Source: Thalassorhabdomicrobium marinisediminis
GTDB lineage: Bacteria > Pseudomonadota > Alphaproteobacteria > Rhodobacterales > Rhodobacteraceae
NCBI RefSeq assembly: GCF_003072065.1
Contig: NZ_QCYG01000004.1
Span: 62,001-126,000 of the forward strand
Reading direction: 5' to 3'
DNA length: 64,000 bases
The notes under the pieces were generated by a model. It was not told where the DNA came from. It saw only the letters and a program-made list of their open reading frames with translations, and ran no database searches. Positions 1-64,000 of this stretch are shown in pieces. How positions within the stretch are numbered: position 1 is the first letter of the stretch; each line of letters starts with the position of its first letter. Both the position numbers and the translations under genes were made by a program.

Positions 1-924
1 GGTCAACAGTTCATTGGTCAGATCGTTCGCCTCACGCACGGCGACGGCCGCCTCGGAGGAGCGCTGGATCGTGACCGCCTGCGCCAGCTGCGTCTCCCAC
101 AGGGGGACGGTGTTGAGCAGGGTCGAGTTGATCTTGGTCACCAGCGATTTGTCGTTCTCCTGCACCAGCCGGATGCTGGGCAGCGACTGCATGGTCACCT
201 GACGGGTCAGTTTGAGGTCGTGGACGCGCCGCTCAAGGTCATCGCGGGCCGCGCGCAGATCGCGCAATTCCTGCGCCTTCATCACCCCTTCATCGGGGGC
301 GGCTTCGACCTCGGCTTCCTTCGCAGGGATGGTCGTGGCGTCAAGCTCTTTGAGTTTTTCTTCACCGGCGGCGATGTAGAGCCCCAACTCATCATAGAAG
401 CGCAGCGTCTTGTCGTAGAGCACATCAAGGCTTTCGATGTCTTTCAGCAACACGTGCTCATGCCGCAAAAGATCATCCGTTACCTTGTCGATCTGGCCCT
501 GCACATCCTCGAACCGGGCGGCGAACTTGGCGGCCGGTGATACCCGCCCCAAAAGCTTTTCCCACCACGACAGCTTGCGCCGCACATCAAGCTCGTTGAC
601 GTTGAAGCCGCGGATCGTGGTCACAATCTCGCGCAGGCTGTCGCCCGCGGGGCCCACGTCCTTGTTGCGCACGCCTTGCAGCATCGATTGGCTGATTTCC
701 TGCAATTCGGCCTGTGCGGCGGATCCGAACGAAATGATCGACGCGGTGTCGGTCATGTCGAGTTCGTTCATCCGCCGGGTGATCTCGGCGCTGGTCGGCG
801 CGTCGGCCTCGTCCAGCGTGACAAGTTCGTTCTTCGGCTCGGCAAGCACCACGGCAGTCACCTTTTCCACTTCATTCATTTGCGCCTGCGCGGCTTCCAT
901 ATTCTTTGCAACAGTCTCAGACAT
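1..924 (-). CDS. Toxic anion resistance protein, TelA family (3' part outside window)
   Basis: Cytoplasmic protein of the TelA/KlaA family, linked to tellurite and other envelope stresses; its biochemical activity is not settled. The 308 visible codons form the N-terminal three quarters of a protein normally near 390-400 residues; the C-terminus is cut by the window edge. The visible part is rich in charged alpha-helix and contains the family-like stretch with WWEKLLGR near residue 130. The start MSETVAKN follows a GGGGGACATC-type purine-rich leader. It lies 21 bp downstream of an XpaC-like gene in the same direction, the usual TelA partner. Family assignment is by recognition of sequence pattern and context. 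Confidence 0.85.
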   Translation of the reverse strand, partial: MSETVAKNMEAAQAQMNEVEKVTAVVLAEPKNELVTLDEADAPTSAEITRRMNELDMTDTASIISFGSAAQAELQEISQSMLQGVRNKDVGPAGDSLREIVTTIRGFNVNELDVRRKLSWWEKLLGRVSPAAKFAARFEDVQGQIDKVTDDLLRHEHVLLKDIESLDVLYDKTLRFYDELGLYIAAGEEKLKELDATTIPAKEAEVEAAPDEGVMKAQELRDLRAARDDLERRVHDLKLTRQVTMQSLPSIRLVQENDKSLVTKINSTLLNTVPLWETQLAQAVTIQRSSEAAVAVREANDLTNELLT

Positions 925-945
925 GATGTCCCCCTTGTTTGGCCG

Positions 946-1827
946 CTAAAGACCTTCACGCTGCAATCTGTCCCGCAGCACCTTGATTTCAATATCCATG
1001 TCGCTACGATCGTCCAGCAGCAGCTTGTCGGTCCGCGCGGCGAAATTTTCTTCCAGATCGGTGAGGAGCGCTTCGAACTCCGCGCGCGCGTCCGGGTCAC
1101 GCTGACGTTTGTAGAGATCGGCGAATTTGGCCGCCGCATCCCGCGCGCCCATCAGATAGACGCCGAGAAACTTGCGTGCGCCGGTCAGGTCGCGGGGGTC
1201 TTCCTCGACGGTTCGGATCATCTTGCGGGCCGCGGCTTGAAACTGCGCCGTGCGTACAATGAGCGCTCGGTCGCCGATGCTGGCGATATGGTCACGCATG
1301 GCAGCCAAATGCGCTTCGGCCTGATCGACGACGCGGGCCACGCGATCCTGCTGGAAAGTGTCCACGCCCTCCATCCGCTTGTCGCGCATGGGATCGATGC
1401 CGAAGGCCAGCATGTGCAAGCCCCCCGCCGCCACGCCATAAAGCACGGCCGCGAGCACGGCTGGATCGTTCGACAAAGACGCAGCCGCGATGCCCGCCCC
1501 GGTCAAGACAGAGCCGAAGAGCTTGCGCGGAATGCTCGGCTTGCGGGCCACCTTGCGCTGGTCATAGGCCGCCGCCGCGCGCAACCCGTCCCGGGTGAGC
1601 CAGGCCGCGAGGGTCAAAACAGCCGCGCCGCCCAAGCCCAGCATCAAGCCCAATGCGCCTTCGTTCAACGACAGAAAGGCCAGCAGGATGCCGGGGGTGA
1701 ACAGGATATTGGCCTTGGCCCCGGCGGCATCCACCTGCCGCGCCTCGGCCACAGCCTGCCGCGCGGTGCTGGTCCGCGCGTTGGTGTCAGGGCTGTATTT
1801 TCCGCCGAATTTCTGCGCCACGCTCAA
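946..1827 (-). CDS. XpaC-like (5-bromo-4-chloroindolyl phosphate hydrolysis family) membrane protein
   Basis: 293 residues. Two hydrophobic blocks (about residues 41-77 and 102-140) are separated by a basic loop and followed by a soluble, charged helical C-terminal half (150-293). This is the architecture of the XpaC family, whose name comes from a Bacillus phenotype and not from a proven reaction. The gene sits directly before telA, and its start overlaps the stop of the preceding small gene by 4 bp (ATGA), so the genes are probably one transcript and translationally coupled. Likely an envelope-stress partner of TelA; the molecular role is unknown. Confidence 0.8.
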   Translation of the reverse strand: MSVAQKFGGKYSPDTNARTSTARQAVAEARQVDAAGAKANILFTPGILLAFLSLNEGALGLMLGLGGAAVLTLAAWLTRDGLRAAAAYDQRKVARKPSIPRKLFGSVLTGAGIAAASLSNDPAVLAAVLYGVAAGGLHMLAFGIDPMRDKRMEGVDTFQQDRVARVVDQAEAHLAAMRDHIASIGDRALIVRTAQFQAAARKMIRTVEEDPRDLTGARKFLGVYLMGARDAAAKFADLYKRQRDPDARAEFEALLTDLEENFAARTDKLLLDDRSDMDIEIKVLRDRLQREGL

Positions 1828-2015
1828 AGCCCCCCAAGCCAGCCGGACACGACGCCAAGCATCAGGATGATCAACAGGACATAGGATATGGTCTTTGCGG
1901 TCGCGGGCACGTCAGCCTCCCGTGTGGATTGCAGGAACCGACCGGCGGCCACCGCCAGTCCGACGATGACCAGAACGAACAACAGTCCGATTACTACTCT
2001 TGCCACGCGGGCCAC
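1824..2015 (-). CDS. Small membrane protein upstream of xpaC-telA
   Basis: About 63 residues with two predicted membrane helices (VVIGLLFVLVIVGLAVAAG and a second ending the protein, LLIILMLGVVSGWLGGL). The start is uncertain. A GTG at 2015 has AAGGA only 3 nt upstream, and a second GTG at 2006 has an AGGTGG-like site at better spacing. The frame stays open to an ATG at 2168, which would give 114 residues with an arginine-rich N-terminus and a third possible hydrophobic segment. It lies between rluB and the XpaC-like gene on the same strand and overlaps the latter by 4 bp. I do not recognise a family. Confidence 0.6.
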   Translation of the reverse strand: MARVARVVIGLLFVLVIVGLAVAAGRFLQSTREADVPATAKTISYVLLIILMLGVVSGWLGGL

Positions 2016-2194
2016 CTTTCCTTGCGTCGTGTAGCAGAAGAGATAGGGCGTGGAGCCGCCAATTGCGACCCCGATGACCGCAGCAAGGGGCCAGCGGTGC
2101 CGGCCGCGCCGTCGTCGCCTTGCGCACTTCCATGATCCCGACCCCTTGATTTGACACGGTATAACCATGCACAGGACCGGTCACGGGGCAAGGC

Positions 2195-3034
2195 TCATCT
2201 GCGGGGGGGCTTGCCCGTTGGGCGGCCCGCTGGCGGGCGTTTGCCGGCGCGCGGCGGCTTGGCGGGCTTGCGCGTGCGCTGCGGCTTCGGCGTCTCGCGC
2301 AGGCCAAGCTGGTCGCGCACCACGCGCTGCTTGACCTCTTCCACCTCACCCGGTTGCAGAGTGCCAAGCTGGAACGGGCCATAGCTGATCCGCAATAGAC
2401 GGTTCACCACCACGCCCTGCGCCTCCATCAGGCGGCGAATCTCGCGGTTCTTGCCTTCGCGCAATCCCATGGTCAGCCAGGCATTCGCCCCTTGCTGGCG
2501 GTCGAACGTGACCTCGGCTCCGGCATAGCGCACGCCGTCCACCTCGATCCCCGCGCGCAATTCGTCCAGCTTGGCCTCCGACAAGGTGCCCTTGATCCGC
2601 ACCCGGTAGCGGCGCAGCCAGCCGGTGGTGGGCAGTTCCATCTTGCGTTTCAATTCACCGTCGTTGGTGAGCAGCAACAACCCTTCCGAGTTCAGATCAA
2701 GCCGACCGACCGACATCACCCGCGGCATGTCCGGGGGCAGGGCGTCGAACACCGTTTTGCGGCCCTTCTCGTCGCGCTCGGTGGTCACCAACCCGGCGGG
2801 CTTGTGATACATCCAGATGCGCGGCGGCTCTTTCTCGGCCAGCGGTTTGCCGTCCACCAAAATCCGGTCCGTTGCCATGACGTTGAGGGCGGGGGTCAAC
2901 ACGGTCTTGCCGTTCACACTCACCCGACCCGCCTCAATGATCTTTTCGCATTCGCGGCGGCTGGCGACGCCCGCGCGGGCAAGCACTTTGGCGATCCGGT
3001 CGCCGGGCACGGGATTTTCGCTCTTATCTGTCAT
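2195..3034 (-). CDS. rluB: 23S rRNA pseudouridine synthase, RsuA/RluB family
   Basis: 279 residues. An S4 RNA-binding domain (about residues 12-60, with RIAKVLARAGVASRRECE) is followed by a pseudouridine synthase domain. The catalytic aspartate is D113 in GRLDLNSEGLL. It isomerises uridine in 23S rRNA; the RluB site near the peptidyl transferase centre is the likely target, although RluE/RsuA relatives look similar. The last 30 residues are a Lys/Arg/Pro-rich tail that should be disordered and bind RNA. It is divergent from tadA, and a copy of the window's dispersed repeat lies about 90 bp upstream of its start. Confidence 0.9.
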   Translation of the reverse strand: MTDKSENPVPGDRIAKVLARAGVASRRECEKIIEAGRVSVNGKTVLTPALNVMATDRILVDGKPLAEKEPPRIWMYHKPAGLVTTERDEKGRKTVFDALPPDMPRVMSVGRLDLNSEGLLLLTNDGELKRKMELPTTGWLRRYRVRIKGTLSEAKLDELRAGIEVDGVRYAGAEVTFDRQQGANAWLTMGLREGKNREIRRLMEAQGVVVNRLLRISYGPFQLGTLQPGEVEEVKQRVVRDQLGLRETPKPQRTRKPAKPPRAGKRPPAGRPTGKPPRR

Positions 3035-3124
3035 GCCATGGCCCTAGAGCCTCCGCGCCCCTCGCGCAACCGTCATCCGCCCGCGCAACCCGCGCAGCGG
3101 CCCGGCCGCGCGCGCGGTTCCCTG

Positions 3125-3147
3125 CTTCTCTGGTTCCCAAATACCTC
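3125..3147 (+). repeat. Dispersed intergenic repeat, copy A (head box only)
   Basis: CTTCTCTGGTTCCCAAATAC followed by CTC: the head box of the repeat family described in the findings, with three mismatches to the best copies and no G+C hairpin after it. It lies in the 159-bp gap between divergent rluB and tadA. Confidence 0.6.
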
Positions 3148-3193
3148 AAATCCGCCCCTTGCCAAAACCACCACCCCCGGCCCATCTACCTGC

Positions 3194-3643
3194 ATGAGTT
3201 TCCGCAGTCACATGGACACCGCCCTTGAGGAGGCCCGCGCCGCCGCCGCGCGGGGTGAGGTGCCGGTGGGGGCCGTCATCGTCGCCCCCACGGGGCAGGT
3301 GGTCGCCCGCGCCGGAAACCGCACGCGCGAGTTGCACGACCCCACCGCCCATGCGGAGATGCTCGCCATTCGGGCCGCCTGCGCCGCGTTGGGGCAAGAG
3401 CGGCTGACCGATCATGCGCTCTATGTGACGCTGGAACCCTGTCCCATGTGCGCGGCGGCGATTTCGAACGCGCGGATCGGGCGGCTCTATTATGGCGCGT
3501 CCGACCCAAAGTCTGGCGGCGTGGCACAGGGCCCGCGGGTGTTCGCGCATCCGCAATGCCACCACGCCCCCGAAGTCTATGACGGGTTGTCGGCGCCGGA
3601 GTGCGAGGCGCTTCTGACCGGGTTCTTCGCCGCTCGCCGCTGA
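3194..3643 (+). CDS. tadA: tRNA-specific adenosine-34 deaminase
   Basis: 149 residues, normal for TadA. It converts adenosine 34 of tRNA-Arg(ACG) to inosine and is usually essential. The zinc and catalytic residues are in place: H53-A-E55 in the HAE motif and C83/C86 in PCPMC. The start at MSFRSHMDTAL was chosen because the reading frame upstream (intergenic, repeat-containing) has no homology-like sequence and TadA proteins begin at this point. It is divergent from rluB and convergent with the next metallo-hydrolase gene, leaving 11 bp between their stops. Confidence 0.95.
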   Translation: MSFRSHMDTALEEARAAAARGEVPVGAVIVAPTGQVVARAGNRTRELHDPTAHAEMLAIRAACAALGQERLTDHALYVTLEPCPMCAAAISNARIGRLYYGASDPKSGGVAQGPRVFAHPQCHHAPEVYDGLSAPECEALLTGFFAARR

Positions 3644-3654
3644 CCGGCGGTGCG

Positions 3655-4338
3655 TCAGAACGTCATCGGCTCCAGAACCTTGGGCGTGCGCACATCGACG
3701 CCGGACAGCGCGGCGGCCAAAGGCTCGACCGATTGCGCCAGCAGATCGAAGGTGCCGAAGTGGCACGGAATCACCGTTTTGAAATCGAAATACCGTTTCG
3801 CGGCATAGGCGGCGCGGTCCATGTCCATGGTGAAATGCCCGCCACAGGCCAGAATCCCGATGTCGGGTTTGTGATAATCCCCCATCCAGTCCATGTCGGC
3901 CATGATGTCGGTGTCGCCCGAGACATAAATCACATGACCATCGCCCGCGATCATGAAACCCGCTTCACCCCCTGCATAGCGCGGCCCGCCCTCGCCAAAG
4001 TCCAGCGAGGAGGAATGCGTCGCGTTGACCATCGTGACCTTCGCGCCGTTCAGATCAAGGGTGCCGCCCTTGCCGAAGCCCAGCGTCCCGTCGCCCCAGA
4101 TTTCGGCGATCTCGTGGATGCAGGCGATGGGAATATCCAGCTCTGCACCGATCTTACGCGCGTCCGAGGCGTGGTCGCCGTGCCCGTGGGTCAGGCAGAT
4201 ATGCGTGGCACCATCGATTGCCTCGGCCCGCCGCTCTTGCGGAAAGGACGGATTGCCCGTCAGCCAGGGGTCGATCAACAGAACCGCGTCCTCGATCTCG
4301 ATCCGGAATCCCGAATGGCCCAACCATGTGATTTGCAT
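3655..4338 (-). CDS. Metallo-beta-lactamase-fold hydrolase, UPF0173/YtkL type
   Basis: 227 residues, typical for this family of small cytosolic metal-dependent hydrolases. The N-terminus MQITWLGHSGFRIE and the metal motif H51-G-H53-G-D55-H56 are those of UPF0173. A second metal-ligand region is seen in CGGHFTMD and the C-terminal PCHFGTFD. The substrate is unknown. The gene is convergent with tadA and divergent from gatC, with a purine-rich ribosome site (GGAGGATCAG) before its start, so it is expressed on its own. Confidence 0.85.
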   Translation of the reverse strand: MQITWLGHSGFRIEIEDAVLLIDPWLTGNPSFPQERRAEAIDGATHICLTHGHGDHASDARKIGAELDIPIACIHEIAEIWGDGTLGFGKGGTLDLNGAKVTMVNATHSSSLDFGEGGPRYAGGEAGFMIAGDGHVIYVSGDTDIMADMDWMGDYHKPDIGILACGGHFTMDMDRAAYAAKRYFDFKTVIPCHFGTFDLLAQSVEPLAAALSGVDVRTPKVLEPMTF

Positions 4339-4472
4339 CTGATCCTCCTGTGATGACGTTCAGGACAGAATCATAGGCCGCTGCCCCGTCAAAGCCACCC
4401 CGCGCATGCCGGGTTGAAGCCGCGCCGCCCCGCAGGTAAAGCAAAGCCAACTTTTCAATGACGGAGACTCCC

Positions 4473-4760
4473 ATGTCCATCGACACGGAAACCGCCCGCC
4501 GCGTGGCCAAACTGGCCCGCATTCAGGTGCCTGAGGATGACCTGCCGGAGCTGGCGCAGGAATTCGGTGCGATCCTCGATTTTGTCGAACAGCTGGCCGA
4601 GGTGGACGTGGACGGGGTCGAGCCGATGACCTCGGTCACGCCGCAGCGTCTGAAACGTCGCGATGACGTGGTCACGGACGGCAACCAGCAAGAAGCCGTG
4701 TTGGCCAATGCGCCCGATGCCCGTGAAGGATTTTTTGCCGTGCCGAAGGTGGTGGAATAA
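4473..4760 (+). CDS. gatC: Asp/Glu-tRNA amidotransferase subunit C
   Basis: 95 residues; small stabilising subunit of the GatCAB complex, which converts misacylated Glu-tRNA(Gln) and, where AsnRS is absent, Asp-tRNA(Asn). It begins [20 protein letters not shown], the conserved GatC start, and ends in the family pattern [15 protein letters not shown] prefer the ATG at 4473 (ACGGAGACTCCC before it) to the in-frame ATG at 4458, which falls inside that ribosome site. It overlaps gatA by one base (TAATG), so the two are translationally coupled. Confidence 0.95.
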
Positions 4761-6241
4761 TGAGCAACCTCAACAACATGACCATCGCCGCCGCCCGTGA
4801 CGCCCTGCGCAAGGGCGAGGTGACGGCGGTCGAGCTGACCGAAAGCTGCCTGTCGCAAATCGAACAGGCGGATGCGTTGGGCGCATTCGTCCACAAGACC
4901 CCCGAAATCGCGCTGGAGCAGGCGAAGGCCGCCGACGCGCGGGGCCACGACGGGGCCGACCTCAACGGGATTCCGCTGGGGATCAAGGACCTGTTCTGCA
5001 CCAAGGGCGTGCCGACGCAGGCGGCTTCGGGCATTCTGGACGGGTTCAAGCCGGAATATGAATCCACCGTGACCAACCAGTTGTTCAACGCGGGCGCGGT
5101 GATGCTGGGCAAGTTGAACATGGACGAATTCGCCATGGGCTCGTCCAATGAAACCAGCGTTTACGGCAATGCGGTGAACCCCTGGCGGCGCAGCGGGGAT
5201 GAAGCGTATTTGACGCCCGGCGGCTCGTCCGGGGGCTCGGCTGCGGCGGTTGCGGCGGACCTGTGTCTGGGGGCCACGGGCACCGACACCGGCGGCTCGA
5301 TCCGGCAGCCTGCGGCTTTCACCGGCATCACCGGCATCAAGCCGACCTATGGCCGGGTGTCGCGCTGGGGCATCGTCGCCTTTGCAAGCTCGCTGGATCA
5401 GGCGGGCCCGATGACCAAAGACGTGCGTGACGCGGCGATCCTGCTGGGCGCGATGTCCGGTCACGATCCCAAGGACAGCACCAGTGCCGACCTGCCGGTG
5501 CCGGATTTCGAAGCCATGCTGACCGGCGACATTCGCGGCAAGACCATCGGGATTCCCAAGGAATACCGCATGGAGGGCACCCCAGAAGCGATTGAAAAGT
5601 TGTGGGAAGATGGCACCGCGATGCTGAAGGACGCAGGCGCGAAGATCGTCGACATCTCGCTGCCGCATACCAAATACGCGCTGCCGGCCTATTACGTGAT
5701 CGCGCCGGCCGAAGCTTCGTCCAACCTTGCCCGCTATGACGGGGTGCGCTTTGGCCACCGCGCCAAGCTGGACGCGGGCGACGGCATCACCGAGATGTAC
5801 GAAAAGACCCGCGCCGAAGGCTTCGGGGATGAGGTCAAGCGCCGCGTCATGGTCGGGACCTATGTGCTCAGCGCCGGGTTCTACGACGCCTACTACAACC
5901 GCGCCCGCAAAGTGCGCGCGCTGATCAAACGCGACTTCGAGGCGGTCTTCGCCGACGGGATCGACGCGATCCTGACGCCCGCCACGCCGTCAGCGGCCTT
6001 CGGCTTGGGTGAGATGATCGACGCCGACCCGATCCAGATGTACCTCAACGACGTCTTCACGGTGACGGTCAACCTTGCCGGTCTGCCGGGAATTTCGGTG
6101 CCCACCGGCGTCGACAAGGACGGATTGCCCCTTGGGCTGCAACTGATCGGTCGCCCGTGGGAAGAGGGTGATTTGCTGAATACTGCCTACGCGCTTGAGC
6201 AGGCAGCGCAATTTGTGGCCAAACCGGCCCGTTGGTGGTAA
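4760..6241 (+). CDS. gatA: Asp/Glu-tRNA amidotransferase subunit A
   Basis: 493 residues, full length. Amidase-signature enzyme that hydrolyses glutamine to supply ammonia for transamidation of Glu-tRNA(Gln). The Ser-cis-Ser-Lys triad is visible: K76 in GIKDLFC, the serine pair in GGSSGGS (S156/S157), and nucleophile S180 in GTDTGGS. It is coupled to gatC. gatB, often adjacent in other bacteria, is not in this window and must lie elsewhere, a split arrangement common in alphaproteobacteria. Confidence 0.97.
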
Positions 6242-6301
6242 ACCGCCCAATGCTGTCCCGTCAGGGGTGGCGGGAAACCGGTTCAGGCTTTGGATAAGCA
6301 T

Positions 6302-7063
6302 ATGAAAGCATTCGCTCTTCTTGGTGTTGGCATTGTCACGATGGCGGCCTGCGCGCCGCAGGTCCCGGACAGCGGCGCGGGCGTGGGTTTTGGCGATTAT
6401 GCGCAATACGAGGTTGAGCGCGCACAGCGTGAAGCCGCGTTGCGCGGCGTCGAGCCGCCCGCAGGTCAGGCTATCGTGCCTCCGACGGCGACGTCTGCTC
6501 CAACGGCGCAATCCCAAGATGACGGGGGCGTCACAAGCGCCGACCTCGCCGCCGCGGGGATCAACACCCAAGCTGCGGCCTCTCCCACCCCTGCGGTGAC
6601 GTCCGCCCCCGCCGCCACAGCCTCAGCGACAGCAGGGGCGACCGCACCAGCCGCACCCGTGGGATCAAACCCGCAGATCTCCGATGAGCAGGACTTCGAA
6701 GCGGTCACCGACCGCGAAAGCATCGAGTCCGACGCCGAGCGGCGCGCCCGCATGGCCGCTGCCTATCAGGTGCTCGAAGCCGAGGCGCTGCCGGTGCGCA
6801 ACGGACAGGTTGAGCCGAACATCGTGCAATACGCGCTGCAGGCGCCCAACGAGAAAGGCCAGCCGGTGTTCAGCCGCTCGATTTTCTCGACCGAGGGCCG
6901 ATTCGCGCGCAACTGTGCGAAATACCGGACCGCCGACGAAGCGCAGCGCGATTTCCTTGTGCGCGGCGGGCCGCAGCGCGACCGGTTGGGGCTGGACCCC
7001 GATGGCGACGGGTTCGCCTGTGGCTGGGACCCGCAAGCCTTCCGCACGGTCGTCCGGAACTGA
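6302..7063 (+). CDS. Lipoprotein with C-terminal excalibur calcium-binding domain
   Basis: 253 residues. The N-terminus MKAFALLGVGIVTMAAC is a lipoprotein signal with the acylated cysteine at position 17. A long Ala/Pro/Thr-rich linker (about residues 55-130) should be disordered. The C-terminal 50 residues contain CAKYRTADEAQRDF and then DPDGDGFACGW, the Ca-binding loop and cysteine of the excalibur domain. An upstream in-frame TTG at 6290 is possible, but the ATG gives a clean signal peptide. It lies 60 bp after gatA and 5 bp before an amidase gene, suggesting an envelope role; the precise function is unknown. Confidence 0.8.
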   Translation: MKAFALLGVGIVTMAACAPQVPDSGAGVGFGDYAQYEVERAQREAALRGVEPPAGQAIVPPTATSAPTAQSQDDGGVTSADLAAAGINTQAAASPTPAVTSAPAATASATAGATAPAAPVGSNPQISDEQDFEAVTDRESIESDAERRARMAAAYQVLEAEALPVRNGQVEPNIVQYALQAPNEKGQPVFSRSIFSTEGRFARNCAKYRTADEAQRDFLVRGGPQRDRLGLDPDGDGFACGWDPQAFRTVVRN

Positions 7064-7068
7064 TCCCC

Positions 7069-7746
7069 TTGCACCGGTCCCCGAACTGCGGCGCCCGTCG
7101 CAACGGCGCGACCCCGGACATCATCGTCCTGCATTACACCGCCATGCCCGATTGGACCGCCGCGCGGGACTGGCTGTGCAACGAAGATGCCGAAGTCTCG
7201 GCCCATTATCTGATTTCCCCGCAGGGCGAGGTCGTGCAGCTGGTGGATGAGGACAAGCGCGCGTGGCACGCCGGTGCCGGGGCTTGGGGCGGGGTCGAGG
7301 ATGTCAATTCCCGCTCCATCGGGATCGAGCTGTCCAACGACGGCGCCTCTCCGTTTTCGGCCCCGCTGATGGATGCGCTCGAAACCCTGTTGCCGGACAT
7401 CATGGCGCGATGGTCGGTCCCGCCCGAACGGGTGATCGGCCATTCTGATCTTGCCCCCGGCCGCAAGGTGGACCCCGGCCCACGGTTCGATTGGGCGCGG
7501 CTGGCGCGGGGCGGCATGGCCATCGCCGTGGACCCGCCCGACGCCCGCACGGTCGACCTTCCTGCCTTCCTGTCCGACCTTGCCACGGCGGGCTACACCG
7601 CCAGCACAGACCCGGACGTCCTTTTGCCCGCGCTGCGGTTGCGCCACCGGCAGGGGCATGAGGGGCCGATCGACGGTTGGGATTGCGCAATCGCGGCACA
7701 GCTGGCCGCGCGCTTTCCTGTTGCGCTGGAGGCGCGGACCTCTTAG
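7069..7746 (+). CDS. N-acetylmuramoyl-L-alanine amidase, AmiD/amidase_2 type
   Basis: 225 residues. Zn-dependent amidase cutting the bond between MurNAc and the stem peptide in peptidoglycan or in recycled muropeptides. Zinc ligands H22 (IVLHYTAM), H125 (VIGHSDL) and the nearby aspartate D135 are present, together with SIGIELSNDG. The start is a TTG (LHRSPNCGAR), because the frame has no ATG before the catalytic core; it is 5 bp after the lipoprotein gene. No signal peptide is seen, so it may act in the cytoplasm on recycled cell-wall fragments (AmpD-like role), or the start is wrong. Confidence 0.88.
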   Translation: MHRSPNCGARRNGATPDIIVLHYTAMPDWTAARDWLCNEDAEVSAHYLISPQGEVVQLVDEDKRAWHAGAGAWGGVEDVNSRSIGIELSNDGASPFSAPLMDALETLLPDIMARWSVPPERVIGHSDLAPGRKVDPGPRFDWARLARGGMAIAVDPPDARTVDLPAFLSDLATAGYTASTDPDVLLPALRLRHRQGHEGPIDGWDCAIAAQLAARFPVALEARTS

Positions 7747-7755
7747 GTCGACTAT

Positions 7756-8164
7756 GCGCGGAGGATTGGATGGCCGCGGGCGGGGCAACCCGTTCGAGGA
7801 AAGTCCGGACTCCATCAAGACACGGTGCCGGGTAACGCCCGGGCAGGGCAACCTGACGGAGAGCGCCACAGAGAACAGACCGCCTGTCACACCAGAGGTT
7901 CGCCGATGGAAACCTGTGGCAGGTCAGGGTGAAACGGTGGGGTAAGAGCCCACCGCGGCGGTGGCAACATCGCTGGCATGGCAAGCCCCACCGGGAGCAA
8001 TGCCAAATAGGGGCCGCGCGTGGGCAACCACAGGATCGTCTTGATCCGAGCAGGTCCGGGTTGGCAGCTAGAGGGCGGCAGGCAACTGTCGCCTAAGATG
8101 AATGGTCATCGAATTGCGGGTTACGGCTCACAAGGAACAAAATCCGGCTTATAGATCCTCCGCG
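7756..8164 (+). ncRNA. rnpB: RNase P RNA (alphaproteobacterial type A)
   Basis: Catalytic RNA of RNase P, which matures the 5' ends of tRNAs. Diagnostic conserved pieces are GAGGAAAGTCCGGACTCC near 7797 (P3-P4 region), AGGGCAACCTGACGGAGAG, GAAACGGTGGGGTAAGAG and AGACAGAGCC-equivalent downstream elements. The terminal helix P1 forms from CGCGGAGGA (7757-7765) and TCCTCCGCG (8156-8164), which sets both ends and a length near 409 nt. It starts only 9 bp after the amidase stop codon. Two strong hairpins follow immediately (8166-8189 and 8203-8225). Confidence 0.95.
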
Positions 8165-8165
8165 T

Positions 8166-8225
8166 TTTTCTGGACGAAGGTCCAGAAAAACGTGTGCGCA
8201 AAGCGCGTTTGCAAAGCAAATGCGC
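8166..8225 (+). other. Two perfect or near-perfect hairpins downstream of rnpB
   Basis: TTTTCTGGAC-GAAG-GTCCAGAAAA (8166-8189) is a perfect 10-bp stem with a tetraloop. GCGCGTTTGC-AAA-GCAAATGCGC (8203-8225) is a 10-bp stem with one G-U pair. Neither is followed by a T run on either strand, so they are not standard terminators; they may mark the 3' end processing region of the RNase P precursor. Confidence 0.6.
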
Positions 8226-8344
8226 GGCGTACTCGGGTGTTAAGGCACAACCCACGTGCCCCAAGCCGACAACGGCGACCACACGCCGCCCAAGGTTGCA
8301 CTTTGCCGCCCTCTGCCGCACAAGTCCTGCAAAGGAGACCACCT

Positions 8345-9376
8345 ATGACCTATACCCCCGCCGCTGACCGCTATGACCGCATGATCTATCGCCGCTGTGG
8401 CAAATCCGGCCTCAAGCTGCCGGCCGTGTCCTTCGGCCTGTGGCACAACTTCGGAGAGGGCACGCCGCACCAGATCAAGCGCGAGATGTGCCAGACCGCG
8501 TTCGATCACGGCATCACCCATTTCGACCTTGCCAACAACTACGGCCCCCCCGCAGGCAGCGCTGAAGAGGCTTTTGGCGAGATCCTGCGCACGGATTTCG
8601 CGGGCTACCGGGATGAACTGATCATCTCGTCCAAGGCGGGCTATGACATGTGGGAAGGGCCCTATGGCGAATGGGGGAGCCGCAAGTATCTGATCGCGTC
8701 CTGTGACCAGTCCTTGGACCGGCTGGGCGTCGATTACGTCGACATCTTCTACTCGCACCGGTTCGACCCCGAGACCCCGCTGGAAGAGACCATGGGCGCG
8801 CTGGATCATATCGTGAAGTCGGGTCGTGCGCTTTATGTGGGCATCTCGTCCTACAATTCCGAACGCACCCGCGAAGCGGCTGCGATTCTCAAGGACCTCG
8901 GGACACCTTGCTTGATTCACCAGCCCGCCTACAACATGCTCAACCGCTGGGTCGAACGGGACGGGTTGAAAGAAACGCTTCAGGAGTTGGGCATCGGCTC
9001 TATCGCGTTCACGCCGCTGGCGCAGGGGCTGCTGACGAAGAAATACCTTGGCGGCATCCCCGAGGGCAGCCGCGCGGCGCAGGACAGCTCATTGGATGCG
9101 GACATGATCACCGAGGAGATGATCGAGGCGCTCAAGGGCCTGAACCGGATCGCAGAGGCGCGCGGCCAGACCCTTGCGCAAATGGCGGTGGCCTGGGTGC
9201 TGCGCAACGAAGGCATCACCACGGCGCTGATCGGCGCGTCGAAACCCAGCCAGATCGAGGATTGCGCAGGCGCGGTGATGAACCTCGAATTCTCCGCTGC
9301 GGAGCTGGAAGAAATCGACACATACGCCAGCGATAAGGGGCTCAATCTTTGGGCATCCTCATCCGAAGGCGTCTAA
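8345..9376 (+). CDS. Aldo/keto reductase, YghZ / glyceraldehyde-3-phosphate reductase type
   Basis: 343 residues, cytosolic NADPH-dependent reductase of the KCNAB-like AKR branch. The catalytic tetrad is D61 and Y66 (FDLANNYG), K97 (SSKAGYD) and H138 (FYSHRFD). [20 protein letters not shown] and the NADPH-site [10 protein letters not shown] are characteristic of YghZ, which reduces methylglyoxal and L-glyceraldehyde 3-phosphate; substrate use here is inferred. The start at 8345 has a strong AAGGAGACC ribosome site. The frame is open further upstream, but that stretch overlaps RNase P RNA and is not coding. Confidence 0.93.
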
Positions 9377-9390
9377 CGCGCCGTTTGCTG

Positions 9391-9418
9391 TTGACTCACC
9401 CGCCAAACCGCTTAGAAG
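9391..9418 (+). promoter_or_regulatory. Probable sigma-70 promoter of rpmG
   Basis: TTGACT (9391-9396), 16 bp, TAGAAG (9413-9418), about 60 bp upstream of rpmG. The strong -35 with a weak -10 lacking the final T is the promoter type reported to need CarD in Rhodobacter; a carD gene is present in this window. Confidence 0.5.
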
Positions 9419-9476
9419 GCGGGCTTCAGATGAATTCACGCGGGCGACAGTCGCGCGCAAAACCCGGAGAGAGACC

Positions 9477-9644
9477 ATGGCGAAGCCAACCACGATCAAA
9501 ATCCGCCTGAACTCCACCGCAGGCACCGGCCACTTCTATGTGACCAAGAAGAACGCGCGCACGATGACCGAGAAGATGGTCGTCAACAAGTATGACCCCG
9601 TCATCCGCAAGCACGTTGAATACAAGGAAGGCAAGATCAAGTAA
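9477..9644 (+). CDS. rpmG: 50S ribosomal protein L33
   Basis: 55 residues, beginning [20 protein letters not shown], a complete match to the bacterial L33 pattern. It contains no cysteine, so it is the zinc-independent form of L33. The start has GGAGAGAGACC upstream. It is monocistronic: a sigma-70-like promoter lies just before it and a strong intrinsic terminator just after. Confidence 0.97.
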
Positions 9645-9665
9645 GATCGCTTTCACCCTTACGAG

Positions 9666-9703
9666 ACGGGTCGCCCAGATGGACATCTGCGGCGGCCCGT
9701 TTT
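9666..9703 (+). terminator. Rho-independent terminator of rpmG
   Basis: ACGGGTCGCC (9666-9675) pairs with GGCGGCCCGT (9691-9700, one G-U), with an inner CAGATG-GA-CATCTG stem stacked on it. TTTCGTT follows. It lies 22 bp after the stop codon. Confidence 0.85.
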
Positions 9704-9726
9704 CGTTGTGGGGTGGTTTATGCAGG

Positions 9727-9789
9727 AAGGAGGGGGCGCTGCCCCCGTCGCTTGCGCGACTCCCCCGGGATATTTCTAAAACAAAGATG
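9727..9789 (-). repeat. Dispersed intergenic repeat, copy B (full length with hairpins)
   Basis: Read on the minus strand: head box CATCTTTGTTTTAGAAATA (from 9789), then GGGGGAG, the stem GTCGC-GCAA-GCGAC, and the hairpin GGGGGC-AGC-GCCCCC. It begins about 60 bp after the stop of the BI-1 family gene, in the same direction, so it would be in that gene's 3' UTR. Confidence 0.75.
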
Positions 9790-9847
9790 GGGCTGAACGA
9801 AAAAGGGCCGCCCGAAGGCGACCCTTTGGAATGCGGATGGTCCGGCT

Positions 9848-10624
9848 TTATTCGCGGCTGCCGAGCATTTGCAGCAGGAACATGAACATGTTGATGAAGT
9901 TGATGTAGAGGCTCAACGAGCCCATGATCGCGGATTTCGCCAGCCATTCCTGATCGCCATGCGCCGCATGGGCCACATATTCGCCCTTGATGCGCTGGGT
10001 GTCATAGGCGGTCAGGCCCGCGAAGATCAACAGGCCGATGATCGACACGGCCCAGCCAAGCGCATCCGACTGCAGCCAGATGTTGACGATGGAGGCCACG
10101 ATCAGACCGATCACGCCCATGATCAGGAAGCTGCCCCAGCCGGAGATGTCACGTTTTGTGGTGTAGCCCCAGAGCGACAGGCCCGCGAAGGCGATCGAGG
10201 TGATCAGGAAGACCTGCGCGATGGATGTGCCGGTGAAGGCCACGAAGATCCAGGAGATCGACACGCCCATGGCGGCCGCGAAGGTGTAGAAGAACAGCTG
10301 AGCGCCGGCGGCGGAGATACGGTTGATCATCGCGCCGAACAGAAACACCATGGCGAGCGGCAGGAACATCAGCACCCATTTGAGCGGGCTAAGATAGAGT
10401 GTCGCCCCCAGGTCGGTGAGGTACTGGTTCGCGCCGATCTGGTATTCCGTCGGGATGGTCGAAACCGTCATCGAGCCGATGGCCCAGGCGGCAAGGAACG
10501 TAAGGAACAGGCCGCCGGACATCAGCCCGTAAACCTTGTTCATGTGGGCGCGCAGCCCTTCGTCGATCGCTGCCGTGCGGACGCCAGCAGCCGCTGTCAT
10601 CTGCGGGTTTCTATAGTCAGCCAT
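9848..10624 (-). CDS. Bax inhibitor-1 / YccA family inner-membrane protein
   Basis: 258 residues with seven hydrophobic segments, the fold of the BI-1 (TMBIM) family; bacterial YccA interacts with the FtsH protease and eukaryotic members are pH-sensitive calcium leak channels. Characteristic features are GLTAYDTQRIK near residue 210 and the C-terminal SLSLYINFINMFMFLLQ. The start MADYRNPQMT has GGAGGGACCAA directly upstream; a longer open frame to 10738 lacks a ribosome site. It is convergent with rpmG, separated by a terminator and a repeat copy. Confidence 0.92.
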   Translation of the reverse strand: MADYRNPQMTAAAGVRTAAIDEGLRAHMNKVYGLMSGGLFLTFLAAWAIGSMTVSTIPTEYQIGANQYLTDLGATLYLSPLKWVLMFLPLAMVFLFGAMINRISAAGAQLFFYTFAAAMGVSISWIFVAFTGTSIAQVFLITSIAFAGLSLWGYTTKRDISGWGSFLIMGVIGLIVASIVNIWLQSDALGWAVSIIGLLIFAGLTAYDTQRIKGEYVAHAAHGDQEWLAKSAIMGSLSLYINFINMFMFLLQMLGSRE

Positions 10625-10784
10625 TTGGTCCCTCCAAGGGTGATATTGTTGTCTGAACAGATGCGACGCGCCACGGTGGACGCGCCATACCTTCCTTGGG
10701 TCCGATATTGGCATGTCTGCCCCGATTTTCAATAGCAACCGGGCGGGTATAGGGCTGAATTTGTGCGGTTTCGTACAGGCTGTG

Positions 10785-10979
10785 TCAGGACAGATCCCAG
10801 AACGGGCGCGCGGCCTCGCGGGCGGCTTGCGCCGGCGTCAGGCCCAAATCCCGCAGCCGGTCGTCGTCCAGATCCGCAAGCACCCGACGTTGCTTCCAGA
10901 CGGCGAGGTAGGTGGCCAGCGATGGGGTCAGACGGCCTATGCGTCTTCGTGTGACGGGGGGTGAGACTGTATGGCTCAT
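10785..10979 (-). CDS. DUF1127 small arginine-rich protein
   Basis: 64 residues. The C-terminal half (RRVLADLDDDRLRDLGLTP) is the DUF1127/YjiS-like signature, which in alphaproteobacteria includes small proteins affecting RNA metabolism, phosphate uptake and stress. The start at 10979 was chosen for its AAGGACACGTA ribosome site; a longer version from 11009 is possible. It is transcribed divergently from a LysR-type regulator, and the shared control region contains a 9-bp inverted repeat (see 11005-11065). Confidence 0.85.
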   Translation of the reverse strand: MSHTVSPPVTRRRIGRLTPSLATYLAVWKQRRVLADLDDDRLRDLGLTPAQAAREAARPFWDLS

Positions 10980-11004
10980 TACGTGTCCTTCCGTGATGTA
11001 AGGG

Positions 11005-11065
11005 ATCATTCATATTTCATGTCTTGATGTATGGCGCCGGGTGCGGCATTAGTAAAATGAATGAT
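11005..11065. promoter_or_regulatory. Long-range inverted repeat between DUF1127 and lysR genes
   Basis: ATCATTCAT (11005-11013) and its exact reverse complement ATGAATGAT (11057-11065) lie 43 bp apart in the only A/T-rich stretch of the divergent region. The arrangement suits two binding sites for the LysR-type protein encoded on the right; inferred, not proven. Confidence 0.5.
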
Positions 11066-11093
11066 TTTTAGATAACCTATCAGGGATGGTGAT

Positions 11094-11978
11094 ATGTCGC
11101 GAAATCTGGATATGACGGCGCTGCGGTCTTTCGTCACCGTGGCGGACATGGGCGGGGTCACCAAGGCGGCGGGGGTGCTGAACCTGACGCAATCGGCGGT
11201 GTCGATGCAGCTCAAGCGGCTGGAAGAGAGCCTTGATGCGTCTTTGCTGGACCGGAGCGCGCGGCAGATCGGGGTCACGGCCGAGGGCGAGCAATTGCTG
11301 AGCTATGCGCGGCGGATGCTGGCGCTCAACGATGAGGCGCTGTCGCGGCTCACCGCGCAGGAATATGAGGGAGATATCACGCTGGGTGTGCCCCATGACA
11401 TCATCCATCCTTATATCCCACAGGTGCTCCGCCGCTTCGCCGCCGATTTCCCCCGCGTGCAGATCAACCTCGTGTCCCACCCCAGCAAACGCCTGCGCGA
11501 GAAGTTCGGGCGTGGCGAGTGTGACGCCATCCTCACGACCGAGGACCAGCCCGGGCCGGGGGGCATCTCTCTTGTGACCCTGCCGCTGGTCTGGGTCGGG
11601 GCCGTGGGCGGCACGGCGTGGCGCAACCGTCCGTTGCCGGTGGCCTTTTGCAAGAACTGCATCTTCCGGTCCGGTGTGCTCAAGCGGATGGACGAGGCCG
11701 GGTTCGATTGGCAGATGGTCGTGGAATCGGAATACGACAGCGCGGTGGAGGCCGTGGTGACGGCGGATCTGGCGGTGCATGCGCTGATCAAGGGGGTCTA
11801 TCCCCAGCATACGGCGCCGGTGCCCCACGAAGGCGCGCTGCCGGACCCGGGGAAAAGTCAGATCGTTCTGTACATGCAGGATCGCGACGACCCCGTGCTG
11901 GCCGCGCTGCGCGACATGATCCGACACGCCTATATGTCGCAATGGTCGGTGTCCGACGCGCCGCGCCTTCGGGCCTAG
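11094..11978 (+). CDS. LysR-family transcriptional regulator
   Basis: 294 residues. The N-terminal winged helix-turn-helix (residues 1-60, MTALRSFVTVADMGGVTKAA and NLTQSAVSMQLKRLEESL) is followed by a periplasmic-binding-like effector domain (about 90-290). It binds DNA as a tetramer and usually controls a divergent gene, here the DUF1127 gene. The stop codon overlaps the stop of the convergent oxidoreductase gene by 4 bp. The effector is unknown. It resembles the LrhA/HexA subgroup by its start pattern; moderate certainty on the subgroup. Confidence 0.9.
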   Translation: MSRNLDMTALRSFVTVADMGGVTKAAGVLNLTQSAVSMQLKRLEESLDASLLDRSARQIGVTAEGEQLLSYARRMLALNDEALSRLTAQEYEGDITLGVPHDIIHPYIPQVLRRFAADFPRVQINLVSHPSKRLREKFGRGECDAILTTEDQPGPGGISLVTLPLVWVGAVGGTAWRNRPLPVAFCKNCIFRSGVLKRMDEAGFDWQMVVESEYDSAVEAVVTADLAVHALIKGVYPQHTAPVPHEGALPDPGKSQIVLYMQDRDDPVLAALRDMIRHAYMSQWSVSDAPRLRA

Positions 11979-12940
11979 GGGGTGACGACGACCTTGCCGG
12001 TGCTTTGCCGGCTGCGCAGAAGCTCCAGCGCCGCGGCGGCTTGATCCAGAGGCAGCACGTGGCTGACATGGGGCCGCAGCTGGCCCGCCTCGAACATCGC
12101 GAAAAGCGCGCCCATGCTGTCAGCCAGCGCGGTCGGGTTGAACGACAGGTAGCCGCCCCAGTAAAACCCGATAACCGAGATGTTCTTGACCAGCAGGTGG
12201 TTCGCCGGGATCTGCGGCACCTCTCCGCTCGCAAAGCCGATGCTCAGGATGCGGCCTTCGCGGTTGGTGGCACGCAGGGCGGCGGTGAAGGCCGCGCCGC
12301 CCACCGGGTCATAAACGACATCCGCCCCGCCCAAGGCGCGGACCTCCGCCGTGAGGTCAGCGTTAGCGTCGAAAACATGATCCGCTCCGGCGGCCCGTGC
12401 CACGGCGCATTTCGCCTCACCGCGGGCCACGGCGATCACAGTTGCGCCCAAAGCTTTGCCGATCTCGACCGCGGTGAGCCCGACACCGCCCGCCGCACCC
12501 AGCGCCAGCAAGGTTTCACCCGGTTGCAACCGTGCGCGGCGGGTCAGGGCAAGGTGCGATGTGCCATAAGCGACCTGAAATCCTGCAGCCTGTGGCGCGG
12601 TCATGGTGGCGGGCACAGGGCGGCACAGGGCTGCTGGAAAGACGCCGGCCTCCGCCAGACCGCCCTGACCGCCAAACACGGCCACGCGGGCCCCCACGGC
12701 GGGGGAGGTGACGCCCGGTCCTTGCTCGAGAACCGTGCCGCAAACCTCCATGCCAAGGGTGAAGGGTGCGGCTGGCGTGTCCTGATAGGTTCCCTTCGCC
12801 ATCAGCAGGTCGGCGAAGTTGAGGCCGCACGCCTCAATCCCGATCAGGACTTCGCCTTGGGCGGGTGAGGGGCGCGCAACCTCTGACAGGGACGGGGTGG
12901 CCCCGTCGGAGGGAACCCGGAAGGCCCGCATGGTCGTCAT
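11975..12940 (-). CDS. NADPH:quinone oxidoreductase-like MDR enzyme
   Basis: 321 residues, zinc-free medium-chain dehydrogenase/reductase. The N-terminal GroES-like fold carries IGIEACGLNFADLLMAKG. The Rossmann domain has LGAAGGVGLTAVEIGKALGA (about residues 150-170). YDPVGG and the C-terminal NHLLVKNISVIGFYWGGY are typical of the NADPH-quinone reductase / QorA-like branch. The substrate is unknown. It converges on the LysR gene with a 4-bp overlap of stop codons. No clear ribosome site strength is visible upstream (GAATTAACC-type A/T-rich leader). Confidence 0.87.
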   Translation of the reverse strand: MTTMRAFRVPSDGATPSLSEVARPSPAQGEVLIGIEACGLNFADLLMAKGTYQDTPAAPFTLGMEVCGTVLEQGPGVTSPAVGARVAVFGGQGGLAEAGVFPAALCRPVPATMTAPQAAGFQVAYGTSHLALTRRARLQPGETLLALGAAGGVGLTAVEIGKALGATVIAVARGEAKCAVARAAGADHVFDANADLTAEVRALGGADVVYDPVGGAAFTAALRATNREGRILSIGFASGEVPQIPANHLLVKNISVIGFYWGGYLSFNPTALADSMGALFAMFEAGQLRPHVSHVLPLDQAAAALELLRSRQSTGKVVVTP

Positions 12941-13024
12941 AAGCTGAATTAACCTTGATTTTTCGTATAGATGCGTTGCCAGAGAAGTCTAAAAGATGCC
13001 GCGCCCCAGCGCAATCGCGCGGTT

Positions 13025-13187
13025 GACCTGACCCTTTCGACAGGTCGCGCGCGGCGGAACCTGTCCTAAAGGACAGGGGAACCCATGCAACCCTTGCGTG
13101 TTTAGGGGTACATCGTTTGATAGCAAACAACGCAGGGCGACCTGCGACTATGAAGGCCCCCGAACAATCCGGGCAACCGGGTTCGGG
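13025..13187. promoter_or_regulatory. Cluster of five inverted repeats upstream of XRE regulator
   Basis: In order: GACCTG/CAGGTC (13025-13046), CCTGTCCTAAAGGACAGG (13060-13077, 7-bp arms), GTTTGATAGCAAAC (13115-13128), CGCAGG-GCGA-CCTGCG (13131-13146), and CCCGAAC/GTTCGGG (13159-13187). The GTTTG palindrome is the most operator-like and may be the regulator's own site. The last two could form leader hairpins; the final arm ends 19 bp before the start codon. Confidence 0.55.
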
Positions 13188-13206
13188 CAAATAACAGGAA
13201 TAGAAT

Positions 13207-13575
13207 ATGAAACACCCCGTCGACGTCCATGTGGGCAAACGTATCCGTCACCGTCGCTGGATCAGCGGCACGACGCAGCAACAACTGGCCGATCAGGTGG
13301 GGATCAAGTTTCAGCAGATCCAGAAATACGAAACCGGCATGAACCGGGTCAGCGCGTCGCGTTTGTGGGATATTGCCCATGCGCTGGGGGTTGACGTGTC
13401 GTTCTTTTTCGAGGGACTCGATGCCGCGTTGATCGAGGGGGACGGAACCTCGATGCCCAGCGATATCCTTTCCGACAAGGAAGCGCTGGATTTGCTGCGG
13501 TCCTATTACGCCATCCCCGAGAACCAGCGCCGACGTCTGTTCGATCTGGCCCGCGTGCTCAGCGAAGCCGCCTGA
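13207..13575 (+). CDS. XRE-family helix-turn-helix regulator
   Basis: 122 residues. A Cro/CI-type HTH occupies about residues 10-68 (RIRHRRWISGTTQQQLADQV, then KFQQIQKYETGMNRVSASRL). The C-terminal part (70-122) is acidic and helical with LRSYYAIPENQRRRLFDLAR. This is the common short Rhodobacterales XRE protein, found near many loci and probably autoregulated; its targets are unknown. The upstream 180 bp is full of palindromes. It is not accompanied by a toxin or phage genes, so it is unlikely to be an antitoxin or prophage repressor. Confidence 0.9.
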   Translation: MKHPVDVHVGKRIRHRRWISGTTQQQLADQVGIKFQQIQKYETGMNRVSASRLWDIAHALGVDVSFFFEGLDAALIEGDGTSMPSDILSDKEALDLLRSYYAIPENQRRRLFDLARVLSEAA

Positions 13576-13691
13576 CAGGGGCCGCCGGGCGTTGGGCAAC
13601 AGGGGCGATAGGGGCGGCGGCGTTTTGCAGCTTGACCTTCGCACCGGCGCAACGCTACCGCAGGGCCAATTGCGGCCAGAGGATGCGGTAG

Positions 13692-14504
13692 ATGAGCTTT
13701 ACGACGGAAATGCCCGACAGCACCGAGCAGGTCGCGCTGCGCCGCTGCGCCCATGCCATGGCGGACGCGGCCCGCGCCGCCATCCTGCCGCTGTTTCGCA
13801 CGGCGCTTGTCTCTGACAACAAGGATCTGGCCGGGTTTGACCCGGTGACCGAGGCTGACCGGGGCGCGGAGCGTGCAATGCGCGACGTGCTTGCCCGGCT
13901 GCGGCCCGACGATGCGATTCTGGGTGAGGAATACGGCGAGACCGGGGGCACGTCGGGAATGCAATGGGTACTGGACCCGATTGACGGCACCCGCGCCTTC
14001 ATCAGCGGCACGCCAACTTGGGGGGTGTTGATCTCTGTGCGCAACGCCGGTGGGCCGCTCTTCGGCCTGATCGACCAGCCCTACGTTGGTGAGCGGTTCG
14101 AGGGGGGCTTTGGTCTGTCAGAAATGACCGGCCCGCGGGGCACGGTGCCGCTTGCGGTGTCGGGCGTGGCGCGGCTGGATGAGGCAACGATCCTCACGAC
14201 CTTTCCGGAGGTCGGGACCGAGGCGGAGGGTGAGGGGTTCCGCCGCGTCGCGCGCCGGTGCCAGCTTGCCCGCTATGGCATGGATTGCTACGCCTACGCG
14301 CTTTTGGCGGCAGGCCACGTGGATCTGGTCGTCGAAGCGGGGTTGAGCGCCTATGACGTGCAGGCCCCCATCGCGGTAATCGAAGCCGCCGGCGGGCGCG
14401 TCACCGATTGGCAGGGGCGCCCGGCCCATGAAGGGGGCCGCGTGCTGGCCGCAGCGACAGAAGATTTACACGCGCAGGCCCTGGACATCCTTTCGGCCGT
14501 TTGA
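13692..14504 (+). CDS. hisN: Inositol monophosphatase-family phosphatase, probably histidinol-phosphatase
   Basis: 270 residues. Mg-dependent phosphatase with the IMPase motifs: E79/E80 in GEEYGE, D95-P-I-D98-G-T in the catalytic loop, and DVQAPIAVIEAAGG near the C-terminus. Members with this length and the pattern GTRAFISGTPTWGVLI are usually HisN-type histidinol-phosphate phosphatases (histidine biosynthesis, cytosol), although inositol or nucleotide phosphatases cannot be excluded. No other his genes lie nearby. It stands alone between the XRE gene and a repeat copy. Confidence 0.82.
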   Translation: MSFTTEMPDSTEQVALRRCAHAMADAARAAILPLFRTALVSDNKDLAGFDPVTEADRGAERAMRDVLARLRPDDAILGEEYGETGGTSGMQWVLDPIDGTRAFISGTPTWGVLISVRNAGGPLFGLIDQPYVGERFEGGFGLSEMTGPRGTVPLAVSGVARLDEATILTTFPEVGTEAEGEGFRRVARRCQLARYGMDCYAYALLAAGHVDLVVEAGLSAYDVQAPIAVIEAAGGRVTDWQGRPAHEGGRVLAAATEDLHAQALDILSAV

Positions 14505-14568
14505 TCGGGGGGGCGCGGGCTGGTGCGCAGAGTTGGGCGGTGTCGGTTCTCGATCCCTCTCACACTAT

Positions 14569-14590
14569 AGGTATTTTTGAACCAGAGAAG
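14569..14590 (-). repeat. Dispersed intergenic repeat, copy C (head box)
   Basis: On the plus strand AGGTATTTTTGAACCAGAGA followed by AG. The 20 bp core is identical to copy F at 47130. It lies between two plus-strand genes, about 100 bp before the start of the 8-oxoguanine deaminase-like gene, with no hairpin next to it. Confidence 0.7.
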
Positions 14591-14688
14591 GGTTGAACCG
14601 AAGGGGTGTGCGCCGCTACGGTGGTTCTACCGCGTCCTTTCCCGTTCTGGCGGCCCCTTTTGAACGAACGGCATCAAAAGGAGTGCCC

Positions 14689-16035
14689 ATGTCCGATATT
14701 CTGATCCGCAATGCCCTGTCCGTGGTGACCATGGACGAGACGCGCCGCGAACTTGCAGGCGCCGATGTGCATCTGCGAAACGGAGTGATCGTCGCGGTGG
14801 GTGCGGGGCTGGAAATCGGCGGTGCGCAGATCGTCGACGCCTCCGGGTGCGTGGTGACACCGGGCTTGGTGAACACCCATCATCACCTTTACCAGACCTT
14901 GACGCGCGCGGTGCCCGGGGCGCAGGACGCGCTGTTGTTTGGCTGGCTGCAAAGACTTTACCCGATCTGGGCCCGCTTCGGGCCGGAGGAGATGTTCGTC
15001 TCGGCCCAGGTGGGGCTGGCAGAACTGGCGCTTTCGGGCTGCACAATGACCTCGGACCATTTGTATCTTTACCCCAACGGCGCGCGGCTGGACGACACGA
15101 TTGCCGCAGCGGGCGAGGTCGGCCTGCGGTTTCATCCCACGCGCGGGGCCATGAGCATCGGCGAGAGCGACGGCGGCTTGCCGCCGGATGCGCTGGTCGA
15201 GGCTGAGGCTGGCATTCTTGAGGATTGCATCCGCGTGATCGACGCCTTCCACGATGCATCCGAGGGGGCCATGGTGCGGGTTGGCGTCGCGCCCTGTTCC
15301 CCGTTCTCGGTCAGCCGTGATCTGATGCGCGACGCGGCTCTTCTGGCGCGGGACAAAGGGGTCATGCTGCACACCCATCTGGCCGAAAATGGCGAGGATG
15401 TCGCCTATTCGCTTGCGACATTCGGCTGCCGTCCGGGCCAATATGCCGAGGATCTGGGTTGGACCGGTCCGGACGTGTGGCACGCCCACTGCGTCAAACT
15501 GGACGGGCAAGAGATTGACCTTTTCGCCCGGTCACGCACCGGCGTGGCCCATTGCCCCTGTTCCAATTGCCGTCTTGGCTCGGGGATCGCGCCGGTGCGC
15601 GAAATGCGGGATGCGGGCGTGCCCGTGGGGCTGGGCGTTGACGGGTCGGCGTCGAACGATATGGGGTCACTGATCGGCGAGGCACGACAGGCGATGCTGT
15701 TGCAGCGCGTCGCGCGCGGGGCTGACGCCATGTCCGCGCGCGAGGCGTTGGAGATCGCGACCCGGGGCGGGGCCGAGGTGCTGGGCCGCGACGATTGCGG
15801 CCAGATCGCCCCGGGCAAACGTGCGGATATTGCCATTTGGGACACGACCCGCGCCGTTGAAAACGCAGGATCCTGGGATCCGGCGGCGCTGTTGCTGGCC
15901 GGTCCCACGCGGGTGCGGGATCTGTTTGTTGAGGGGCGGCGGATCGTCACCGATCACCGGGTGACCAGCTTCGACCTTGAGCGTGCTCTTGTGCGGCAGA
16001 GCCAGTTGGTGCGAGGGTTGCAGGACAAGTTGTAA
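14689..16035 (+). CDS. 8-oxoguanine deaminase-type amidohydrolase
   Basis: 448 residues, cytosolic metal-dependent deaminase of the TrzA/AtzB-like amidohydrolase branch. Metal ligands: H64 and H66 in NTHHHLYQ, the histidine pair in HTHLAEN near residue 226, and aspartate in GVDGSASND. GCTMTSDHLYLYP and HAHCVKLD fit 8-oxoguanine deaminases, which convert 8-oxoguanine to uric acid. The start at 14689 has AAAAGGAGTGCCC upstream; the longer frame is unsupported. With guanine deaminase 500 bp away it suggests a purine-base salvage or detoxification pair. Confidence 0.85.
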   Translation: MSDILIRNALSVVTMDETRRELAGADVHLRNGVIVAVGAGLEIGGAQIVDASGCVVTPGLVNTHHHLYQTLTRAVPGAQDALLFGWLQRLYPIWARFGPEEMFVSAQVGLAELALSGCTMTSDHLYLYPNGARLDDTIAAAGEVGLRFHPTRGAMSIGESDGGLPPDALVEAEAGILEDCIRVIDAFHDASEGAMVRVGVAPCSPFSVSRDLMRDAALLARDKGVMLHTHLAENGEDVAYSLATFGCRPGQYAEDLGWTGPDVWHAHCVKLDGQEIDLFARSRTGVAHCPCSNCRLGSGIAPVREMRDAGVPVGLGVDGSASNDMGSLIGEARQAMLLQRVARGADAMSAREALEIATRGGAEVLGRDDCGQIAPGKRADIAIWDTTRAVENAGSWDPAALLLAGPTRVRDLFVEGRRIVTDHRVTSFDLERALVRQSQLVRGLQDKL

Positions 16036-16061
16036 CGTCTGCCTGTCGGAGGAGGGGCGCG

Positions 16062-16526
16062 ATGAAATACCTTGCAGGGTTTGCCATGCTCGCGCTGATG
16101 GCCTGTCAGCCCGGGGGCGAGTCGGTGTCCACCGGGGGCGGGGCCGCCCCGGCGACAGCGGTGCCCGCGGGCGCCTTCGTGGCCATGTTGAACGCGGCAC
16201 GAACGGCGCAGGGGCGCGGCGCCGTGACCGAAGACTCTCGTCTGACGCGGGCCGCACAGGCCCATGCGCAGGACATGGCGACGGGGGGCTTTTTCTCGCA
16301 CCGAAGCCCGAACGGGGCCACCTTCACCGATCGCGCCCGCGCCGCGGGCTATGGGTGTGTCGCGGCCGAGAACATCGCCGCGGGACAGCGGTCCGAAGCC
16401 GAGGTCATGGCCGAATGGATGGCGTCAGCCGGCCACCGGCGCAACATCCTGCTGCCCGCTGCGACCGAGTTCGGGTTGGGCCGCAGCGGCACGTATTGGG
16501 TGTTGATGCTGGGGCGCGGCTGCTAG
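16062..16526 (+). CDS. CAP/SCP-domain lipoprotein
   Basis: 154 residues. The signal MKYLAGFAMLALMAC ends in a lipobox with the modified cysteine at residue 15. A short Gly/Pro linker precedes a CAP (SCP/PR-1) domain from about residue 37, with HAQDMATGGFFSHRSPNG, AENIAAG and the later HRRNILLP motif that includes the conserved cavity histidines and glutamate. Bacterial CAP proteins sit at the envelope and their function is mostly unknown. It is 26 bp after the deaminase gene and its stop overlaps that of convergent guaD by 4 bp. Confidence 0.88.
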   Translation: MKYLAGFAMLALMACQPGGESVSTGGGAAPATAVPAGAFVAMLNAARTAQGRGAVTEDSRLTRAAQAHAQDMATGGFFSHRSPNGATFTDRARAAGYGCVAAENIAAGQRSEAEVMAEWMASAGHRRNILLPAATEFGLGRSGTYWVLMLGRGC

Positions 16527-17815
16527 GGGCGCGCGGCCTCCCCGGCCACATAAACTTGCGCCACAGCGCGGTCGTCGCCCATCATGATGGTCGGGAACAG
16601 GGCCTCCCACAGGGTGTCGGCCTCGGCCTCACGCTGGGCGATGGCCGGGGTCGAGGCGAGGTCGAGCACCGTGATATCCGCCATCGCCCCCACGGACAGC
16701 GACCCGATCTGCCCGCCCATGTGCAACGCCTGCGCCGAGCCTTCCGTCGCCAGCCACATCAGCTGCGCAGGATGCAGCGCAGTGCCCCGCAACTGGCCGA
16801 CCTCATAGGCGGCGGCCATGGTCCGCAACATCGAGAAGGACGAGCCACCACCGGTGTCCGTCGCCAGCCCGCAGCGGATGCCCCGCGCCTTGAGCCCGGT
16901 CGTGTCGAACAGGCCCGAGCCGATGAAGGTGTTCGAGGTCGGGCAGTGGATCAACGCGCCGTTCACCTCGGCCAGCCGATCGATCTCGCGCGGTTCCAGA
17001 TGGATCGAATGGCCGTAAAGGCCGCGTTCGCCCAGCAGGCCGAATTGCTCATAGGTATCAAGGTAGTCGCGGGCCTGCGGGAACAGATCGCGCACCCAGG
17101 CGATCTCATCGACCTGTTCGCTCAGGTGGGTCTGCATGAGCGCATCGGGATGTTCGGCCCAAAGCGCACCCAGCGCTGCAAGCTGGTCCGGCGTCGAGGT
17201 GGGCGAAAAGCGCGGCGTGATCGCATAGGTCGCGCGGCCCGTGCCCTGCCATTTCTGCAAGAGCGCCTTGGACTGGTCATAGGCTGCCTGCACCGTGTCA
17301 CGCAGCCCGTCCGGCGCGTTGCGGTCCATGCAGGTCTTGCCGCCGACCACGGCCATGTTGCGCGCGGCCGCCGCGCCGAAATAGGCCTCCACGCTTTCGG
17401 GATGGATCGTGCAGAAGCTGGTCAGCGTCGTCGTCCCATGGGCCAGCGCCAGATCAAGGGTGCGGTCGGCGATCGTCCGGGCATAGTCGGGATCGGCAAA
17501 ACGCATCTCTTCGGGGAAGGTGTAGGTGTTCAGCCAGTCGATAAGCCGCAGCCCCCAGGACGCGATCATCGCCGTCTGCGGGTAGTGCATATGGGCGTCA
17601 ACGAAGCCGGCGGTGATCAGGTGGCGGCCGTGATCGACAACCTCGGCCTGGGGATGGCGGGCGCGCAGGTCGTCTGCCTCCCCCACGGCGGCGATGCGCC
17701 CGTCTTGCACAAGAACAGCCCCACGGCTGCTGACAATCGCCGCGTCATCCACGGCGGTCTCAAACGGGTCGGCGCCAAACCGCAAAGTCTGGCCAAGCAA
17801 AAGTTTTTCAGTCAT
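16523..17815 (-). CDS. guaD: Guanine deaminase
   Basis: 430 residues. Zinc amidohydrolase turning guanine into xanthine and ammonia. The N-terminus MTEKLLLGQTLRFGADPF, H75-M-H77 (DAHMHYPQ), LMQTHLSEQVDEI, GHSIHLEP and ATDTGGGSS match GuaD throughout. The start at 17815 is preceded by an open frame that runs through the divergent MgtE gene and is not coding. It is divergent from mgtE and convergent with the CAP lipoprotein gene. Confidence 0.95.
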   Translation of the reverse strand: MTEKLLLGQTLRFGADPFETAVDDAAIVSSRGAVLVQDGRIAAVGEADDLRARHPQAEVVDHGRHLITAGFVDAHMHYPQTAMIASWGLRLIDWLNTYTFPEEMRFADPDYARTIADRTLDLALAHGTTTLTSFCTIHPESVEAYFGAAAARNMAVVGGKTCMDRNAPDGLRDTVQAAYDQSKALLQKWQGTGRATYAITPRFSPTSTPDQLAALGALWAEHPDALMQTHLSEQVDEIAWVRDLFPQARDYLDTYEQFGLLGERGLYGHSIHLEPREIDRLAEVNGALIHCPTSNTFIGSGLFDTTGLKARGIRCGLATDTGGGSSFSMLRTMAAAYEVGQLRGTALHPAQLMWLATEGSAQALHMGGQIGSLSVGAMADITVLDLASTPAIAQREAEADTLWEALFPTIMMGDDRAVAQVYVAGEAARP

Positions 17816-17923
17816 CCCGCATGCATAGCCAAGGGCACCGGACTGGTAAATCACTAAAACCGCGATCGGACTTGAGGGCGCTTCGCGCCGCGTTATGTTG
17901 CGATGCAGCAAGGGATAGCGATT

Positions 17924-19300
17924 ATGGCTGAACAGGCGACACAGGTCGAGGAAGACGACGAAGGCTTGCCGCGCAATCTGGTGGCGCAGGTCATCGAGGC
18001 GGTTGATGCGCGTGACGGGGCGGCCCTTGCCGCGCTGCTGTCGCCCCTGCACGCCGCCGACATCGCCGACCTTCTTGAGCAGATCGACCAACGCGACCGG
18101 AACGGGCTGCTGGCGCTGTGGACGGGCGGAATGGATGGCGAAATCCTGTCCGAGCTGGGCGACGATCTGCGCGAAGAGGTGATTGACCGGCTTGGCCCGC
18201 GTGAGCTGGCCGAAGCGGTGCGCGATCTGGAATCCGACGACGTGGTCGATCTGGTCGAGGATCTGGACCGCGACCAGCAGGATCAGGTGCTGGACGCGCT
18301 GGCGGCGGGCGACCGGCTGGTGGTCGAAAAGGCGCTGGCCTATCCGGACGAATCCGCCGGCCGTCTGATGCAGATGGAGGTGGTGCGCGCACCGTCGCAC
18401 TGGACCGTGGGCGAGGCGATCGACTACCTGCGCGCGAGCGACGATCTGCCCGAGCAATTCTACCACGTGATCCTTGTGGACCCGCGTATGAAGCCTGTGG
18501 GCTATGTGACGCTGGGGCGGCTGCTGGGCACGCCGCGCTCGATCCATCTGACCGAGCTGATGGAAGACAGCTTCCGCACCTTCCGCGTCGATCAGGACGA
18601 GGCCGACGTGGCCTATGCGTTCAATCAGTATCACCTGATTTCCGCGCCCGTGGTGGATGAGGACGAGCGCCTTGTCGGCGTCATCACCATCGACGATGCG
18701 ATGATCGTGCTCGACGAAGAGCATGAAGAAGACATCCTGCGTCTGGCCGGCGTGGACGAGGAATCGAGCCTGACCGACCGGGTCATGGCCACCACCCGGC
18801 GGCGGTTTCCCTGGCTGGCGGTAAATCTGGTCACCGCCATTCTCGCCTCAATGGTGATTTCCCTGTTCGAAGACGTGATCGCGGCCCTTGTGGCGCTGGC
18901 GGTGCTGATGCCCATCGTGGCCTCCATGGGGGGCAACGCGGGGACACAATCGCTCACCGTGGCTGTGCGCTCGATTGCCACGCGCGACCTCACAGGGGCG
19001 AACGTCTGGCGGGTGATCCGGCGCGAGGTTCTTGTCGGGTTGATCAATGGCATGGCCTTCGCGGTCGTCATGGGGCTGGTGGGGTATCTGTGGTTCGGGC
19101 AGCCGTTGCTCGGGCTGGTGATCGCGCTGGCGATGGTGATCAATCTGGTGGTGGCCGGACTGGCCGGCACCGCCATTCCTGTCGTTCTTGAACGGTTGGG
19201 CGTCGATCCCGCGCTTGCCTCGGGCGCATTTGTGACCACAGTGACAGATGTTGTCGGTTTTTTCGCATTTCTGGGGCTCGCAGCGGTGATCTTGCTATGA
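17924..19300 (+). CDS. mgtE: Magnesium transporter MgtE
   Basis: 458 residues. Homodimeric Mg2+ channel of the inner membrane. The acidic superhelical N domain spans about residues 1-140. Tandem CBS domains that sense cytosolic Mg2+ occupy about 145-265 (LVDPRMKPVGYVTLGRLL, LVGVITIDDAMIV). Five membrane segments follow (about 295-458), with the pore motif PIVASMGGNAGTQS. ATG at 17924 has AAGGGATAGCG before it; ATG at 17903 is possible. The 4-bp overlap with the next gene (ATGA) suggests coupling. Confidence 0.95.
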   Translation: MAEQATQVEEDDEGLPRNLVAQVIEAVDARDGAALAALLSPLHAADIADLLEQIDQRDRNGLLALWTGGMDGEILSELGDDLREEVIDRLGPRELAEAVRDLESDDVVDLVEDLDRDQQDQVLDALAAGDRLVVEKALAYPDESAGRLMQMEVVRAPSHWTVGEAIDYLRASDDLPEQFYHVILVDPRMKPVGYVTLGRLLGTPRSIHLTELMEDSFRTFRVDQDEADVAYAFNQYHLISAPVVDEDERLVGVITIDDAMIVLDEEHEEDILRLAGVDEESSLTDRVMATTRRRFPWLAVNLVTAILASMVISLFEDVIAALVALAVLMPIVASMGGNAGTQSLTVAVRSIATRDLTGANVWRVIRREVLVGLINGMAFAVVMGLVGYLWFGQPLLGLVIALAMVINLVVAGLAGTAIPVVLERLGVDPALASGAFVTTVTDVVGFFAFLGLAAVILL

Positions 19301-19851
19301 CCATATCCGAACGCAAAGCCGCCGCGCGGCAGGCGGCCTTCGCCGCCCGTGCCGCGGCCCATGACGGGGCGGGGTCCCATGCGGGGCATCTGTCCTCGGT
19401 TCTTGCGGGCTATCGCGGCGTGCCGCTGTCGGGCTACGCGCAGATGCGCACCGAAATCGACCCCACCCCCGCCATGGCCGAGGCTGCCGCCCACGGGCCC
19501 GTCTGCATGCCCATCATCGTCGGCAAGGGCAAACCCTTGCGGTTCCGCGAATGGACCCCCGATTGCGCCATGCAGGACGGCCCTTTTGGTGCGCAGGTGC
19601 CTGCCAAGGGCGCATGGATCACGCCGGAGATTCTCATCGTGCCGCTCTTGGCTTTCTCCCGCGCGGGCGGGCGGCTGGGCTATGGCGGCGGTTTCTATGA
19701 TCGCACGCTCGAACAGCTCCGCGCGCAGAAGCCGACCCTCGCCGTGGGGTTTGCCTATGCGGCACAGGAAATGCCCGATCTGCCGCTCGAGCCCACCGAC
19801 CAGCCGCTTGACCTGATCGTGACGGAACAGGGCGTGATCGAGCCGTCCTAA
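19297..19851 (+). CDS. 5-formyltetrahydrofolate cyclo-ligase
   Basis: 184 residues. It converts 5-formyl-THF to 5,10-methenyl-THF using ATP. The C-terminal motif RLGYGGGFYDRTLEQL is diagnostic of the MTHFS/YgfA family, and the N-terminal basic pattern (ERKAAARQAA) is also usual. It overlaps mgtE by 4 bp. A repeat copy begins 3 bp after its stop codon. In other proteobacteria ygfA follows 6S RNA; here it follows mgtE. Confidence 0.93.
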   Translation: MTISERKAAARQAAFAARAAAHDGAGSHAGHLSSVLAGYRGVPLSGYAQMRTEIDPTPAMAEAAAHGPVCMPIIVGKGKPLRFREWTPDCAMQDGPFGAQVPAKGAWITPEILIVPLLAFSRAGGRLGYGGGFYDRTLEQLRAQKPTLAVGFAYAAQEMPDLPLEPTDQPLDLIVTEQGVIEPS

Positions 19852-19853
19852 GC

Positions 19854-19907
19854 CTTCTTTGGTTCAAAAATACCTCGGGGGAGTCCGCAGGACGGGGGCT
19901 GGCCCCC
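19854..19907 (+). repeat. Dispersed intergenic repeat, copy D (full length with hairpins)
   Basis: Head box CTTCTTTGGTTCAAAAATAC (from 19854), then CTCGGGGGAG, stem GTCC-GCA-GGAC, and hairpin GGGGGC-TG-GCCCCC ending near 19907. It starts 3 bp after the folate cyclo-ligase stop codon and runs in the same direction. Confidence 0.8.
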
Positions 19908-19953
19908 ATTTCCACCCTTGCAACAGAGGCCGCTGCTTGATCTACCGGCCCTC

Positions 19954-20769
19954 ATGAAACTACTCTTTCTTGGCGATGTCATGGGCCGCGCCGGTCGCAC
20001 GGCAATCATCGACCGGCTGACCCGGCTGCGCGCCGATTGGGCGCTCGATTTCGTGGTGGTCAACGGCGAGAATGCAAGCAACGGCGCGGGGCTGACCGCC
20101 GCCCATGCCAAGGCGCTGCTGGACGCGGGCGCCGATGTGCTCACTTTGGGCGATCACGCCTTCGACCAGAAGGACATGCTGCAATTCTGCGAGGCCGAGC
20201 CGCGCATCATCCGGCCGCTGAACTTTTCCAAGGCCGCGCCGGGTAAGGGGGCCCGCGTGTTCGAGGCGACCCGCGGCCGCAAGGTGCTGGTGGCACAGGT
20301 GCTGGGTCAGGTCTTCATGAAACGCGCCTTCGACGATCCCTTCTCTGCAGTGGATGCGGTGCTGCGCGCCCATCCCATGGGCGGCACGGTGAACGCCAGT
20401 CTGATCGACGTGCACTGTGAAGCCACGTCCGAGAAGATGGCGATGGGCCATTTCTGCGACGGGCGGGCCAGCGTCGTCGTCGGCACCCACACCCATGTGC
20501 CCACCGCCGACACGATGATCCTTGAGCGCGGCACGGCGTTCCAGTCCGACGCGGGCATGTGCGGTGACTACGATTCCGTCATCGGCATGCAGAAAGAGGA
20601 ACCCCTGCGCCGTTTCATCACCGGCATGCCCAAGGCGCGGTTCGAACCCGCGAAGGGCGAGGCCACGCTGTCGGGTCTTTACGTCGAGACCGACGATCGC
20701 ACAGGCCGCGCCACGCGTGTGGAACCGGTGCGGCAAGGCGGTCGGCTCAGCCAGCAGGGACCGGTCTAA
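19954..20769 (+). CDS. YmdB-family metallophosphoesterase
   Basis: 271 residues. Binuclear-metal phosphodiesterase of the family of Bacillus YmdB, which hydrolyses 2',3'- or 3',5'-cyclic nucleotides. Visible metal motifs: GDVMGRAGR at the N-terminus, NGENASNGAG, LGDHAFDQKD (D where many homologues have N) and GTHTHVPTAD. It starts at MKLLFLGDVM. An in-frame extension to 19918 would run back into the repeat flank and is not needed. It lies downstream of folate cyclo-ligase and a repeat copy, in the same direction. Confidence 0.9.
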   Translation: MKLLFLGDVMGRAGRTAIIDRLTRLRADWALDFVVVNGENASNGAGLTAAHAKALLDAGADVLTLGDHAFDQKDMLQFCEAEPRIIRPLNFSKAAPGKGARVFEATRGRKVLVAQVLGQVFMKRAFDDPFSAVDAVLRAHPMGGTVNASLIDVHCEATSEKMAMGHFCDGRASVVVGTHTHVPTADTMILERGTAFQSDAGMCGDYDSVIGMQKEEPLRRFITGMPKARFEPAKGEATLSGLYVETDDRTGRATRVEPVRQGGRLSQQGPV

Positions 20770-20837
20770 GCTGTCGATCCACCCCACAGGATGCGCACGC
20801 GCCGCTTGCACGCGGACCCGCGGCACGCGACACTGCA

Positions 20838-22643
20838 TTGAACCAGACACAGGGGCAGACCTTGGTTGAACTTCTCGGGATATCGCAAAACGGGCAGGCG
20901 ATCCTGACGCTGACCGTCGTGGGCATCATGTTCGTGATGTTCCTGCGCGAAACCTACCCGACCGAGGTGGTCGCCATCGCCGGTGTGGCCTTGTTGCTGA
21001 TCTCGGGCGTGCTGCCCTATGATCAGGCGCTGGCGGTCCTGTCCAACCCGGCGCCGTGGACCATCGCGGCCATGTTCATCGTCATGGGCGCGCTGGTGCG
21101 CACTGGCGCGCTGGAAAGCCTGACGGCGCTGGCCGAACGCAACGCCAAGGATCGCCCGTTCATGGCGCTGGCGGCGCTGATGGGCTTCGTGGTGCTGGCG
21201 TCTGCCATCGTGTCGAACACTCCGGTGGTCGTGGTGATGATCCCGATCTTCGTACAGATGGCCAAGATCATGGGCGTCTCGGCCTCCAAACTGCTGATTC
21301 CGCTGTCCTACGGCGCCATTCTGGGCGGCACGCTGACGCTGATCGGCACCTCGACCAACCTGCTGGTGGATGGCGTGGCCCGCGCCGAGGGGCTGGCCCC
21401 GTTCACAATTTTCGAGGTGACGCCGTTGGGGCTGGTGATCGTCGCCTGGGGCATGTTCTATCTCGCCGTGATCGCGCCACGGCTGTTGCCGGACCGCGAC
21501 AGCATGGCCAACCTGCTCAGCGACCGCAGCAAGATGCGGTTCTTCACCGAGGCGGTGATCCCCCCTGACAGCAACCTGATCGGGCGCGAGGTGACCGGCG
21601 TGCAATTGTTCAAACGCGAAGGCGTGCGGTTGATCGACGTGGTGCGCGGGGACGACTCCCTGCGTCGCAATCTCGAAGGGGTCGAACTGGCCGTGGGCGA
21701 CCGCGTGGTGCTGCGCACCGCTATGACCGAACTGCTCTCCCTTCAGGCCAACAAGGAGTTGCGCCGCGTTGATCAGCTTTCGGCGGTCGAAACCCAGACG
21801 GTCGAAGTGTTGATCACCCCGGGCTGCCGCATGGTCGGTCGCACCCTGGGCTCCATGCGACTGCGCCGCCGTTACGGGGTTTACGTTCTGGCGGTGCACC
21901 GCCGGAACCAGAACATTGGTCGGCAACTCGACAACCTTGTGGTGCGAATCGGGGATACCCTGTTGCTGGAAGGCTCGGCCGAGGACATCCAGCGTCTGGC
22001 GGCCGACATGGACCTTGTCGATGTCTCGCACCCCTCGGCGCGGGCCTTCCGCCGGTCGCATACGCCCATTGCCGTGGGCGCGCTTCTGGGGATCGTGGGA
22101 CTCGCGGCTTTTGGTGTGGCGCCGATCTTTCTGCTGTCGGTCCTTGCGGTCGCGACAGTGCTGGTCACCCGGTGCATCGACGCGGATGAGGCGTTCTCCT
22201 TCATCGACGGCCGCCTGCTGGCGTTGATTTTTTCGATGCTGGCCATTGGCGCGGCGCTGCAGGCCTCGGGCGCGGTGACGCTGATCGTCGAGGCCGCCGC
22301 CCCCGCGCTGGCTGTGTTGCCGCCCTTCCTGATCCTCTGGGCGATCTACCTTCTGACCTCGGTGCTGACGGAACTGGTCAGCAACAACGCAGTGGCGGTG
22401 GTTGTCACGCCCATTGCCATCGGTCTGGCGCAGGCACTGGGCGTCGATCCGCGCCCGCTGGTGGTCGCCGTGATGGTCGCTGCCTCGGCCAGTTTCGCCA
22501 CGCCCATCGGCTATCAGACGAACACGCTGGTTTACGGGCCGGGGGGCTACAAGTTCAACGACTTCCTCAAGGTGGGCGTGCCACTCAACCTCAGCGTCGG
22601 GCTGATCGCCTCGGCGGTGATTCCCCTGATCTGGCCGCTCTAG
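20838..22643 (+). CDS. SLC13-type anion transporter with two RCK_C domains
   Basis: 601 residues. About 11-12 membrane helices in two halves: N-terminal half residues 15-215 and C-terminal half 400-601, each with an SNTP/SNNA-type substrate loop (SAIVSNTPVV, ELVSNNAVAV). Two TrkA-C/RCK_C regulatory domains (about 235-300 and 320-390) are inserted between them. This is the layout of SLC13/DASS-like bacterial permeases for sulfate, di- or tricarboxylates; the substrate cannot be read. The start is a TTG (LNQTQGQTL); no ATG is available before the first helix. Its stop is 10 bp from the convergent amidotransferase. Confidence 0.88.
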   Translation: MNQTQGQTLVELLGISQNGQAILTLTVVGIMFVMFLRETYPTEVVAIAGVALLLISGVLPYDQALAVLSNPAPWTIAAMFIVMGALVRTGALESLTALAERNAKDRPFMALAALMGFVVLASAIVSNTPVVVVMIPIFVQMAKIMGVSASKLLIPLSYGAILGGTLTLIGTSTNLLVDGVARAEGLAPFTIFEVTPLGLVIVAWGMFYLAVIAPRLLPDRDSMANLLSDRSKMRFFTEAVIPPDSNLIGREVTGVQLFKREGVRLIDVVRGDDSLRRNLEGVELAVGDRVVLRTAMTELLSLQANKELRRVDQLSAVETQTVEVLITPGCRMVGRTLGSMRLRRRYGVYVLAVHRRNQNIGRQLDNLVVRIGDTLLLEGSAEDIQRLAADMDLVDVSHPSARAFRRSHTPIAVGALLGIVGLAAFGVAPIFLLSVLAVATVLVTRCIDADEAFSFIDGRLLALIFSMLAIGAALQASGAVTLIVEAAAPALAVLPPFLILWAIYLLTSVLTELVSNNAVAVVVTPIAIGLAQALGVDPRPLVVAVMVAASASFATPIGYQTNTLVYGPGGYKFNDFLKVGVPLNLSVGLIASAVIPLIWPL

Positions 22644-22653
22644 GTCCCGTCGT

Positions 22654-23388
22654 TTAGGTCCCGTAGCGCGCGACGAAATTGCGCAGGATCTGCGGCGGTG
22701 TCGTCACATCCGCGGCCCGCACCATTTCCGTCAGGGCCGCAGCGTCATCGGGCGGGAAATATCCCTTGTTGCGATAGATGCGGATGCGCGTGGCGAAGCC
22801 GTCGCCGTCCGCCTCAGGGTGGAACTGCGTGGCGTAGACGTTCGCGCCATAGCGGATCATCTGGAACGGGCACGCTTCACCGGCGAGCAGGTGCGTGGCC
22901 CCCCGTGGCAGGTTTTGCAGCGCTTCCTTGTGGCCAACGAAGGCATCGAACGCCGGCGGCAGGTCAGCGAGCAAAGGGTCGGCGCGGCCGGCGTCGGTCA
23001 CGGTGCAGCGCGCAGCACTCACCGGTTCGCCGAAGCGTGCTTTCGAGACTTCCGCGCCCAGATGGTGGCCCAGAATGCCGATCCCGTAGCAACAGCCCAG
23101 AAAGGGCAGATCGCCCTCGGTGATCTGCGGCATCAGCGACAGGCAGGCGGCTTCGGCGCGGGCGTCGGTCGCGGTCTTGTCGGCCGGGGCGTCGGACACG
23201 CAGCCGGGCCCGCCGCCGACGATGGTGCCGGCGAAGTCCGACAGGCGCAGCTCGGGCAGCGGATCGCGGTCGAGGCGGATGCGCAGCGTCCGAGACGCCT
23301 CAAGCCCGCCGAAGCGCAAGAAGGCCGCGTATTCGTCATCGCTGGCCTCGTCCTCAGGGCGCAATTGCAGGATCAGGAAGGGTTTCAA
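22654..23388 (-). CDS. Class I glutamine amidotransferase (GMP-synthase-like)
   Basis: 244 residues. Stand-alone glutaminase-fold domain with the nucleophile in FLGCCYGIGILG and the His-Glu pair in TQFHPEAD. Such proteins resemble the GuaA amidotransferase half and include gamma-glutamyl hydrolases; the acceptor is unknown. The start is a TTG at 23388; a divergent repeat copy ends 10 bp upstream and its GGAGG could serve as the ribosome site. The last four codons lie in a 10-bp tandem repeat shared with the end of the convergent transporter gene. Confidence 0.85.
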   Translation of the reverse strand: MKPFLILQLRPEDEASDDEYAAFLRFGGLEASRTLRIRLDRDPLPELRLSDFAGTIVGGGPGCVSDAPADKTATDARAEAACLSLMPQITEGDLPFLGCCYGIGILGHHLGAEVSKARFGEPVSAARCTVTDAGRADPLLADLPPAFDAFVGHKEALQNLPRGATHLLAGEACPFQMIRYGANVYATQFHPEADGDGFATRIRIYRNKGYFPPDDAAALTEMVRAADVTTPPQILRNFVARYGT

Positions 23389-23397
23389 CGGCAGGGT

Positions 23398-23430
23398 GCC
23401 TCCGGCGGGAGTTTAGGGGTCAGATGAAGG
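23398..23430 (-). repeat. Dispersed intergenic repeat, divergent copy I
   Basis: Minus strand: CTTCATCTGACCCCTAAACT and then CCCGCCGGAGGC. The tail CCCGCCGGAGGC with its GCC-GGA-GGC stem is the same as in copies E and G, while the head box has diverged. It ends 10 bp before the TTG start of the amidotransferase gene. Confidence 0.6.
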
Positions 23431-23559
23431 TGGACCCGGGTGAACGGTAAGGGCGCGGCGGCGCAAAGGAAAGGCTGCGATGCAGGCGGGATTGCGGGCG
23501 CGGCCCTCTGTGCCTTATAGAGAGCGCAAATTCACATAGCGATCAACAGGAGGCGACCC

Positions 23560-24315
23560 ATGGCCGGCCATTCCAAGTGGGCAAACATCCAGCACCGCAA
23601 GGGGCGTCAGGACAAGTTGCGCGGCAAGCTGTTCAGCAAGCTGAGCAAGGAAATCACCATCGCGGCCAAGATGGGCGATCCGGACCCCGACAAGAACCCG
23701 CGGCTGCGTCTGGCGGTGAAGGAAGCCAAGGGGCAGTCGATGCCCAAGGACAACATCGAACGGGCGATCAAGAAGGCGATGGGCGGCGATGCGGAGGATT
23801 ATGACGAGATCCGCTATGAAGGCTATGCGCCCGGCGGCGTGGCGGTGATCGTCGAGACGATGACCGACAACAAGAACCGCACCGCTTCGACCGTGCGGTC
23901 CACGTTCTCCAAGGCCGGGGGCAATCTGGGTGAGACTGGAAGCGTCGGTTTCATGTTCGACCGCAAGGGGCAAATCATCTATCCCGCCGACGCGGGCGAT
24001 GCGGATACGGTGATGATGGCGGCGATCGAAGCGGGGGCCGAGGACTGCGAAAGTTCCGACGACGGCCATGTGATCATCTGTGCTGACACCGACCTGCACG
24101 AGGTGTCCAACGCGCTGGAAGCGGAACTCGGCGAGAGCGAGAGCGCCAAGTTGATCTGGCAGCCGAACATCCAGTCTGAAGTGGATCTGGAAGGGCTCGA
24201 AAAGGTCATGCGGCTGGTCGATGCGCTTGAGGATGACGATGACGTGCAGACGGTCACGACCAATCTGGATGCCCCCGACGAGGTGATGCAGGCCTACGCC
24301 GAAAGCGAGGGGTGA
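23560..24315 (+). CDS. YebC/TACO1-family translation/transcription factor
   Basis: 251 residues. It begins [18 protein letters not shown], the hallmark of YebC, with [16 protein letters not shown] and TRSTFSK-like core motifs following. Older annotations call these DNA-binding regulators; newer work on the family shows a role in translation of difficult (proline-rich) stretches. The start has AGGAGGCGACCC before it. It is monocistronic and followed by a repeat copy. Confidence 0.95.
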
Positions 24316-24365
24316 GCCGTCGCGGGCGGGCGTTCGGTCTTTGCGGGCGTGCCAGCCGGTGAGCT

Positions 24366-24399
24366 GCGCCTCCGGCGGGGATATTTCTGAAGCAAAGAT
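24366..24399 (-). repeat. Dispersed intergenic repeat, copy E
   Basis: Minus strand: ATCTTTGCTTCAGAAATATC followed by CCCGCCGGAGGCGC, with a CGCC-GGA-GGCG stem. It ends 15 bp before the ATG of the LysE-type exporter gene, in the opposite orientation to that gene. Confidence 0.75.
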
Positions 24400-24414
24400 A
24401 AGGGGCTTTGCGTC

Positions 24415-25020
24415 ATGCTGACGGCCTTTCTCAATGGTTTCGGCGTGGCGTTTTCGCTGATCCTCGCCATCGGGGCGCAGAACGCCTTTGTGCTCAAACA
24501 GGGGTTGCGGCGCGAACATGTGCTGCCCGTGGTTCTGGTCTGTGCGCTCTCCGATGCGGTGTTGATCAGCGTGGGTGTCTTCGGCTTTGCGGCGTTGACC
24601 GATGTCCTGCCCGCGCTGGCGCCGGTGATGGTCTGGCTGGGCGCGGCGTTCCTGTTCGCCTATGGCGCGATCAGTTTCTGGCGCGCGTGGCGCGGCGGCG
24701 CGGCGCTGGATCCCGCGCGGGGGGCCGGGGTGTCGCGGCGGGCGGCGGTTCTGACATGCCTCGCTATTACCTGGCTGAACCCCCATGTCTATCTTGATAC
24801 GGTGCTGTTGATCGGCTCGGTTGCCACGCGCTTCGCGGGCGCCGAAGGGGCGTTCTGGGCGGGGGCCGTGAGTTCGTCCTTCACGTTCTTCTTCGCCCTT
24901 GGCTACGGTGCGCGGCTTCTGGCGCCGGTGATGGCGCGGCCCCTGTCGTGGCGCGTGCTTGAGGGGCTGATCGGCTGCGTCATGTGGGCCATCGCTTTGG
25001 GCTTGATCTTTAGCCACTAG
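24415..25020 (+). CDS. LysE/ArgO-family amino acid exporter
   Basis: 201 residues with six membrane helices. AIGAQNAFVLKQGLRREHV near residues 20-40 and TWLNPHVYLDTVLLIG near 118-135 are the LysE/ArgO signatures, so export of lysine, arginine or analogues is likely. It lies 17 bp before a second exporter gene of a different family and may share its transcript. No LysG/ArgP-type regulator gene is adjacent. Confidence 0.92.
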   Translation: MLTAFLNGFGVAFSLILAIGAQNAFVLKQGLRREHVLPVVLVCALSDAVLISVGVFGFAALTDVLPALAPVMVWLGAAFLFAYGAISFWRAWRGGAALDPARGAGVSRRAAVLTCLAITWLNPHVYLDTVLLIGSVATRFAGAEGAFWAGAVSSSFTFFFALGYGARLLAPVMARPLSWRVLEGLIGCVMWAIALGLIFSH

Positions 25021-25037
25021 CAGCGTTGTCTGCCGCC

Positions 25038-25934
25038 ATGGCAGAGCAGAACCGACCCCTTGCCGGCGTGATCTGGATGATCGTGACGGGCCTGAATTTC
25101 GTCGCCGTGACCGCGATCGTGAAGCACGTAGGCTCGGATGTGCCCGCCGCCCAAGGTGCGTTTCTTCGGTATCTGCTGGGGCTGGTGTTTCTGCTGCCGA
25201 TGATCCGGCCGATCCTCGCTGCGCGGCTGACCTCGCGCCAGTTGAAGCTGTTCGCAGGGCGTGGGCTGGCGCATACCCTGGGCGTGATCCTGTGGTTCTA
25301 TGCCATGATGCGGATCCCCCTCGCCGATGTGACGGCGATGAACTACCTCTCGCCGGTCTATGTGACGCTGGGGGCGGCGCTGTTGCTGAAAGAGCCGCTG
25401 CCGCCGCGCCGTCTCGCGGCGGTGGTGGCCGCGCTGGTGGGGGCCGTGATCATCCTGCGCCCCGGCTTCCGTGAGATCGACCCGGGCCACATCGCCATGC
25501 TGGCCACGGCGCTGTTGTTCGCCACCGGCTACCTGATCGCCAAGCAACTTAGCGGAGAGGTCAGCGCGGCGGTGGTCGTGGGCATGTTGTCGATCACCGT
25601 GACCATCGGGCTGGCCCCCTTCGCTTGGGCTGTCTGGGTGCCGGTGAGCCTTGAAAACCTCGGTTGGCTGTTCCTCGTCGCCTGTTTCGCCACGGCGGGG
25701 CATTATTCGATGACGCTGGCCTTCACGGCGGCGCCGCTGACCGTGACCCAGCCGGTGACCTTCCTGCAGCTCATCTGGGCGGTGCTGCTGGGGGCGGTGG
25801 TCTTTTCCGAAGCCGTTGATGGCTGGGTCGTGCTGGGCGGTGCGGTGATTATGGGATCGGTCAGTTTCATCACCTGGCGCGAGGCGCGGGCGAAGGCGCA
25901 GATCACCCCCGCCGCGCCGCAGACCAAAGGCTAG
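25038..25934 (+). CDS. EamA/DMT-family transporter
   Basis: 298 residues with ten membrane helices in two EamA repeats of about 140 residues (ending in ALVGAVIILRPGF and in VVLGGAVIMGSVSF). This is a drug/metabolite exporter of unknown substrate. The ATG at 25038 (MAEQNRPLAGVIWM) is preferred to an in-frame TTG at 25026. It is adjacent to the LysE-type gene and 36 bp before dnaG. Confidence 0.9.
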   Translation: MAEQNRPLAGVIWMIVTGLNFVAVTAIVKHVGSDVPAAQGAFLRYLLGLVFLLPMIRPILAARLTSRQLKLFAGRGLAHTLGVILWFYAMMRIPLADVTAMNYLSPVYVTLGAALLLKEPLPPRRLAAVVAALVGAVIILRPGFREIDPGHIAMLATALLFATGYLIAKQLSGEVSAAVVVGMLSITVTIGLAPFAWAVWVPVSLENLGWLFLVACFATAGHYSMTLAFTAAPLTVTQPVTFLQLIWAVLLGAVVFSEAVDGWVVLGGAVIMGSVSFITWREARAKAQITPAAPQTKG

Positions 25935-25970
25935 CTGGACTCTGGCCCGACCAGCCCCGATATAAGAGCC

Positions 25971-27941
25971 ATGTCACTTCCACCGGGATTCCTAGACGAG
26001 CTTCGCAACCGGCTGTCCATCGGGCAGGTCGTGGGCCGAAAGGTCATGTGGGATCAGCGGAAATCCAATCAGGGCAAGGGCGACCTTTGGGCGCCGTGCC
26101 CCTTCCATCAGGAAAAATCCGCCAGTTTCCATGTCGATGACCGCAAGGGCTATTACTATTGCTTTGGCTGTCACGCCAAGGGCGACGCAATCTCTTTCGT
26201 GCGCGAGACCGAGAATGTGGGCTTCATGGAAGCCGTCGAAATCCTTGCCGGAGAGGCGGGGATGACCCTGCCCAAGCGTGACCCGCAAGCGCAGCAGAAG
26301 GCCGACCGGCGCACACAGCTGGCCGAGGTTATGGAGATGGCGGTGCAGTTCTTCCGGCTGCAGTTGAAGACCGGGGCAGGGGCCGAGGCGCGGTCCTATC
26401 TTGCGGGGCGCGGGCTCGATGCCGGCGCACTCGACCGGTGGGAAATCGGCCTTGCCCCGCCGGGATGGCAGAACCTGTGGGACCACCTGACCGGCAAGGG
26501 CGTGGCGGAGAATCTGATCCTTGGCGCGGGCCTCGCCAAAGCCAGCCAGCAGGGCCGTAAGCCTTATGACACTTTCCGGCACCGGATCATGTTCCCGATC
26601 CGCGACGCGCGCGGGCGGGCCATTGCTTTTGGCGGGCGGGCAATGGACCCGGACGACAACGCGAAATATCTGAACTCTCCGGAAACGGAACTCTTCGACA
26701 AGGGGCGCAACCTGTTTAACCTCAAGCCCGCGCGCGAAGCGGCGGGCAAGGGCCAGCCCCTTGTGGTGGCCGAGGGTTACATGGACGTAATCGCGCTGAG
26801 CGAGGCGGGGTTCGAGGCGGCGGTGGCCCCCTTGGGTACGGCGGTGACCGACACGCAGCTGCAGATGATGTGGCGGGCGGCCGCAGAGCCGGTGATCATG
26901 CTCGACGGGGATGCGGCAGGCCAGAAAGCCGCCATGCGGGTGATCGATCTGGCTTTGCCGCTGCTGGAGGCGGGCCAATCGGTGCGCTTTGCGATGATGC
27001 CCGAGGGGCAGGACCCGGACGATCTGTTGAAGTCCGCCGGATCCGCCGCCCTGCGCGAGCGGATCGAAGGTGCCGTGCCGATGGTGCAGCTTTTGTGGCA
27101 GCGCGAGGTCGAGGGCCGGGTGTTTGACAGCCCTGAACGCCGCGCCGCGCTGGACAAGGCGCTGCGCGAGAAGATCTCGCAGATCAAGGACCCGTCGATC
27201 CGCAGCCATTACGGGCAGGCGATCAAGGATCTGAGGTGGGAGCTGTTCGGACAGTCCCGGCGCTCCGGCGCGGGGGGCGGCGGCGGCTTCGGCGGGCCCA
27301 GGCCCCAATGGGTGCCGAAAGGGGCGAAACCCACCGCGTTGGCCAGCACGAAAACCTCACTGCTTGTGGCGTCCGACGTCTCGGAAGATCATCTGCGTGA
27401 AGCTGTTATTTTAGCCGTCCTGATCCGCAACCCGCTGATTTTGGATGATTTCTACTCAGCGCTTGAGCGGATGCGCTGTTCGGGCGCGGACAACAGCGCC
27501 ATTTGCGCAGCCCTGTTGCGCCACGACAGCGGGGACGGGCTTGAGACGCGACTGGCCGAGGATATCGGCACCGCGCCCCTTGAAAAGCTCTTCGCGCAGG
27601 CCCACGTGGCGATCACACCTGCCGTGCGCAGGCCCGACAACGGCGATCTGGCGCGGATGTGTCTGATTGAGGAATTCGCCAAGCTGACGGCCCGTCGCGG
27701 TCACGCCCATGAAGTGGAAGACGCCATTGCGGAATTGTCCTCGGACATGGCTGACGAACGCCTCACCGCACGGCTGGCCCAGTCGATCGCGGCGATGAAC
27801 AACGCCGGACGGCAGGATGACGACGACAGCGCCGAATACGACACCAGCAACAACGGCGCCCGGATCAAGAAGGAAGAGCGCAGCGCCTTTGACACACTTT
27901 TGGGCAAGATCGACTTTGCCAAAGGTGGTCGCGGTCACTAG
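25971..27941 (+). CDS. dnaG: DNA primase
   Basis: 656 residues. Synthesises RNA primers at the replication fork. The N-terminal CHC2 zinc ribbon has C43, H46, C64 and C67 (CPFHQEK ... CFGCHAKGD). The TOPRIM core follows, with VVAEGYMDVIALSEAG and LDGDAAGQKAAM. The C-terminal third (about 450-656) is the DnaB-interaction region. A Gly-rich linker GAGGGGGFGGP separates core and tail. dnaG-rpoD adjacency is the remnant of the macromolecular-synthesis operon; rpsU is absent. Confidence 0.97.
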   Translation: MSLPPGFLDELRNRLSIGQVVGRKVMWDQRKSNQGKGDLWAPCPFHQEKSASFHVDDRKGYYYCFGCHAKGDAISFVRETENVGFMEAVEILAGEAGMTLPKRDPQAQQKADRRTQLAEVMEMAVQFFRLQLKTGAGAEARSYLAGRGLDAGALDRWEIGLAPPGWQNLWDHLTGKGVAENLILGAGLAKASQQGRKPYDTFRHRIMFPIRDARGRAIAFGGRAMDPDDNAKYLNSPETELFDKGRNLFNLKPAREAAGKGQPLVVAEGYMDVIALSEAGFEAAVAPLGTAVTDTQLQMMWRAAAEPVIMLDGDAAGQKAAMRVIDLALPLLEAGQSVRFAMMPEGQDPDDLLKSAGSAALRERIEGAVPMVQLLWQREVEGRVFDSPERRAALDKALREKISQIKDPSIRSHYGQAIKDLRWELFGQSRRSGAGGGGGFGGPRPQWVPKGAKPTALASTKTSLLVASDVSEDHLREAVILAVLIRNPLILDDFYSALERMRCSGADNSAICAALLRHDSGDGLETRLAEDIGTAPLEKLFAQAHVAITPAVRRPDNGDLARMCLIEEFAKLTARRGHAHEVEDAIAELSSDMADERLTARLAQSIAAMNNAGRQDDDDSAEYDTSNNGARIKKEERSAFDTLLGKIDFAKGGRGH

Positions 27942-27964
27942 ATGAAGCTCTAAACAGATGCAAC

Positions 27965-27980
27965 GGGCTGGCAACAGCCC
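27965..27980 (+). other. Hairpin in the dnaG-rpoD spacer
   Basis: GGGCTG-GCAA-CAGCCC, a perfect 6-bp stem with a GNRA tetraloop, 24 bp after the dnaG stop and followed by AAAGAAAC, not a T run. It could be an mRNA processing or stability site between dnaG and rpoD. Confidence 0.45.
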
Positions 27981-28006
27981 AAAGAAACAAGCGGCTGAAC
28001 CATTGC

Positions 28007-28073
28007 GAATCACTCAACACATTGATTGATTCGACGACAGCCGAATTACAGCGAATCACGTGCCGTCCGATTC
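28007..28073. promoter_or_regulatory. Four GANTC methylation sites upstream of rpoD
   Basis: GAATC 28007, GATTC 28028, GAATC 28053 and GATTC 28069 (start positions). GANTC is the target of the cell-cycle methylase CcrM in alphaproteobacteria, and GcrA acts with sigma-70 at such promoters. GCGAATCAC also occurs as an exact direct repeat (28005 and 28051). A weak -35/-10 pair (TTGATT 28022, 17 bp, ATTACA 28045) overlaps the cluster. Confidence 0.55.
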
Positions 28074-28105
28074 GGCGCTGCACGGGGTAGTCAAAGGGAA
28101 GACAG

Positions 28106-30079
<1,974 letters not shown>

Positions 30080-30135
30080 CTCGTAGAACTCGGATCACGG
30101 GTGCGACCGCGCAAACGACCGGCACCAACAAAGTC

Positions 30136-30195
30136 CTCCGCCCGAGCGCACGTATCAATTTCGGGCGGAGCGGACCCCCCTCGGGCGGGGTTCTT
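30136..30195 (+). terminator. Competing hairpins / probable terminator after rpoD
   Basis: CTCCGCCCGA (30136-30145) pairs perfectly with TCGGGCGGAG (30161-30170). It can also pair, with one G-U, with TCGGGCGGGG (30181-30190), which is followed by TTCTT. The two 3' arms are near-identical, so the two stems exclude each other; only the second has a U-rich tail. Confidence 0.5.
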
Positions 30196-30356
30196 AGATG
30201 ACCCTGCAGCGCCAAAAGCCCGAATGCGATTACGGAAGAGTATTGCCAAGTTTGGCATAAGGCACTGAAAATACTCGAGAAGACCGGCTATAAGGGGGTT
30301 GAGAAGACCTCCGACTAAGGCTTGCGTTCTCCGGCTGCGGCGGTAACAGTCCGCTC

Positions 30357-30755
30357 ATGGATTGGCGGATTCAGACATCAGGCGCGGGGCTTTATGAATT
30401 CACCCGTGAGGTGGCCGAACAGGTGCGCGACACGGGGGTGCTGACGCTTTTTGTCCGGCACACCTCATGTTCTTTGCTGATACAGGAAAACGCGGACCCC
30501 GAGGTGCAAACCGACCTCGAAGCGTTTTTTGCGCGTCTCGTGCCCCCCGCCGATCACCCCTCGATGGCCTACCTTCAGCACATCTATGAAGGTCCAGACG
30601 ATATGCCCGCCCATATCAAGGCGGCGCTTCTGCCAACCAGCTTGCAAATTCCTGTCGTTGACGGGCGCTTGCAGCTCGGAACTTGGCAGGGAATTTACCT
30701 TTTCGAACATCGCGCGGCCCCTCACGTGCGGACAGTGACAGGAATGATCAGATGA
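30357..30755 (+). CDS. YjbQ family (UPF0047) protein
   Basis: 132 residues, one compact beta-rich domain. FVRHTSCSLLIQENADPEV and the C-terminal GTWQGIYLFEHR are the family signature; the conserved histidine, serine and cysteine around HTSCS form the proposed active site. E. coli YjbQ has weak thiamine-phosphate synthase activity; its true role is unsettled. The start MDWRIQTSGAG is well placed. It overlaps the next gene by 4 bp (ATGA). Confidence 0.9.
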   Translation: MDWRIQTSGAGLYEFTREVAEQVRDTGVLTLFVRHTSCSLLIQENADPEVQTDLEAFFARLVPPADHPSMAYLQHIYEGPDDMPAHIKAALLPTSLQIPVVDGRLQLGTWQGIYLFEHRAAPHVRTVTGMIR

Positions 30756-32293
30756 CACACAGCGCCGCGCAAACCACTGCACGCCACTGGGTTGAGCGCC
30801 ATAGGGACAGGTTGTCCGCCGATTGTGCCAGGATTTTCGACTTCGGTGAACCGGCTTGGCGCGAGTATCGCTCGGCCGGCTGGTATGTCGAACGTCTGCG
30901 CGCCGAAGGGTTCACCGTTGAGGAAGGCAGCGGTGGCATGCCGACGGCCTTCTGCGCGGAGTGGTCGAACGGAGAGGGGCCGGTGGTCGGCATGTATGCC
31001 GAATACGACGCGGTGCCGGGAAACAGTCAGGCGGCGGTACCGCATGAGGCTCCGCGCGACGGGGTGGGGGCTCATGCCGCTGGCCATACCGATCCGCATT
31101 CCGCTCTGGGGATCAGTGGCTTGGGTGGGCTTCTTGCGACCAAGGCCGCAATGGAGCACCACGGGATCAAGGGCGGGCTGCGGTTCACCGGCGAGCCTGC
31201 GGAAAAGGTGCGCGGCTCCAAGCCCTTGCACGCCGCGGCGGGGTATTATGACGGGCTGGCGGGCATGCTGTCGTTCCACCCGTTCTACATGCTTCCCATG
31301 TGCAACACCGTGCGTTGGGACACCCACTGCGGCGCGGCCTATTCGATGATCTACCGTTTCATCTGCGACGCGCCGCACCTGTTCGGCGCCGAGGATGGCG
31401 CCCCGATCCCGCAAAGCCACAGCGATATTCGCGCACCGGGGGCCAATGACGCGCTGGTCATGATGTATGCCCAAGGCCGGATGCTGCGCGATTCCATGGC
31501 CTCGCACGTGGGCGGCTGGTCGATCTCGGAAGCGATCCTGAGCACCGGTCAGGCGACCGCCGACAACCTGCCCGCCGGGCTGGCCGATCTGCAATATATG
31601 ATGCGCGTGCCGACCGTCGAGATGGCGGAACGGATCACTGCGCGGCTCGATGCGCTGGCCGATTCCGTGGCCGCCCAAACCGGATGCCGGGTTGAGCGGC
31701 ACTGGGTCTGCAAATCCCGCCCCGGCCTTGCCAATCACGCCATGGCGGAGATGGTCTGGCAGAACATCCAGCAGGTCGGCGCACCGGTCTGGGATGACGA
31801 GGCAAAGGCGCTTATGCGGGAGGTCCAGAAGAACTGCGGTGTCACGCCGTACGCCGACCCGATCCTGCCGGCTTGCGAAGAGCTGATCGCACCGCAGGAC
31901 GCCGAAGCGATCCTGCGCGAGAGCCTGCCGCCGAACCAGCGCAATTCGACCTCCGACGATTATACCGACATGACGTGGCACGCGCCCACCGCGCGGTTCT
32001 ATATCGCGCGCCCGGCGCTTAAGGGCGGACCCTATCCGGCTTGGGCGATGAACGCCCTGGGGGGCATGCCCCAGACCATCGATCCCATGGTGCAGGTGGC
32101 GGCGAAAGTGCTGGCGACCTCCGCGCTGCGCCTGCTTGAGGATGAGCATATTCGCGACGCCGCCATGGCCGAGTTCAAGACCCGAACGGCGAACCCCATT
32201 CAGCCACTGGCCGACTATCCCGCGCCCACGCAGTTCAAATGGCCGGAATACGTCCAGACGGCACGCGGTTTCGATTGGCATATTCCAACCTGA
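30752..32293 (+). CDS. M20-family amidohydrolase, AbgB-like
   Basis: 513 residues. Zn-dependent amidohydrolase of the M20 clan closest in pattern to AbgB, the p-aminobenzoyl-glutamate hydrolase subunit. Visible: GMYAEYDAVPGNSQAA near residue 80, HAAGHTDPHSALG, GEPAEKVRGSKPLH and the late NQRNSTSDDYTDMTWH. A dimerisation domain is likely in the middle (about 190-310). The substrate is unknown. Unlike E. coli there is no adjacent AbgA or AbgT. It is translationally coupled to the YjbQ gene. Confidence 0.83.
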   Translation: MTHSAAQTTARHWVERHRDRLSADCARIFDFGEPAWREYRSAGWYVERLRAEGFTVEEGSGGMPTAFCAEWSNGEGPVVGMYAEYDAVPGNSQAAVPHEAPRDGVGAHAAGHTDPHSALGISGLGGLLATKAAMEHHGIKGGLRFTGEPAEKVRGSKPLHAAAGYYDGLAGMLSFHPFYMLPMCNTVRWDTHCGAAYSMIYRFICDAPHLFGAEDGAPIPQSHSDIRAPGANDALVMMYAQGRMLRDSMASHVGGWSISEAILSTGQATADNLPAGLADLQYMMRVPTVEMAERITARLDALADSVAAQTGCRVERHWVCKSRPGLANHAMAEMVWQNIQQVGAPVWDDEAKALMREVQKNCGVTPYADPILPACEELIAPQDAEAILRESLPPNQRNSTSDDYTDMTWHAPTARFYIARPALKGGPYPAWAMNALGGMPQTIDPMVQVAAKVLATSALRLLEDEHIRDAAMAEFKTRTANPIQPLADYPAPTQFKWPEYVQTARGFDWHIPT

Positions 32294-32295
32294 CA

Positions 32296-32310
32296 CTCGC
32301 AGTCTGCGAG
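32296..32310. promoter_or_regulatory. 15-bp palindrome upstream of nrdR
   Basis: CTCGCAG-T-CTGCGAG, perfect 7-bp arms around one base, 3 bp after the M20 hydrolase stop and about 185 bp before nrdR. It does not resemble an NrdR box. It may be an operator or part of a weak terminator (GAAAAAATC follows). Confidence 0.4.
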
Positions 32311-32494
32311 GAAAAAATCGGCAGAACTTGCACAAATGCAACCTTGCCCACTTGGCCGTTGAGCGGGGACTGTGGCGCATCCGACTCATGATCTTGTAGA
32401 GTGGATTGCGCACTACCCAAAACTTGCGCTGCCTCCTATAGTGGCTGTGGATAAATGGGGCAAAGACCCCAGAGGCAGAAGACGAGGACAGGAC

Positions 32495-32962
32495 ATGCGT
32501 TGCCCCTTTTGTGGAAACGTCGACACCCAGGTGAAAGATTCGCGCCCTGCGGAAGACCACGTCGCCATTCGGCGGCGGCGGTTCTGTCCCGCCTGTGGCG
32601 GGCGTTTCACGACCTATGAACGTGTGCAATTGCGCGATCTGGTGGTGATCAAATCCAATGGCCGGCGTGAGGATTTCGACCGCGACAAGCTTGAGCGGTC
32701 CGTGCGCATCTCGATGCAGAAACGCCCGGTTGAGCCAGAGCGCGTGGATCAGATGATCTCGGGCATCGTGCGCCGGCTGGAAAGCATGGGCGAGACGGAC
32801 ATCAACTCAAAGCAGATCGGTGAGATCGTGATGGAGGCTTTGGCCCGGATCGACACCGTAGCCTATGTCCGTTTTGCCAGCGTTTATAAGAACTTCCAGG
32901 CTGCTGACGACTTCGACAAGTTCGTGAGCGAGCTCAGGCCGCCTGAAAAAGCAGACGATTGA
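32495..32962 (+). CDS. nrdR: Transcriptional repressor NrdR
   Basis: 155 residues. Zinc ribbon with C3, C6, C31 and C34 (MRCPFCGN ... CPACGGRF), then an ATP-cone domain (about 49-139) that senses dATP/ATP. It represses ribonucleotide reductase genes through NrdR boxes. The start at MRCPFCGN follows ACGAGGACAGGAC; any longer start would place sequence before the invariant zinc ribbon. It heads the nrdR-rib-nusB gene order usual for the group and overlaps ribD by 4 bp. Confidence 0.97.
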
Positions 32963-34044
32963 CCGCCCCAGCCGATCAAACCTTCATGCGGCAGGCCCTG
33001 TCGCTCGGGCGGCGGGGCTTGGGCCGGGTCTGGCCGAACCCCAACGTCGGCTGCGTCATCGTGCGCAATGGCCGCGTGATCGGGCGCGGCTGGACGGCGG
33101 ATGGCGGGCGCCCCCATGCCGAAACCCGCGCGTTGGACGGGATCGATGCGCGAGGCGCCACTGCCTATGTCACCCTTGAACCCTGCGCCCATCACGGGCG
33201 AACACCCCCCTGCGCTGAAGCGTTGATTGCCGCTGGCGTGGCCCGCGTCGTGATCGCGACCGGCGATCCGGACCCGCGCGTGGCCGGGCGCGGCATTGCC
33301 ATGCTCGGGGCGGCGGGGATCGAGGTCACACGCGGAGTGTGCGAGGCCGAGGCCCGCCACGATCTGCAGGGGTTCCTGTTGCGTGTGACCGAAGCGCGCC
33401 CCTTCGTGACGCTTAAACTCGCCGCATCCTTCGATGGCCGCATCGCGACCGCCACCGGCGAAAGCCAATGGATCACCGGCCCGTCCGCGCGCCGCGCGGT
33501 TCACGCCATGCGCGCCCGGCACGATGCCGTTCTGGTCGGCGCAGGCACGGTCCGCGCCGATGATCCCAGCCTGACCGTGCGCGATCTGGGCATCGACCGC
33601 CAGCCGGTGCGCATCGTCGCCTCCGGGCGGTTGAACATCGACGGCTCTGCTCTGGTGCGCAGCATCCCGCAGGCGCCGCTTTGGCTGTGTCACGGCCCCG
33701 ATGCCCCCGCGCACGACTGGGTCGCGACCGGGGCCACGATTATCCCTTGCGAGATGCAGGGCCGGCAGGTCGATCCCGTTGATATGATGGCAAAACTTGC
33801 CGGGCGTGGGCTAACGCGGATCTTTTGTGAAGGCGGCGGCACCCTTGCGGCATCGCTGCTGAACGCCGGGCTGGTGGATGAGCTTGTGGGCTTCACCGCC
33901 GGGGTCTTGGTAGGGGCCGAGGGCACGCCGTCGCTCGGGGCGCTGGGGGTCGAACGTCTGTCCGAAGCGCCGCGCTTCCAGTTGGCCGAAGTGACGCCGG
34001 TCGGGGGCGACATCCTGCATCGGTGGCGGCGTCTGCCCGCCTAA
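32959..34044 (+). CDS. ribD: Riboflavin biosynthesis bifunctional deaminase/reductase
   Basis: 361 residues. The N-terminal cytidine-deaminase-like domain has H53-A-E55 and [11 protein letters not shown] (C76, C85) for zinc. The C-terminal HTP reductase domain (from about 147, [20 protein letters not shown]) uses NADPH. It performs steps 2 and 3 of riboflavin synthesis. The start is a TTG overlapping the nrdR stop (TTGA), giving coupled translation. An ATG nine codons later is possible, but the TTG retains the usual N-terminal helix. Its stop overlaps that of convergent kpsC by 4 bp. Confidence 0.96.
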
Positions 34045-36071
34045 CGCCACAGATGCGCGTAGCTCGCCAATGCGCCTTGCAGTTTGGCCAGCAGCCGGTT
34101 CGCCCGTGAGGGTTGCGGGACCGTGCCCGCCGCCAACCGCTCAACCACCACTTCCACAGGGCAGGGCAGGCCGGTGACGGGGTCGAAATAGCGCGGGTAA
34201 TCGATCAGCACCGCATGGGCGAATTGTGCCAGCGTCGGGCGCGCGCTGCGGCGGGGCAGGGGCATCACCCGGTCGTCCGTCAGCCCCCAGCCCGCATAGA
34301 AGGGCGTGCCCAGACAGGTGACGGACACCCCGCGCAACAGGGCCTCAAACCCCAAGGTGGAGGTCATGGTCCAGACCGCGTCCACGGCGTCCAACGCGGC
34401 CAGCGGTGACGCGCGGTCGAGCACGATGTCGGCCAGATCCTGCGCGTCGGGCACGGCTCCGTCCCGCAGGCCCGCCTCAACATCCGGGTGCGGTTTGTAA
34501 AGGATCACCGCGGCGGGATTGGCGGCACGGGTGGCCTCCAGAAGGGCGCGGTTGGTCGCGACCTCTGCCGTGCCCAGCCGGATCGATGCGTCATCGGCGA
34601 CCTGTCCGGGCACGAGGATGCGGCGGCCGGGGGGCAGGTCGTGGGGCAGGCCGTCTGCCCTTAGATTGTATTTCGTCAATTGCGCGGCGCGGATCCGGTC
34701 GATCAGTGCCTCGGCCCGCCGGATGGCGCTGTCGGGCAGCGTCGTGCTTGCCTCGATCAGCGCTTCCAGCCGACTGGGGCGGGTCGGGTCGTAGTAGATC
34801 CCGAGGTCATCGAGCACCAAAGACAGGGGCGGCGCCAGATCGGCCCCCAGCCCCCGAGACCGCAGGAACCCGTCCTCCACGCGCACGGCGCCCGGGTGCG
34901 CCTCGGCCTTGCCCGCCCAAGCCATCTGCCGGCGTCCGGTTTTCGCAGCAAGAGCGCGGGCCTTCGTGGGATCGTCTTGGAAGACGATTTTCCGGCTGCC
35001 GCCGAAGGCCTTTTGCAGCGGCGCGCGTTTCCACAGCCGCATCCCCGAGGCGACCCAGCCGCGGTGATCGTCCCGCCAGGCGCGGGCCGCGGCATCAAGG
35101 GTCTGCACGGCGGTCTCGAAGTCGCACAAACGGTCGTGGAACGGATCATACCAGCGGGGATAAAGCATCATCGCCCCGGCAAAAAGCTGCGCCCGCGTCA
35201 GTTTGCGTTGCCGCCGATCCAGCGGCGTGCGGTCGTCGGTCAGGCCCCAGCCGATGTAGAAGGGCTGTCCGAACACCACCGGCCTGTGCCCCGCCAGTAT
35301 CGCCTCGAACCCGAACTGTGACGACACGGTATAGACCGCGATGGCCCCTTCGAGCAGGCGCTGCGGCGGCACAGGGTCGCTGTAAAAGCGCACGTTCCCT
35401 CCCAGATCCGTGTCGCGGTAATGCCCCCCGCGATGGCCACGCTGGGTTTCCGGATGGGTCTTGATCAGGATCGGCGCGGCGGGGTGCTCTTCCCGGGCGA
35501 CAAAAAGCATCTCGAGAAAGGTGTTGCGATCCGCGCGCGAGGCGCTCACCGAGGCGTCCCCCTCGGTCTGGTCGATCACCAGCACGTAGCCCGGATCGGG
35601 GGGCGCGAGCGTTAGGTCGAAGGCGTTGTATTTGCTCAGGTGTCTGTGCGCCAGCGTGGCGATCCCGTCGCGGGCGCGGTCCAGCAGGGCGGTGTCATCC
35701 AGCGGCGCGTCGCGCAGGATCACCTCAAGATCCGAGGGGGTCGACGGGTCGAAATGCACCCCCCGCCGGTCCAGCAGCAGACCCAGGGGCGGCTCGCCCT
35801 CGCGGCCCGGACGGACGGAGCGCAGGAAGGCATCTTCAACCCGCAGAACCGGCGCTTTGGTGCGTCCGGCTACGGCTTCGCCCCGCCACGCGGTAGGCGA
35901 TTGCCCCCAGACCCCGACAAGGTCTTCGGCGCCGGGTTTGCCAAGGGACACGTCATAGCCAGAGAGCGCAAGGATGCGCTTGATCCGGGGTTGGGTCAGG
36001 AAACCGCCGTTATAGACGAAAAGCCGCCGCGAAGCGGACTTCGCGGCGGGCTCTGAATCGGAATGGGTCAT
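34041..36071 (-). CDS. kpsC: Capsule polysaccharide Kdo-linker transferase KpsC
   Basis: 676 residues with two related halves (about 15-330 and 340-660). Each has the pattern VEDxFLRS, SKYNAFDL or TKYNLRAD, IKTHPE or YKPHPD, TVSSQFGFEA or TMTSTLGFEA, and FYxGWGLTDDR. This duplication is that of KpsC, which adds beta-Kdo residues to lyso-phosphatidylglycerol to start group 2 capsules. It acts at the cytoplasmic face. It lies 10 bp after the Wza-like gene in a three-gene minus-strand block inserted between ribD and ribE. Confidence 0.92.
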   Translation of the reverse strand: MTHSDSEPAAKSASRRLFVYNGGFLTQPRIKRILALSGYDVSLGKPGAEDLVGVWGQSPTAWRGEAVAGRTKAPVLRVEDAFLRSVRPGREGEPPLGLLLDRRGVHFDPSTPSDLEVILRDAPLDDTALLDRARDGIATLAHRHLSKYNAFDLTLAPPDPGYVLVIDQTEGDASVSASRADRNTFLEMLFVAREEHPAAPILIKTHPETQRGHRGGHYRDTDLGGNVRFYSDPVPPQRLLEGAIAVYTVSSQFGFEAILAGHRPVVFGQPFYIGWGLTDDRTPLDRRQRKLTRAQLFAGAMMLYPRWYDPFHDRLCDFETAVQTLDAAARAWRDDHRGWVASGMRLWKRAPLQKAFGGSRKIVFQDDPTKARALAAKTGRRQMAWAGKAEAHPGAVRVEDGFLRSRGLGADLAPPLSLVLDDLGIYYDPTRPSRLEALIEASTTLPDSAIRRAEALIDRIRAAQLTKYNLRADGLPHDLPPGRRILVPGQVADDASIRLGTAEVATNRALLEATRAANPAAVILYKPHPDVEAGLRDGAVPDAQDLADIVLDRASPLAALDAVDAVWTMTSTLGFEALLRGVSVTCLGTPFYAGWGLTDDRVMPLPRRSARPTLAQFAHAVLIDYPRYFDPVTGLPCPVEVVVERLAAGTVPQPSRANRLLAKLQGALASYAHLWR

Positions 36072-36080
36072 TGCCAGCGG

Positions 36081-37214
36081 TCAGCGGCCAACAGCGGCGG
36101 CGGCCGAATTGACCTGTCCCAGCGTGCCGAAGGCGGCGGAAATCGTCTTGTTGAACTGGCTGAACGGCGCTTCGGTGACATAAACGGTGTCTTCGTCGCG
36201 GATCGCGAAATCCCGGGCGAGGAACATGCCGTTGGGCCGCGTCAGATCAAGCACATAGACGACCCGCTGCGTTCCGACGAGGTCGGTGCGCCCCACAAGC
36301 TGGTTGGCGATCTCCTCGGGCTCGTTGCGGAAGACGAAAACGCCCGTCGGATCGGCCAGATTGGTGTTCAGACCGCCCACTTGCGCGATGGCTTCGATGG
36401 CCGAAATGGTCTGGCTTTCAAAGGGCACGCGGTTCTGGCTGCCGGTCGCGCCCAATGCGGTGAAGCTGCGCGTGTCCTGTTCGACGAAAATCTTGTCGCC
36501 CGCGCGCAGGGCGATGTCGTGGCCGGGATGGGCGTAAAGATCCTCGAACCAGATGGCATCGGAATGATCGCCGCGCACCACGCGCACCTGCGCAATCTCT
36601 GGCGGAACCGTCACGCCGCCCGCCCGTGCCAGCATCGAGGACAGCGTGCGGGTGGGGCGTTCGATCGCATAGACCCCTTGCGCGCTCACAGCTCCGACGA
36701 CGGAGACGGTCGCGCCGTCCCCGGCCAGTCGCCGCACCTGAACCTGCGGATCGGGGGTTTGTTCTTCAAGCTTGTTGGTGATGATCCGGCGGATCGCCTC
36801 GGGGGTGTTGCCCGCCGCACGGATGCGGCCGGCGTAGGGCACGAAGATGAAGCCCGACCCGTCGACCTGCACCTCTTCCAGCACGGTGGCGTTCTGGCCC
36901 GAGGGCACAAGCAACGGATCGCGCACGTTTTCCCAGATCGTCAGGCCAAGCACGTCGCCCGCGCGGATCGTATCGCTGCCCAACGCTCCGGCGTTGCGGA
37001 AGCCCGCCGAGAACCCCAACGCGGGGGTGACGCTGGCGACCAGATTGACGCGATCATCGACCAGCAACACGAAGGCATCGCCGCTTTCCATGACCGAGCC
37101 GGAGAAGATTTCGGTTTTCGTCGGACCGGACCGGGGCAGGCCACAGGATGCAACCACGGCCAATGCCGTCACGAGGGCCGCGCCCTTAAACAGGCGCCAT
37201 CTATTGGATTTCAC
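36081..37214 (-). CDS. Polysaccharide export outer-membrane lipoprotein, Wza/KpsD-like
   Basis: 377 residues. Signal with lipobox VASC, modified cysteine at 24. The polysaccharide-export domain (about 75-165, IRAGDVLGLTIWENVRDPLL) is followed by two SLBB repeats (about 170-260 and 270-340). This is the periplasm-to-surface channel of capsule export. It is smaller than KpsD (about 560 residues) and nearer in length to Wza. Its partners KpsE/KpsM/KpsT are not in this window. It is placed between kpsS and kpsC. Confidence 0.9.
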   Translation of the reverse strand: MKSNRWRLFKGAALVTALAVVASCGLPRSGPTKTEIFSGSVMESGDAFVLLVDDRVNLVASVTPALGFSAGFRNAGALGSDTIRAGDVLGLTIWENVRDPLLVPSGQNATVLEEVQVDGSGFIFVPYAGRIRAAGNTPEAIRRIITNKLEEQTPDPQVQVRRLAGDGATVSVVGAVSAQGVYAIERPTRTLSSMLARAGGVTVPPEIAQVRVVRGDHSDAIWFEDLYAHPGHDIALRAGDKIFVEQDTRSFTALGATGSQNRVPFESQTISAIEAIAQVGGLNTNLADPTGVFVFRNEPEEIANQLVGRTDLVGTQRVVYVLDLTRPNGMFLARDFAIRDEDTVYVTEAPFSQFNKTISAAFGTLGQVNSAAAAVGR

Positions 37215-37387
37215 TGCTTCGGTCTCCTCGACCTGTTATTTCTGCCTCATCGTCGTGCGGGCGAATTTCAATTCACCTCACCTTTTGCAGGCAAGCTACG
37301 GGAATCGTGATGCAAAATCCAGTCCTGCCGTCGTGCGCCGTGGGGGTGTGACCGTGATGCCACCGCCCACGCTAGGTTTTGTGGTCC

Positions 37388-38674
37388 CTACTTCACCACA
37401 CGCAACTGCTGGCGCGGCGGCGCCTTGCCGCTGCGCAGCGCGTCATAGGGATCGTGGGGGTCCAGCATCATATCGACCACCTGCCGCAAAAGCTGCCGCC
37501 GCCCCCGTGCCGAGTAGAAACCGCCCGGCACTTGCGAAGTTTCCAGCAGGTAGCGGCGGTAATCCTTGAACGCGCGGTTGTCGGGCCGCGTGGGCTGGGC
37601 GAAGAAGGTCTCGACCGGCAGGTCCGAGACGAATTCGGGCTTGGAATAGACCGCATCGCCAAAGACCTTCAGCGGGATGCCCCTGTGCAGCACCTGTTGA
37701 CCGGCGGTGGAATTGACCGTGACGGCGGTGCGCGCGTGATCCAGCAGTGCGGCCAGCTTGCCCCCGCGCACGTAATGCACCCGGTCGAACACGCCCTGTT
37801 GCGTGGCCACGCGCCGGATGATCTGCCGCAGCGGACTGCGCCCGTTTTCCAGCGGGTGCGCCTTGAAGACAAGGTGGTGGTGTTTGGGGGCGCCCCGCGC
37901 GAAGCCTTCGATCACCTCGGTCAGAAACTCTTCCATGCGGGTGAAGGGGGAATGCATCTGGAAGCTGGAATCGTGCTCCAGCTGCAGCAGGGCGATATGA
38001 TAGGGAAAGCCGCCCGTCTTGATGCGTCGCGTCGCAAGGATCCGGTCCACAGCGATATAGGGCATGAGCAACAGGCGCCGCGTATAAAGCGCCGCTTCGG
38101 CCAGAACGGACAGCTCGCGGTGGGTCTCGAACCCGCGATACTCGCCGTTCCGGAACAGCACGAACCAGTGATAGAGCGCGCCATAGAACACGTGGTGGCG
38201 CATGTCGCCCCAATGGGCCGGCGCTTCGGGCACGTCGAGGTCGGTCTGCGCCAGTGCCGTGCGCATGTCTTCGACGCTGGTGCGCATCAGCTTGGAATGC
38301 CCGTTCGCGCCGTCGCGTTCATAGGTGACCCAAAAGGGCCGCAGATACCCTTCTTCGAACACATGCACCGTGAGGCCAAGGGCCTTCGCGGCGTCGATAG
38401 CGTGGGCGTGGATCGGGCGGGTGTCGCCGTAAAGCACGATATCGGTGATGCCGTGCTCCGCCACAAGGCCGCGGAAGGTCGCCGGCCAGTCGTCCGGCGT
38501 TCCGCGATAGGGGATATAACCCGCGCCTCCGAACCAGAACGCCCTGTCGCCTGCGTTGAACCCCACGCGCTGCACCTTGGCCCCTGCCGCGCGCAGCATC
38601 TTGCCCAGCCGGTGGAAAAACGGCCCGTGCGGGCCCTGCAAAAATAGAAAGGATTTCGCGGTATGGTCTGTCAA
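37388..38674 (-). CDS. kpsS: Capsule polysaccharide Kdo-linker transferase KpsS
   Basis: 428 residues, one transferase unit. It begins with FLFLQGPHGPFFHRLGKML and includes YGDTRPIHAHAI, EEGYLRPFWVTYE and FKAHPLENG, the KpsS pattern. KpsS adds the first Kdo to the phosphatidylglycerol anchor, and KpsC extends the linker. It is the first gene of the minus-strand capsule block; 173 bp separate it from the Wza-like gene, enough for a second promoter. It is divergent from ribE. Confidence 0.93.
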   Translation of the reverse strand: MTDHTAKSFLFLQGPHGPFFHRLGKMLRAAGAKVQRVGFNAGDRAFWFGGAGYIPYRGTPDDWPATFRGLVAEHGITDIVLYGDTRPIHAHAIDAAKALGLTVHVFEEGYLRPFWVTYERDGANGHSKLMRTSVEDMRTALAQTDLDVPEAPAHWGDMRHHVFYGALYHWFVLFRNGEYRGFETHRELSVLAEAALYTRRLLLMPYIAVDRILATRRIKTGGFPYHIALLQLEHDSSFQMHSPFTRMEEFLTEVIEGFARGAPKHHHLVFKAHPLENGRSPLRQIIRRVATQQGVFDRVHYVRGGKLAALLDHARTAVTVNSTAGQQVLHRGIPLKVFGDAVYSKPEFVSDLPVETFFAQPTRPDNRAFKDYRRYLLETSQVPGGFYSARGRRQLLRQVVDMMLDPHDPYDALRSGKAPPRQQLRVVK

Positions 38675-38853
38675 AACACGTCCGTTCCCTTGATCCTGCG
38701 CCTGCGAAACAGCTCAGGCTTCACGCCCGTATAGCCCCTTCAGGCGGCAAAAATATGACGCGGATCGCAGGGTCTTGCCACCTAGTCAGCTTGCCCCAGC
38801 CGGATCAAGGGGCTAGGGCGTAGGAAACCAGAGTTTCCGAAAGGAGAATTGCC

Positions 38854-39450
38854 ATGTTCACGGGTATCGTCACCGACGTCGGTGAAATCCTTGCACTTGA
38901 CCATCGCGGCGACCTGCGGGCGCGCATCGGCACCAGCTACGATATCTCGGGCATCGAGATTGGCGCCTCGATCGCGTCTGACGGTGTCTGTCTGACCGTG
39001 GTCGACAAGGGCACTGATCCGCAGGGCTGGTATGACGTGGACATTTCCGCCGAAACCGTCAGTCTGACCAACCTTGGCGGCTGGACCGTGGGCAGTCGTG
39101 TCAATCTGGAACGGCCGCTGAAGGTCGGGGATGAGCTGGGCGGGCACATCGTCTCGGGCCATGTGGATGGTGTCGCGCGGATCGTCGCCATGGAAGACGA
39201 AGGCGACAGCACGCGGGTGACGCTTGAGGCGCCCGCCGATCTGGCCCGCTTCATTGCCCCCAAGGGCTCGGTCGCGCTCAACGGCACTTCCTTGACGGTG
39301 AACGAGGTGGACGGCCCCCGCTTCGGCATCAACTTCATCCCCCACACCAAGGCCGTGACCACGTGGGGCGCGGCGCAGGTGGGGGATCTGGTCAACCTCG
39401 AGGTGGACACCATGGCGCGCTACGTCGCCCGCCTGCAGGACGCATCATGA
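38854..39450 (+). CDS. ribE: Riboflavin synthase alpha subunit
   Basis: 198 residues. Two lumazine-binding beta-barrel repeats (about 1-95 and 97-190); MFTGIVTDVGEI is the invariant start, and SDGVCLTVVD and GSVALNGTSLTVNEVD mark the equivalent sites in each half. It dismutates two lumazine molecules into riboflavin. AAAGGAGAATTGCC precedes the ATG. It overlaps the next small gene by 4 bp. No FMN riboswitch is visible in the 180 bp upstream. Confidence 0.97.
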   Translation: MFTGIVTDVGEILALDHRGDLRARIGTSYDISGIEIGASIASDGVCLTVVDKGTDPQGWYDVDISAETVSLTNLGGWTVGSRVNLERPLKVGDELGGHIVSGHVDGVARIVAMEDEGDSTRVTLEAPADLARFIAPKGSVALNGTSLTVNEVDGPRFGINFIPHTKAVTTWGAAQVGDLVNLEVDTMARYVARLQDAS

Positions 39451-39677
39451 GCGCGGACGGCGAAGAGGTCGTCGCAACGCTTGAGGATGACACCGGTGCT
39501 TACTGCGTCGATATCATCAAACAGGCTGACGGGCGGTTTACCTACGTAGAATACGCCCGCAACGCGGACGACGAAGACGCATGGCACCCGCGTGAGGATG
39601 CGACCGCTGCAACCTATCCCAGCGAATTCGCCGCCTATACCGCCGCCATGCGCGATGTGGCCTGGCTGGGCGACTGA
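39447..39677 (+). CDS. Small acidic protein within the rib operon
   Basis: 76 residues, starting MSADGEEVVATLEDDTGAYC, acidic, with one cysteine and aromatic-rich YVEYARNADDEDAWHP. No signal peptide or membrane helix. Its ATG overlaps the ribE stop (ATGA) and it is 90 bp before ribBA, so it is translated with ribE. I do not recognise a family. Confidence 0.7.
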   Translation: MSADGEEVVATLEDDTGAYCVDIIKQADGRFTYVEYARNADDEDAWHPREDATAATYPSEFAAYTAAMRDVAWLGD

Positions 39678-39767
39678 CGCGGCGGCGCTGCGGGCCGCCC
39701 CGCGTCGCGCACCCTTTCCAATCAGGCCGCAAAGGGCTATCCCCGCCCCAAAGCGCAGAGGATTCCC

Positions 39768-40898
39768 ATGACCGAGATGTTCGAAAACCCCGGCCCCGTC
39801 GAAGCAGACTGGAAAGACGCGATTTCCAGCGTTGAGGACATCATCGACGATGCCCGCAATGGCCGGATGTTCATCCTTGTCGATCATGAGGACCGCGAGA
39901 ACGAGGGCGATCTGGTGATCCCCGCGCAAATGGCCACGCCCGATGCGATCAACTTCATGGCGACCCACGGGCGCGGGTTGATCTGTCTGGCCCTGCCGGC
40001 GGACCGGCTTGATGCGCTCGGCCTTACGTTGATGTCCACGCACAATTCCAGCCGTCATGAGACTGCCTTCACCGTCTCGATCGAGGCCCGCGAAGGGGTC
40101 ACCACAGGCATCTCGGCCGCCGACCGGGCGCGCACCGTTTCGGTCGCTATCGACCCCACCAAGGGCGCGCAGGACATCGCCACGCCGGGCCATGTGTTCC
40201 CGTTGCGGGCGCGGGCCGGGGGCGTGCTGGTGCGGGCGGGCCATACGGAAGCAGCTGTCGATATCTCGCGGCTTGCCGGGCTCAACCCCTCGGGCGTGAT
40301 TTGCGAGATCATGAAGGACGACGGGGAAATGGCGCGCCTGCCGGACCTCGTGGCCTTCGCGCAGTTGCATAACCTCAAGATCGGCACAATTTCGGACCTG
40401 ATCGCCTATCGCCGCCGCCATGACAATCTGGTGCGCGTCCAGCAGGAAGACACGATCACCTCGGAGTTCGGCGGCGAGTGGCAGATGAAAATCTACGCCG
40501 ACGAGACCCACGGCGACGAACATATCGTGCTGATCAAGGGCGATATCTCGGGCGATGAACCGGTGCTGGTGCGCATGCATTCCATGGACCCGATGCTTGA
40601 TGTGGTGGGCGTCGGTCCCAAGGGGCGCACAAACGAATTCGGCGATGCCATGTTGCGCGTCGCGGAAGAGGGGCGCGGTGTGGTCGTGCTGTTGCGCGAC
40701 ACCTCGATGAAGATGATCGCGCAGGACGAAGTCTCGCCCCAGACGCTGCGGCAATACGGGCTTGGCGCGCAGATCCTCAGCTCGCTCGGCCTGCACGAGA
40801 TCGAACTGCTTTCCAATTCCCCGCAACCCCGGATCGTCGGACTTGAGGCTTATGGCCTCGAGATCACCGGCACCCGCAAAATTTCGGAGCTTGGCTGA
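39768..40898 (+). CDS. ribBA: 3,4-dihydroxy-2-butanone-4-phosphate synthase with degenerate GTP cyclohydrolase II domain
   Basis: 376 residues. The RibB domain (about 25-225) is intact: [22 protein letters not shown], and [20 protein letters not shown]. The C-terminal part (about 230-376) has the RibA fold outline ([14 protein letters not shown] near 328), but the zinc region where RibA has three cysteines reads [16 protein letters not shown] with no cysteine. The GTP substrate motif is also missing. This matches the RibBX-type variant described in Proteobacteria, in which only the butanone-phosphate activity remains. It is next to ribH (1-bp overlap). Confidence 0.92.
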
Positions 40899-41437
40899 TG
40901 GCTGGCACCTCGCACTACATCCTGCCCCGTCCCGACTTCGACGAGGCCCCGAAGCTGCTGATCGTGATCTCGCCCTATTACAAGGACATCGCGGATAACC
41001 TGCTGTCCGGGGCCCGGGCCGAGATCGAAGCCGCCGGTGGCCAGCACGAGACCATCGAGGTGCCCGGCGCGCTGGAAATCCCCACCGCCATCGGCATCGC
41101 CGAGCGGATGAGCAATTTTGACGGCTACGTCGCGCTGGGCTGCGTGATCCGCGGTGAGACGACGCATTACGAAACCGTCTGCAACGACAGCTCGCGCGCG
41201 CTGCAGCTTCTGGGGCTTCAGGGGCTGTGCATCGGCAACGGCATCCTGACCGTGGAGACGCAAAAACAGGCCGAAGTGCGCGCCGATCCGGCGGACCAGA
41301 ACAAAGGTGGCGGAGCGGCCGCTGCGGCCTTGCACCTGATCGCGCTGAGCCGTAAGTGGGGCCGCTCAAAGCAGGGAGTCGGCTTCGCGCATGACATCCT
41401 GATGGCTGGCAACACGGATGGCACACCCACAGCATGA
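40898..41437 (+). CDS. ribH: 6,7-dimethyl-8-ribityllumazine synthase
   Basis: 179 residues. It condenses the RibD/phosphatase product with dihydroxybutanone phosphate from RibB. LGCVIRGETTHYETVCNDSS carries the catalytic histidine, and GNGILTVETQKQAEVRAD is the second active-site loop. It forms pentamers or 60-mers in the cytosol. It overlaps ribBA by one base and nusB by 4 bp, the usual ribH-nusB coupling. Confidence 0.97.
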   Translation: MAGTSHYILPRPDFDEAPKLLIVISPYYKDIADNLLSGARAEIEAAGGQHETIEVPGALEIPTAIGIAERMSNFDGYVALGCVIRGETTHYETVCNDSSRALQLLGLQGLCIGNGILTVETQKQAEVRADPADQNKGGGAAAAALHLIALSRKWGRSKQGVGFAHDILMAGNTDGTPTA

Positions 41438-41916
41438 CGCAAGCACACTCGAACCTTTCCGGCAACCAACGGCGCAAGATGCGCTCGGCCTCGCGGCTTT
41501 ACGCGGTGCAGGCGCTGTTCCAGATGGAGCATTCCAGCCAGACCATCGAAGCGGTCACGCAGGAATTCCTGCACTACCGGTTTGGCGAAACCTATGAGGG
41601 CGAAGAGATGCTCGATGGGGACATCGGCCATTTCAAGATGCTGGTGGAAAAGGCTGTCGAGCAACAGGCGAAGATCGACCAGATGACCGACCGCGCCCTT
41701 GTGGCGCGCTGGCCGCTGGGCCGGATCGACCCGACCTTGCGCGCGCTGTTCCGCGCGGCCGGGGTCGAACTGATCGGCAAGGACACGCCGCCCAAGGTCG
41801 CCATCACCGAATATGTCGATGTGGCGAAAGCCTTTTTCGACGGCGGGGATGAACCGAAGTTCGTCAACGCGGTGCTGGATCACATGGCCCGCGAAGCCCG
41901 ACCGGAGGCCTTTTGA
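41434..41916 (+). CDS. nusB: Transcription antitermination factor NusB
   Basis: 160 residues, all-helical. It binds boxA RNA with NusE (S10) for rRNA antitermination. Family features are SASRLYAVQALFQMEHS, LVARWPLGRIDPTLRALFRAAG and the C-terminal EYVDVAKAFFDGGDEPKFVNAV. It ends the rib operon. A 15-bp palindrome (CTGTCC-CTT-GGACAG) begins 14 bp after the stop. Confidence 0.97.
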   Translation: MTQAHSNLSGNQRRKMRSASRLYAVQALFQMEHSSQTIEAVTQEFLHYRFGETYEGEEMLDGDIGHFKMLVEKAVEQQAKIDQMTDRALVARWPLGRIDPTLRALFRAAGVELIGKDTPPKVAITEYVDVAKAFFDGGDEPKFVNAVLDHMAREARPEAF

Positions 41917-41930
41917 GGGTCAGCGGCAAT

Positions 41931-41975
41931 CTGTCCCTTGGACAGGGGGGGCTTGGCACCTACCTATAGTATAGG
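41931..41975. promoter_or_regulatory. Two palindromes between nusB and the next gene
   Basis: CTGTCC-CTT-GGACAG (41931-41945) resembles the CTGTCC-TAAA-GGACAG palindrome upstream of the XRE gene (13061-13076). CCTATA-G-TATAGG (41963-41975) overlaps the AGGAGG ribosome site of the downstream gene, so a protein bound there, or a small RNA hairpin, could control its expression. Confidence 0.45.
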
Positions 41976-41986
41976 AGGCTGCCCCA

Positions 41987-42313
41987 ATGGATATGAACAA
42001 GACCCCCGATCTGATCAAACTCTACATCAAAAGCTGCGCCATCGGCTTCGCCCTTTCGGTCGTATTCGTGGCCCTGCTGATCGGGTTTGACGTCATGGGT
42101 CTGCGACACCTTGTGTTGCACTCCAGCATGGGGATCCTGCCGCTGGTGATGATCTGGTTCTTCAACGGGATTGTGTTTGCCGGCGTCCAGTTCGCTTATG
42201 CCATCATGAGCATGGCCGACGACGATGACGACGACTCCGGCGGGGGGCATATGGCGCCAGTCTATCTGGCGGAACCGGTGCCCGTACGGGTCGATCGCAA
42301 GCCACGCCGGTAA
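41987..42313 (+). CDS. Small two-helix membrane protein
   Basis: 108 residues. Two membrane helices (about 18-36 and 48-70), then an acidic run MADDDDDDSGG and a basic C-terminus. A strong AGGAGG ribosome site lies inside the palindrome described upstream. I do not recognise a family. It sits between nusB and a structured RNA candidate. Confidence 0.75.
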   Translation: MDMNKTPDLIKLYIKSCAIGFALSVVFVALLIGFDVMGLRHLVLHSSMGILPLVMIWFFNGIVFAGVQFAYAIMSMADDDDDDSGGGHMAPVYLAEPVPVRVDRKPRR

Positions 42314-42339
42314 GGCGTTTCACATTCAAGAAATAAGGT

Positions 42340-42501
42340 GGCGGGCCCCGCAGCAACCGTAGGGATCTAATTCCCGAGGACCTGTATGTACAGGTGGGCG
42401 CCGGATAACGAAGCCAGGGCTAAGACAGAGCCAGCTCCCTCGGATTTGCTTAAGGCCACTGGAATGTTGTCCCGTGTATACGAGAAGAGCAGAAGCCCGC
42501 C
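42340..42501 (+). ncRNA. Structured RNA candidate, possibly 6S RNA
   Basis: A 326-bp gap without a gene holds a 162-nt stretch closed by GGCGGGC (42340-42346) and GCCCGCC (42495-42501). Inside are GGGA-TCTAAT-TCCC (42362-42375), ACCTGT-ATGT-ACAGGT (42380-42395) and pairs such as GAAGC/GCTT around GGCTAAGACAGAGCC. Base composition is lower in GC than its flanks. Length and the overall closed-rod outline suit 6S RNA (ssrS), but I cannot confirm it; tmRNA, SRP RNA and the FMN riboswitch do not fit. Confidence 0.5.
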
Positions 42502-42613
42502 TCGACAACAGGTAGTGTGCCCCGTCGCCGGCGGCAAGGGGGGCAGGGCGGAGATTTCTGGCGCTGGATTTGGCTTCGCATCTTTAACGGAAAATTAACC
42601 ACTCTTGACGAAT

Positions 42614-42628
42614 GTTCCTGTAATGTTC
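42614..42628 (+). promoter_or_regulatory. LexA (SOS) box upstream of mmcB
   Basis: GTTC-CTGTAAT-GTTC, an exact match to the alphaproteobacterial LexA consensus GTTC-N7-GTTC. It lies between a TTGACG -35-like hexamer (42605-42610) and the start codon at 42640, where a repressor would block the promoter. Confidence 0.85.
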
Positions 42629-42639
42629 ATGTTCAGGGG

Positions 42640-43119
42640 ATGCCGAATGACCTGCCGCACGCCGACCTCACGACCCTGCAACCGGGGCAGCTTCTGGCGC
42701 GTGGGGTGTGCCGCCACCTGCGCGCGCTCGATTTCGTCTGCGTTGAGGAGCTTGTGCCCACCCGGGGGCTGCGCGTCGATGTCATGGCGCTTGGCCCGAA
42801 GGGGGAGGTCTGGATCATCGAATGCAAATCGTCGCGGGCGGATTTCCAGTCGGACCACAAATGGCAGGGCTATCTGGAATGGTCGGACCGATTTTTCTGG
42901 GCGGTCGACAGCGATTTCCCGACCGAATTGCTCCCCGAAGGGACCGGGCTGATCCTTGCTGACGCCTATGACGGCGAGATCGTGCGCATGGGGCCAGAGA
43001 CGAAATTGGCCGCCGCGCGGCGCAAGGTCATGGTGCAGAAGTTCGCCCGCCACGCGGCGATGCGCCTGCAAGCACTGCGGGATCCGACTCACCACCTGCG
43101 CAGCGGGTTGCTCACCTGA
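42640..43119 (+). CDS. mmcB: MmcB-family DNA repair protein
   Basis: 159 residues with a restriction-endonuclease-like core: ELVPTRGLRVDVMALG, then WIIECKSSRADFQSDHKW (the D...ExK catalytic triad) and YLEWSDRFFWAVDSDFP. In Caulobacter mmcB is an SOS gene needed for mitomycin C resistance. The ATG at 42640 follows TTCAGGGG; longer starts would overlap the LexA box. The consensus SOS box 12 bp before the start supports DNA-damage control here too. Confidence 0.93.
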   Translation: MPNDLPHADLTTLQPGQLLARGVCRHLRALDFVCVEELVPTRGLRVDVMALGPKGEVWIIECKSSRADFQSDHKWQGYLEWSDRFFWAVDSDFPTELLPEGTGLILADAYDGEIVRMGPETKLAAARRKVMVQKFARHAAMRLQALRDPTHHLRSGLLT

Positions 43120-43311
43120 TCTTTGACTGACCGGAACCGGCAGTCGCGGCGAATCAGGGGCTGGGCAGGGGGGTATCGTTCTAGTCGAGCCGCGCTGCAG
43201 AGGGCGGCATAGATGGGGGCTGAGCGAAGACCCCGCGGATACGACGGCCACGTTTTAACGAACGCTCGGTTTCAGGAGGCTGAGCTGTGGCGGCAAAGCA
43301 CCGCGCGGGAC

Positions 43312-43503
43312 CTAGCGGTCCGCAACAAGGCGGGCCGCCTTGGCCGCGGCGAGGATTTCCTCGGCGATCTCCTCGGCTTCTTCAGGGGCGAAATCCATCG
43401 GGATTTCGATGCCGTCGCCTTCGATGAACAGCCGCACCTGTCCCAGATCCGTCGGACCGATCTGCAAATTCGCCTCGATATCGCGTTCGGTGTTGATGCC
43501 CAT
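43312..43503 (-). CDS. Small acidic protein, DUF6324-like
   Basis: 63 residues, beginning MGINTERDIEANLQIGPTDL, with an acidic EEAEEIAEEILAAAKAARL helix at the C-terminus. It resembles small Rhodobacterales proteins annotated DUF6324; I am fairly but not fully sure. The start has CGGAAGGATCACACC upstream. Function unknown. It faces mmcB (convergent), with a 190-bp gap that shows no other gene. Confidence 0.75.
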   Translation of the reverse strand: MGINTERDIEANLQIGPTDLGQVRLFIEGDGIEIPMDFAPEEAEEIAEEILAAAKAARLVADR

Positions 43504-43644
43504 GGTGTGATCCTTCCGTGATCTTCGGAACCTGTACGAATTTGCTCGCGTCCCGATTTACCCCGCGCCCATTACCAATGGCAAGACCGTGGCAAGTCCG
43601 GGCAAAATTATCGAATTTGAGGGGGGCGCAGACGCGGAAGATGC

Positions 43645-43673
43645 TTGCAATCGCCCGCCACGCTCGCTACATC
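43645..43673 (+). promoter_or_regulatory. Probable promoter of tRNA-His
   Basis: TTGCAA (43645-43650), 17 bp, TACATC (43668-43673), with the tRNA beginning 10 bp later at 43683. Confidence 0.5.
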
Positions 43674-43682
43674 GCCCCTGTT

Positions 43683-43759
43683 GCCGCCTTAGCTCAGTTG
43701 GTTAGAGCACTGGTTTGTGGAACCAGGGGTCCCCCGTTCGAGCCGGGGAGGCGGTACCA
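43683..43759 (+). tRNA. tRNA-His (GTG), CCA encoded, without G-1
   Basis: 77 bases that fold into a full cloverleaf: acceptor GCCGCCT/AGGCGGT, D-arm TAGCTCAGTTGGTTAGAGCA, anticodon stem CTGGT/ACCAG with loop TTGTGGA (anticodon GTG), T-arm CCCCG-TTCGAGC-CGGGG, and an encoded CCA. The base before G1 is T, the discriminator is A73 and the end pair is G1-U72. It therefore lacks the otherwise universal extra G-1 and C73 of tRNA-His, as reported for a clade of alphaproteobacteria. Confidence 0.95.
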
Positions 43760-43788
43760 CCCTCCCCCCTTTCCTTAGCGCCCCGGCC

Positions 43789-44829
43789 ATGCGACGAAGC
43801 GCCATGACCGTTTTCGTCACATTGCTGATTTCTGCCGCCGGCGTTGCGGTCTTCATCCTGTTGCAACTGCCGCTGCCGTGGCTGCTCGGGCCCTTGGTGG
43901 GCTGCCTTGTCGCGGCACTTCTTGGGGTGCGGATGCAGGGGATGCCGCGCACGGGTCAGGTGATGCGCACCATTCTGGGCGTCGCGGTGGGCGCGACCAT
44001 CACGCCGGCCCTGTTCGCGCAACTGGACGTTCTGGCCCGCACGCTGGCGCTGGTGCCGCTCTTGGTGATCTGCGTGGGCGCGGTCGGCTATCCGCTGTTC
44101 CGGCGCGGCTTCGGCTTCGACCACCCGACTGCGTTTTATGCCGCGATGCCCGGCGGACTGCAGGACATGCTCTTGTTCGGGGAAGAGGCAGGCGGCGACG
44201 TGCGGGCGCTGTCGCTGATTCATGCCACGCGGGTTCTGATCGTCGTCATCGTGCTGCCCTTTGTCTTCGCCTTCTTCTATGGGGTTGAGCTCAATCAGCC
44301 GATCGGCGCGCCGCTGTCGTCGGTGCCGCCGGACCAATTGCTCTGGATGGCGGCTGCCGGATTGGCCGGCTGGCGGATCGCCTCGCGGATCGGCCTGTTC
44401 GGCGCCTCTATCCTCGGGCCGCTGTTCCTGACCGCGGCGCTGGCCTTGGGCGGCGTGATCGAACATCGCCCCCCGGCCGAGGCGATACAGGCGGCGCAGT
44501 TCTTCATCGGCTTCACCGTCGGGGTGAAATACGCGGGCATGACCTGGCGCGAGCTGCGCGTCGATGTGACCGCCGGCGCGGTGTTCACCGTGCTGGGCCT
44601 TGCGGTGGCGGCGGTTTTCGCGGCGGGGATCCTGGAACTGGGCTGGTTGCCCTTCACCGAGACGGTGCTGTCCTTCTCCCCGGGTGGCCAGGCCGAGATG
44701 GCCATCGTCGCGCTGGTGGCCGGGGCGGATGCGGCGGTCGTCGTGGCGCATCATTTGTTGCGGATCGTCGTGGTGATCATCGGCGCGCCATTGGTCGACC
44801 GGGCTTTGGGACGGCGCGCGCGGTGCTAG
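43789..44829 (+). CDS. AbrB-family membrane protein (PF05145, ammonia-monooxygenase-related)
   Basis: 346 residues, about ten membrane helices in two repeats; each repeat carries a PWLLGPLVG or FGASILGPLF-type loop and a following amphipathic stretch (TAFYAAMPGGLQDM, LSFSPGGQAEMAIV). This is the membrane 'AbrB duplication' family, unrelated to the Bacillus AbrB DNA-binding protein; in some genomes it is linked to regulation or export, but its function is unknown. Start at 43789 or 43804 (MTVF); neither has a strong ribosome site. It starts 30 bp after tRNA-His. Confidence 0.85.
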   Translation: MRRSAMTVFVTLLISAAGVAVFILLQLPLPWLLGPLVGCLVAALLGVRMQGMPRTGQVMRTILGVAVGATITPALFAQLDVLARTLALVPLLVICVGAVGYPLFRRGFGFDHPTAFYAAMPGGLQDMLLFGEEAGGDVRALSLIHATRVLIVVIVLPFVFAFFYGVELNQPIGAPLSSVPPDQLLWMAAAGLAGWRIASRIGLFGASILGPLFLTAALALGGVIEHRPPAEAIQAAQFFIGFTVGVKYAGMTWRELRVDVTAGAVFTVLGLAVAAVFAAGILELGWLPFTETVLSFSPGGQAEMAIVALVAGADAAVVVAHHLLRIVVVIIGAPLVDRALGRRARC

Positions 44830-44912
44830 CCGCCGCGATTTGGCCCCGACCGGGGGGTGACATGGCCCGGGCGCGGCCCTAAGAGCAAGGCCAGTCAGCC
44901 AAAGGATCCGTC

Positions 44913-45947
44913 ATGTCCGCGACCACTGTTGAATTCGACATTGCCGAAGCGCCGCCGGCGCGGCTGGACAAGGCCCTCGCCCGGGATGTGCCCGAAGACG
45001 CGGCGCTCAGCCGGTCGCGGCTGGCCCGTCTGTTGGCCGAGGGCGCGGTGCGGGTCAATGGGGCCGTGGTCACCGATGCGCGGGCCAAACCCGCCCCCGG
45101 GGACCGGATCGAAATTCAGGTCGAGATCGCCGACGATTATCACGTCGCACCCGAAGCGATCCCCCTTGACGTGGTTTTCGAGGATGCGGACCTGATCGTG
45201 GTCAACAAGCCTGCGGGGATGGTGGTCCATCCCGCGCCGGGCACGCCGTCGGGCACGCTGGTCAACGCGCTTTTGCACCACTGCGGGGCCGAGCTGTCCG
45301 GCGTCGGAGGGGAGAAGCGCCCGGGCATCGTTCACCGGATCGACAAGGAGACCAGCGGCCTTCTGGTGGTCGCGAAAACCGACCGCGCCCATCATGGGCT
45401 GGCTGAGCAATTCGAGGCCCACAGTGTCGAGCGGCACTACCGCGCCATTTGCTACGGCGTGCCGGACAGTGCTGATCCGCGGGTGCGCGGCATCAAGGGC
45501 GCGTCCTTCGAGCCGGGCAATATCCTGAAACTGCAAACCCAGCTTGCGCGCCACAAACATGACCGCCAGAAGCAGCAGGTCGTCTGGCACAATGGCCGCC
45601 ACGCAGTGACCCGCGCGCGGATCGTTCAGCCCCTCGGGGCGCCGCCGGTGGCGGCTTTGCTCGATTGCTGGCTCGAGACCGGGCGCACGCACCAGATCCG
45701 CGTGCATCTGGCCCATGCGGGGCATGGGTTGATCGGTGATCCGACCTATGGCGGCAAACGCAAACTGTCCGAGAAGGCCGTGGGCGAGGCCGGGCGCGAC
45801 GCGGCCCGCGCCTTCCCAAGGCAGGCGCTGCACGCGGCGACCCTTGGGTTCGAACATCCCGCAAGCGGCGAGATGTTGCGATTCGAAGCACCGATGCCGC
45901 AAGATATGCAGGATCTGATCGAAACGCTCGGCGGCGCCAGAGACTGA
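44913..45947 (+). CDS. rluD: 23S rRNA pseudouridine synthase, RluD type
   Basis: 344 residues. N-terminal S4 domain (about 17-75, RLDKALARDVPEDAALSRSR) and RluA-family catalytic domain with D144 in HRIDKETSGLLV; LVVNKPAGMVVHPAPG and RTHQIRVHLAHAGHGLIGDP are further signatures. RluD makes the essential-region pseudouridines 1911/1915/1917 of helix 69. It is separated by 230 bp from rpoH downstream, the usual alphaproteobacterial pairing rluD-rpoH. Confidence 0.95.
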   Translation: MSATTVEFDIAEAPPARLDKALARDVPEDAALSRSRLARLLAEGAVRVNGAVVTDARAKPAPGDRIEIQVEIADDYHVAPEAIPLDVVFEDADLIVVNKPAGMVVHPAPGTPSGTLVNALLHHCGAELSGVGGEKRPGIVHRIDKETSGLLVVAKTDRAHHGLAEQFEAHSVERHYRAICYGVPDSADPRVRGIKGASFEPGNILKLQTQLARHKHDRQKQQVVWHNGRHAVTRARIVQPLGAPPVAALLDCWLETGRTHQIRVHLAHAGHGLIGDPTYGGKRKLSEKAVGEAGRDAARAFPRQALHAATLGFEHPASGEMLRFEAPMPQDMQDLIETLGGARD

Positions 45948-46098
45948 AACACTTCGGTGCTTTTTGGCACATCTGCGTGAGGCGCCCGGCCGCTGTCCGG
46001 AACCGCCTTTAGACTTCGTTCATTATTCTTTATGAAAGTGGACCGCTCACCGCCCGGGGACGGGTGGGCTGGCGGACCGACGCCGGTACCCGATCAAT

Positions 46099-46128
46099 CT
46101 TGTATTGACCGAGGCAAGCGCCCATATT
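46099..46128 (+). promoter_or_regulatory. Possible RpoH-type (heat-shock) promoter of rpoH
   Basis: CTTG (46099-46102), 18 bp, CCCATATT (46121-46128). This fits the alphaproteobacterial sigma-32 pattern (TTG, 17-18 bp, CYTATNT) allowing a C for the first Y-T step. It lies 53 bp upstream of the rpoH start codon. A sigma-70-like TTGACC (46105) overlaps it. Confidence 0.45.
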
Positions 46129-46180
46129 GATGTTAAAGCCGTAAACATAACGCGGCGCAGCGAATGCAGAAGGGACGATC

Positions 46181-47077
46181 ATGAGCTCTTATTCAAATCT
46201 TCCGGCCCCCTCGCCGGAACAGGGCCTGAACCGGTACATGCAGGAAATCCGCAAGTTTCCTATGCTGGAACCGGATGAGGAATACATGTTGGCAAAACGT
46301 TGGGTGGACCATGAGGATACCGAGGCCGCCCACAAACTGGTCACGTCGCACCTGCGTCTGGCCGCCAAAATCGCCATGGGTTACCGCGGCTATGGCCTGC
46401 CCCAGGCCGAAGTGATTTCCGAGGCCAACGTCGGTCTGATGCAGGCGGTCAAACGGTTCGACCCCGAAAAGGGCTTCCGTCTTGCGACCTATGCCATGTG
46501 GTGGATTCGCGCCTCGATCCAGGAATACGTCCTGCGGTCGTGGTCGATGGTTAAGCTTGGCACCACGAGTGCGCAGAAGAAGCTGTTCTTCAACCTGCGC
46601 AAGGCCAAAAACCGGATCGGCGCGTTGGAAGAGGGTGATTTGCGCCCCGAGAACGTCCAGCGGATCGCGAGCGATCTCGGCGTGACCGAGGAGGAGGTGA
46701 TATCCATGAACCGGCGCATGTCCGGCGGGGATGCCTCTTTGAACGCGACGGTCGGCGCCGAAGGCGAAGGCACGATGCAATGGCAGGACTGGCTTGAGGA
46801 TGAAAGCGCGGATCAGGCTGGCGATTACGAGGAACGTGACGAGCTGGAGCAGCGACGCGAGTTGATGGCCGAGGCGATGAACGTGCTCAACGACCGCGAG
46901 AAGGACATCCTGATCCAGCGCCGGTTGGCGGACCAGACAGTGACGTTGGAAGAGCTGAGCGGCCAGTATGACGTAAGCCGGGAACGGATTCGCCAGATCG
47001 AGGTGCGCGCGTTCGAGAAGCTGCAAAAGGAAATGCACGCCCTGGCGAAGGAACGCGGGATGCTGACGGTTGCATGA
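46181..47077 (+). CDS. rpoH: RNA polymerase sigma-32 (heat-shock) factor
   Basis: 298 residues. Region 2 (KGFRLATYAMWWIRASIQEYV) and the RpoH box (QKKLFFNLR, residues 132-140) identify a sigma-32 factor. Region 4 ends with the helix-turn-helix [20 protein letters not shown]. It directs heat-shock and, in phototrophs of this group, singlet-oxygen responses. Many Rhodobacterales carry two RpoH proteins; the position beside rluD is that of the RpoHI type. The upstream region contains a possible RpoH-type promoter. Confidence 0.96.
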   Translation: MSSYSNLPAPSPEQGLNRYMQEIRKFPMLEPDEEYMLAKRWVDHEDTEAAHKLVTSHLRLAAKIAMGYRGYGLPQAEVISEANVGLMQAVKRFDPEKGFRLATYAMWWIRASIQEYVLRSWSMVKLGTTSAQKKLFFNLRKAKNRIGALEEGDLRPENVQRIASDLGVTEEEVISMNRRMSGGDASLNATVGAEGEGTMQWQDWLEDESADQAGDYEERDELEQRRELMAEAMNVLNDREKDILIQRRLADQTVTLEELSGQYDVSRERIRQIEVRAFEKLQKEMHALAKERGMLTVA

Positions 47078-47127
47078 CGCGATACAAGTGACCCCAAGGG
47101 GGCGCGCGTTTTGTTTTGCGGGTTCGA

Positions 47128-47151
47128 ATAGGTATTTTTGAACCAGAGAAG
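47128..47151 (-). repeat. Dispersed intergenic repeat, copy F (head box)
   Basis: On the plus strand ATAGGTATTTTTGAACCAGA followed by GAAG. The core is identical to copy C. It lies between rpoH and the DUF4389 gene, ending 49 bp before that gene's ATG. Confidence 0.7.
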
Positions 47152-47199
47152 CGCAAGCGTGCGCCCGGCTGGCGGGTGACGGGAGAAAAGGAGAGACGA

Positions 47200-47514
47200 A
47201 TGGCGGATCCGCATGAGTTCGATGACGTGATGCCCGAGAATACCGCGCGCCGCGTGCCGCAAGAGCCGGTGCGCGAGAACCTGTTTTCGCGGCTGATCTA
47301 CATGATCATCATCGCGATCATGATCTCTTTCGTTGGGACGTTGATCGGGGTTCTGGCGCTGTTGCAGTTTGTCATGATGTTGATCAGCAACAAGTCTCCC
47401 AATGAACGGTTGTCGGCGCTGGGCACCGATGTCGGGCTTTGGGTTGCCAAGGCCACGCGCTACCAGACCGCTGCCTCGGAAGAGAAGCCTTGGCCCTGGA
47501 CGGATCTGGACTGA
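47200..47514 (+). CDS. DUF4389 membrane protein
   Basis: 104 residues. One strong membrane region (about 32-62, LIYMIIIAIMISFVGTLIGV and LLQFVMMLI) followed by SNKSPNERLSALGTDVGLWV, the DUF4389 signature. Function unknown. AAAAGGAGAGACGA precedes the ATG. It shares its stop with the start of the next gene (TGATG), so the two are coupled. Confidence 0.85.
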   Translation: MADPHEFDDVMPENTARRVPQEPVRENLFSRLIYMIIIAIMISFVGTLIGVLALLQFVMMLISNKSPNERLSALGTDVGLWVAKATRYQTAASEEKPWPWTDLD

Positions 47515-47783
47515 TGGCCGGGGGATGGGCAAAGGACGGGGCCGTGTCCGAACAGATCGAAGCCTCCATCGGGGATGAACTGGCGCGCCTGAAGGCCCGC
47601 CGCCGGCCGGTGGGCGAGAGCTTTACCCATTGTGCGGAGTGCGAGGAACCCATTCCCGAAGCGCGCCGCAAGGCGGTGCCGGGGGTCAAGCTCTGCGTGG
47701 ATTGCGTTACCGAGCGGGACGCGCGGGTGCAGCAGCGCGGCGGGATCAACCGGCGCGCGTCGAAAGACAGTCAGTTGAAGTGA
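47514..47783 (+). CDS. DksA/TraR-type C4 zinc-finger protein
   Basis: 89 residues. A single zinc finger C-x2-C-x17-C-x2-C (CAEC ... CVDC) lies in the second half, preceded by the charged IGDELARLKARR helix. It is shorter than DksA (about 150) and like the TraR/YbiI group. Such proteins bind in the secondary channel of RNA polymerase or are of unknown role. It is translationally coupled to the DUF4389 gene and meets the next gene stop to stop with no spacer. Confidence 0.85.
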   Translation: MAGGWAKDGAVSEQIEASIGDELARLKARRRPVGESFTHCAECEEPIPEARRKAVPGVKLCVDCVTERDARVQQRGGINRRASKDSQLK

Positions 47784-48017
47784 TCAGCGGCGGTTCTTGA
47801 ACCGCCGCCACGCGGGTCCGATGTCGAGCATCATCACCGCGATGCCCAGGGGGATCATCCAGAAGCCCAGGATCGGCAGGAACCCAAGAATTCCGAAGCA
47901 GACCAGAATGAACCCGACCACCACGCGCATGCCGGGGGGGACCCGGGCCCGGATCCGCACCAGCATGCGATTAAATTCGGTCTTGAGCGACCGTTTGGCG
48001 CGGCGGGCGGGTTTCAC
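47784..48017 (-). CDS. Small hydrophobic membrane protein
   Basis: 77 residues: basic N-terminus (KPARRAKRSLK), one long hydrophobic stretch (about 31-66, VVVGFILVCFGILGFLPILG and WMIPLGIAVMML) that may form a helical hairpin, and a basic C-terminus. I do not recognise a function. It is 4 bp downstream of pepF on the same strand. Confidence 0.7.
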   Translation of the reverse strand: MKPARRAKRSLKTEFNRMLVRIRARVPPGMRVVVGFILVCFGILGFLPILGFWMIPLGIAVMMLDIGPAWRRFKNRR

Positions 48018-48021
48018 CTGA

Positions 48022-49860
48022 TCAGGACTCCATCTGCTCCAATTCGTCGATCATCCCTTCGATCATCGACAGACCCTTCGCCCAAAAGGCAGGGTCTGAT
48101 GCATCAAGTCCGAAGGGCGCCAGAAGTTCCTTGTGATGTTTCGAACCACCCGCCTTGAGCATGTCGAAATACTTGTCCTTGAACGCCTCGCCCTGCTCTT
48201 CGTACACCGCGTAGAGCGCGTTCACGAGGCCGTCGCCAAAGGCATAGGCATAGACGTAGAAGGGCGAGTGGACGAAGTGGGGCACATAGGCCCAGAACGT
48301 CTCGTACCCGTCCATGAAATTGAACACCGGGCCAAGGCTTTCGCCCTGCACCGACATCCACAGCGCGTTAATATCGTCGGGGGTGAGTTCCCCCTTGGCG
48401 CGCGCATCGTGCAGTTTCACCTCGAAATCATAGAAGGCAATCTGACGCACGACGGTGTTGATCATGTCCTCGACCTTGCCGGCCAGCAGGACCTTGCGTT
48501 CCTGCTGGTCTTTCGCCTGATCGAGCAGCTTGCGGAAGGTGAGCATCTCGCCAAAAACGCTGGCGGTTTCCGCGAGGGTCAGCGGGGTCGAGGCGAGCAA
48601 TTCCCCCTGACCGGCGGCCAGAACCTGATGCACGCCGTGACCCAGCTCATGGGCGAGGGTCATCACATCACGGGGTTTTCCAAGGTAATTCAACATGATG
48701 TAGGGGTGAACCGTGGTGACCGTCGGATGCGCGAAGGCACCGGGGGCCTTGCCCTCTTTCACGCCGGCGTCGATCCAACCCTCTTTGAAGAAAGGTTTCG
48801 CGAGGTCGGTCATGCGTGCATCGAAGGCCGTATAGGCGTCCATGACGGTAGATTCCGCCTCGTCCCACGGCACGATCCGTTCGCTTTCCATCGGCAGGGG
48901 CGCGTTGCGGTCCCAGACCTCCATGGTGTCAAGGCCGAGCCACTTGGCTTTGAGCGCATAGTAGCGGTGCGACAGGCGCGGATAGGCTTCGACCACCGCG
49001 TCGCGCAGGGCTTCGACCACCTCGGGTTCCACATGGTTCGACAGGTGCCGCGCGGTCTGGGGCGAGGGCATGCCCCGCCAGCGATCCTCAACCTCTTTTT
49101 CCTTAGCAAGCGTGTTGTGGACGCGGGCAAACAGGCCGACGTTTTCCTTGAACACGCGGGCCAGCTCACGGGCGGCGGCTTCGCGTTTGGCGCGGTCCTG
49201 CTCGGAGAGAAGGTTCAGCGTGCCCTCGATGTTGAGTTCTTCACCGTCGACGGTGAAGGTCAGACCCGCGATCGTCTCATCGAACAGCTTGTTCCAGGCA
49301 GAGGCGCCGACAACGGATTGATCGTGCAGGAACTTTTCCAGCTCATCGGAAAGCTGATAGGGGCGCATGGCGCGCATCCGTTCCAGCACGGGGCGGTAGC
49401 GGGCCAATTCGGCACTGGCGGCAAGGAGGTTTTCGACATGTTCGTCGCTAAGGCGATTGAACTCGAGCCCGAAGAACACCAGAGGCGTGGTGAAGGTCGT
49501 CACCCGGTCCTGCATGTCCGACAGGAACTGCGCGCGTTTCGGGTCGGTCGTGTGCTGGTAATACCGCAGCCCCGCATAGGACATCAGACGGCCGGCCACA
49601 GTGTCGATCTTTTCATACCGGCGCACGGCGTCGAGGAAGTCCTCGGCCTCAAGCGACGCAAGATTGCCTTCGTAATCGGCGGCGAAGGTCCGACAGGATT
49701 CTTCCAGCCAATCCTGATCGCGTTTGATTTCTTTCGCATCGGGCGCAGGGTAAAGATCGGTCAGGTCCCATTCCGGAAGGTCCCCGAGGTCGGAGGATCC
49801 GGAGGCGTTGGCGTCGAACATGCGGGGGTCGCGGGCGAAATCTGGCTTGAAATGTGTCAT
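48022..49860 (-). CDS. pepF: Oligoendopeptidase F (M3 family)
   Basis: 612 residues. Zinc metallopeptidase degrading short peptides in the cytosol. HELGHGVHQVLA (about residue 403) provides the HExxH zinc site, and the PepF N-terminal domain (about 100-190, KRAQFLSDMQDRVTTFTTPL) is present. The start at 49860 has AAGAGGCCCC upstream; the longer open frame has no ribosome site and overlaps nothing conserved. It is 58 bp downstream of the ligase gene in the same direction. Confidence 0.94.
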   Translation of the reverse strand: MTHFKPDFARDPRMFDANASGSSDLGDLPEWDLTDLYPAPDAKEIKRDQDWLEESCRTFAADYEGNLASLEAEDFLDAVRRYEKIDTVAGRLMSYAGLRYYQHTTDPKRAQFLSDMQDRVTTFTTPLVFFGLEFNRLSDEHVENLLAASAELARYRPVLERMRAMRPYQLSDELEKFLHDQSVVGASAWNKLFDETIAGLTFTVDGEELNIEGTLNLLSEQDRAKREAAARELARVFKENVGLFARVHNTLAKEKEVEDRWRGMPSPQTARHLSNHVEPEVVEALRDAVVEAYPRLSHRYYALKAKWLGLDTMEVWDRNAPLPMESERIVPWDEAESTVMDAYTAFDARMTDLAKPFFKEGWIDAGVKEGKAPGAFAHPTVTTVHPYIMLNYLGKPRDVMTLAHELGHGVHQVLAAGQGELLASTPLTLAETASVFGEMLTFRKLLDQAKDQQERKVLLAGKVEDMINTVVRQIAFYDFEVKLHDARAKGELTPDDINALWMSVQGESLGPVFNFMDGYETFWAYVPHFVHSPFYVYAYAFGDGLVNALYAVYEEQGEAFKDKYFDMLKAGGSKHHKELLAPFGLDASDPAFWAKGLSMIEGMIDELEQMES

Positions 49861-49918
49861 GGGGCCTCTTGTTTGCTTTGCTCTTATGTAGGCGCGCTGG
49901 GGGCGTATTGCCAGCGGA

Positions 49919-51508
49919 TCAGCCATAGGTGGCGAGCATGTCCTTGAGATCGTCAAGGGTGTTGATCTCGTCCACGGGCTTGTCCTTGCGCCAGCGCAGC
50001 ATGCGCGGGAACCGCAGCGCGATGCCGGATTTGTGCCGAGGAGAGGCCTGTATGCCCTCGAAGGCGATCTCGAACACGTGCTCGGGCGGCACATGGCGGA
50101 CCGGGCCGAACCGTTGCACGGTGTTGCGGCGCACCCAGTGGGTGATCTGGCGGAACTCGGCGTCGGTCAGGCCGGAGTAAGCCTTGGTGAAGGGCACAAG
50201 ATCGTTGCCGTTCCGGACTGCGAAGGTGAAATCGGTGAACAGGTTGGCGCGGCGGCCCGATCCGGCCTGCGCGTAGATCATCACCGCATCCACGGTGAGC
50301 GGGTCGATCTTCCATTTCCACCAGTCGCCCTTCTTGCGCCCGGCGAGGTAGGGGCTATCGCGGCGTTTCAGCATCAGCCCTTCGGCGTTCATCTCGCGCG
50401 AGCGGGCGCGCTCTTGAGCCAGTGCCTCCCACGTGGCACCAGTCACCTCGGGCGAAAGACGGATCGGGGCATCGGGCGGCGAGCCCTCGATCAGGGCCTC
50501 CAGACGGGCCCGGCGCTCCTCAAGCGGACGCGCGCGGATGTCGGTGCCTGCGTGTTCCAGAAGGTCATAGGCCATCAGAACGACCGGCGCTTCGGCCATG
50601 ATCTTCTTCGGCACGGTCTTGCGCCCGATGCGTTTCTGCAAGGCATTGAAAGACAGAGGTTTTTCATCCCTGAATGCAAGGATTTCCCCGTCGATCACCG
50701 TGCCATCGGGGAGGTAATCGCGCAGCCGCGCAAGCTCAGGGAAGCGGTCGGTCATCAGCTCTTCGCCCCGCGACCAGAGGTGGTGCTCGCCGCCGCGCAG
50801 GATGAACTGGCCGCGGATGCCGTCCCATTTCCGGTCGACGAACCAATCGCTTGGCGGGCCGAGCTGGTCGAGCGTTTCAAGGCCGTAAGCCAGATAGAAC
50901 GGGTAGGGGCGGCTGAGGTCGGCGCTGGGGTCATCGTCTTCGATCAGGGCCTGCCAGGTGGTCGTCTCGGGCGTCCAGTTGCCCATGAGCTTGTGGGTCA
51001 GAACCGCTTCATACTGATCGGTGGCTTGGGCAAGCGCGCGGGTCATGAGCTTCTGGCTCACCCCGATGCGGAACCCGCCGGTGAGCAGTTTGGTGAACAG
51101 GAAACGCTCGGTTTGCGGCAGGATGTCCCAAGCATGCAGGATGCCCGCTTTGCGCCCCGCTTCGTCCAGCGCCGAGAGGCGTTTGATCTCGGCGATCCAT
51201 GCGCTCAGGGGACGCTCTTCATGGGTTGAGGGGGGCGGCAGGAACAGGCTGATGGTTTCCGCCAGATCGCCCACGATGGGATAGCATTCCTCGAACAGCC
51301 ACAGCGGCAGGCCCGCGCGCTCCGCCGCCCATTCGCGCAGAAAGGTGGTGGTAATGACGCGTTTTGGACGCCGCCCCGAGAACAGCGCAATGCACCAGAG
51401 CTTGTCGGCATCCGGCGCGGTGCGGAAATACTCGGCCATCGCGGCGACCTTCACGGTGGTTTTCGTGGTCTGATCAACGGCGGTGTAGAGGGCAGCGAAA
51501 TCTTTCAT
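49919..51508 (-). CDS. ATP-dependent DNA ligase of the ligase-nuclease DNA-damage cluster
   Basis: 529 residues. An N-terminal helical DNA-binding domain (1-200) is followed by the adenylation domain with the nucleophile K227 in DRKWDGIRGQ, motif III-IV (TVIDGEILAF) and motif V (EGLMLKRRDSPY, WWKWK). The OB-fold is at the C-terminus. It belongs to the bacterial ATP-dependent ligase subgroup that is found with a beta-CASP-like exonuclease, a Lhr-type helicase and a metallophosphoesterase; the first partner is upstream here. It overlaps that gene by 4 bp (ATGA). NAD-dependent LigA must be elsewhere. Confidence 0.92.
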   Translation of the reverse strand: MKDFAALYTAVDQTTKTTVKVAAMAEYFRTAPDADKLWCIALFSGRRPKRVITTTFLREWAAERAGLPLWLFEECYPIVGDLAETISLFLPPPSTHEERPLSAWIAEIKRLSALDEAGRKAGILHAWDILPQTERFLFTKLLTGGFRIGVSQKLMTRALAQATDQYEAVLTHKLMGNWTPETTTWQALIEDDDPSADLSRPYPFYLAYGLETLDQLGPPSDWFVDRKWDGIRGQFILRGGEHHLWSRGEELMTDRFPELARLRDYLPDGTVIDGEILAFRDEKPLSFNALQKRIGRKTVPKKIMAEAPVVLMAYDLLEHAGTDIRARPLEERRARLEALIEGSPPDAPIRLSPEVTGATWEALAQERARSREMNAEGLMLKRRDSPYLAGRKKGDWWKWKIDPLTVDAVMIYAQAGSGRRANLFTDFTFAVRNGNDLVPFTKAYSGLTDAEFRQITHWVRRNTVQRFGPVRHVPPEHVFEIAFEGIQASPRHKSGIALRFPRMLRWRKDKPVDEINTLDDLKDMLATYG

Positions 51509-52512
51509 GCGTCATCGTCCGCATCCAGCGTCTCACCGTCGAACTCTGTCTGCACCACCTGCGCGTCATAGCCCTGTTCCGACAGCCAGCGGCTGAACAC
51601 CGAGGTGTAGCCGTGGGTGACGAAGATCCGCTCCGCCCCGGTCTGCCCGATGGCGTCGTTAAGCCCCGCCCAGTCGGCGTGGTCCGAGACGATGAAGCCC
51701 CGGTCAGCCGCGCGTCGGCGGCGCACCCCGCGCAGGGCCATCCACCCCGAGGCGAAAGCCGTCGATCCCGGCTTGAACCGCCGCGCCCAGTTCGAATTGA
51801 GCGCCGAGGGCGTTGCCAGCACCAGCGCGCCCTTGTGTGCCTTCGCGTCAAGTTCAGGGGTAACGCGGATCGTGTCGGGCAGGGCGATTCCCTGACCTCT
51901 TAACACTTCGTTGGTATTTTCGATGGCACCATGGGTCAGGATCGGTCCGATCGAGGGATCGACACTGCGCAAAAGCCGTTGGGCCTTGCCCAGGGCGTAA
52001 CAGGAAAGGAGGGAATAGGTGCCCGCTGCGGCGTTGCTCGCCCACCAGTCGTTGATTTGCCGGGCCAGGATGTCCTGCGGCGTCCATTTGAAGACCGGAA
52101 GCCCGAAGGTCGATTCGGTGATGAAGGCGTGGCACCGGACCGGTTCGAACGGTTCCGACAATCCGTCGTCGACCGTCTTGTAATCACCCGAGCAAACCCA
52201 GACCTCGCCCTTGTGCTCTATGCGGATCTGCGCCGAGCCGGGCACGTGGCCTGCGGGATGGAAAGACACCTGCACTCCGTTGTGGGTGGTCACTTCGCCG
52301 TAGTCGACGGTGTCGATGCGCACGTCGCCCAACCGGTGACGCATGACCGGGGCCGCCGCGCGGGTCGCCAGATAGGCGCCCATCCCGTCGCGGGCGTGGT
52401 CCGCGTGGCCATGGGTGATCAGCGCGCGGTCCACGGGCAGCCATGGGTCGATATGAAAATCCCCGGCGGGGCAGTAGATGCCTTCGGGCGTGAAGGTGAG
52501 CAGCTCGGTCAT
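51505..52512 (-). CDS. Ligase-associated DNA-damage-response exonuclease
   Basis: 335 residues, metallo-beta-lactamase fold with H34-x-H36-x-D38-H39 (THGHADHARDG) and later HPAGHVPGSAQI and SDHADWAGLND motifs, the beta-CASP-like SNM1-related group. Family members are encoded next to the ATP-dependent ligase, as here. Role: 3'-5' or hairpin processing of damaged DNA, inferred. ATG at 52512 is used; an in-frame TTG three codons earlier is an alternative. A divergent repeat copy (J) lies about 40 bp upstream. Confidence 0.92.
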   Translation of the reverse strand: MTELLTFTPEGIYCPAGDFHIDPWLPVDRALITHGHADHARDGMGAYLATRAAAPVMRHRLGDVRIDTVDYGEVTTHNGVQVSFHPAGHVPGSAQIRIEHKGEVWVCSGDYKTVDDGLSEPFEPVRCHAFITESTFGLPVFKWTPQDILARQINDWWASNAAAGTYSLLSCYALGKAQRLLRSVDPSIGPILTHGAIENTNEVLRGQGIALPDTIRVTPELDAKAHKGALVLATPSALNSNWARRFKPGSTAFASGWMALRGVRRRRAADRGFIVSDHADWAGLNDAIGQTGAERIFVTHGYTSVFSRWLSEQGYDAQVVQTEFDGETLDADDDA

Positions 52513-52549
52513 AGCTGCCAAGGTAGCGCTGCGCGGCGCGCGGGCGAGT

Positions 52550-52571
52550 GAGTTTATCTGGTCAGATGAAG
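52550..52571 (-). repeat. Dispersed intergenic repeat, divergent copy J
   Basis: Minus strand CTTCATCTGACCAGATAAAC, then TC. It shares CTTCATCTGACC and TAAACTC with copy I and also forms the palindrome ATCTG-GT-CAGAT. It lies in the 97-bp gap before the exonuclease gene. Confidence 0.5.
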
Positions 52572-52609
52572 GGGCGGCGGCGCGGGCAGCCGCCTCCGGT
52601 GCACTTGCG

Positions 52610-53566
52610 TCAGGCGAGCGCGGGGCTGTGCGCGTCGAACAGGCGCAGCGTGCGCGCGATCACGCGGGCGCGGATCGGCTCCGCTTCCATCAGCACCTCG
52701 TGCCGGGCACCTTCGAGTTCCACAAGCTCGCCCCCGGGCCAGCGCGCCATGCGCTTGCGGATGCGGATCGGGTCGACGATGGACTCTTCGGTCCCGAGGA
52801 AGGTCACGCAAGGCAGGTCGGGCGAGGGCTGGCGCGACAGGGCACGCATCTCGCGCAGGGATTCGTTGAGCCAATGGAGCGACGGTCCCCCCAGTGCGAG
52901 GTCCGGATGCTGCTTGAGATGTTGCTGAAGCACATCAAAGCTCGCCGCGTCGGAGGTGAGCGTGTTTTCGTCGGCCGTGGTGCGCAGCACATAGGTCTCT
53001 GCCTGTTGACCGGGGGCGAAAAGCTCGCCGAAACCCAGCGGTTTACTCATGGAGCTCAGCCCCCAGGCGATGGGGCGCAGGGCCGCAGACATCTGGATGC
53101 CCCACATGGGCGCCGAGAACATGACCGAGCGGACGTCGATTCCCTCGTACAGCGACCGCAGAGCGATGCAGCCGCCCATGGAATGCCCGAGCAAGTGGTA
53201 GGGTTCGGGCAGGCCAAGGGCTTTGACGTGTGCCAGCAGGGCTTTCGCGTCGAGCTGGTAGTCCGCGAAGACGTTCACATGGCCCACGGCGCGGTTGGCC
53301 AGCAGCCGGTCGGCGATGCCTTGCCCGCGCCAGTCGATGGCGACCGAGGCAAAGCCCTGTGCCGCGAAATCGGCCGCTGTGCGTCCGTATTTCTCGACAT
53401 ATTCCGTGCGGCCGGGGAAGATCAGCACCGTGCCGCGCGCGGCTGATGGATCACGGGCGGGCCAGTGGCCCACCCGCACGCGGACCCCGTCCACGGTCAG
53501 CAACCAGTGGCACGCCCCGTCCGGGTTGCCCGCAATCGCCGCGTAGTAGGGGGCCGCGTCAGCCAT
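52610..53566 (-). CDS. Alpha/beta hydrolase, lysophospholipase/monoglyceride-lipase-like
   Basis: 318 residues. Nucleophile elbow GHSMGG (S129), oxyanion-side DWRGQGIADRLL (75-90), late aspartate near FLGTEESIVDP and histidine in EGARHEVLMEA. Pattern and size match PldB-like lysophospholipases and monoacylglycerol lipases. No signal peptide is seen. The start overlaps the SCP2 gene's stop by one base. A lipid substrate fits with the lipid-binding partner protein; inferred. Confidence 0.88.
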   Translation of the reverse strand: MADAAPYYAAIAGNPDGACHWLLTVDGVRVRVGHWPARDPSAARGTVLIFPGRTEYVEKYGRTAADFAAQGFASVAIDWRGQGIADRLLANRAVGHVNVFADYQLDAKALLAHVKALGLPEPYHLLGHSMGGCIALRSLYEGIDVRSVMFSAPMWGIQMSAALRPIAWGLSSMSKPLGFGELFAPGQQAETYVLRTTADENTLTSDAASFDVLQQHLKQHPDLALGGPSLHWLNESLREMRALSRQPSPDLPCVTFLGTEESIVDPIRIRKRMARWPGGELVELEGARHEVLMEAEPIRARVIARTLRLFDAHSPALA

Positions 53567-53856
53567 CAGGCGAGGACGCCGGCCAGTTTCATGGCCACGC
53601 CCATGTCGCCATCGACCGCCAGTTTGCCGGTCATGAAGGCCGAGGTGGGGTTCTGTTCCCCTTCGAGAATCGCGCGGAAGGTTTCGGTGTCCGACGACAA
53701 GGTGACGTCGGCCTCTTCATCGGCGACGCGCGCGCCGGCGCTGTCGATCATGATCGCGCCTTCCCCTTCGACGTCGAACTTTGCGGTTCCGTCGAACTCT
53801 TCTCCGGCCATCTTGGCGTTGAGAACCGTAACGGCTTCGGACAATACATCGCTCAT
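53566..53856 (-). CDS. SCP2 sterol-carrier-domain protein
   Basis: 96 residues, a complete stand-alone SCP2 domain (KFDVEGEGAIMIDSAGARVA, LEGEQNPTSAFMTGKLAVDG, MAMKLA-like end). SCP2 proteins bind hydrophobic ligands such as fatty acyl chains. It is coupled to the downstream hydrolase. The ATG at 53856 has AGGAGTTGCACT upstream. Divergent from the TPR protein gene, 93 bp apart. Confidence 0.93.
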   Translation of the reverse strand: MSDVLSEAVTVLNAKMAGEEFDGTAKFDVEGEGAIMIDSAGARVADEEADVTLSSDTETFRAILEGEQNPTSAFMTGKLAVDGDMGVAMKLAGVLA

Positions 53857-53949
53857 AGTGCAACTCCTGCTGGTTTGGCCCTCGGATATGTGAACGAACG
53901 GGCGTTCGGGCCCTCTGGTCTCGTGCGCGTGATGCGCTACACTGGCACT

Positions 53950-54510
53950 ATGGGCCTTCGCAAACAGCTTCTCAATTATACCCTTACGGCACTTCTTGCG
54001 GGAGTGGGGTTTTCCACACCCCTGTACGCGGATGAGGCGCGCGTCGATCAGCTGTTCGAGCAGCTGCGCGCCGCCCCGCCGGAGGAGGTGGACCGCCTGC
54101 AGAACCGTATCCTTGATGAATGGCGCAGGAGCGGGTCGCCCGCCATGGATTTGCTGTTGCGGCGCGGCGAAGACGCGCTGGAGGAGGGGGACGCGGCGCG
54201 CGCGGTGGAGCATTTCAGCGCCCTTGTGGATCACGCGCCCACCTTTGCCGAAGGCTACAACGGGCGGGCGGCGGCTTTCTATCAGCTGGAGCTCTATGGT
54301 CCGGCGATCGACGATCTGCGGCAGGTTCTGGTGCTTGAGCCGCGGCACTTCGGGGCGCTGACAGGCGTGGCCGTGGTGCTGGAGGAGCTGGACCGTTTTG
54401 ACGACGCGCTTGAAGTCTGGCAACAAATCGCCAGTTATGCCCCAGCCGACCCCGAAGTGCTGGCCGTGATCGAGCGGTTGGAAAACCGGCTTCAGGGTCA
54501 ATCACTCTAG
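53950..54510 (+). CDS. Periplasmic TPR protein
   Basis: 186 residues. Probable signal peptide MGLRKQLLNYTLTALLAGVG...LYADEA (cut near 28), then charged helices and three tetratricopeptide repeats (about 70-170: AVEHFSALVDHAPTFAEGYN, AIDDLRQVLVLEPRHFGALT, ALEVWQQIASYAPADPEVLA). Function unknown; envelope scaffolding is typical of such proteins. An in-frame ATG six codons earlier (MRYTGT) is possible. Confidence 0.82.
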   Translation: MGLRKQLLNYTLTALLAGVGFSTPLYADEARVDQLFEQLRAAPPEEVDRLQNRILDEWRRSGSPAMDLLLRRGEDALEEGDAARAVEHFSALVDHAPTFAEGYNGRAAAFYQLELYGPAIDDLRQVLVLEPRHFGALTGVAVVLEELDRFDDALEVWQQIASYAPADPEVLAVIERLENRLQGQSL

Positions 54511-54535
54511 CCGCCGTTGCCCAAGGACCGTTGTC

Positions 54536-57463
54536 ATGAGTTTTCCGCCAAAGTCCCAAGGGCGTGTCACGGCTGTTCTGGGGCCGACCAACACCGGCAA
54601 GACCCACTATGCCATTGAACGGATGCTGGCACACCGCACCGGGGTGATCGGCCTGCCGCTGCGTCTGCTCGCGCGGGAGGTTTACGACCGCATCGTCGCC
54701 GTGCGCGGACCGTCGGTGGTGGCGCTGGTGACGGGGGAAGAGCGGATCGTGCCGCCCCGCGCGGCCTATTGGGTCTGCACCGTGGAAGCGATGCCCGAGG
54801 GCATGGGCGCGGATTTCGTGGCCGTGGACGAGATCCAGCTGTGTGCCGATCTCGACCGGGGTCATGTTTTCACCGACCGTCTATTGCGCATGCGCGGGCT
54901 GCACGAGACGTTGTTCATGGGCGCCGAAACCATGTGGGGGGCCATTGCGAGCATGGTGCCCGAAGCGGATTTCGTGAAGCGGGAGCGGTTCAGCACGCTC
55001 ACGTATTCAGGTTCGAAAAAGATAAGCCGCATGCCCGCGCGCAGCGCAATCGTCGGGTTCTCGGTTGAGAATGTTTATGCCATCGCTGAGCTTCTGCGCC
55101 GCCAGAAGGGGGGCGCTGCGGTGGTGATGGGCGCGCTCAGCCCGCGCACGCGCAACGCGCAGGTGGAGATGTATCAAAACGGCGATGTCGACTATCTCGT
55201 GGCGACGGATGCCATCGGCATGGGGTTGAACCTTGATATCGACCACGTGGCCTTTTCCAGCCTGACCAAGTTCGACGGCCGGCGGATGCGCCCGCTTGCC
55301 CCCAATGAGCTGGCGCAGATCGCCGGGCGCGCGGGGCGGCACATGAACAAGGGCACCTTCGGCGTCACTGGCGAGGCTCCTCTGATCGACGATCAGGTGG
55401 TTGAGGCCATCGAGAACAACCAGTTCGCACCGGTCAAGAAGCTGCAGTGGCGCAATGCGCAACTGCAATTCGGCTCGGTCGCGCGGCTGATCCAGACCCT
55501 GGAAGAACGGACGGACAACCCCTGGCTGACCCGCGTGCGCGAATCCGACGATCTTGCGGCGCTGAAATCCGTCAGCGGCGACGCCGAAGTCACCGCGCGG
55601 GCGACGGACGGACCCTCGGTCCGGCTGCTCTGGGATGTCTGCCGCATTCCCGATTTTCGCGGCATCAGCAGCGCGGAACACGCGACCCTGCTCACCGACA
55701 TCTATAATTTTCTGCACGAACACGGCAAAGTCCCCGACGACTGGTTGGCCGGACGGGTGAACCGGATCGACCGCACCGACGGGGATATCGACGCGCTGTC
55801 CAAACGGCTCGCCTATATCCGCACCTGGACCTATGTGGCGCAACGCAAGGGATGGGTGCATGACGAAAGCCATTGGCGCGGGGCGACGCGCGCTGTAGAA
55901 GACCGCTTATCGGACGCGCTGCACGCGCGGCTGACGGCAAGATTTGTGGACCGGCGGACCAGCGTTCTGCTTCGCCGGCTCAACCAAAAGGAGGGCCTTG
56001 TGGCCGACGTAAACGACAAAGGTGAAGTGACTGTCGAAGGGCAGTTTGTGGGCAAGATCGAAGGCTTCCGGTTCCGGCAGGACAAGAACGCCACACCCGA
56101 AGAGGCCAAGACCCTGCGGGCGGCGTCGTTGCAGGCGCTGGGGCCGCAGTTCCATCTGCGCGCGGACCGCTTTTACAACGCCCCCGACACCGAGATTGAT
56201 TTTACCGAACAGGGTGGCCTGATGTGGGGCACCGAGGCCGTGGGCAAACTGGTGGCATCGAATGACCCGCTCAAGCCAACGGTGCAGGCCTTTGTCGACG
56301 ACGAAGCGAGCGCAGATGTGGCCGAGAAGGTGCAGCGCCGCTTGCAGCATTTTATCGACCGCAAGATCGCCACGGCGTTCGAGCCGATGATCAAGATGCA
56401 AAACGACGAGACGTTGCAGGGGCAGGCCAAGGGCTTTGCCTTCCGTCTGGTCGAAGGCTTCGGCGTCATCCCGCGCGGTGAGGTGGCCGAGGATGTGCGC
56501 GCGCTGGATCAGGACGCGCGCGGCTCTCTGCGCAAGCATGGCGTGCGTTTTGGTCAGTTCACCATCTTCATGCCGCTGCTGCTCAAGCCCGCGCCGACCC
56601 GTCTGCGGCTGGTGCTCTGGAGTCTGTCCAAGGGTCTGGCGGAGTTCCCCGAAGCGCCGCCGCCCGGACTTGTCACCGTGCCGACGGTGCAGGGCGTCGT
56701 CCCGGGCACCTACGCCATGTCGGGCTACCGCGCCGCCGGAGAGCGTGCGATTCGCATCGACATGCTGGAACGGCTGGCGGACATGCTGCGCGATCAGAAC
56801 ACCCGGGCAGGCTTCGAAGCCACGGCGGATATGCTGTCGATCACCGGCATGACACTGGAACAGTTCGCCGACCTGATGGTTGGTCTTGGATACAAGGCCA
56901 CCAAGGGAGAGCGTGAAAAGATGCGAGCCGAACCCCAGAGCGAGAGCCAGACACCCGCCGATGCGGTCATCGATGCAGCCAACCCCGAGGCGGCCCAGGA
57001 CGTCGCACCGGTGGCCACCCGCGACGTCGCCTCGGACAACCCCAACCCGGCCCCGAACCCCGGGCCCAACCCGATCCCGAATCCCGCCCCCGCGCCGAAA
57101 GACATCCCCCCCGTCGCGCCGGACGTTCCGAAAGACGCGCCCACGGACCTGCCGGACCCCGCGCAGCCGCAGAAAGATGCCGCCACCGGGGACGACGCGC
57201 CAGAGATGGAGACCTTCTACACCTTCACCTGGGCCCCGAAGCGGCAAGCGAATCGCCCTCAGGGGGACGGCGACCGCAAGGGCGCGCCGAACGGCAAACG
57301 CGGCGGCAAGCCTCAGGGCAAGGGCCGCGCGCCCGGCAAAGGACAAGGCAAGGGGCAGGGTGGCAAGCCGCAGAACTTCTCCGCCCGGCCGCCCAAGCGG
57401 GAAAAGAAGATCGATCCCGACAATCCTTTCGCCGCCGCGCTGGCCGGCCTGCAAAAGGATTGA
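54536..57463 (+). CDS. SUV3-like DEAD/DEAH RNA helicase with basic Pro/Gly-rich tail
   Basis: 975 residues. Helicase domain 1 has Walker A GPTNTGKT (16-23) and DEIQ (98-101); domain 2 has ATDAIGMGLNLDIDHV and QIAGRAGRH. This is the alphaproteobacterial relative of mitochondrial SUV3, an RNA-degradosome helicase. The middle and C-terminal helical domain resembles the SUV3 core. The last ~180 residues are low-complexity: NP repeats (NPNPAPNPGPNPIPNPAPAP) followed by a Lys/Gly-rich segment, probably disordered RNA binding. It overlaps the next gene by 4 bp. Confidence 0.9.
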   Translation: MSFPPKSQGRVTAVLGPTNTGKTHYAIERMLAHRTGVIGLPLRLLAREVYDRIVAVRGPSVVALVTGEERIVPPRAAYWVCTVEAMPEGMGADFVAVDEIQLCADLDRGHVFTDRLLRMRGLHETLFMGAETMWGAIASMVPEADFVKRERFSTLTYSGSKKISRMPARSAIVGFSVENVYAIAELLRRQKGGAAVVMGALSPRTRNAQVEMYQNGDVDYLVATDAIGMGLNLDIDHVAFSSLTKFDGRRMRPLAPNELAQIAGRAGRHMNKGTFGVTGEAPLIDDQVVEAIENNQFAPVKKLQWRNAQLQFGSVARLIQTLEERTDNPWLTRVRESDDLAALKSVSGDAEVTARATDGPSVRLLWDVCRIPDFRGISSAEHATLLTDIYNFLHEHGKVPDDWLAGRVNRIDRTDGDIDALSKRLAYIRTWTYVAQRKGWVHDESHWRGATRAVEDRLSDALHARLTARFVDRRTSVLLRRLNQKEGLVADVNDKGEVTVEGQFVGKIEGFRFRQDKNATPEEAKTLRAASLQALGPQFHLRADRFYNAPDTEIDFTEQGGLMWGTEAVGKLVASNDPLKPTVQAFVDDEASADVAEKVQRRLQHFIDRKIATAFEPMIKMQNDETLQGQAKGFAFRLVEGFGVIPRGEVAEDVRALDQDARGSLRKHGVRFGQFTIFMPLLLKPAPTRLRLVLWSLSKGLAEFPEAPPPGLVTVPTVQGVVPGTYAMSGYRAAGERAIRIDMLERLADMLRDQNTRAGFEATADMLSITGMTLEQFADLMVGLGYKATKGEREKMRAEPQSESQTPADAVIDAANPEAAQDVAPVATRDVASDNPNPAPNPGPNPIPNPAPAPKDIPPVAPDVPKDAPTDLPDPAQPQKDAATGDDAPEMETFYTFTWAPKRQANRPQGDGDRKGAPNGKRGGKPQGKGRAPGKGQGKGQGGKPQNFSARPPKREKKIDPDNPFAAALAGLQKD

Positions 57464-57828
57464 CGGAAACGGCCGATACGCTGCGGCTGGACAAATGGCT
57501 CTGGCACGCGCGATTCTTCAAATCGCGCGGGCTGGCGGCGGCGCTGGTCAAATCGGGCCGCTGCCGGGTGGACGGGGTGCCGGTCTCGAAACCCGCCCGC
57601 ACCATCGCGCCCGGCGTCGTTCTGACCTTTCCCAAGGAGGATCAGGTCCGCGTGGTCCGCGTGCTCGCGCTGGGCGTGCGGCGCGGCCCGGCCCCCGAGG
57701 CGCAGGCGCTATACGAAGACCTGACCCCACCCGCGCCGCCCAAAACCCAACCGAACGAGCAGCGCGTCGGCGGACGGCCGACGAAAAAGGACCGCCGCGA
57801 CATGGAGACCCTCAAGGGGACACGTTGA
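57460..57828 (+). CDS. S4-domain RNA-binding protein, Hsp15/HslR-like
   Basis: 122 residues. S4 domain at 8-70 (LRLDKWLWHARFFKSRGLAA, GRCRVDGVPVSKPA), then a basic tail (GGRPTKKDRRDMETLKG). HslR recycles 50S subunits that carry nascent chains after stress. The start is a TTG inside the helicase stop (TTGA), so translation depends on the helicase gene. The pair helicase-S4 protein suggests shared RNA-related function. Confidence 0.88.
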   Translation: MTETADTLRLDKWLWHARFFKSRGLAAALVKSGRCRVDGVPVSKPARTIAPGVVLTFPKEDQVRVVRVLALGVRRGPAPEAQALYEDLTPPAPPKTQPNEQRVGGRPTKKDRRDMETLKGTR

Positions 57829-57925
57829 CGCGACCGGGGCATGAGCCCTTGAAGGCGCGCCTCACCGCCGTTACAGAAACGCCAATCGCCAGCCGGCTTT
57901 TGCCGCCAAACATCCGGACGCACCC

Positions 57926-58261
57926 ATGACCTATATCGTCAACGACAACTGCATCGCCTGCAAATATACCGACTGTGTCGAAGTCTGCCCCGTGGATTGT
58001 TTCTATGAGGGGGAGAACATGCTGGTGATCCATCCCGACGAATGTATCGACTGCGGCGTGTGCGAGCCGGAATGTCCCGCCGATGCGATCCGCCCCGACA
58101 CCGAGCCGGACATGGAGAAATGGGTCGAGTTCAACCGCAAATACTCCGAGGCCTGGCCGGTGATCATCACCAAGAAGGACCCGCTGCCCAACGCCGACGA
58201 GATGGACGGCAAAGAGGGCAAGATGGAGCTCTTCTCGGAAAAACCGGGCGAGGGCGGCTGA
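57926..58261 (+). CDS. fdxA: Seven-iron ferredoxin
   Basis: 111 residues. The N-terminal cysteine set [18 protein letters not shown] supplies the [3Fe-4S] cluster and part of the second; [14 protein letters not shown] supplies the [4Fe-4S] cluster. An AYYSEAW-type acidic C-terminal extension follows. Cytosolic electron carrier of unknown specific partner, usually essential in alphaproteobacteria. It lies between the S4 gene and carD, a syntenic group in the Rhodobacterales. Confidence 0.96.
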
Positions 58262-58265
58262 CGAC

Positions 58266-58278
58266 GCCGCGATGCGGC
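58266..58278 (+). other. Small hairpin after fdxA
   Basis: GCCGC-GAT-GCGGC, a 5-bp perfect stem 4 bp after the fdxA stop, without a T run. Weak; possibly an mRNA 3' end stabiliser. Confidence 0.35.
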
Positions 58279-58324
58279 ATCCATGCTGCATGCGCGAATG
58301 CTATGGGAATCACACGATTTTTGT

Positions 58325-58332
58325 GCTATAGT
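58325..58332 (+). promoter_or_regulatory. Probable extended -10 promoter of carD
   Basis: TG-C-TATAGT (58324-58332), about 115 bp before the carD start. No good -35 is seen; a GANTC site (58308) and a CACA-N7-TGTG inverted repeat lie just upstream. The decamer CTATAGTGGC is shared with the region before nrdR (32436-32445). Confidence 0.4.
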
Positions 58333-58445
58333 GGCCTCAATGCTGCGTAATTGCTGATTGAGATGTGACATCACGCTGTCGGGGGCCCTTGGTTCCCGCT
58401 GGCTTTTTGTCGTCTGATGATGCCGCTTTGAGGAAAGGACCGCTC

Positions 58446-58958
58446 ATGGCCAAGAAGAAGAATGAATTCAGCCCCGATGATTATGTCGTCTATCCCGCGC
58501 ACGGGGTCGGCAAGATTGTCTCGATCGAGACACAGGAAGTCGCGGGCTTCGAGCTTGAAATGTTCGTCATCGCCTTCGAGAAGGACAAGATGACCCTGCG
58601 CGTGCCCACGAACAAGGCCGAAGAGGTGGGCATGCGCTCGCTCTCCGCGCCGGATGTGGTGGCGGACGCGATGAAGACGCTCAAGGGCAAGGCCAAGGTC
58701 AAGAAAGCCATGTGGTCGCGCCGGGCGCAGGAGTATGAGCAGAAGATCAACTCCGGCGACCTGATCGCCATCGCCGAGGTCGTCCGCGACCTGCACCGCG
58801 CCGACGACCAGCGCGAGCAAAGCTATTCCGAGCGTCAGCTTTATGAAGCCGCGCTGGAACGACTGACCCGCGAAATCGCGGCGGCGGGCAACGGCAATGA
58901 AACCGATGCCGGCAACGAGATCACCGAAACCCTGCAAAGTCGCGCTTCGGCGGCTTAA
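58446..58958 (+). CDS. carD: CarD-family transcription activator
   Basis: 170 residues. N-terminal RNA-polymerase-interacting Tudor-like domain (1-70, VVYPAHGVGKIVSIETQEVA) and C-terminal DNA-binding helical domain (80-165, with KKAMWSRRAQEYEQKINSGD). CarD stabilises open complexes and in Rhodobacter is needed at promoters without the -7 thymine. Start at 58446 follows TTTGAGGAAAGGACC. A clear intrinsic terminator follows. Confidence 0.95.
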   Translation: MAKKKNEFSPDDYVVYPAHGVGKIVSIETQEVAGFELEMFVIAFEKDKMTLRVPTNKAEEVGMRSLSAPDVVADAMKTLKGKAKVKKAMWSRRAQEYEQKINSGDLIAIAEVVRDLHRADDQREQSYSERQLYEAALERLTREIAAAGNGNETDAGNEITETLQSRASAA

Positions 58959-58980
58959 GTCGTAACGGAACTGACTGAGA

Positions 58981-59009
58981 AGCCGCGCCCTTGGGGGTGC
59001 GGCTTTTTT
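58981..59009 (+). terminator. Rho-independent terminator of carD
   Basis: AGCCGCGCCC-TTGG-GGGTGCGGCT (one G-U pair) followed by TTTTT, 22 bp after the carD stop. Confidence 0.9.
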
Positions 59010-59061
59010 CGTTTTGGGAGAGGTGCACAGGGCCGCAGGCAGGATCGCCTGTGGTTTGCGT

Positions 59062-59096
59062 GCGCCTCCGGCGGGGATATTTTTAAAGCAAAGATG
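59062..59096 (-). repeat. Dispersed intergenic repeat, copy G
   Basis: Minus strand: CATCTTTGCTTTAAAAATAT, then CCCCGCCGGAGGCGC with a CGCC-GGA-GGCG stem. It starts 5 bp after the purD stop codon in the same direction, in the convergent gap with carD. Confidence 0.78.
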
Positions 59097-59101
59097 ACGG
59101 G

Positions 59102-60364
59102 TCAGAGCGCCCGGTGGCCGATGTCGCGCCGATAGAAGCCTTCGGGCCAGTCGATCTGGTCGATCATGGCATAGGCCTTCCCACGCGCCTCTTGCAGGGT
59201 CGCACCGCGCGCGGTGATGTTGAGCACGCGGCCCCCCGTTGCGATAATCTGGCCGTTCTGGATGGCGGTGCCCGCGTGAAACGTCATCTCGGATGCGGTT
59301 TCGGGCAGGGCGTCTAGGCCGCTGATCACAGTGCCTTTTTCGTAAGCGCCGGGATAGCCCTTAGCGGCCATGACCACGGTGAGCGCATGATCTTCGGCCC
59401 AGACCGGCGCGATCGCGGACAGGCGGCGTTCGGCGCAGGCATGCAGCAGATCCAGCACCTGCGCGCCGAGGCGCATCATCAGCACCTGACATTCCGGATC
59501 GCCGAACCGGACGTTGTATTCGACCAGACGCGGCGTGCCGTCCTTGATCATCAGCCCGGCATAGAGGATGCCCTCGAACGGGGTGCCCCGCCGGGCCATC
59601 TCCGCGACAGTCGGCTCGATGATTTCGGTCATGGCGCGTTGGGCGATGGCCTCTGTGAGGACGGGCGCGGGGGAATAGGCGCCCATGCCGCCGGTGTTGG
59701 GGCCAGTGTCCCCGTCGAAAGCGCGTTTGTGATCCTGCGCGGTGCCTATGGGGAGCACGGTCTCTCCGTCGCAGAGAAGAAAGAACGAAGCTTCTTCGCC
59801 CTCCATGAAGTCTTCGATCACCACCTCGGCGCTCGCCGCGCCAAACTGCCCGCCCAGCATGTCGTCGATGGCGGCATTGGCGGTGGCAAGGTCGGTGGCC
59901 ACGACGACGCCTTTGCCGGCGGCCAGACCGTCGGCCTTGATAACAATTGGCACGCCGGTGCGGCTGACGTAATCCTTGGCGGCACTGGCTTCGGTAAAGC
60001 GGGCATAGGCGGCGGTCGGGGCAGCGCAGGCGTCGCAGATGGCCTTGGTGAAGGCTTTCGACGATTCCAGCCGCGCGGCCTCTTGCGAGCAGCCGAAGAC
60101 CAGCAGCCCATCCGCGCGCAGGGTATCGGCCACGCCTGCGGCCAACGGGGCTTCGGGGCCGATGATCACGAAATCCACGGCATTCTCGGCGCAGAACCCG
60201 GCGACCTCGTCACCGTTCTTGATCTCAAGGTCGGCGCATTCCGCGATCTGCGCGATGCCCGCATTGCCGGGCGCCACGAACAGGCGGTCGCATTTGGGGT
60301 TCTGTTTGACCGCCCAGGCGAGGCTGTGCTCCCGCCCGCCGCCGCCCAAGATCAGGATGTTCAT
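59102..60364 (-). CDS. purD: Phosphoribosylamine-glycine ligase (GARS)
   Basis: 420 residues. ATP-grasp enzyme of purine synthesis. MNILILGGGGREHSLAW (N-domain), VIKADGLAAGKGVVVATD, and TGPNTGGMGAYSPAPVL and RFGDPECQ (ATP-grasp) are diagnostic. The start at 60364 is confirmed by the invariant N-terminus; the open frame upstream is the antisense of xseA. Divergent from xseA (67 bp). Confidence 0.97.
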   Translation of the reverse strand: MNILILGGGGREHSLAWAVKQNPKCDRLFVAPGNAGIAQIAECADLEIKNGDEVAGFCAENAVDFVIIGPEAPLAAGVADTLRADGLLVFGCSQEAARLESSKAFTKAICDACAAPTAAYARFTEASAAKDYVSRTGVPIVIKADGLAAGKGVVVATDLATANAAIDDMLGGQFGAASAEVVIEDFMEGEEASFFLLCDGETVLPIGTAQDHKRAFDGDTGPNTGGMGAYSPAPVLTEAIAQRAMTEIIEPTVAEMARRGTPFEGILYAGLMIKDGTPRLVEYNVRFGDPECQVLMMRLGAQVLDLLHACAERRLSAIAPVWAEDHALTVVMAAKGYPGAYEKGTVISGLDALPETASEMTFHAGTAIQNGQIIATGGRVLNITARGATLQEARGKAYAMIDQIDWPEGFYRRDIGHRAL

Positions 60365-60431
60365 ATCGGTTTCCCTTCCGCTTGGCTGCGTTCTAGAGTG
60401 GCCGCCAAAGCAGCACAAGAGCCCGAAAAAC

Positions 60432-61994
60432 ATGCCCATGGACCTGATCGACGAACCGCAAAGCGCTGGCAATACGCCGGAGTTTACCGTCAGCGAACTG
60501 TCTGGCGCGGTCAAACGCACCATCGAAGGTGAATTCGGCCATGTGCGCGTCAAGGCCGAGGTGGGGCGCGTGGTGCGCGCGCGCTCGGGGCATCTGTATT
60601 TCGACCTCAAAGACGACCGCAACGTGCTCGCCTGTACCACGTGGAAAGGGCAGGTCTCCGCCCTGTCGGTGATCCCCGAAGAGGGGATGGAGGTCGTCGT
60701 CTCGGGGCGGATGACCACCTTCGGCAGCCAGTCGAAATACCAGCTGAACGCGACCGAGGTGGCGGTGGCAGGGGTCGGCGCGTTGATGGCGATGCTCGAC
60801 AAACGCAAGAAGGCACTTGCGGCAGAAGGCCTTTTTGCAGCGGAGCGGAAACGCCCCCTGCCGTTCCTCCCCGAGGTGATCGGCGTCATCACATCGCCCA
60901 CCGGCGCGGTGATCCGTGACATTCTGCACCGCCTGAAAGACCGGTTCCCCCGCAAAGTTCTGGTCTGGCCGGTGGCGGTGCAGGGCAAAGCCTGCGCGCC
61001 GCAGGTGGCGCAGGCCATCGCCAGGTTCAACGCGATGACGCCGGGCGGGGCCTTGCCGCGGCCCGATCTGATCATCGTCGCGCGCGGGGGCGGCTCGATC
61101 GAGGATCTTTGGGGCTTCAACGAAGAGGACGTGGCCCGGGCGGCGGCGGCGTCGGATATTCCGCTGATTTCGGCGGTCGGGCATGAAACCGATACCACGT
61201 TGATCGATTACGTGTCGGACCGGCGCGCACCGACCCCATCGGCTGCGGCGGAGATGGCGGTGCCGGTGCGGCTCGACCTGTTGGCGGCGGTGGACCAGCT
61301 GGGCGCGCGCGCCGGTCGCGCCGCGGGGGAGGGGGTGACACGGCGTAAACAGCGTGTCGCCGACCTCTGGCGTGTCGTGCCAAAGCCCGCGCAGCTGACC
61401 GATGATGCCAAGCAACGGTATGATTACTGGTCGGAAAAGCTTGATGCGGCGCTGATCGGGCGGGTGACGGCGGGCCAGATGCAACTGGGCAAGGCAAGCG
61501 GCCTGCTGCGCCCGACCATGTTGGGCAACCGTCTGCGGCAGAACCACGACCGGCTGACCGGGCTGGACGCGCGGCTCGGGCCCGCGCTCGCCCGCTCGAC
61601 AACGCAAGCGCGGCGTGACTTGGCCCAGCAAGCGGGCCGTCTACGCCCCCAAACCTTAGAGGCAAAACGCGCGCAAGCGGAGGAACGTCTGACCGGTCTG
61701 TTGCGCCGCCTGTCTGCCGCCGCCAATGGGCAGGTGGACCGGCACCGCCACCGGCTCGACGGGCTCGACCGGATGCGCGAAACGCTGGGCTATCGGGAAA
61801 CGCTCAAACGTGGCTACGCGGTGGTGCGCGGCGACGGGGCGGTCGTCACAACGGCGAAAGCGGCCAAGGCGGCCCGCAGCCTTGAGATCGAGTTCGCCGA
61901 CGGAACCCTGCGCCCCGACGCCGCCCAGCCCGTCGCCCGCGCGAAGCCTTCGAAACCAAAGCCCCCCACCCCTGAGCAGGGCGATCTTTTCTGA
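60432..61994 (+). CDS. xseA: Exodeoxyribonuclease VII large subunit
   Basis: 520 residues. OB-fold domain (about 17-115, FTVSELSGAVKRTIEGEFGH and VRVKAEVG), catalytic middle domain with PTGAVIRDILHRLKDRFP and ARGGGSIEDLWGFNEE, coiled-coil (about 295-440) and GYRETLKRGYAVVRGDG at the C-terminus. With XseB it degrades single-stranded DNA. Start 60432 or 60438 (both ATG). xseB is not in the window. The last residues are Lys/Pro-rich. Confidence 0.95.
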   Translation: MPMDLIDEPQSAGNTPEFTVSELSGAVKRTIEGEFGHVRVKAEVGRVVRARSGHLYFDLKDDRNVLACTTWKGQVSALSVIPEEGMEVVVSGRMTTFGSQSKYQLNATEVAVAGVGALMAMLDKRKKALAAEGLFAAERKRPLPFLPEVIGVITSPTGAVIRDILHRLKDRFPRKVLVWPVAVQGKACAPQVAQAIARFNAMTPGGALPRPDLIIVARGGGSIEDLWGFNEEDVARAAAASDIPLISAVGHETDTTLIDYVSDRRAPTPSAAAEMAVPVRLDLLAAVDQLGARAGRAAGEGVTRRKQRVADLWRVVPKPAQLTDDAKQRYDYWSEKLDAALIGRVTAGQMQLGKASGLLRPTMLGNRLRQNHDRLTGLDARLGPALARSTTQARRDLAQQAGRLRPQTLEAKRAQAEERLTGLLRRLSAAANGQVDRHRHRLDGLDRMRETLGYRETLKRGYAVVRGDGAVVTTAKAAKAARSLEIEFADGTLRPDAAQPVARAKPSKPKPPTPEQGDLF

Positions 61995-62058
61995 CTTCTC
62001 TGGTTTAAAAATACCTTGGGGGAGGCCCGGACCAGTCCGGGCCGGGGGCAAAGCCCCC
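61995..62058 (+). repeat. Dispersed intergenic repeat, copy H (full length with hairpins)
   Basis: Head box CTTCTCTGGTTTAAAAATAC (61995-62014), CTTGGGGGAG, stem GGCCCGGAC-CA-GTCCGGGCC (62024-62043, 9 bp perfect), then GGGGGC-AAA-GCCCCC (62044-62058) and TT. It starts at the xseA stop and lies in the convergent gap with the AlkB-like gene, so the hairpins may also end transcription from both sides. Confidence 0.85.
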
Positions 62059-62092
62059 TTCAGGCCGTTCAACGCCCTCGCGCCAGCAAGGG

Positions 62093-63145
62093 CTATCGCG
62101 CGTCCCCGCCGCCCCCGCCGTCCACCCGCCACCGGGCGGCGCGCGGGTTCATCACGCGCTTCCAAAGCGGCGGCACCAGCGCGAGGCTGGCCATCACCGG
62201 TAAGGACCGCGGCAACATCGGCATGTCGGCGTCCAACGCAAGGCCGGGGAAGGCACGGCTCGGGGAGCAATGGTGGTCCGAATGGCGCGGCGCGTTCAAC
62301 ATCAGCGCGGAAGAGGCCGGTTGCGGTGCGTTCCAGGACTGCGCCGACCCCACAGGCTCGGCCCGACCATCGGCCCCGATTTTACGTTGTAGTCCATAGT
62401 GTTGCACGTAATCGGAAAGCATCAGCTGGCTTTGCGCGAAGATCGCCAGAAGCACCGCCCAAAGCACGCCCGCACCGCCGCCGATGACAAACGCAAGCAC
62501 CAGCACAGCTACGGCCCCGACCAGATAGCCAAGGTAAGGATGCCGCCACCGGGGCCGTCCGCTGCGCGCGCTTCGCCGGGTCTCCGCCCGCAGCCCGTCG
62601 CGGAACCCGCCGATCCAGGCACGCCCCCAGAACCGGTAGAACCCTTCGCCAAGACGGGCGGTGCTGGGGTCGGCGCGGGTTCCGACGTGGACGTGATGCA
62701 CCAGCGGATGGGCCGATGCGTGATGCCCGAACAACAGCGAGATATAGACCCAGCGGCCCAGGCGGCGCAGGTGCCGCGCCGGGCGGTGGATCAGCTCGTG
62801 CGCGTTCGAATTGCTCACTTGCCCCATGAACAGCCCCGCCCCGAGGAACACGCCCAGCTTTTCCCAACCGCCAAGTCCGGTCCATCCGGACAGCGCGGCG
62901 ATCACCAGCAGCCACAGCAGGAAATGCACCAGCGCCAGCGTGCGGGTCAGATGATCCGCGGCGGGAAACTCGTCCCCCTCGACCACGGGCAGGGTCACGC
63001 TTACCAAACGGTCCAACAGCGCCGTCAGCGCCGTCATCCAGAGCACGCCGGCCACCGACCAGATGCCGCCCCAAAGCGCACCTGCGGCCACCAGCAGCGG
63101 CGCGGTCAACGTGGCAAGATAGAAAACGGGCAGGGGATGGGGCAC
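62093..63145 (-). CDS. AlkB-like integral-membrane di-iron monooxygenase
   Basis: 350 residues, six membrane helices. Histidine clusters of alkane/fatty-acid monooxygenases: HELIHR (about 115), HHASAH (about 140), VHHVHVG, and the late DYVQHYGLQRK and APRHSDHH. It is shorter than classical AlkB (about 400) and its alkane range is unknown. Electron donors (rubredoxin) are not adjacent. The C-terminus is Gly/Arg-rich. Start MPHPLPVF; upstream is divergent ftsY. Confidence 0.88.
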   Translation of the reverse strand: MPHPLPVFYLATLTAPLLVAAGALWGGIWSVAGVLWMTALTALLDRLVSVTLPVVEGDEFPAADHLTRTLALVHFLLWLLVIAALSGWTGLGGWEKLGVFLGAGLFMGQVSNSNAHELIHRPARHLRRLGRWVYISLLFGHHASAHPLVHHVHVGTRADPSTARLGEGFYRFWGRAWIGGFRDGLRAETRRSARSGRPRWRHPYLGYLVGAVAVLVLAFVIGGGAGVLWAVLLAIFAQSQLMLSDYVQHYGLQRKIGADGRAEPVGSAQSWNAPQPASSALMLNAPRHSDHHCSPSRAFPGLALDADMPMLPRSLPVMASLALVPPLWKRVMNPRAARWRVDGGGGGDAR

Positions 63146-63289
63146 GGGGCGCGGTCCTGTCAGCGGGCTCGGCGCAGTCTAGCCCGCTTTGCGCAGGTCG
63201 CACAGGGGCCGGGCGGAAATTTCACAGGTCCGGGTTCCTTCTGTCCCGTCGGAGGATTAGGTGTAGGAAAACCCGCAACGGAGCCCGCA

Positions 63290-64000
63290 ATGGCGTTTTT
63301 CAAAAAGCTCAAAGATCGCATGTTCAAGTCCTCGTCGAAGATCGAGGACGGGCTGGATGCCATCGTCAATGAAGGCGGCACGGAGGACCGGATCGACCCT
63401 GCCGCGCAACCGGATGGCGCAGCCGATGCGGCCGACCACGCCCGCCGGGCCGAAGCGGCGGCGGCCGCGGATCGCGCCGCGCAAGAGCAGGCCGAGGTGC
63501 TGCGCCAAGCCGAAGCCGAGCAACAGGCCGCAACCGCCGCGCGTGAGGCCAAGGCCCGCGCCGATACCGAAGCGGCCGAGGCCGAACGCCACCGCGCCGA
63601 GCAGGCCGCACAAGCCGCAGCCGAAGCGGAACGCGCCGCGCAGGATCAAGCCGCGTCGGAGGCGGCCAACCGCGCCGCCGCCGAAGCCGCCGCGGCCGCA
63701 CAGGCCCGGGCCGAAGACGCCGCCCGCGCGCGCGAAGCCGAAGCCGCAGAAGCCGCCCGCCGCGCCGAGGCCGCCCGGCAGGCGCAAGCCGCGCGAGAGG
63801 CCGAGGCCACCCGCCAGCAAGAGGCTGCCCGTCAGGCGGAGGAGGCCCGCCGCGCCGAAGAGGCCGCAAAACCCGGCCTGATCGGGCGTCTTCTGGGCCG
63901 CTCCGAGGGGCGGGGCGTGGTCCGGCGCGAGTTGGACGATGACATGCTCGAACAGCTTGAAGAGCTGCTGATCTCGGCAGATATGGGCGTTGATACCGCC
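63290..64000 (+). CDS. ftsY: Signal recognition particle receptor FtsY (3' part outside window)
   Basis: The 237 visible codons give the N-terminal part. MAFFKKLKDRMFKSSSKIED is a typical FtsY start; an Ala/Glu/Arg-rich acidic coiled region (about 35-190) follows, longer than in E. coli and likely disordered or coiled-coil. Then KPGLIGRLLGRSEG begins the N domain (about 192), with LEELLISADMGVDTA before the cut. The GTPase (NG) domain lies beyond the edge. It targets ribosome-SRP complexes to the inner membrane. GGAG lies 7 bp before the ATG. Confidence 0.9.
   Translation, partial: MAFFKKLKDRMFKSSSKIEDGLDAIVNEGGTEDRIDPAAQPDGAADAADHARRAEAAAAADRAAQEQAEVLRQAEAEQQAATAAREAKARADTEAAEAERHRAEQAAQAAAEAERAAQDQAASEAANRAAAEAAAAAQARAEDAARAREAEAAEAARRAEAARQAQAAREAEATRQQEAARQAEEARRAEEAAKPGLIGRLLGRSEGRGVVRRELDDDMLEQLEELLISADMGVDTA

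Follow-up and report, generated by a model that had tools for sequence, protein, structure and literature searches.

REP, BIME and REPIN elements, as described in the accessible portions of two papers (PMC3733652, PMC3116915), are short extragenic repeats with a GC-rich palindromic part, occurring either singly or in inverted pairs. One genome carries several families of them, and their sequence is species-specific. The repeat of Thalassorhabdomicrobium marinisediminis presented here resembles them in all these traits. Contrary to REPs, it has no GTAG or CGTC tag; by eye, its hairpin is followed by a triplet of AGG, GGA or GAG type and by TATTT or TTTAT, and its conserved core, composed of an A/T-rich box and a word, lies outside the hairpin. 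It also departs from REPIN/RAYT systems, as its genome has no Y1/RAYT gene and, at orthologous positions, its words follow the genome.

Three other systems share single features with this element. PIT motifs (BoxC, intrastrand triplex; Holder et al. 2015, PMC4666352) are intergenic and, like one type of arm in our element, built of three blocks of which the third is a mirror. No TATTT box or word appears in the accessible part of that paper, however, whose main text does not mention Rhodobacter, Roseobacter or Alphaproteobacteria, and the arm is optional in our element. DNA uptake sequences (DUS) of Neisseriaceae are, in the accessible part of their description (Frye et al. 2013, PMC3630211), short words fixed within a species and different between related species; they are present in thousands of sites against about 100 here, where the words are attached to TATTT and arms. 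Intrinsic terminators likewise consist of a GC-rich hairpin and a T-rich stretch, often past a stop codon, but in our element the hairpin is optional, a genome-specific 11-base word follows the T stretch, and copies are found downstream of a terminator already in place (at 59078) as well as within a single gene cluster, between its genes. The searchable part of the literature yielded no description of the element.

We propose, at a probability of about 0.4, that this is a REP-like, extragenic, Rhodobacterales-specific element, whose core would be the recognition site of at least one putative, fast-evolving, sequence-specific factor, with the arm aiding extrusion or binding.

The window, that is, the whole stretch analysed, comprises 64,000 nt of T. 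marinisediminis (contig NZ_QCYG01000004.1 of assembly GCF_003072065.1, positions 62,001-126,000, forward strand). Exactly eight boxes match there at up to three mismatches (0.02 expected from shuffles), at 3125 (-), 9771 (+), 14572 (+), 19854 (-), 24382 (+), 47133 (+), 59078 (+) and 61995 (-); five are perfect, two carry one mismatch and the one at 3125 carries two. A first-pass annotation of the sequence had listed the same eight, with starts accurate to within 3 bases because the three-base purine triplet preceding TATTT is part of the box. It had regarded them, with two "divergent forms" at 23410 and 52550, as a single family of ten copies headed by a box, and had put forward no function. 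The intergenic repeat is real and so are both additional copies (23409-23429 and 52550-52571), yet these are not divergent but members of a separate subfamily, one of three; the copies in the genome number at least 112, the core is two-piece and the arm optional.

A complete unit consists of an optional GC-rich arm, a purine triplet, TATTT, about three free bases and the 11-base word. RRR-TATTT is conserved family-wide and the word that follows is genome-specific; in the present genome, each of the subfamilies T1, T2 and T3 has its own triplet and word. T1 is represented in the window by a box AGG-TATTT-GGG-AACCAGAGAAG in a divergent gap (3125..3146, minus strand) and by another at 47130..47151 (plus), preceded by a sigma-70-family gene, both lacking a C-tract or CCTCCGG arm. 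A further T1 box without GC arm lies at 14569..14590 (plus); the orthologous gap contains a box in G001, G002, G003, G011 and G016, with differing arms or words. Two T1 elements on the minus strand possess the C-tract arm. The first (19854..19909) starts 2 bases past the stop codon of a plus-strand gene and has orthologous copies in G001, G002, G003, G005 and G017; in the same gap of G007 and G008, apparent degraded remnants are visible by eye. The second (61995..62058) begins at the base following the stop codon of the gene for exonuclease VII large subunit. T2 comprises three plus-strand elements. The one at 9732..9789, in a convergent gap, is composed of a GGGGGC..GCCCCC hairpin, a second hairpin, a third tract CCCCCG and GGA-TATTT-CTA-AAACAAAGATG; those at 24368..24400 and 59064..59096 carry the GCCTCCGGCGG hairpin. 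In G009 the gap of the former contains a word of T1 type and in G011 one resembling T3; 54 bases upstream of the latter there is a canonical terminator (58980-59009). T3 accounts for GCCTCCGGCGG-GAG-TTTA-GGGGTCAGATGAAG at 23398..23429 and, without hairpin, GAG-TTTATCT-GGTCAGATGAAG at 52550..52571, both on the plus strand. The first-pass annotation had four copies following stop codons in the direction of the gene and four preceding start codons in the opposite orientation, which holds if reading of the element proceeds from the complement end.

The arm is either of the C-tract type (mirror-repeat/triplex-type) or a CCTCCGG hairpin, the latter class numbering 86 as found by regular expression; several T1 and T3 copies have, by eye, no hairpin. 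Among 36 asymmetric arms, the third block was a mirror copy in 12 and a direct copy in none, with 24 tied. The C-tract arm has the mirror three-block layout of the PIT motif and might form a triplex. The second C tract could instead have repeated the first in the same direction, giving the G arm another antiparallel partner; this was rejected, as none of the 12 informative arms fits it. Copies of one subfamily keep the word while arms and free bases differ, a variation that bears on free positions only, as the copies were picked by pattern. The T1 word AACCARAGAAG, searched for with a non-G 12 bases upstream (words with G there being left out), occurs 22 times, every time in a box, one of these with TGTTT and one with TATTA. 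An antisense guide RNA with full complement is disfavoured, since there is no free-standing T1 word. Among T3 words, 30 of the 38 were examined as loci and GAGTTT precedes the word in all 30.

Across the whole genome (3.43 Mb, 35 contigs), 74 boxes were found at up to two mismatches, 39 forward and 35 reverse, against none for the reversed-pattern control. The 12-base T3 word adds 38 exact copies, giving the total of at least 112. With genes predicted by our own codon-based caller, which called 89% of the window coding, none of the 74 boxes lies inside a predicted gene; in a second cut with stricter patterns the counts were 0/37 for T1, 0/35 for T2 and 1/30 for T3, the exception (L258) overlapping a predicted ORF. 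The exclusively intergenic location reported earlier for the window therefore extends to the genome, and the box is neither at chance frequency nor equally present in genes.

Of 37 genomes belonging to one Rhodobacterales family, 30 have the hairpin form, against none of 24 from other families; the first-pass annotation had likewise placed similar sequences in intergenic regions of other Rhodobacterales. The exact sequence TATTTNNNAAACAAARNCA, absent from the present genome, occurs 44 times in G001, 38 in G002, 23 in G005 and 17 in G011 (control 0). Its two variable word letters go by genome: ..GGCA in 23/23 copies of G005 and 36/38 of G002, ..GACA in 17/17 of G011 and, among the matches listed (14 of 41), ..AGCA in 14/14 of G004; G001 is mixed. 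The NNN positions vary in each of these genomes. By pattern count, T3 has 24 copies in this genome, 2 in G011 and none in 35 others. G011 uses at least three words, so there is not simply one dialect per genome. Four genomes are box-poor, with total matches of 2 (G007), 0 (G008), 1 (G013) and 2 (G015). In other genomes, the element also occupies the gap between the terminase and portal genes of clusters resembling gene transfer agents or phage-like clusters; both genes are on one strand, the element is in either orientation and inverted pairs are present too. In this survey, controlled by single-base shuffle, one match (L461) appears spurious on visual inspection, and the reversed copies present in L436, L439 and L443 escaped detection. 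Searches with one element gave a single chance-like match, in a Bacillus, among 72,556 plasmid records and no match in phages.

Orthologous gaps were compared for six of the nine box-containing gaps, the other three having no comparable relative. A box was present in 22 of 51 such gaps, on the same strand in all 22, and in none of 94 orthologues of gaps lacking a box here. Gaps over 600 bases were excluded, among them the relatives of the 9771 gap, in which G002 and G009 have an opposite-strand box behind an extra gene, outside the count of 22/51. Box-rich genomes had no box called in 14 of 36 orthologous gaps, and none was found in 15 gaps of the four box-poor genomes. Word identity is 0.88 within a genome against 0.71 within a locus, a result reached by 0 of 5000 permutations, with three of the 22 relative copies dropped (two T3-like copies of G011 with other spacing and the G003 copy at 61995, a misfit to the G003 dialect), as were own copies without comparable relatives. 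Word and triplet agree genome-wide, also between loci; free bases do not. To our knowledge, concerted rewriting of scattered sites at fixed positions is found in very few systems, namely DNA uptake words and recombination hotspots.

That the word differs between related genomes at the same place points, on sequence grounds, to a putative factor reading it. Such factors are probably proteins and act probably on DNA. They would read the core, i.e. purine triplet, TATTT, about three free bases and 11-base word, while the GC arm, where present (of mirror-repeat/triplex type or a CCTCCGG hairpin), may help extrusion or binding. A putative trans factor would keep the word uniform; as lineages diverged, whole sets of sites would change at their existing positions, and they would decay together once the factor was lost. 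What we infer is a trans-acting factor that acts on DNA, behaviour like that of REPIN/RAYT but with no RAYT involved, a role for the arm and any effect on adjacent mRNA ends. No cognate gene was found beside the boxes: 195 flanking proteins contained no recurrent family, only 11 scattered paralogue pairs.

Several observations count against this explanation: the lack of any factor among the proteins searched, the restriction of the in-place comparison to six loci, the opposite-strand boxes in relatives of the 9771 gap, the 14 gaps of box-rich genomes with no box called, the misfit G003 copy at 61995 and the three or more words of G011. In addition, T1 and T2 boxes prefer gene 3' ends (only 4 of 74 are in divergent gaps, and 70 face at least one 3' end), which a purely DNA-level element would not need. 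Often, 0-20 bases separate the box edge from an opposing stop codon; in the window, the distance from the 3' edge is 58 bases at 9771, 2 at 19854, 5 at 59078 and 0 at 61995. Such placement would suit a transcription boundary, in which arm hairpin and U-rich TATTT terminate the upstream gene and a word-bound protein forms a two-way roadblock, the arm followed by TATTTTT being terminator-like. Folding z-scores of regions upstream of T1 are somewhat lower than in control gaps (mean -1.08, 9/37 below -2, versus -0.41 and 6/81), but those of T2 (-0.48) and T3 (0.03) are at control level, and 8 of 29 T3 boxes are in divergent gaps. The hairpin before the T stretch is missing in several copies. The element is not a plain terminator: the canonical terminator preceding the 59078 element recurs, by eye, in all eight relatives compared, with no element behind it in four of them (G003, G008, G013 and G016), and between same-strand terminase and portal genes either orientation is used. 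We consider a transcription boundary unlikely. An RNA-level element of 3'-UTRs or intercistronic regions would draw on the same T1 folding and on the location between genes of phage-like clusters; it could be a hairpin followed by a U-A-rich RNase E-like site and by an Hfq-like tail rich in purines, or else be targeted by an sRNA. RRR-UAUUU with its purine-rich tail presumably resembles RNase E-like and Hfq-like sites. Nevertheless, the closest gene upstream lies on the opposite strand in 19/74 T1/T2 and 16/29 T3 boxes, special upstream folding is missing from T2 and T3, and no T1 word stands free. Rfam returned RNase P and tRNA only for the window at gathering score, and a tRNA with one sub-threshold snoRNA match for six element loci at E<=2, leaving the element itself unmatched. 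These observations make RNA-level reading distinctly unlikely.

Dialects, a tolerance for variation at the free bases, retention in place and loss across whole lineages are also reminiscent of DUS, as far as the accessible part of PMC3630211 describes them, and the word could be a DNA-uptake watermark, restored locus by locus through biased uptake and recombination, with the dialect following the receptor. About 112 sites in 3.43 Mb compare with thousands there, however, and their spacing is uneven (CV 1.33 for all sites, 1.02 for random), even spacing having been looked for and not found; no box among 74 is in a gene, three words coexist in one genome, and box-poor G008 and G013 retain ComEC. 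For the same reason loss of competence is not supported as the cause of box loss (in G007, an incomplete draft, ComEC had no match). A plain mobile repeat, MITE or REP, with subfamilies as recent bursts of master copies, would accommodate the existence of subfamilies, the inverted pairs, the presence or absence of copies and the use of either orientation by different genomes in one gap. It accords poorly with words kept while arms and free bases vary, a pattern seen at free positions of pattern-chosen copies, and with 22 orthologous positions retained on the same strand. RAYT-driven mobility was rejected, as the Y1 transposase (PF01797) has no match in this genome (G000); it is present in 7 of 37 genomes, within the genus only in G006 and G014. 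Uptake watermark and plain mobile repeat both seem to us improbable.

If the recognition-site explanation holds, the element would belong to a previously undescribed word-reading system with about 100 or more extragenic sites per Rhodobacterales genome, a constant RRR-TATTT frame and a genome-specific word, a view we hold tentatively and at somewhat less than even odds. The element is a frequent intergenic DNA feature of Rhodobacterales, so far unnamed in the searchable literature. Should a factor read the words, it would bind DNA sequence-specifically and evolve fast, its target code would be legible directly from many genomes, and box-poor sister lineages would serve as natural controls. Because the element is found also in the terminase-portal gap of gene-transfer-agent-like clusters, it may have a bearing on gene exchange in Rhodobacterales.

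The first-pass annotation had proposed a ten-copy family of intergenic repeats, and the genome as a whole confirms such a family. With as many as 3 mismatches allowed, the proposed consensus matches eight sites in the window, where dinucleotide shuffles give 0.02. With up to 2 mismatches it matches 74 sites in the genome (3,432,712 bases, 35 contigs; 39 on one strand and 35 on the other), while the reversed consensus, serving as control, matches none in the whole genome. None of the 74 boxes lies inside a gene predicted by a codon-based caller built for this analysis, which called 89% of the window coding. The copies at 23409 and 52550, previously regarded as divergent forms, do belong to the repeat, but as full members of a separate subfamily (T3) with its own 12-base word, GGTCAGATGAAG, which has 38 genome-wide occurrences and none when reversed as a control.

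The core of the box, read from the 74 consensus copies and 30 of the 38 T3-word copies, is composed of a purine triplet, TATTT (TTTAT or similar in T3), about three free bases and the word. The three subfamilies are AGG-TATTT-NNG-AACCARAGAAG (T1), GGA-TATTT-NNN-AAGCAAAGATG (T2) and GAG-TTTAT..-GGTCAGATGAAG (T3); the T1 (n=37) and T2 (n=35) copies were chosen by pattern, so their column counts are informative at free positions and flanks only. A G-rich stretch frequently lies 3´ of the core. The triplet may be preceded by a C-tract arm or by a GCCTCCGGCGG hairpin, and some copies have neither: a simple rule assigns 14, 1 and 24 T1 copies and 22, 11 and 2 T2 copies to arm, hairpin and neither, respectively, and inspection by eye shows that some "neither" copies carry other hairpins or slightly variant C-tract arms and others none. 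Loci of Salipiger bermudensis (L078, L083, L094, L106) have a further hairpin 3´ of the word; by eye, the GAAG that ends the word could form a stem with a later CTTC, which makes word and downstream hairpin overlap.

The C-tract arm consists of a purine arm, a loop, a complementary C arm, a linker or second hairpin, and a second C tract. Among 141 parsed copies from the collected loci, the C arm is asymmetric in 36; here the second C tract is a mirror image of the first in 12, a direct copy in none and a tie in 24. The arm is thus a mirror repeat, exemplified by GAGGGG/CCCCTC/CTCCCC and GAGAGAC/GTCTCTC/CTCTCTG. This design is shared with the intrastrand-triplex motifs (PIT, BoxC) discussed in Holder et al. 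(PMC4666352), and at the level of sequence the arm fits their definition. The base following the second C tract seems, by eye, to vary with the first hairpin's loop: G stands with CGCTG, A with CTTTG and GA with CTGTCTG (loops CTTTG or CTTG in L016, L028, L040, L066 and L086; CTGT(C/T)..G in L051, L060, L131 and L180). For T1, the 60 bases before the box are predicted to fold as RNA somewhat more strongly than in control gaps (mean z -1.08, 9/37 below -2; controls -0.41, 6/81); this does not hold for T2 (-0.48, 3/35) or T3 (0.03, 4/30).

Elements of this kind are found in many genomes of the family. The word pattern (up to 1 mismatch) has at least five copies in 15 of 37 family genomes and never more than three in 24 genomes of other families; the pattern GCCTCCGGCGGRNNTATTT, at the same tolerance, occurs in 30/37 and 0/24, respectively; of the 30, G035 counts by one doubtful match alone. 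Species known to carry the element include Salipiger bermudensis and Thalassococcus profundi (order Rhodobacterales). Among the 80 database records listed, the titles of 24 point to other groups, and the C-tract arm is present in 0/24 of these versus 47/56 of the rest. The sequence after TATTT varies between genomes: G019 carries CCAAGAAGTG and GAAAATCGAA-like forms, G023 carries AAGAGATGAA and AACAGAAGAA, G027 carries GGCAAAATGAAG, and G028 carries GCAACGAAGAAG among others. Within the genus, exact TATTTNNNAAACAAARNCA is absent from this genome and occurs 44, 38, 21, 41, 23 and 17 times in G001, G002, G003, G004, G005 and G011, with at most 6 in each remaining genome (control 0). Its two variable letters are fixed genome by genome: the end is GGCA in G005 (23/23) and G002 (36/38), GACA in G011 (17/17) and AGCA in G004 (14/14 among the matches listed, of 41); G001, where they are mixed, is the exception. 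The three free bases vary within every genome.

Orthologous gaps were compared with 12 genus genomes for 8000-27900 and with 8 for 44500-64000, mostly through BLAST matches of 70-80% identity. Nine gaps with a box of this genome were examined, six had comparable relatives, and gaps above 600 bases were left out. At these six loci 22/51 relative gaps contain a box, always on the same strand; the proportion is 22/36 in box-bearing genomes versus 0/15 in box-poor ones (G007, G008, G013, G015). Twelve gaps without a box here have none in 94 relative gaps. At 19854, apparent degraded remnants are seen by eye in G007 and G008. Among the longer gaps outside the comparison, that at 9771 holds an extra gene and an opposite-strand box in G002 and G009; some relatives are also longer, with extra sequence, at 61995. 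Although position is kept, the word changes: at 24382, where this genome has T2, the gap carries AAACAAAAGCA in G001, a T1-type word in G009 and a T3-like one in G011. In 25 copies (19 from relatives, 6 own; three relative copies excluded, one of them not fitting its genome's word), word agreement is 0.88 across loci of one genome, 0.71 across genomes at one locus and 0.69 for neither; 0/5000 permutations reach the value observed for the word. Triplets behave similarly (0.83, 0.61, 0.62), and free bases show no such pattern (0.59, 0.59, 0.55).

Relative to the box, the 74 gaps are convergent (28), tandem same-strand (27), tandem opposite-strand (15) or divergent (4). Among the 36 window gaps that reach 60 bases, 10 are divergent, so both T1 and T2 avoid this type of gap; their distance to an opposing stop codon is often 0-20 bases. 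T3 has no such avoidance (8/29 divergent). Inverted pairs of the element are present. No recurrent protein family was found among 195 flanking proteins, only 11 scattered paralogue pairs, and Pfam families of ten window neighbours are ordinary.

A scan of IMG/VR with the hairpin pattern gave 67 stretches, many in contigs of about 14 kb (including L365, L379, L385, L399, L403, L405), which by size and gene order are probably gene-transfer-agent clusters. PHROGs annotation of one of them, L405, shows genes for terminase, portal, head and tail. Many such contigs have the element in the gap that separates the terminase gene from the portal gene, both on one strand. Loci fetched by portal protein, independently of the pattern (66 loci, 60 with a gap, 57 distinct), have a box in 19 gaps (16 forward, 3 reverse) by a loose caller, against 10/1140 single-base-shuffled gaps; of these 19 calls one appears to be false, and the caller overlooked at least 3 reversed copies. 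All 101 distinct gaps, pattern-selected ones included, comprise 44 forward, 8 reverse, 5 with both and 44 with none.

Since either orientation occurs inside such a cluster, strong termination is an improbable role for the element. An ordinary terminator is rejected also at 59078, where a canonical one already precedes the element: the terminator-like hairpin AAGCCGCGCC..GGTGCGGCTTTTTT at 58980-59009 has a similar counterpart in 8/8 relatives compared and stands without a following element in G003, G008, G013 and G016 (both by eye), and is independent of the element following it here. A RAYT-driven REP is ruled out by the lack of a Y1 transposase in this genome; within the genus, Y1 (IS200-type) transposases are strongly expanded in G006 (24 matches) and G014 (48), and the other 17 genomes searched have no match. 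The element departs from REPs in both tag and transposase. The dialects of box words resemble those of DNA uptake sequences; against that reading speak the number of copies, the lack of boxes inside genes, the presence of three words, the irregular spacing and ComEC in box-poor G008 and G013. The element matches no Rfam family; Rfam hits in the window are RNase P RNA (class A) at 7758-8167 (+) and a tRNA at 43683-43756 (+). Searches with one element gave one chance-like match in plasmids and none in phages.

Bursts of copying or neutral age hardly explain the pattern of words and loci, because copying would bring the free bases along. Kept positions, together with words and triplets, but not free bases, that agree genome-wise, suggest that the word is read in trans. 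A guide RNA with full complement is an unlikely reader, as all 22 T1 words with a base other than G twelve bases upstream sit in boxes. Exact-string and topic searches found no published description of these elements, which is weak evidence because most subscription journals lie outside the coverage. We file the element as a REP-like extragenic element that would act through a putative sequence-specific factor, for which effects at mRNA ends and roles at the DNA level are both possible.
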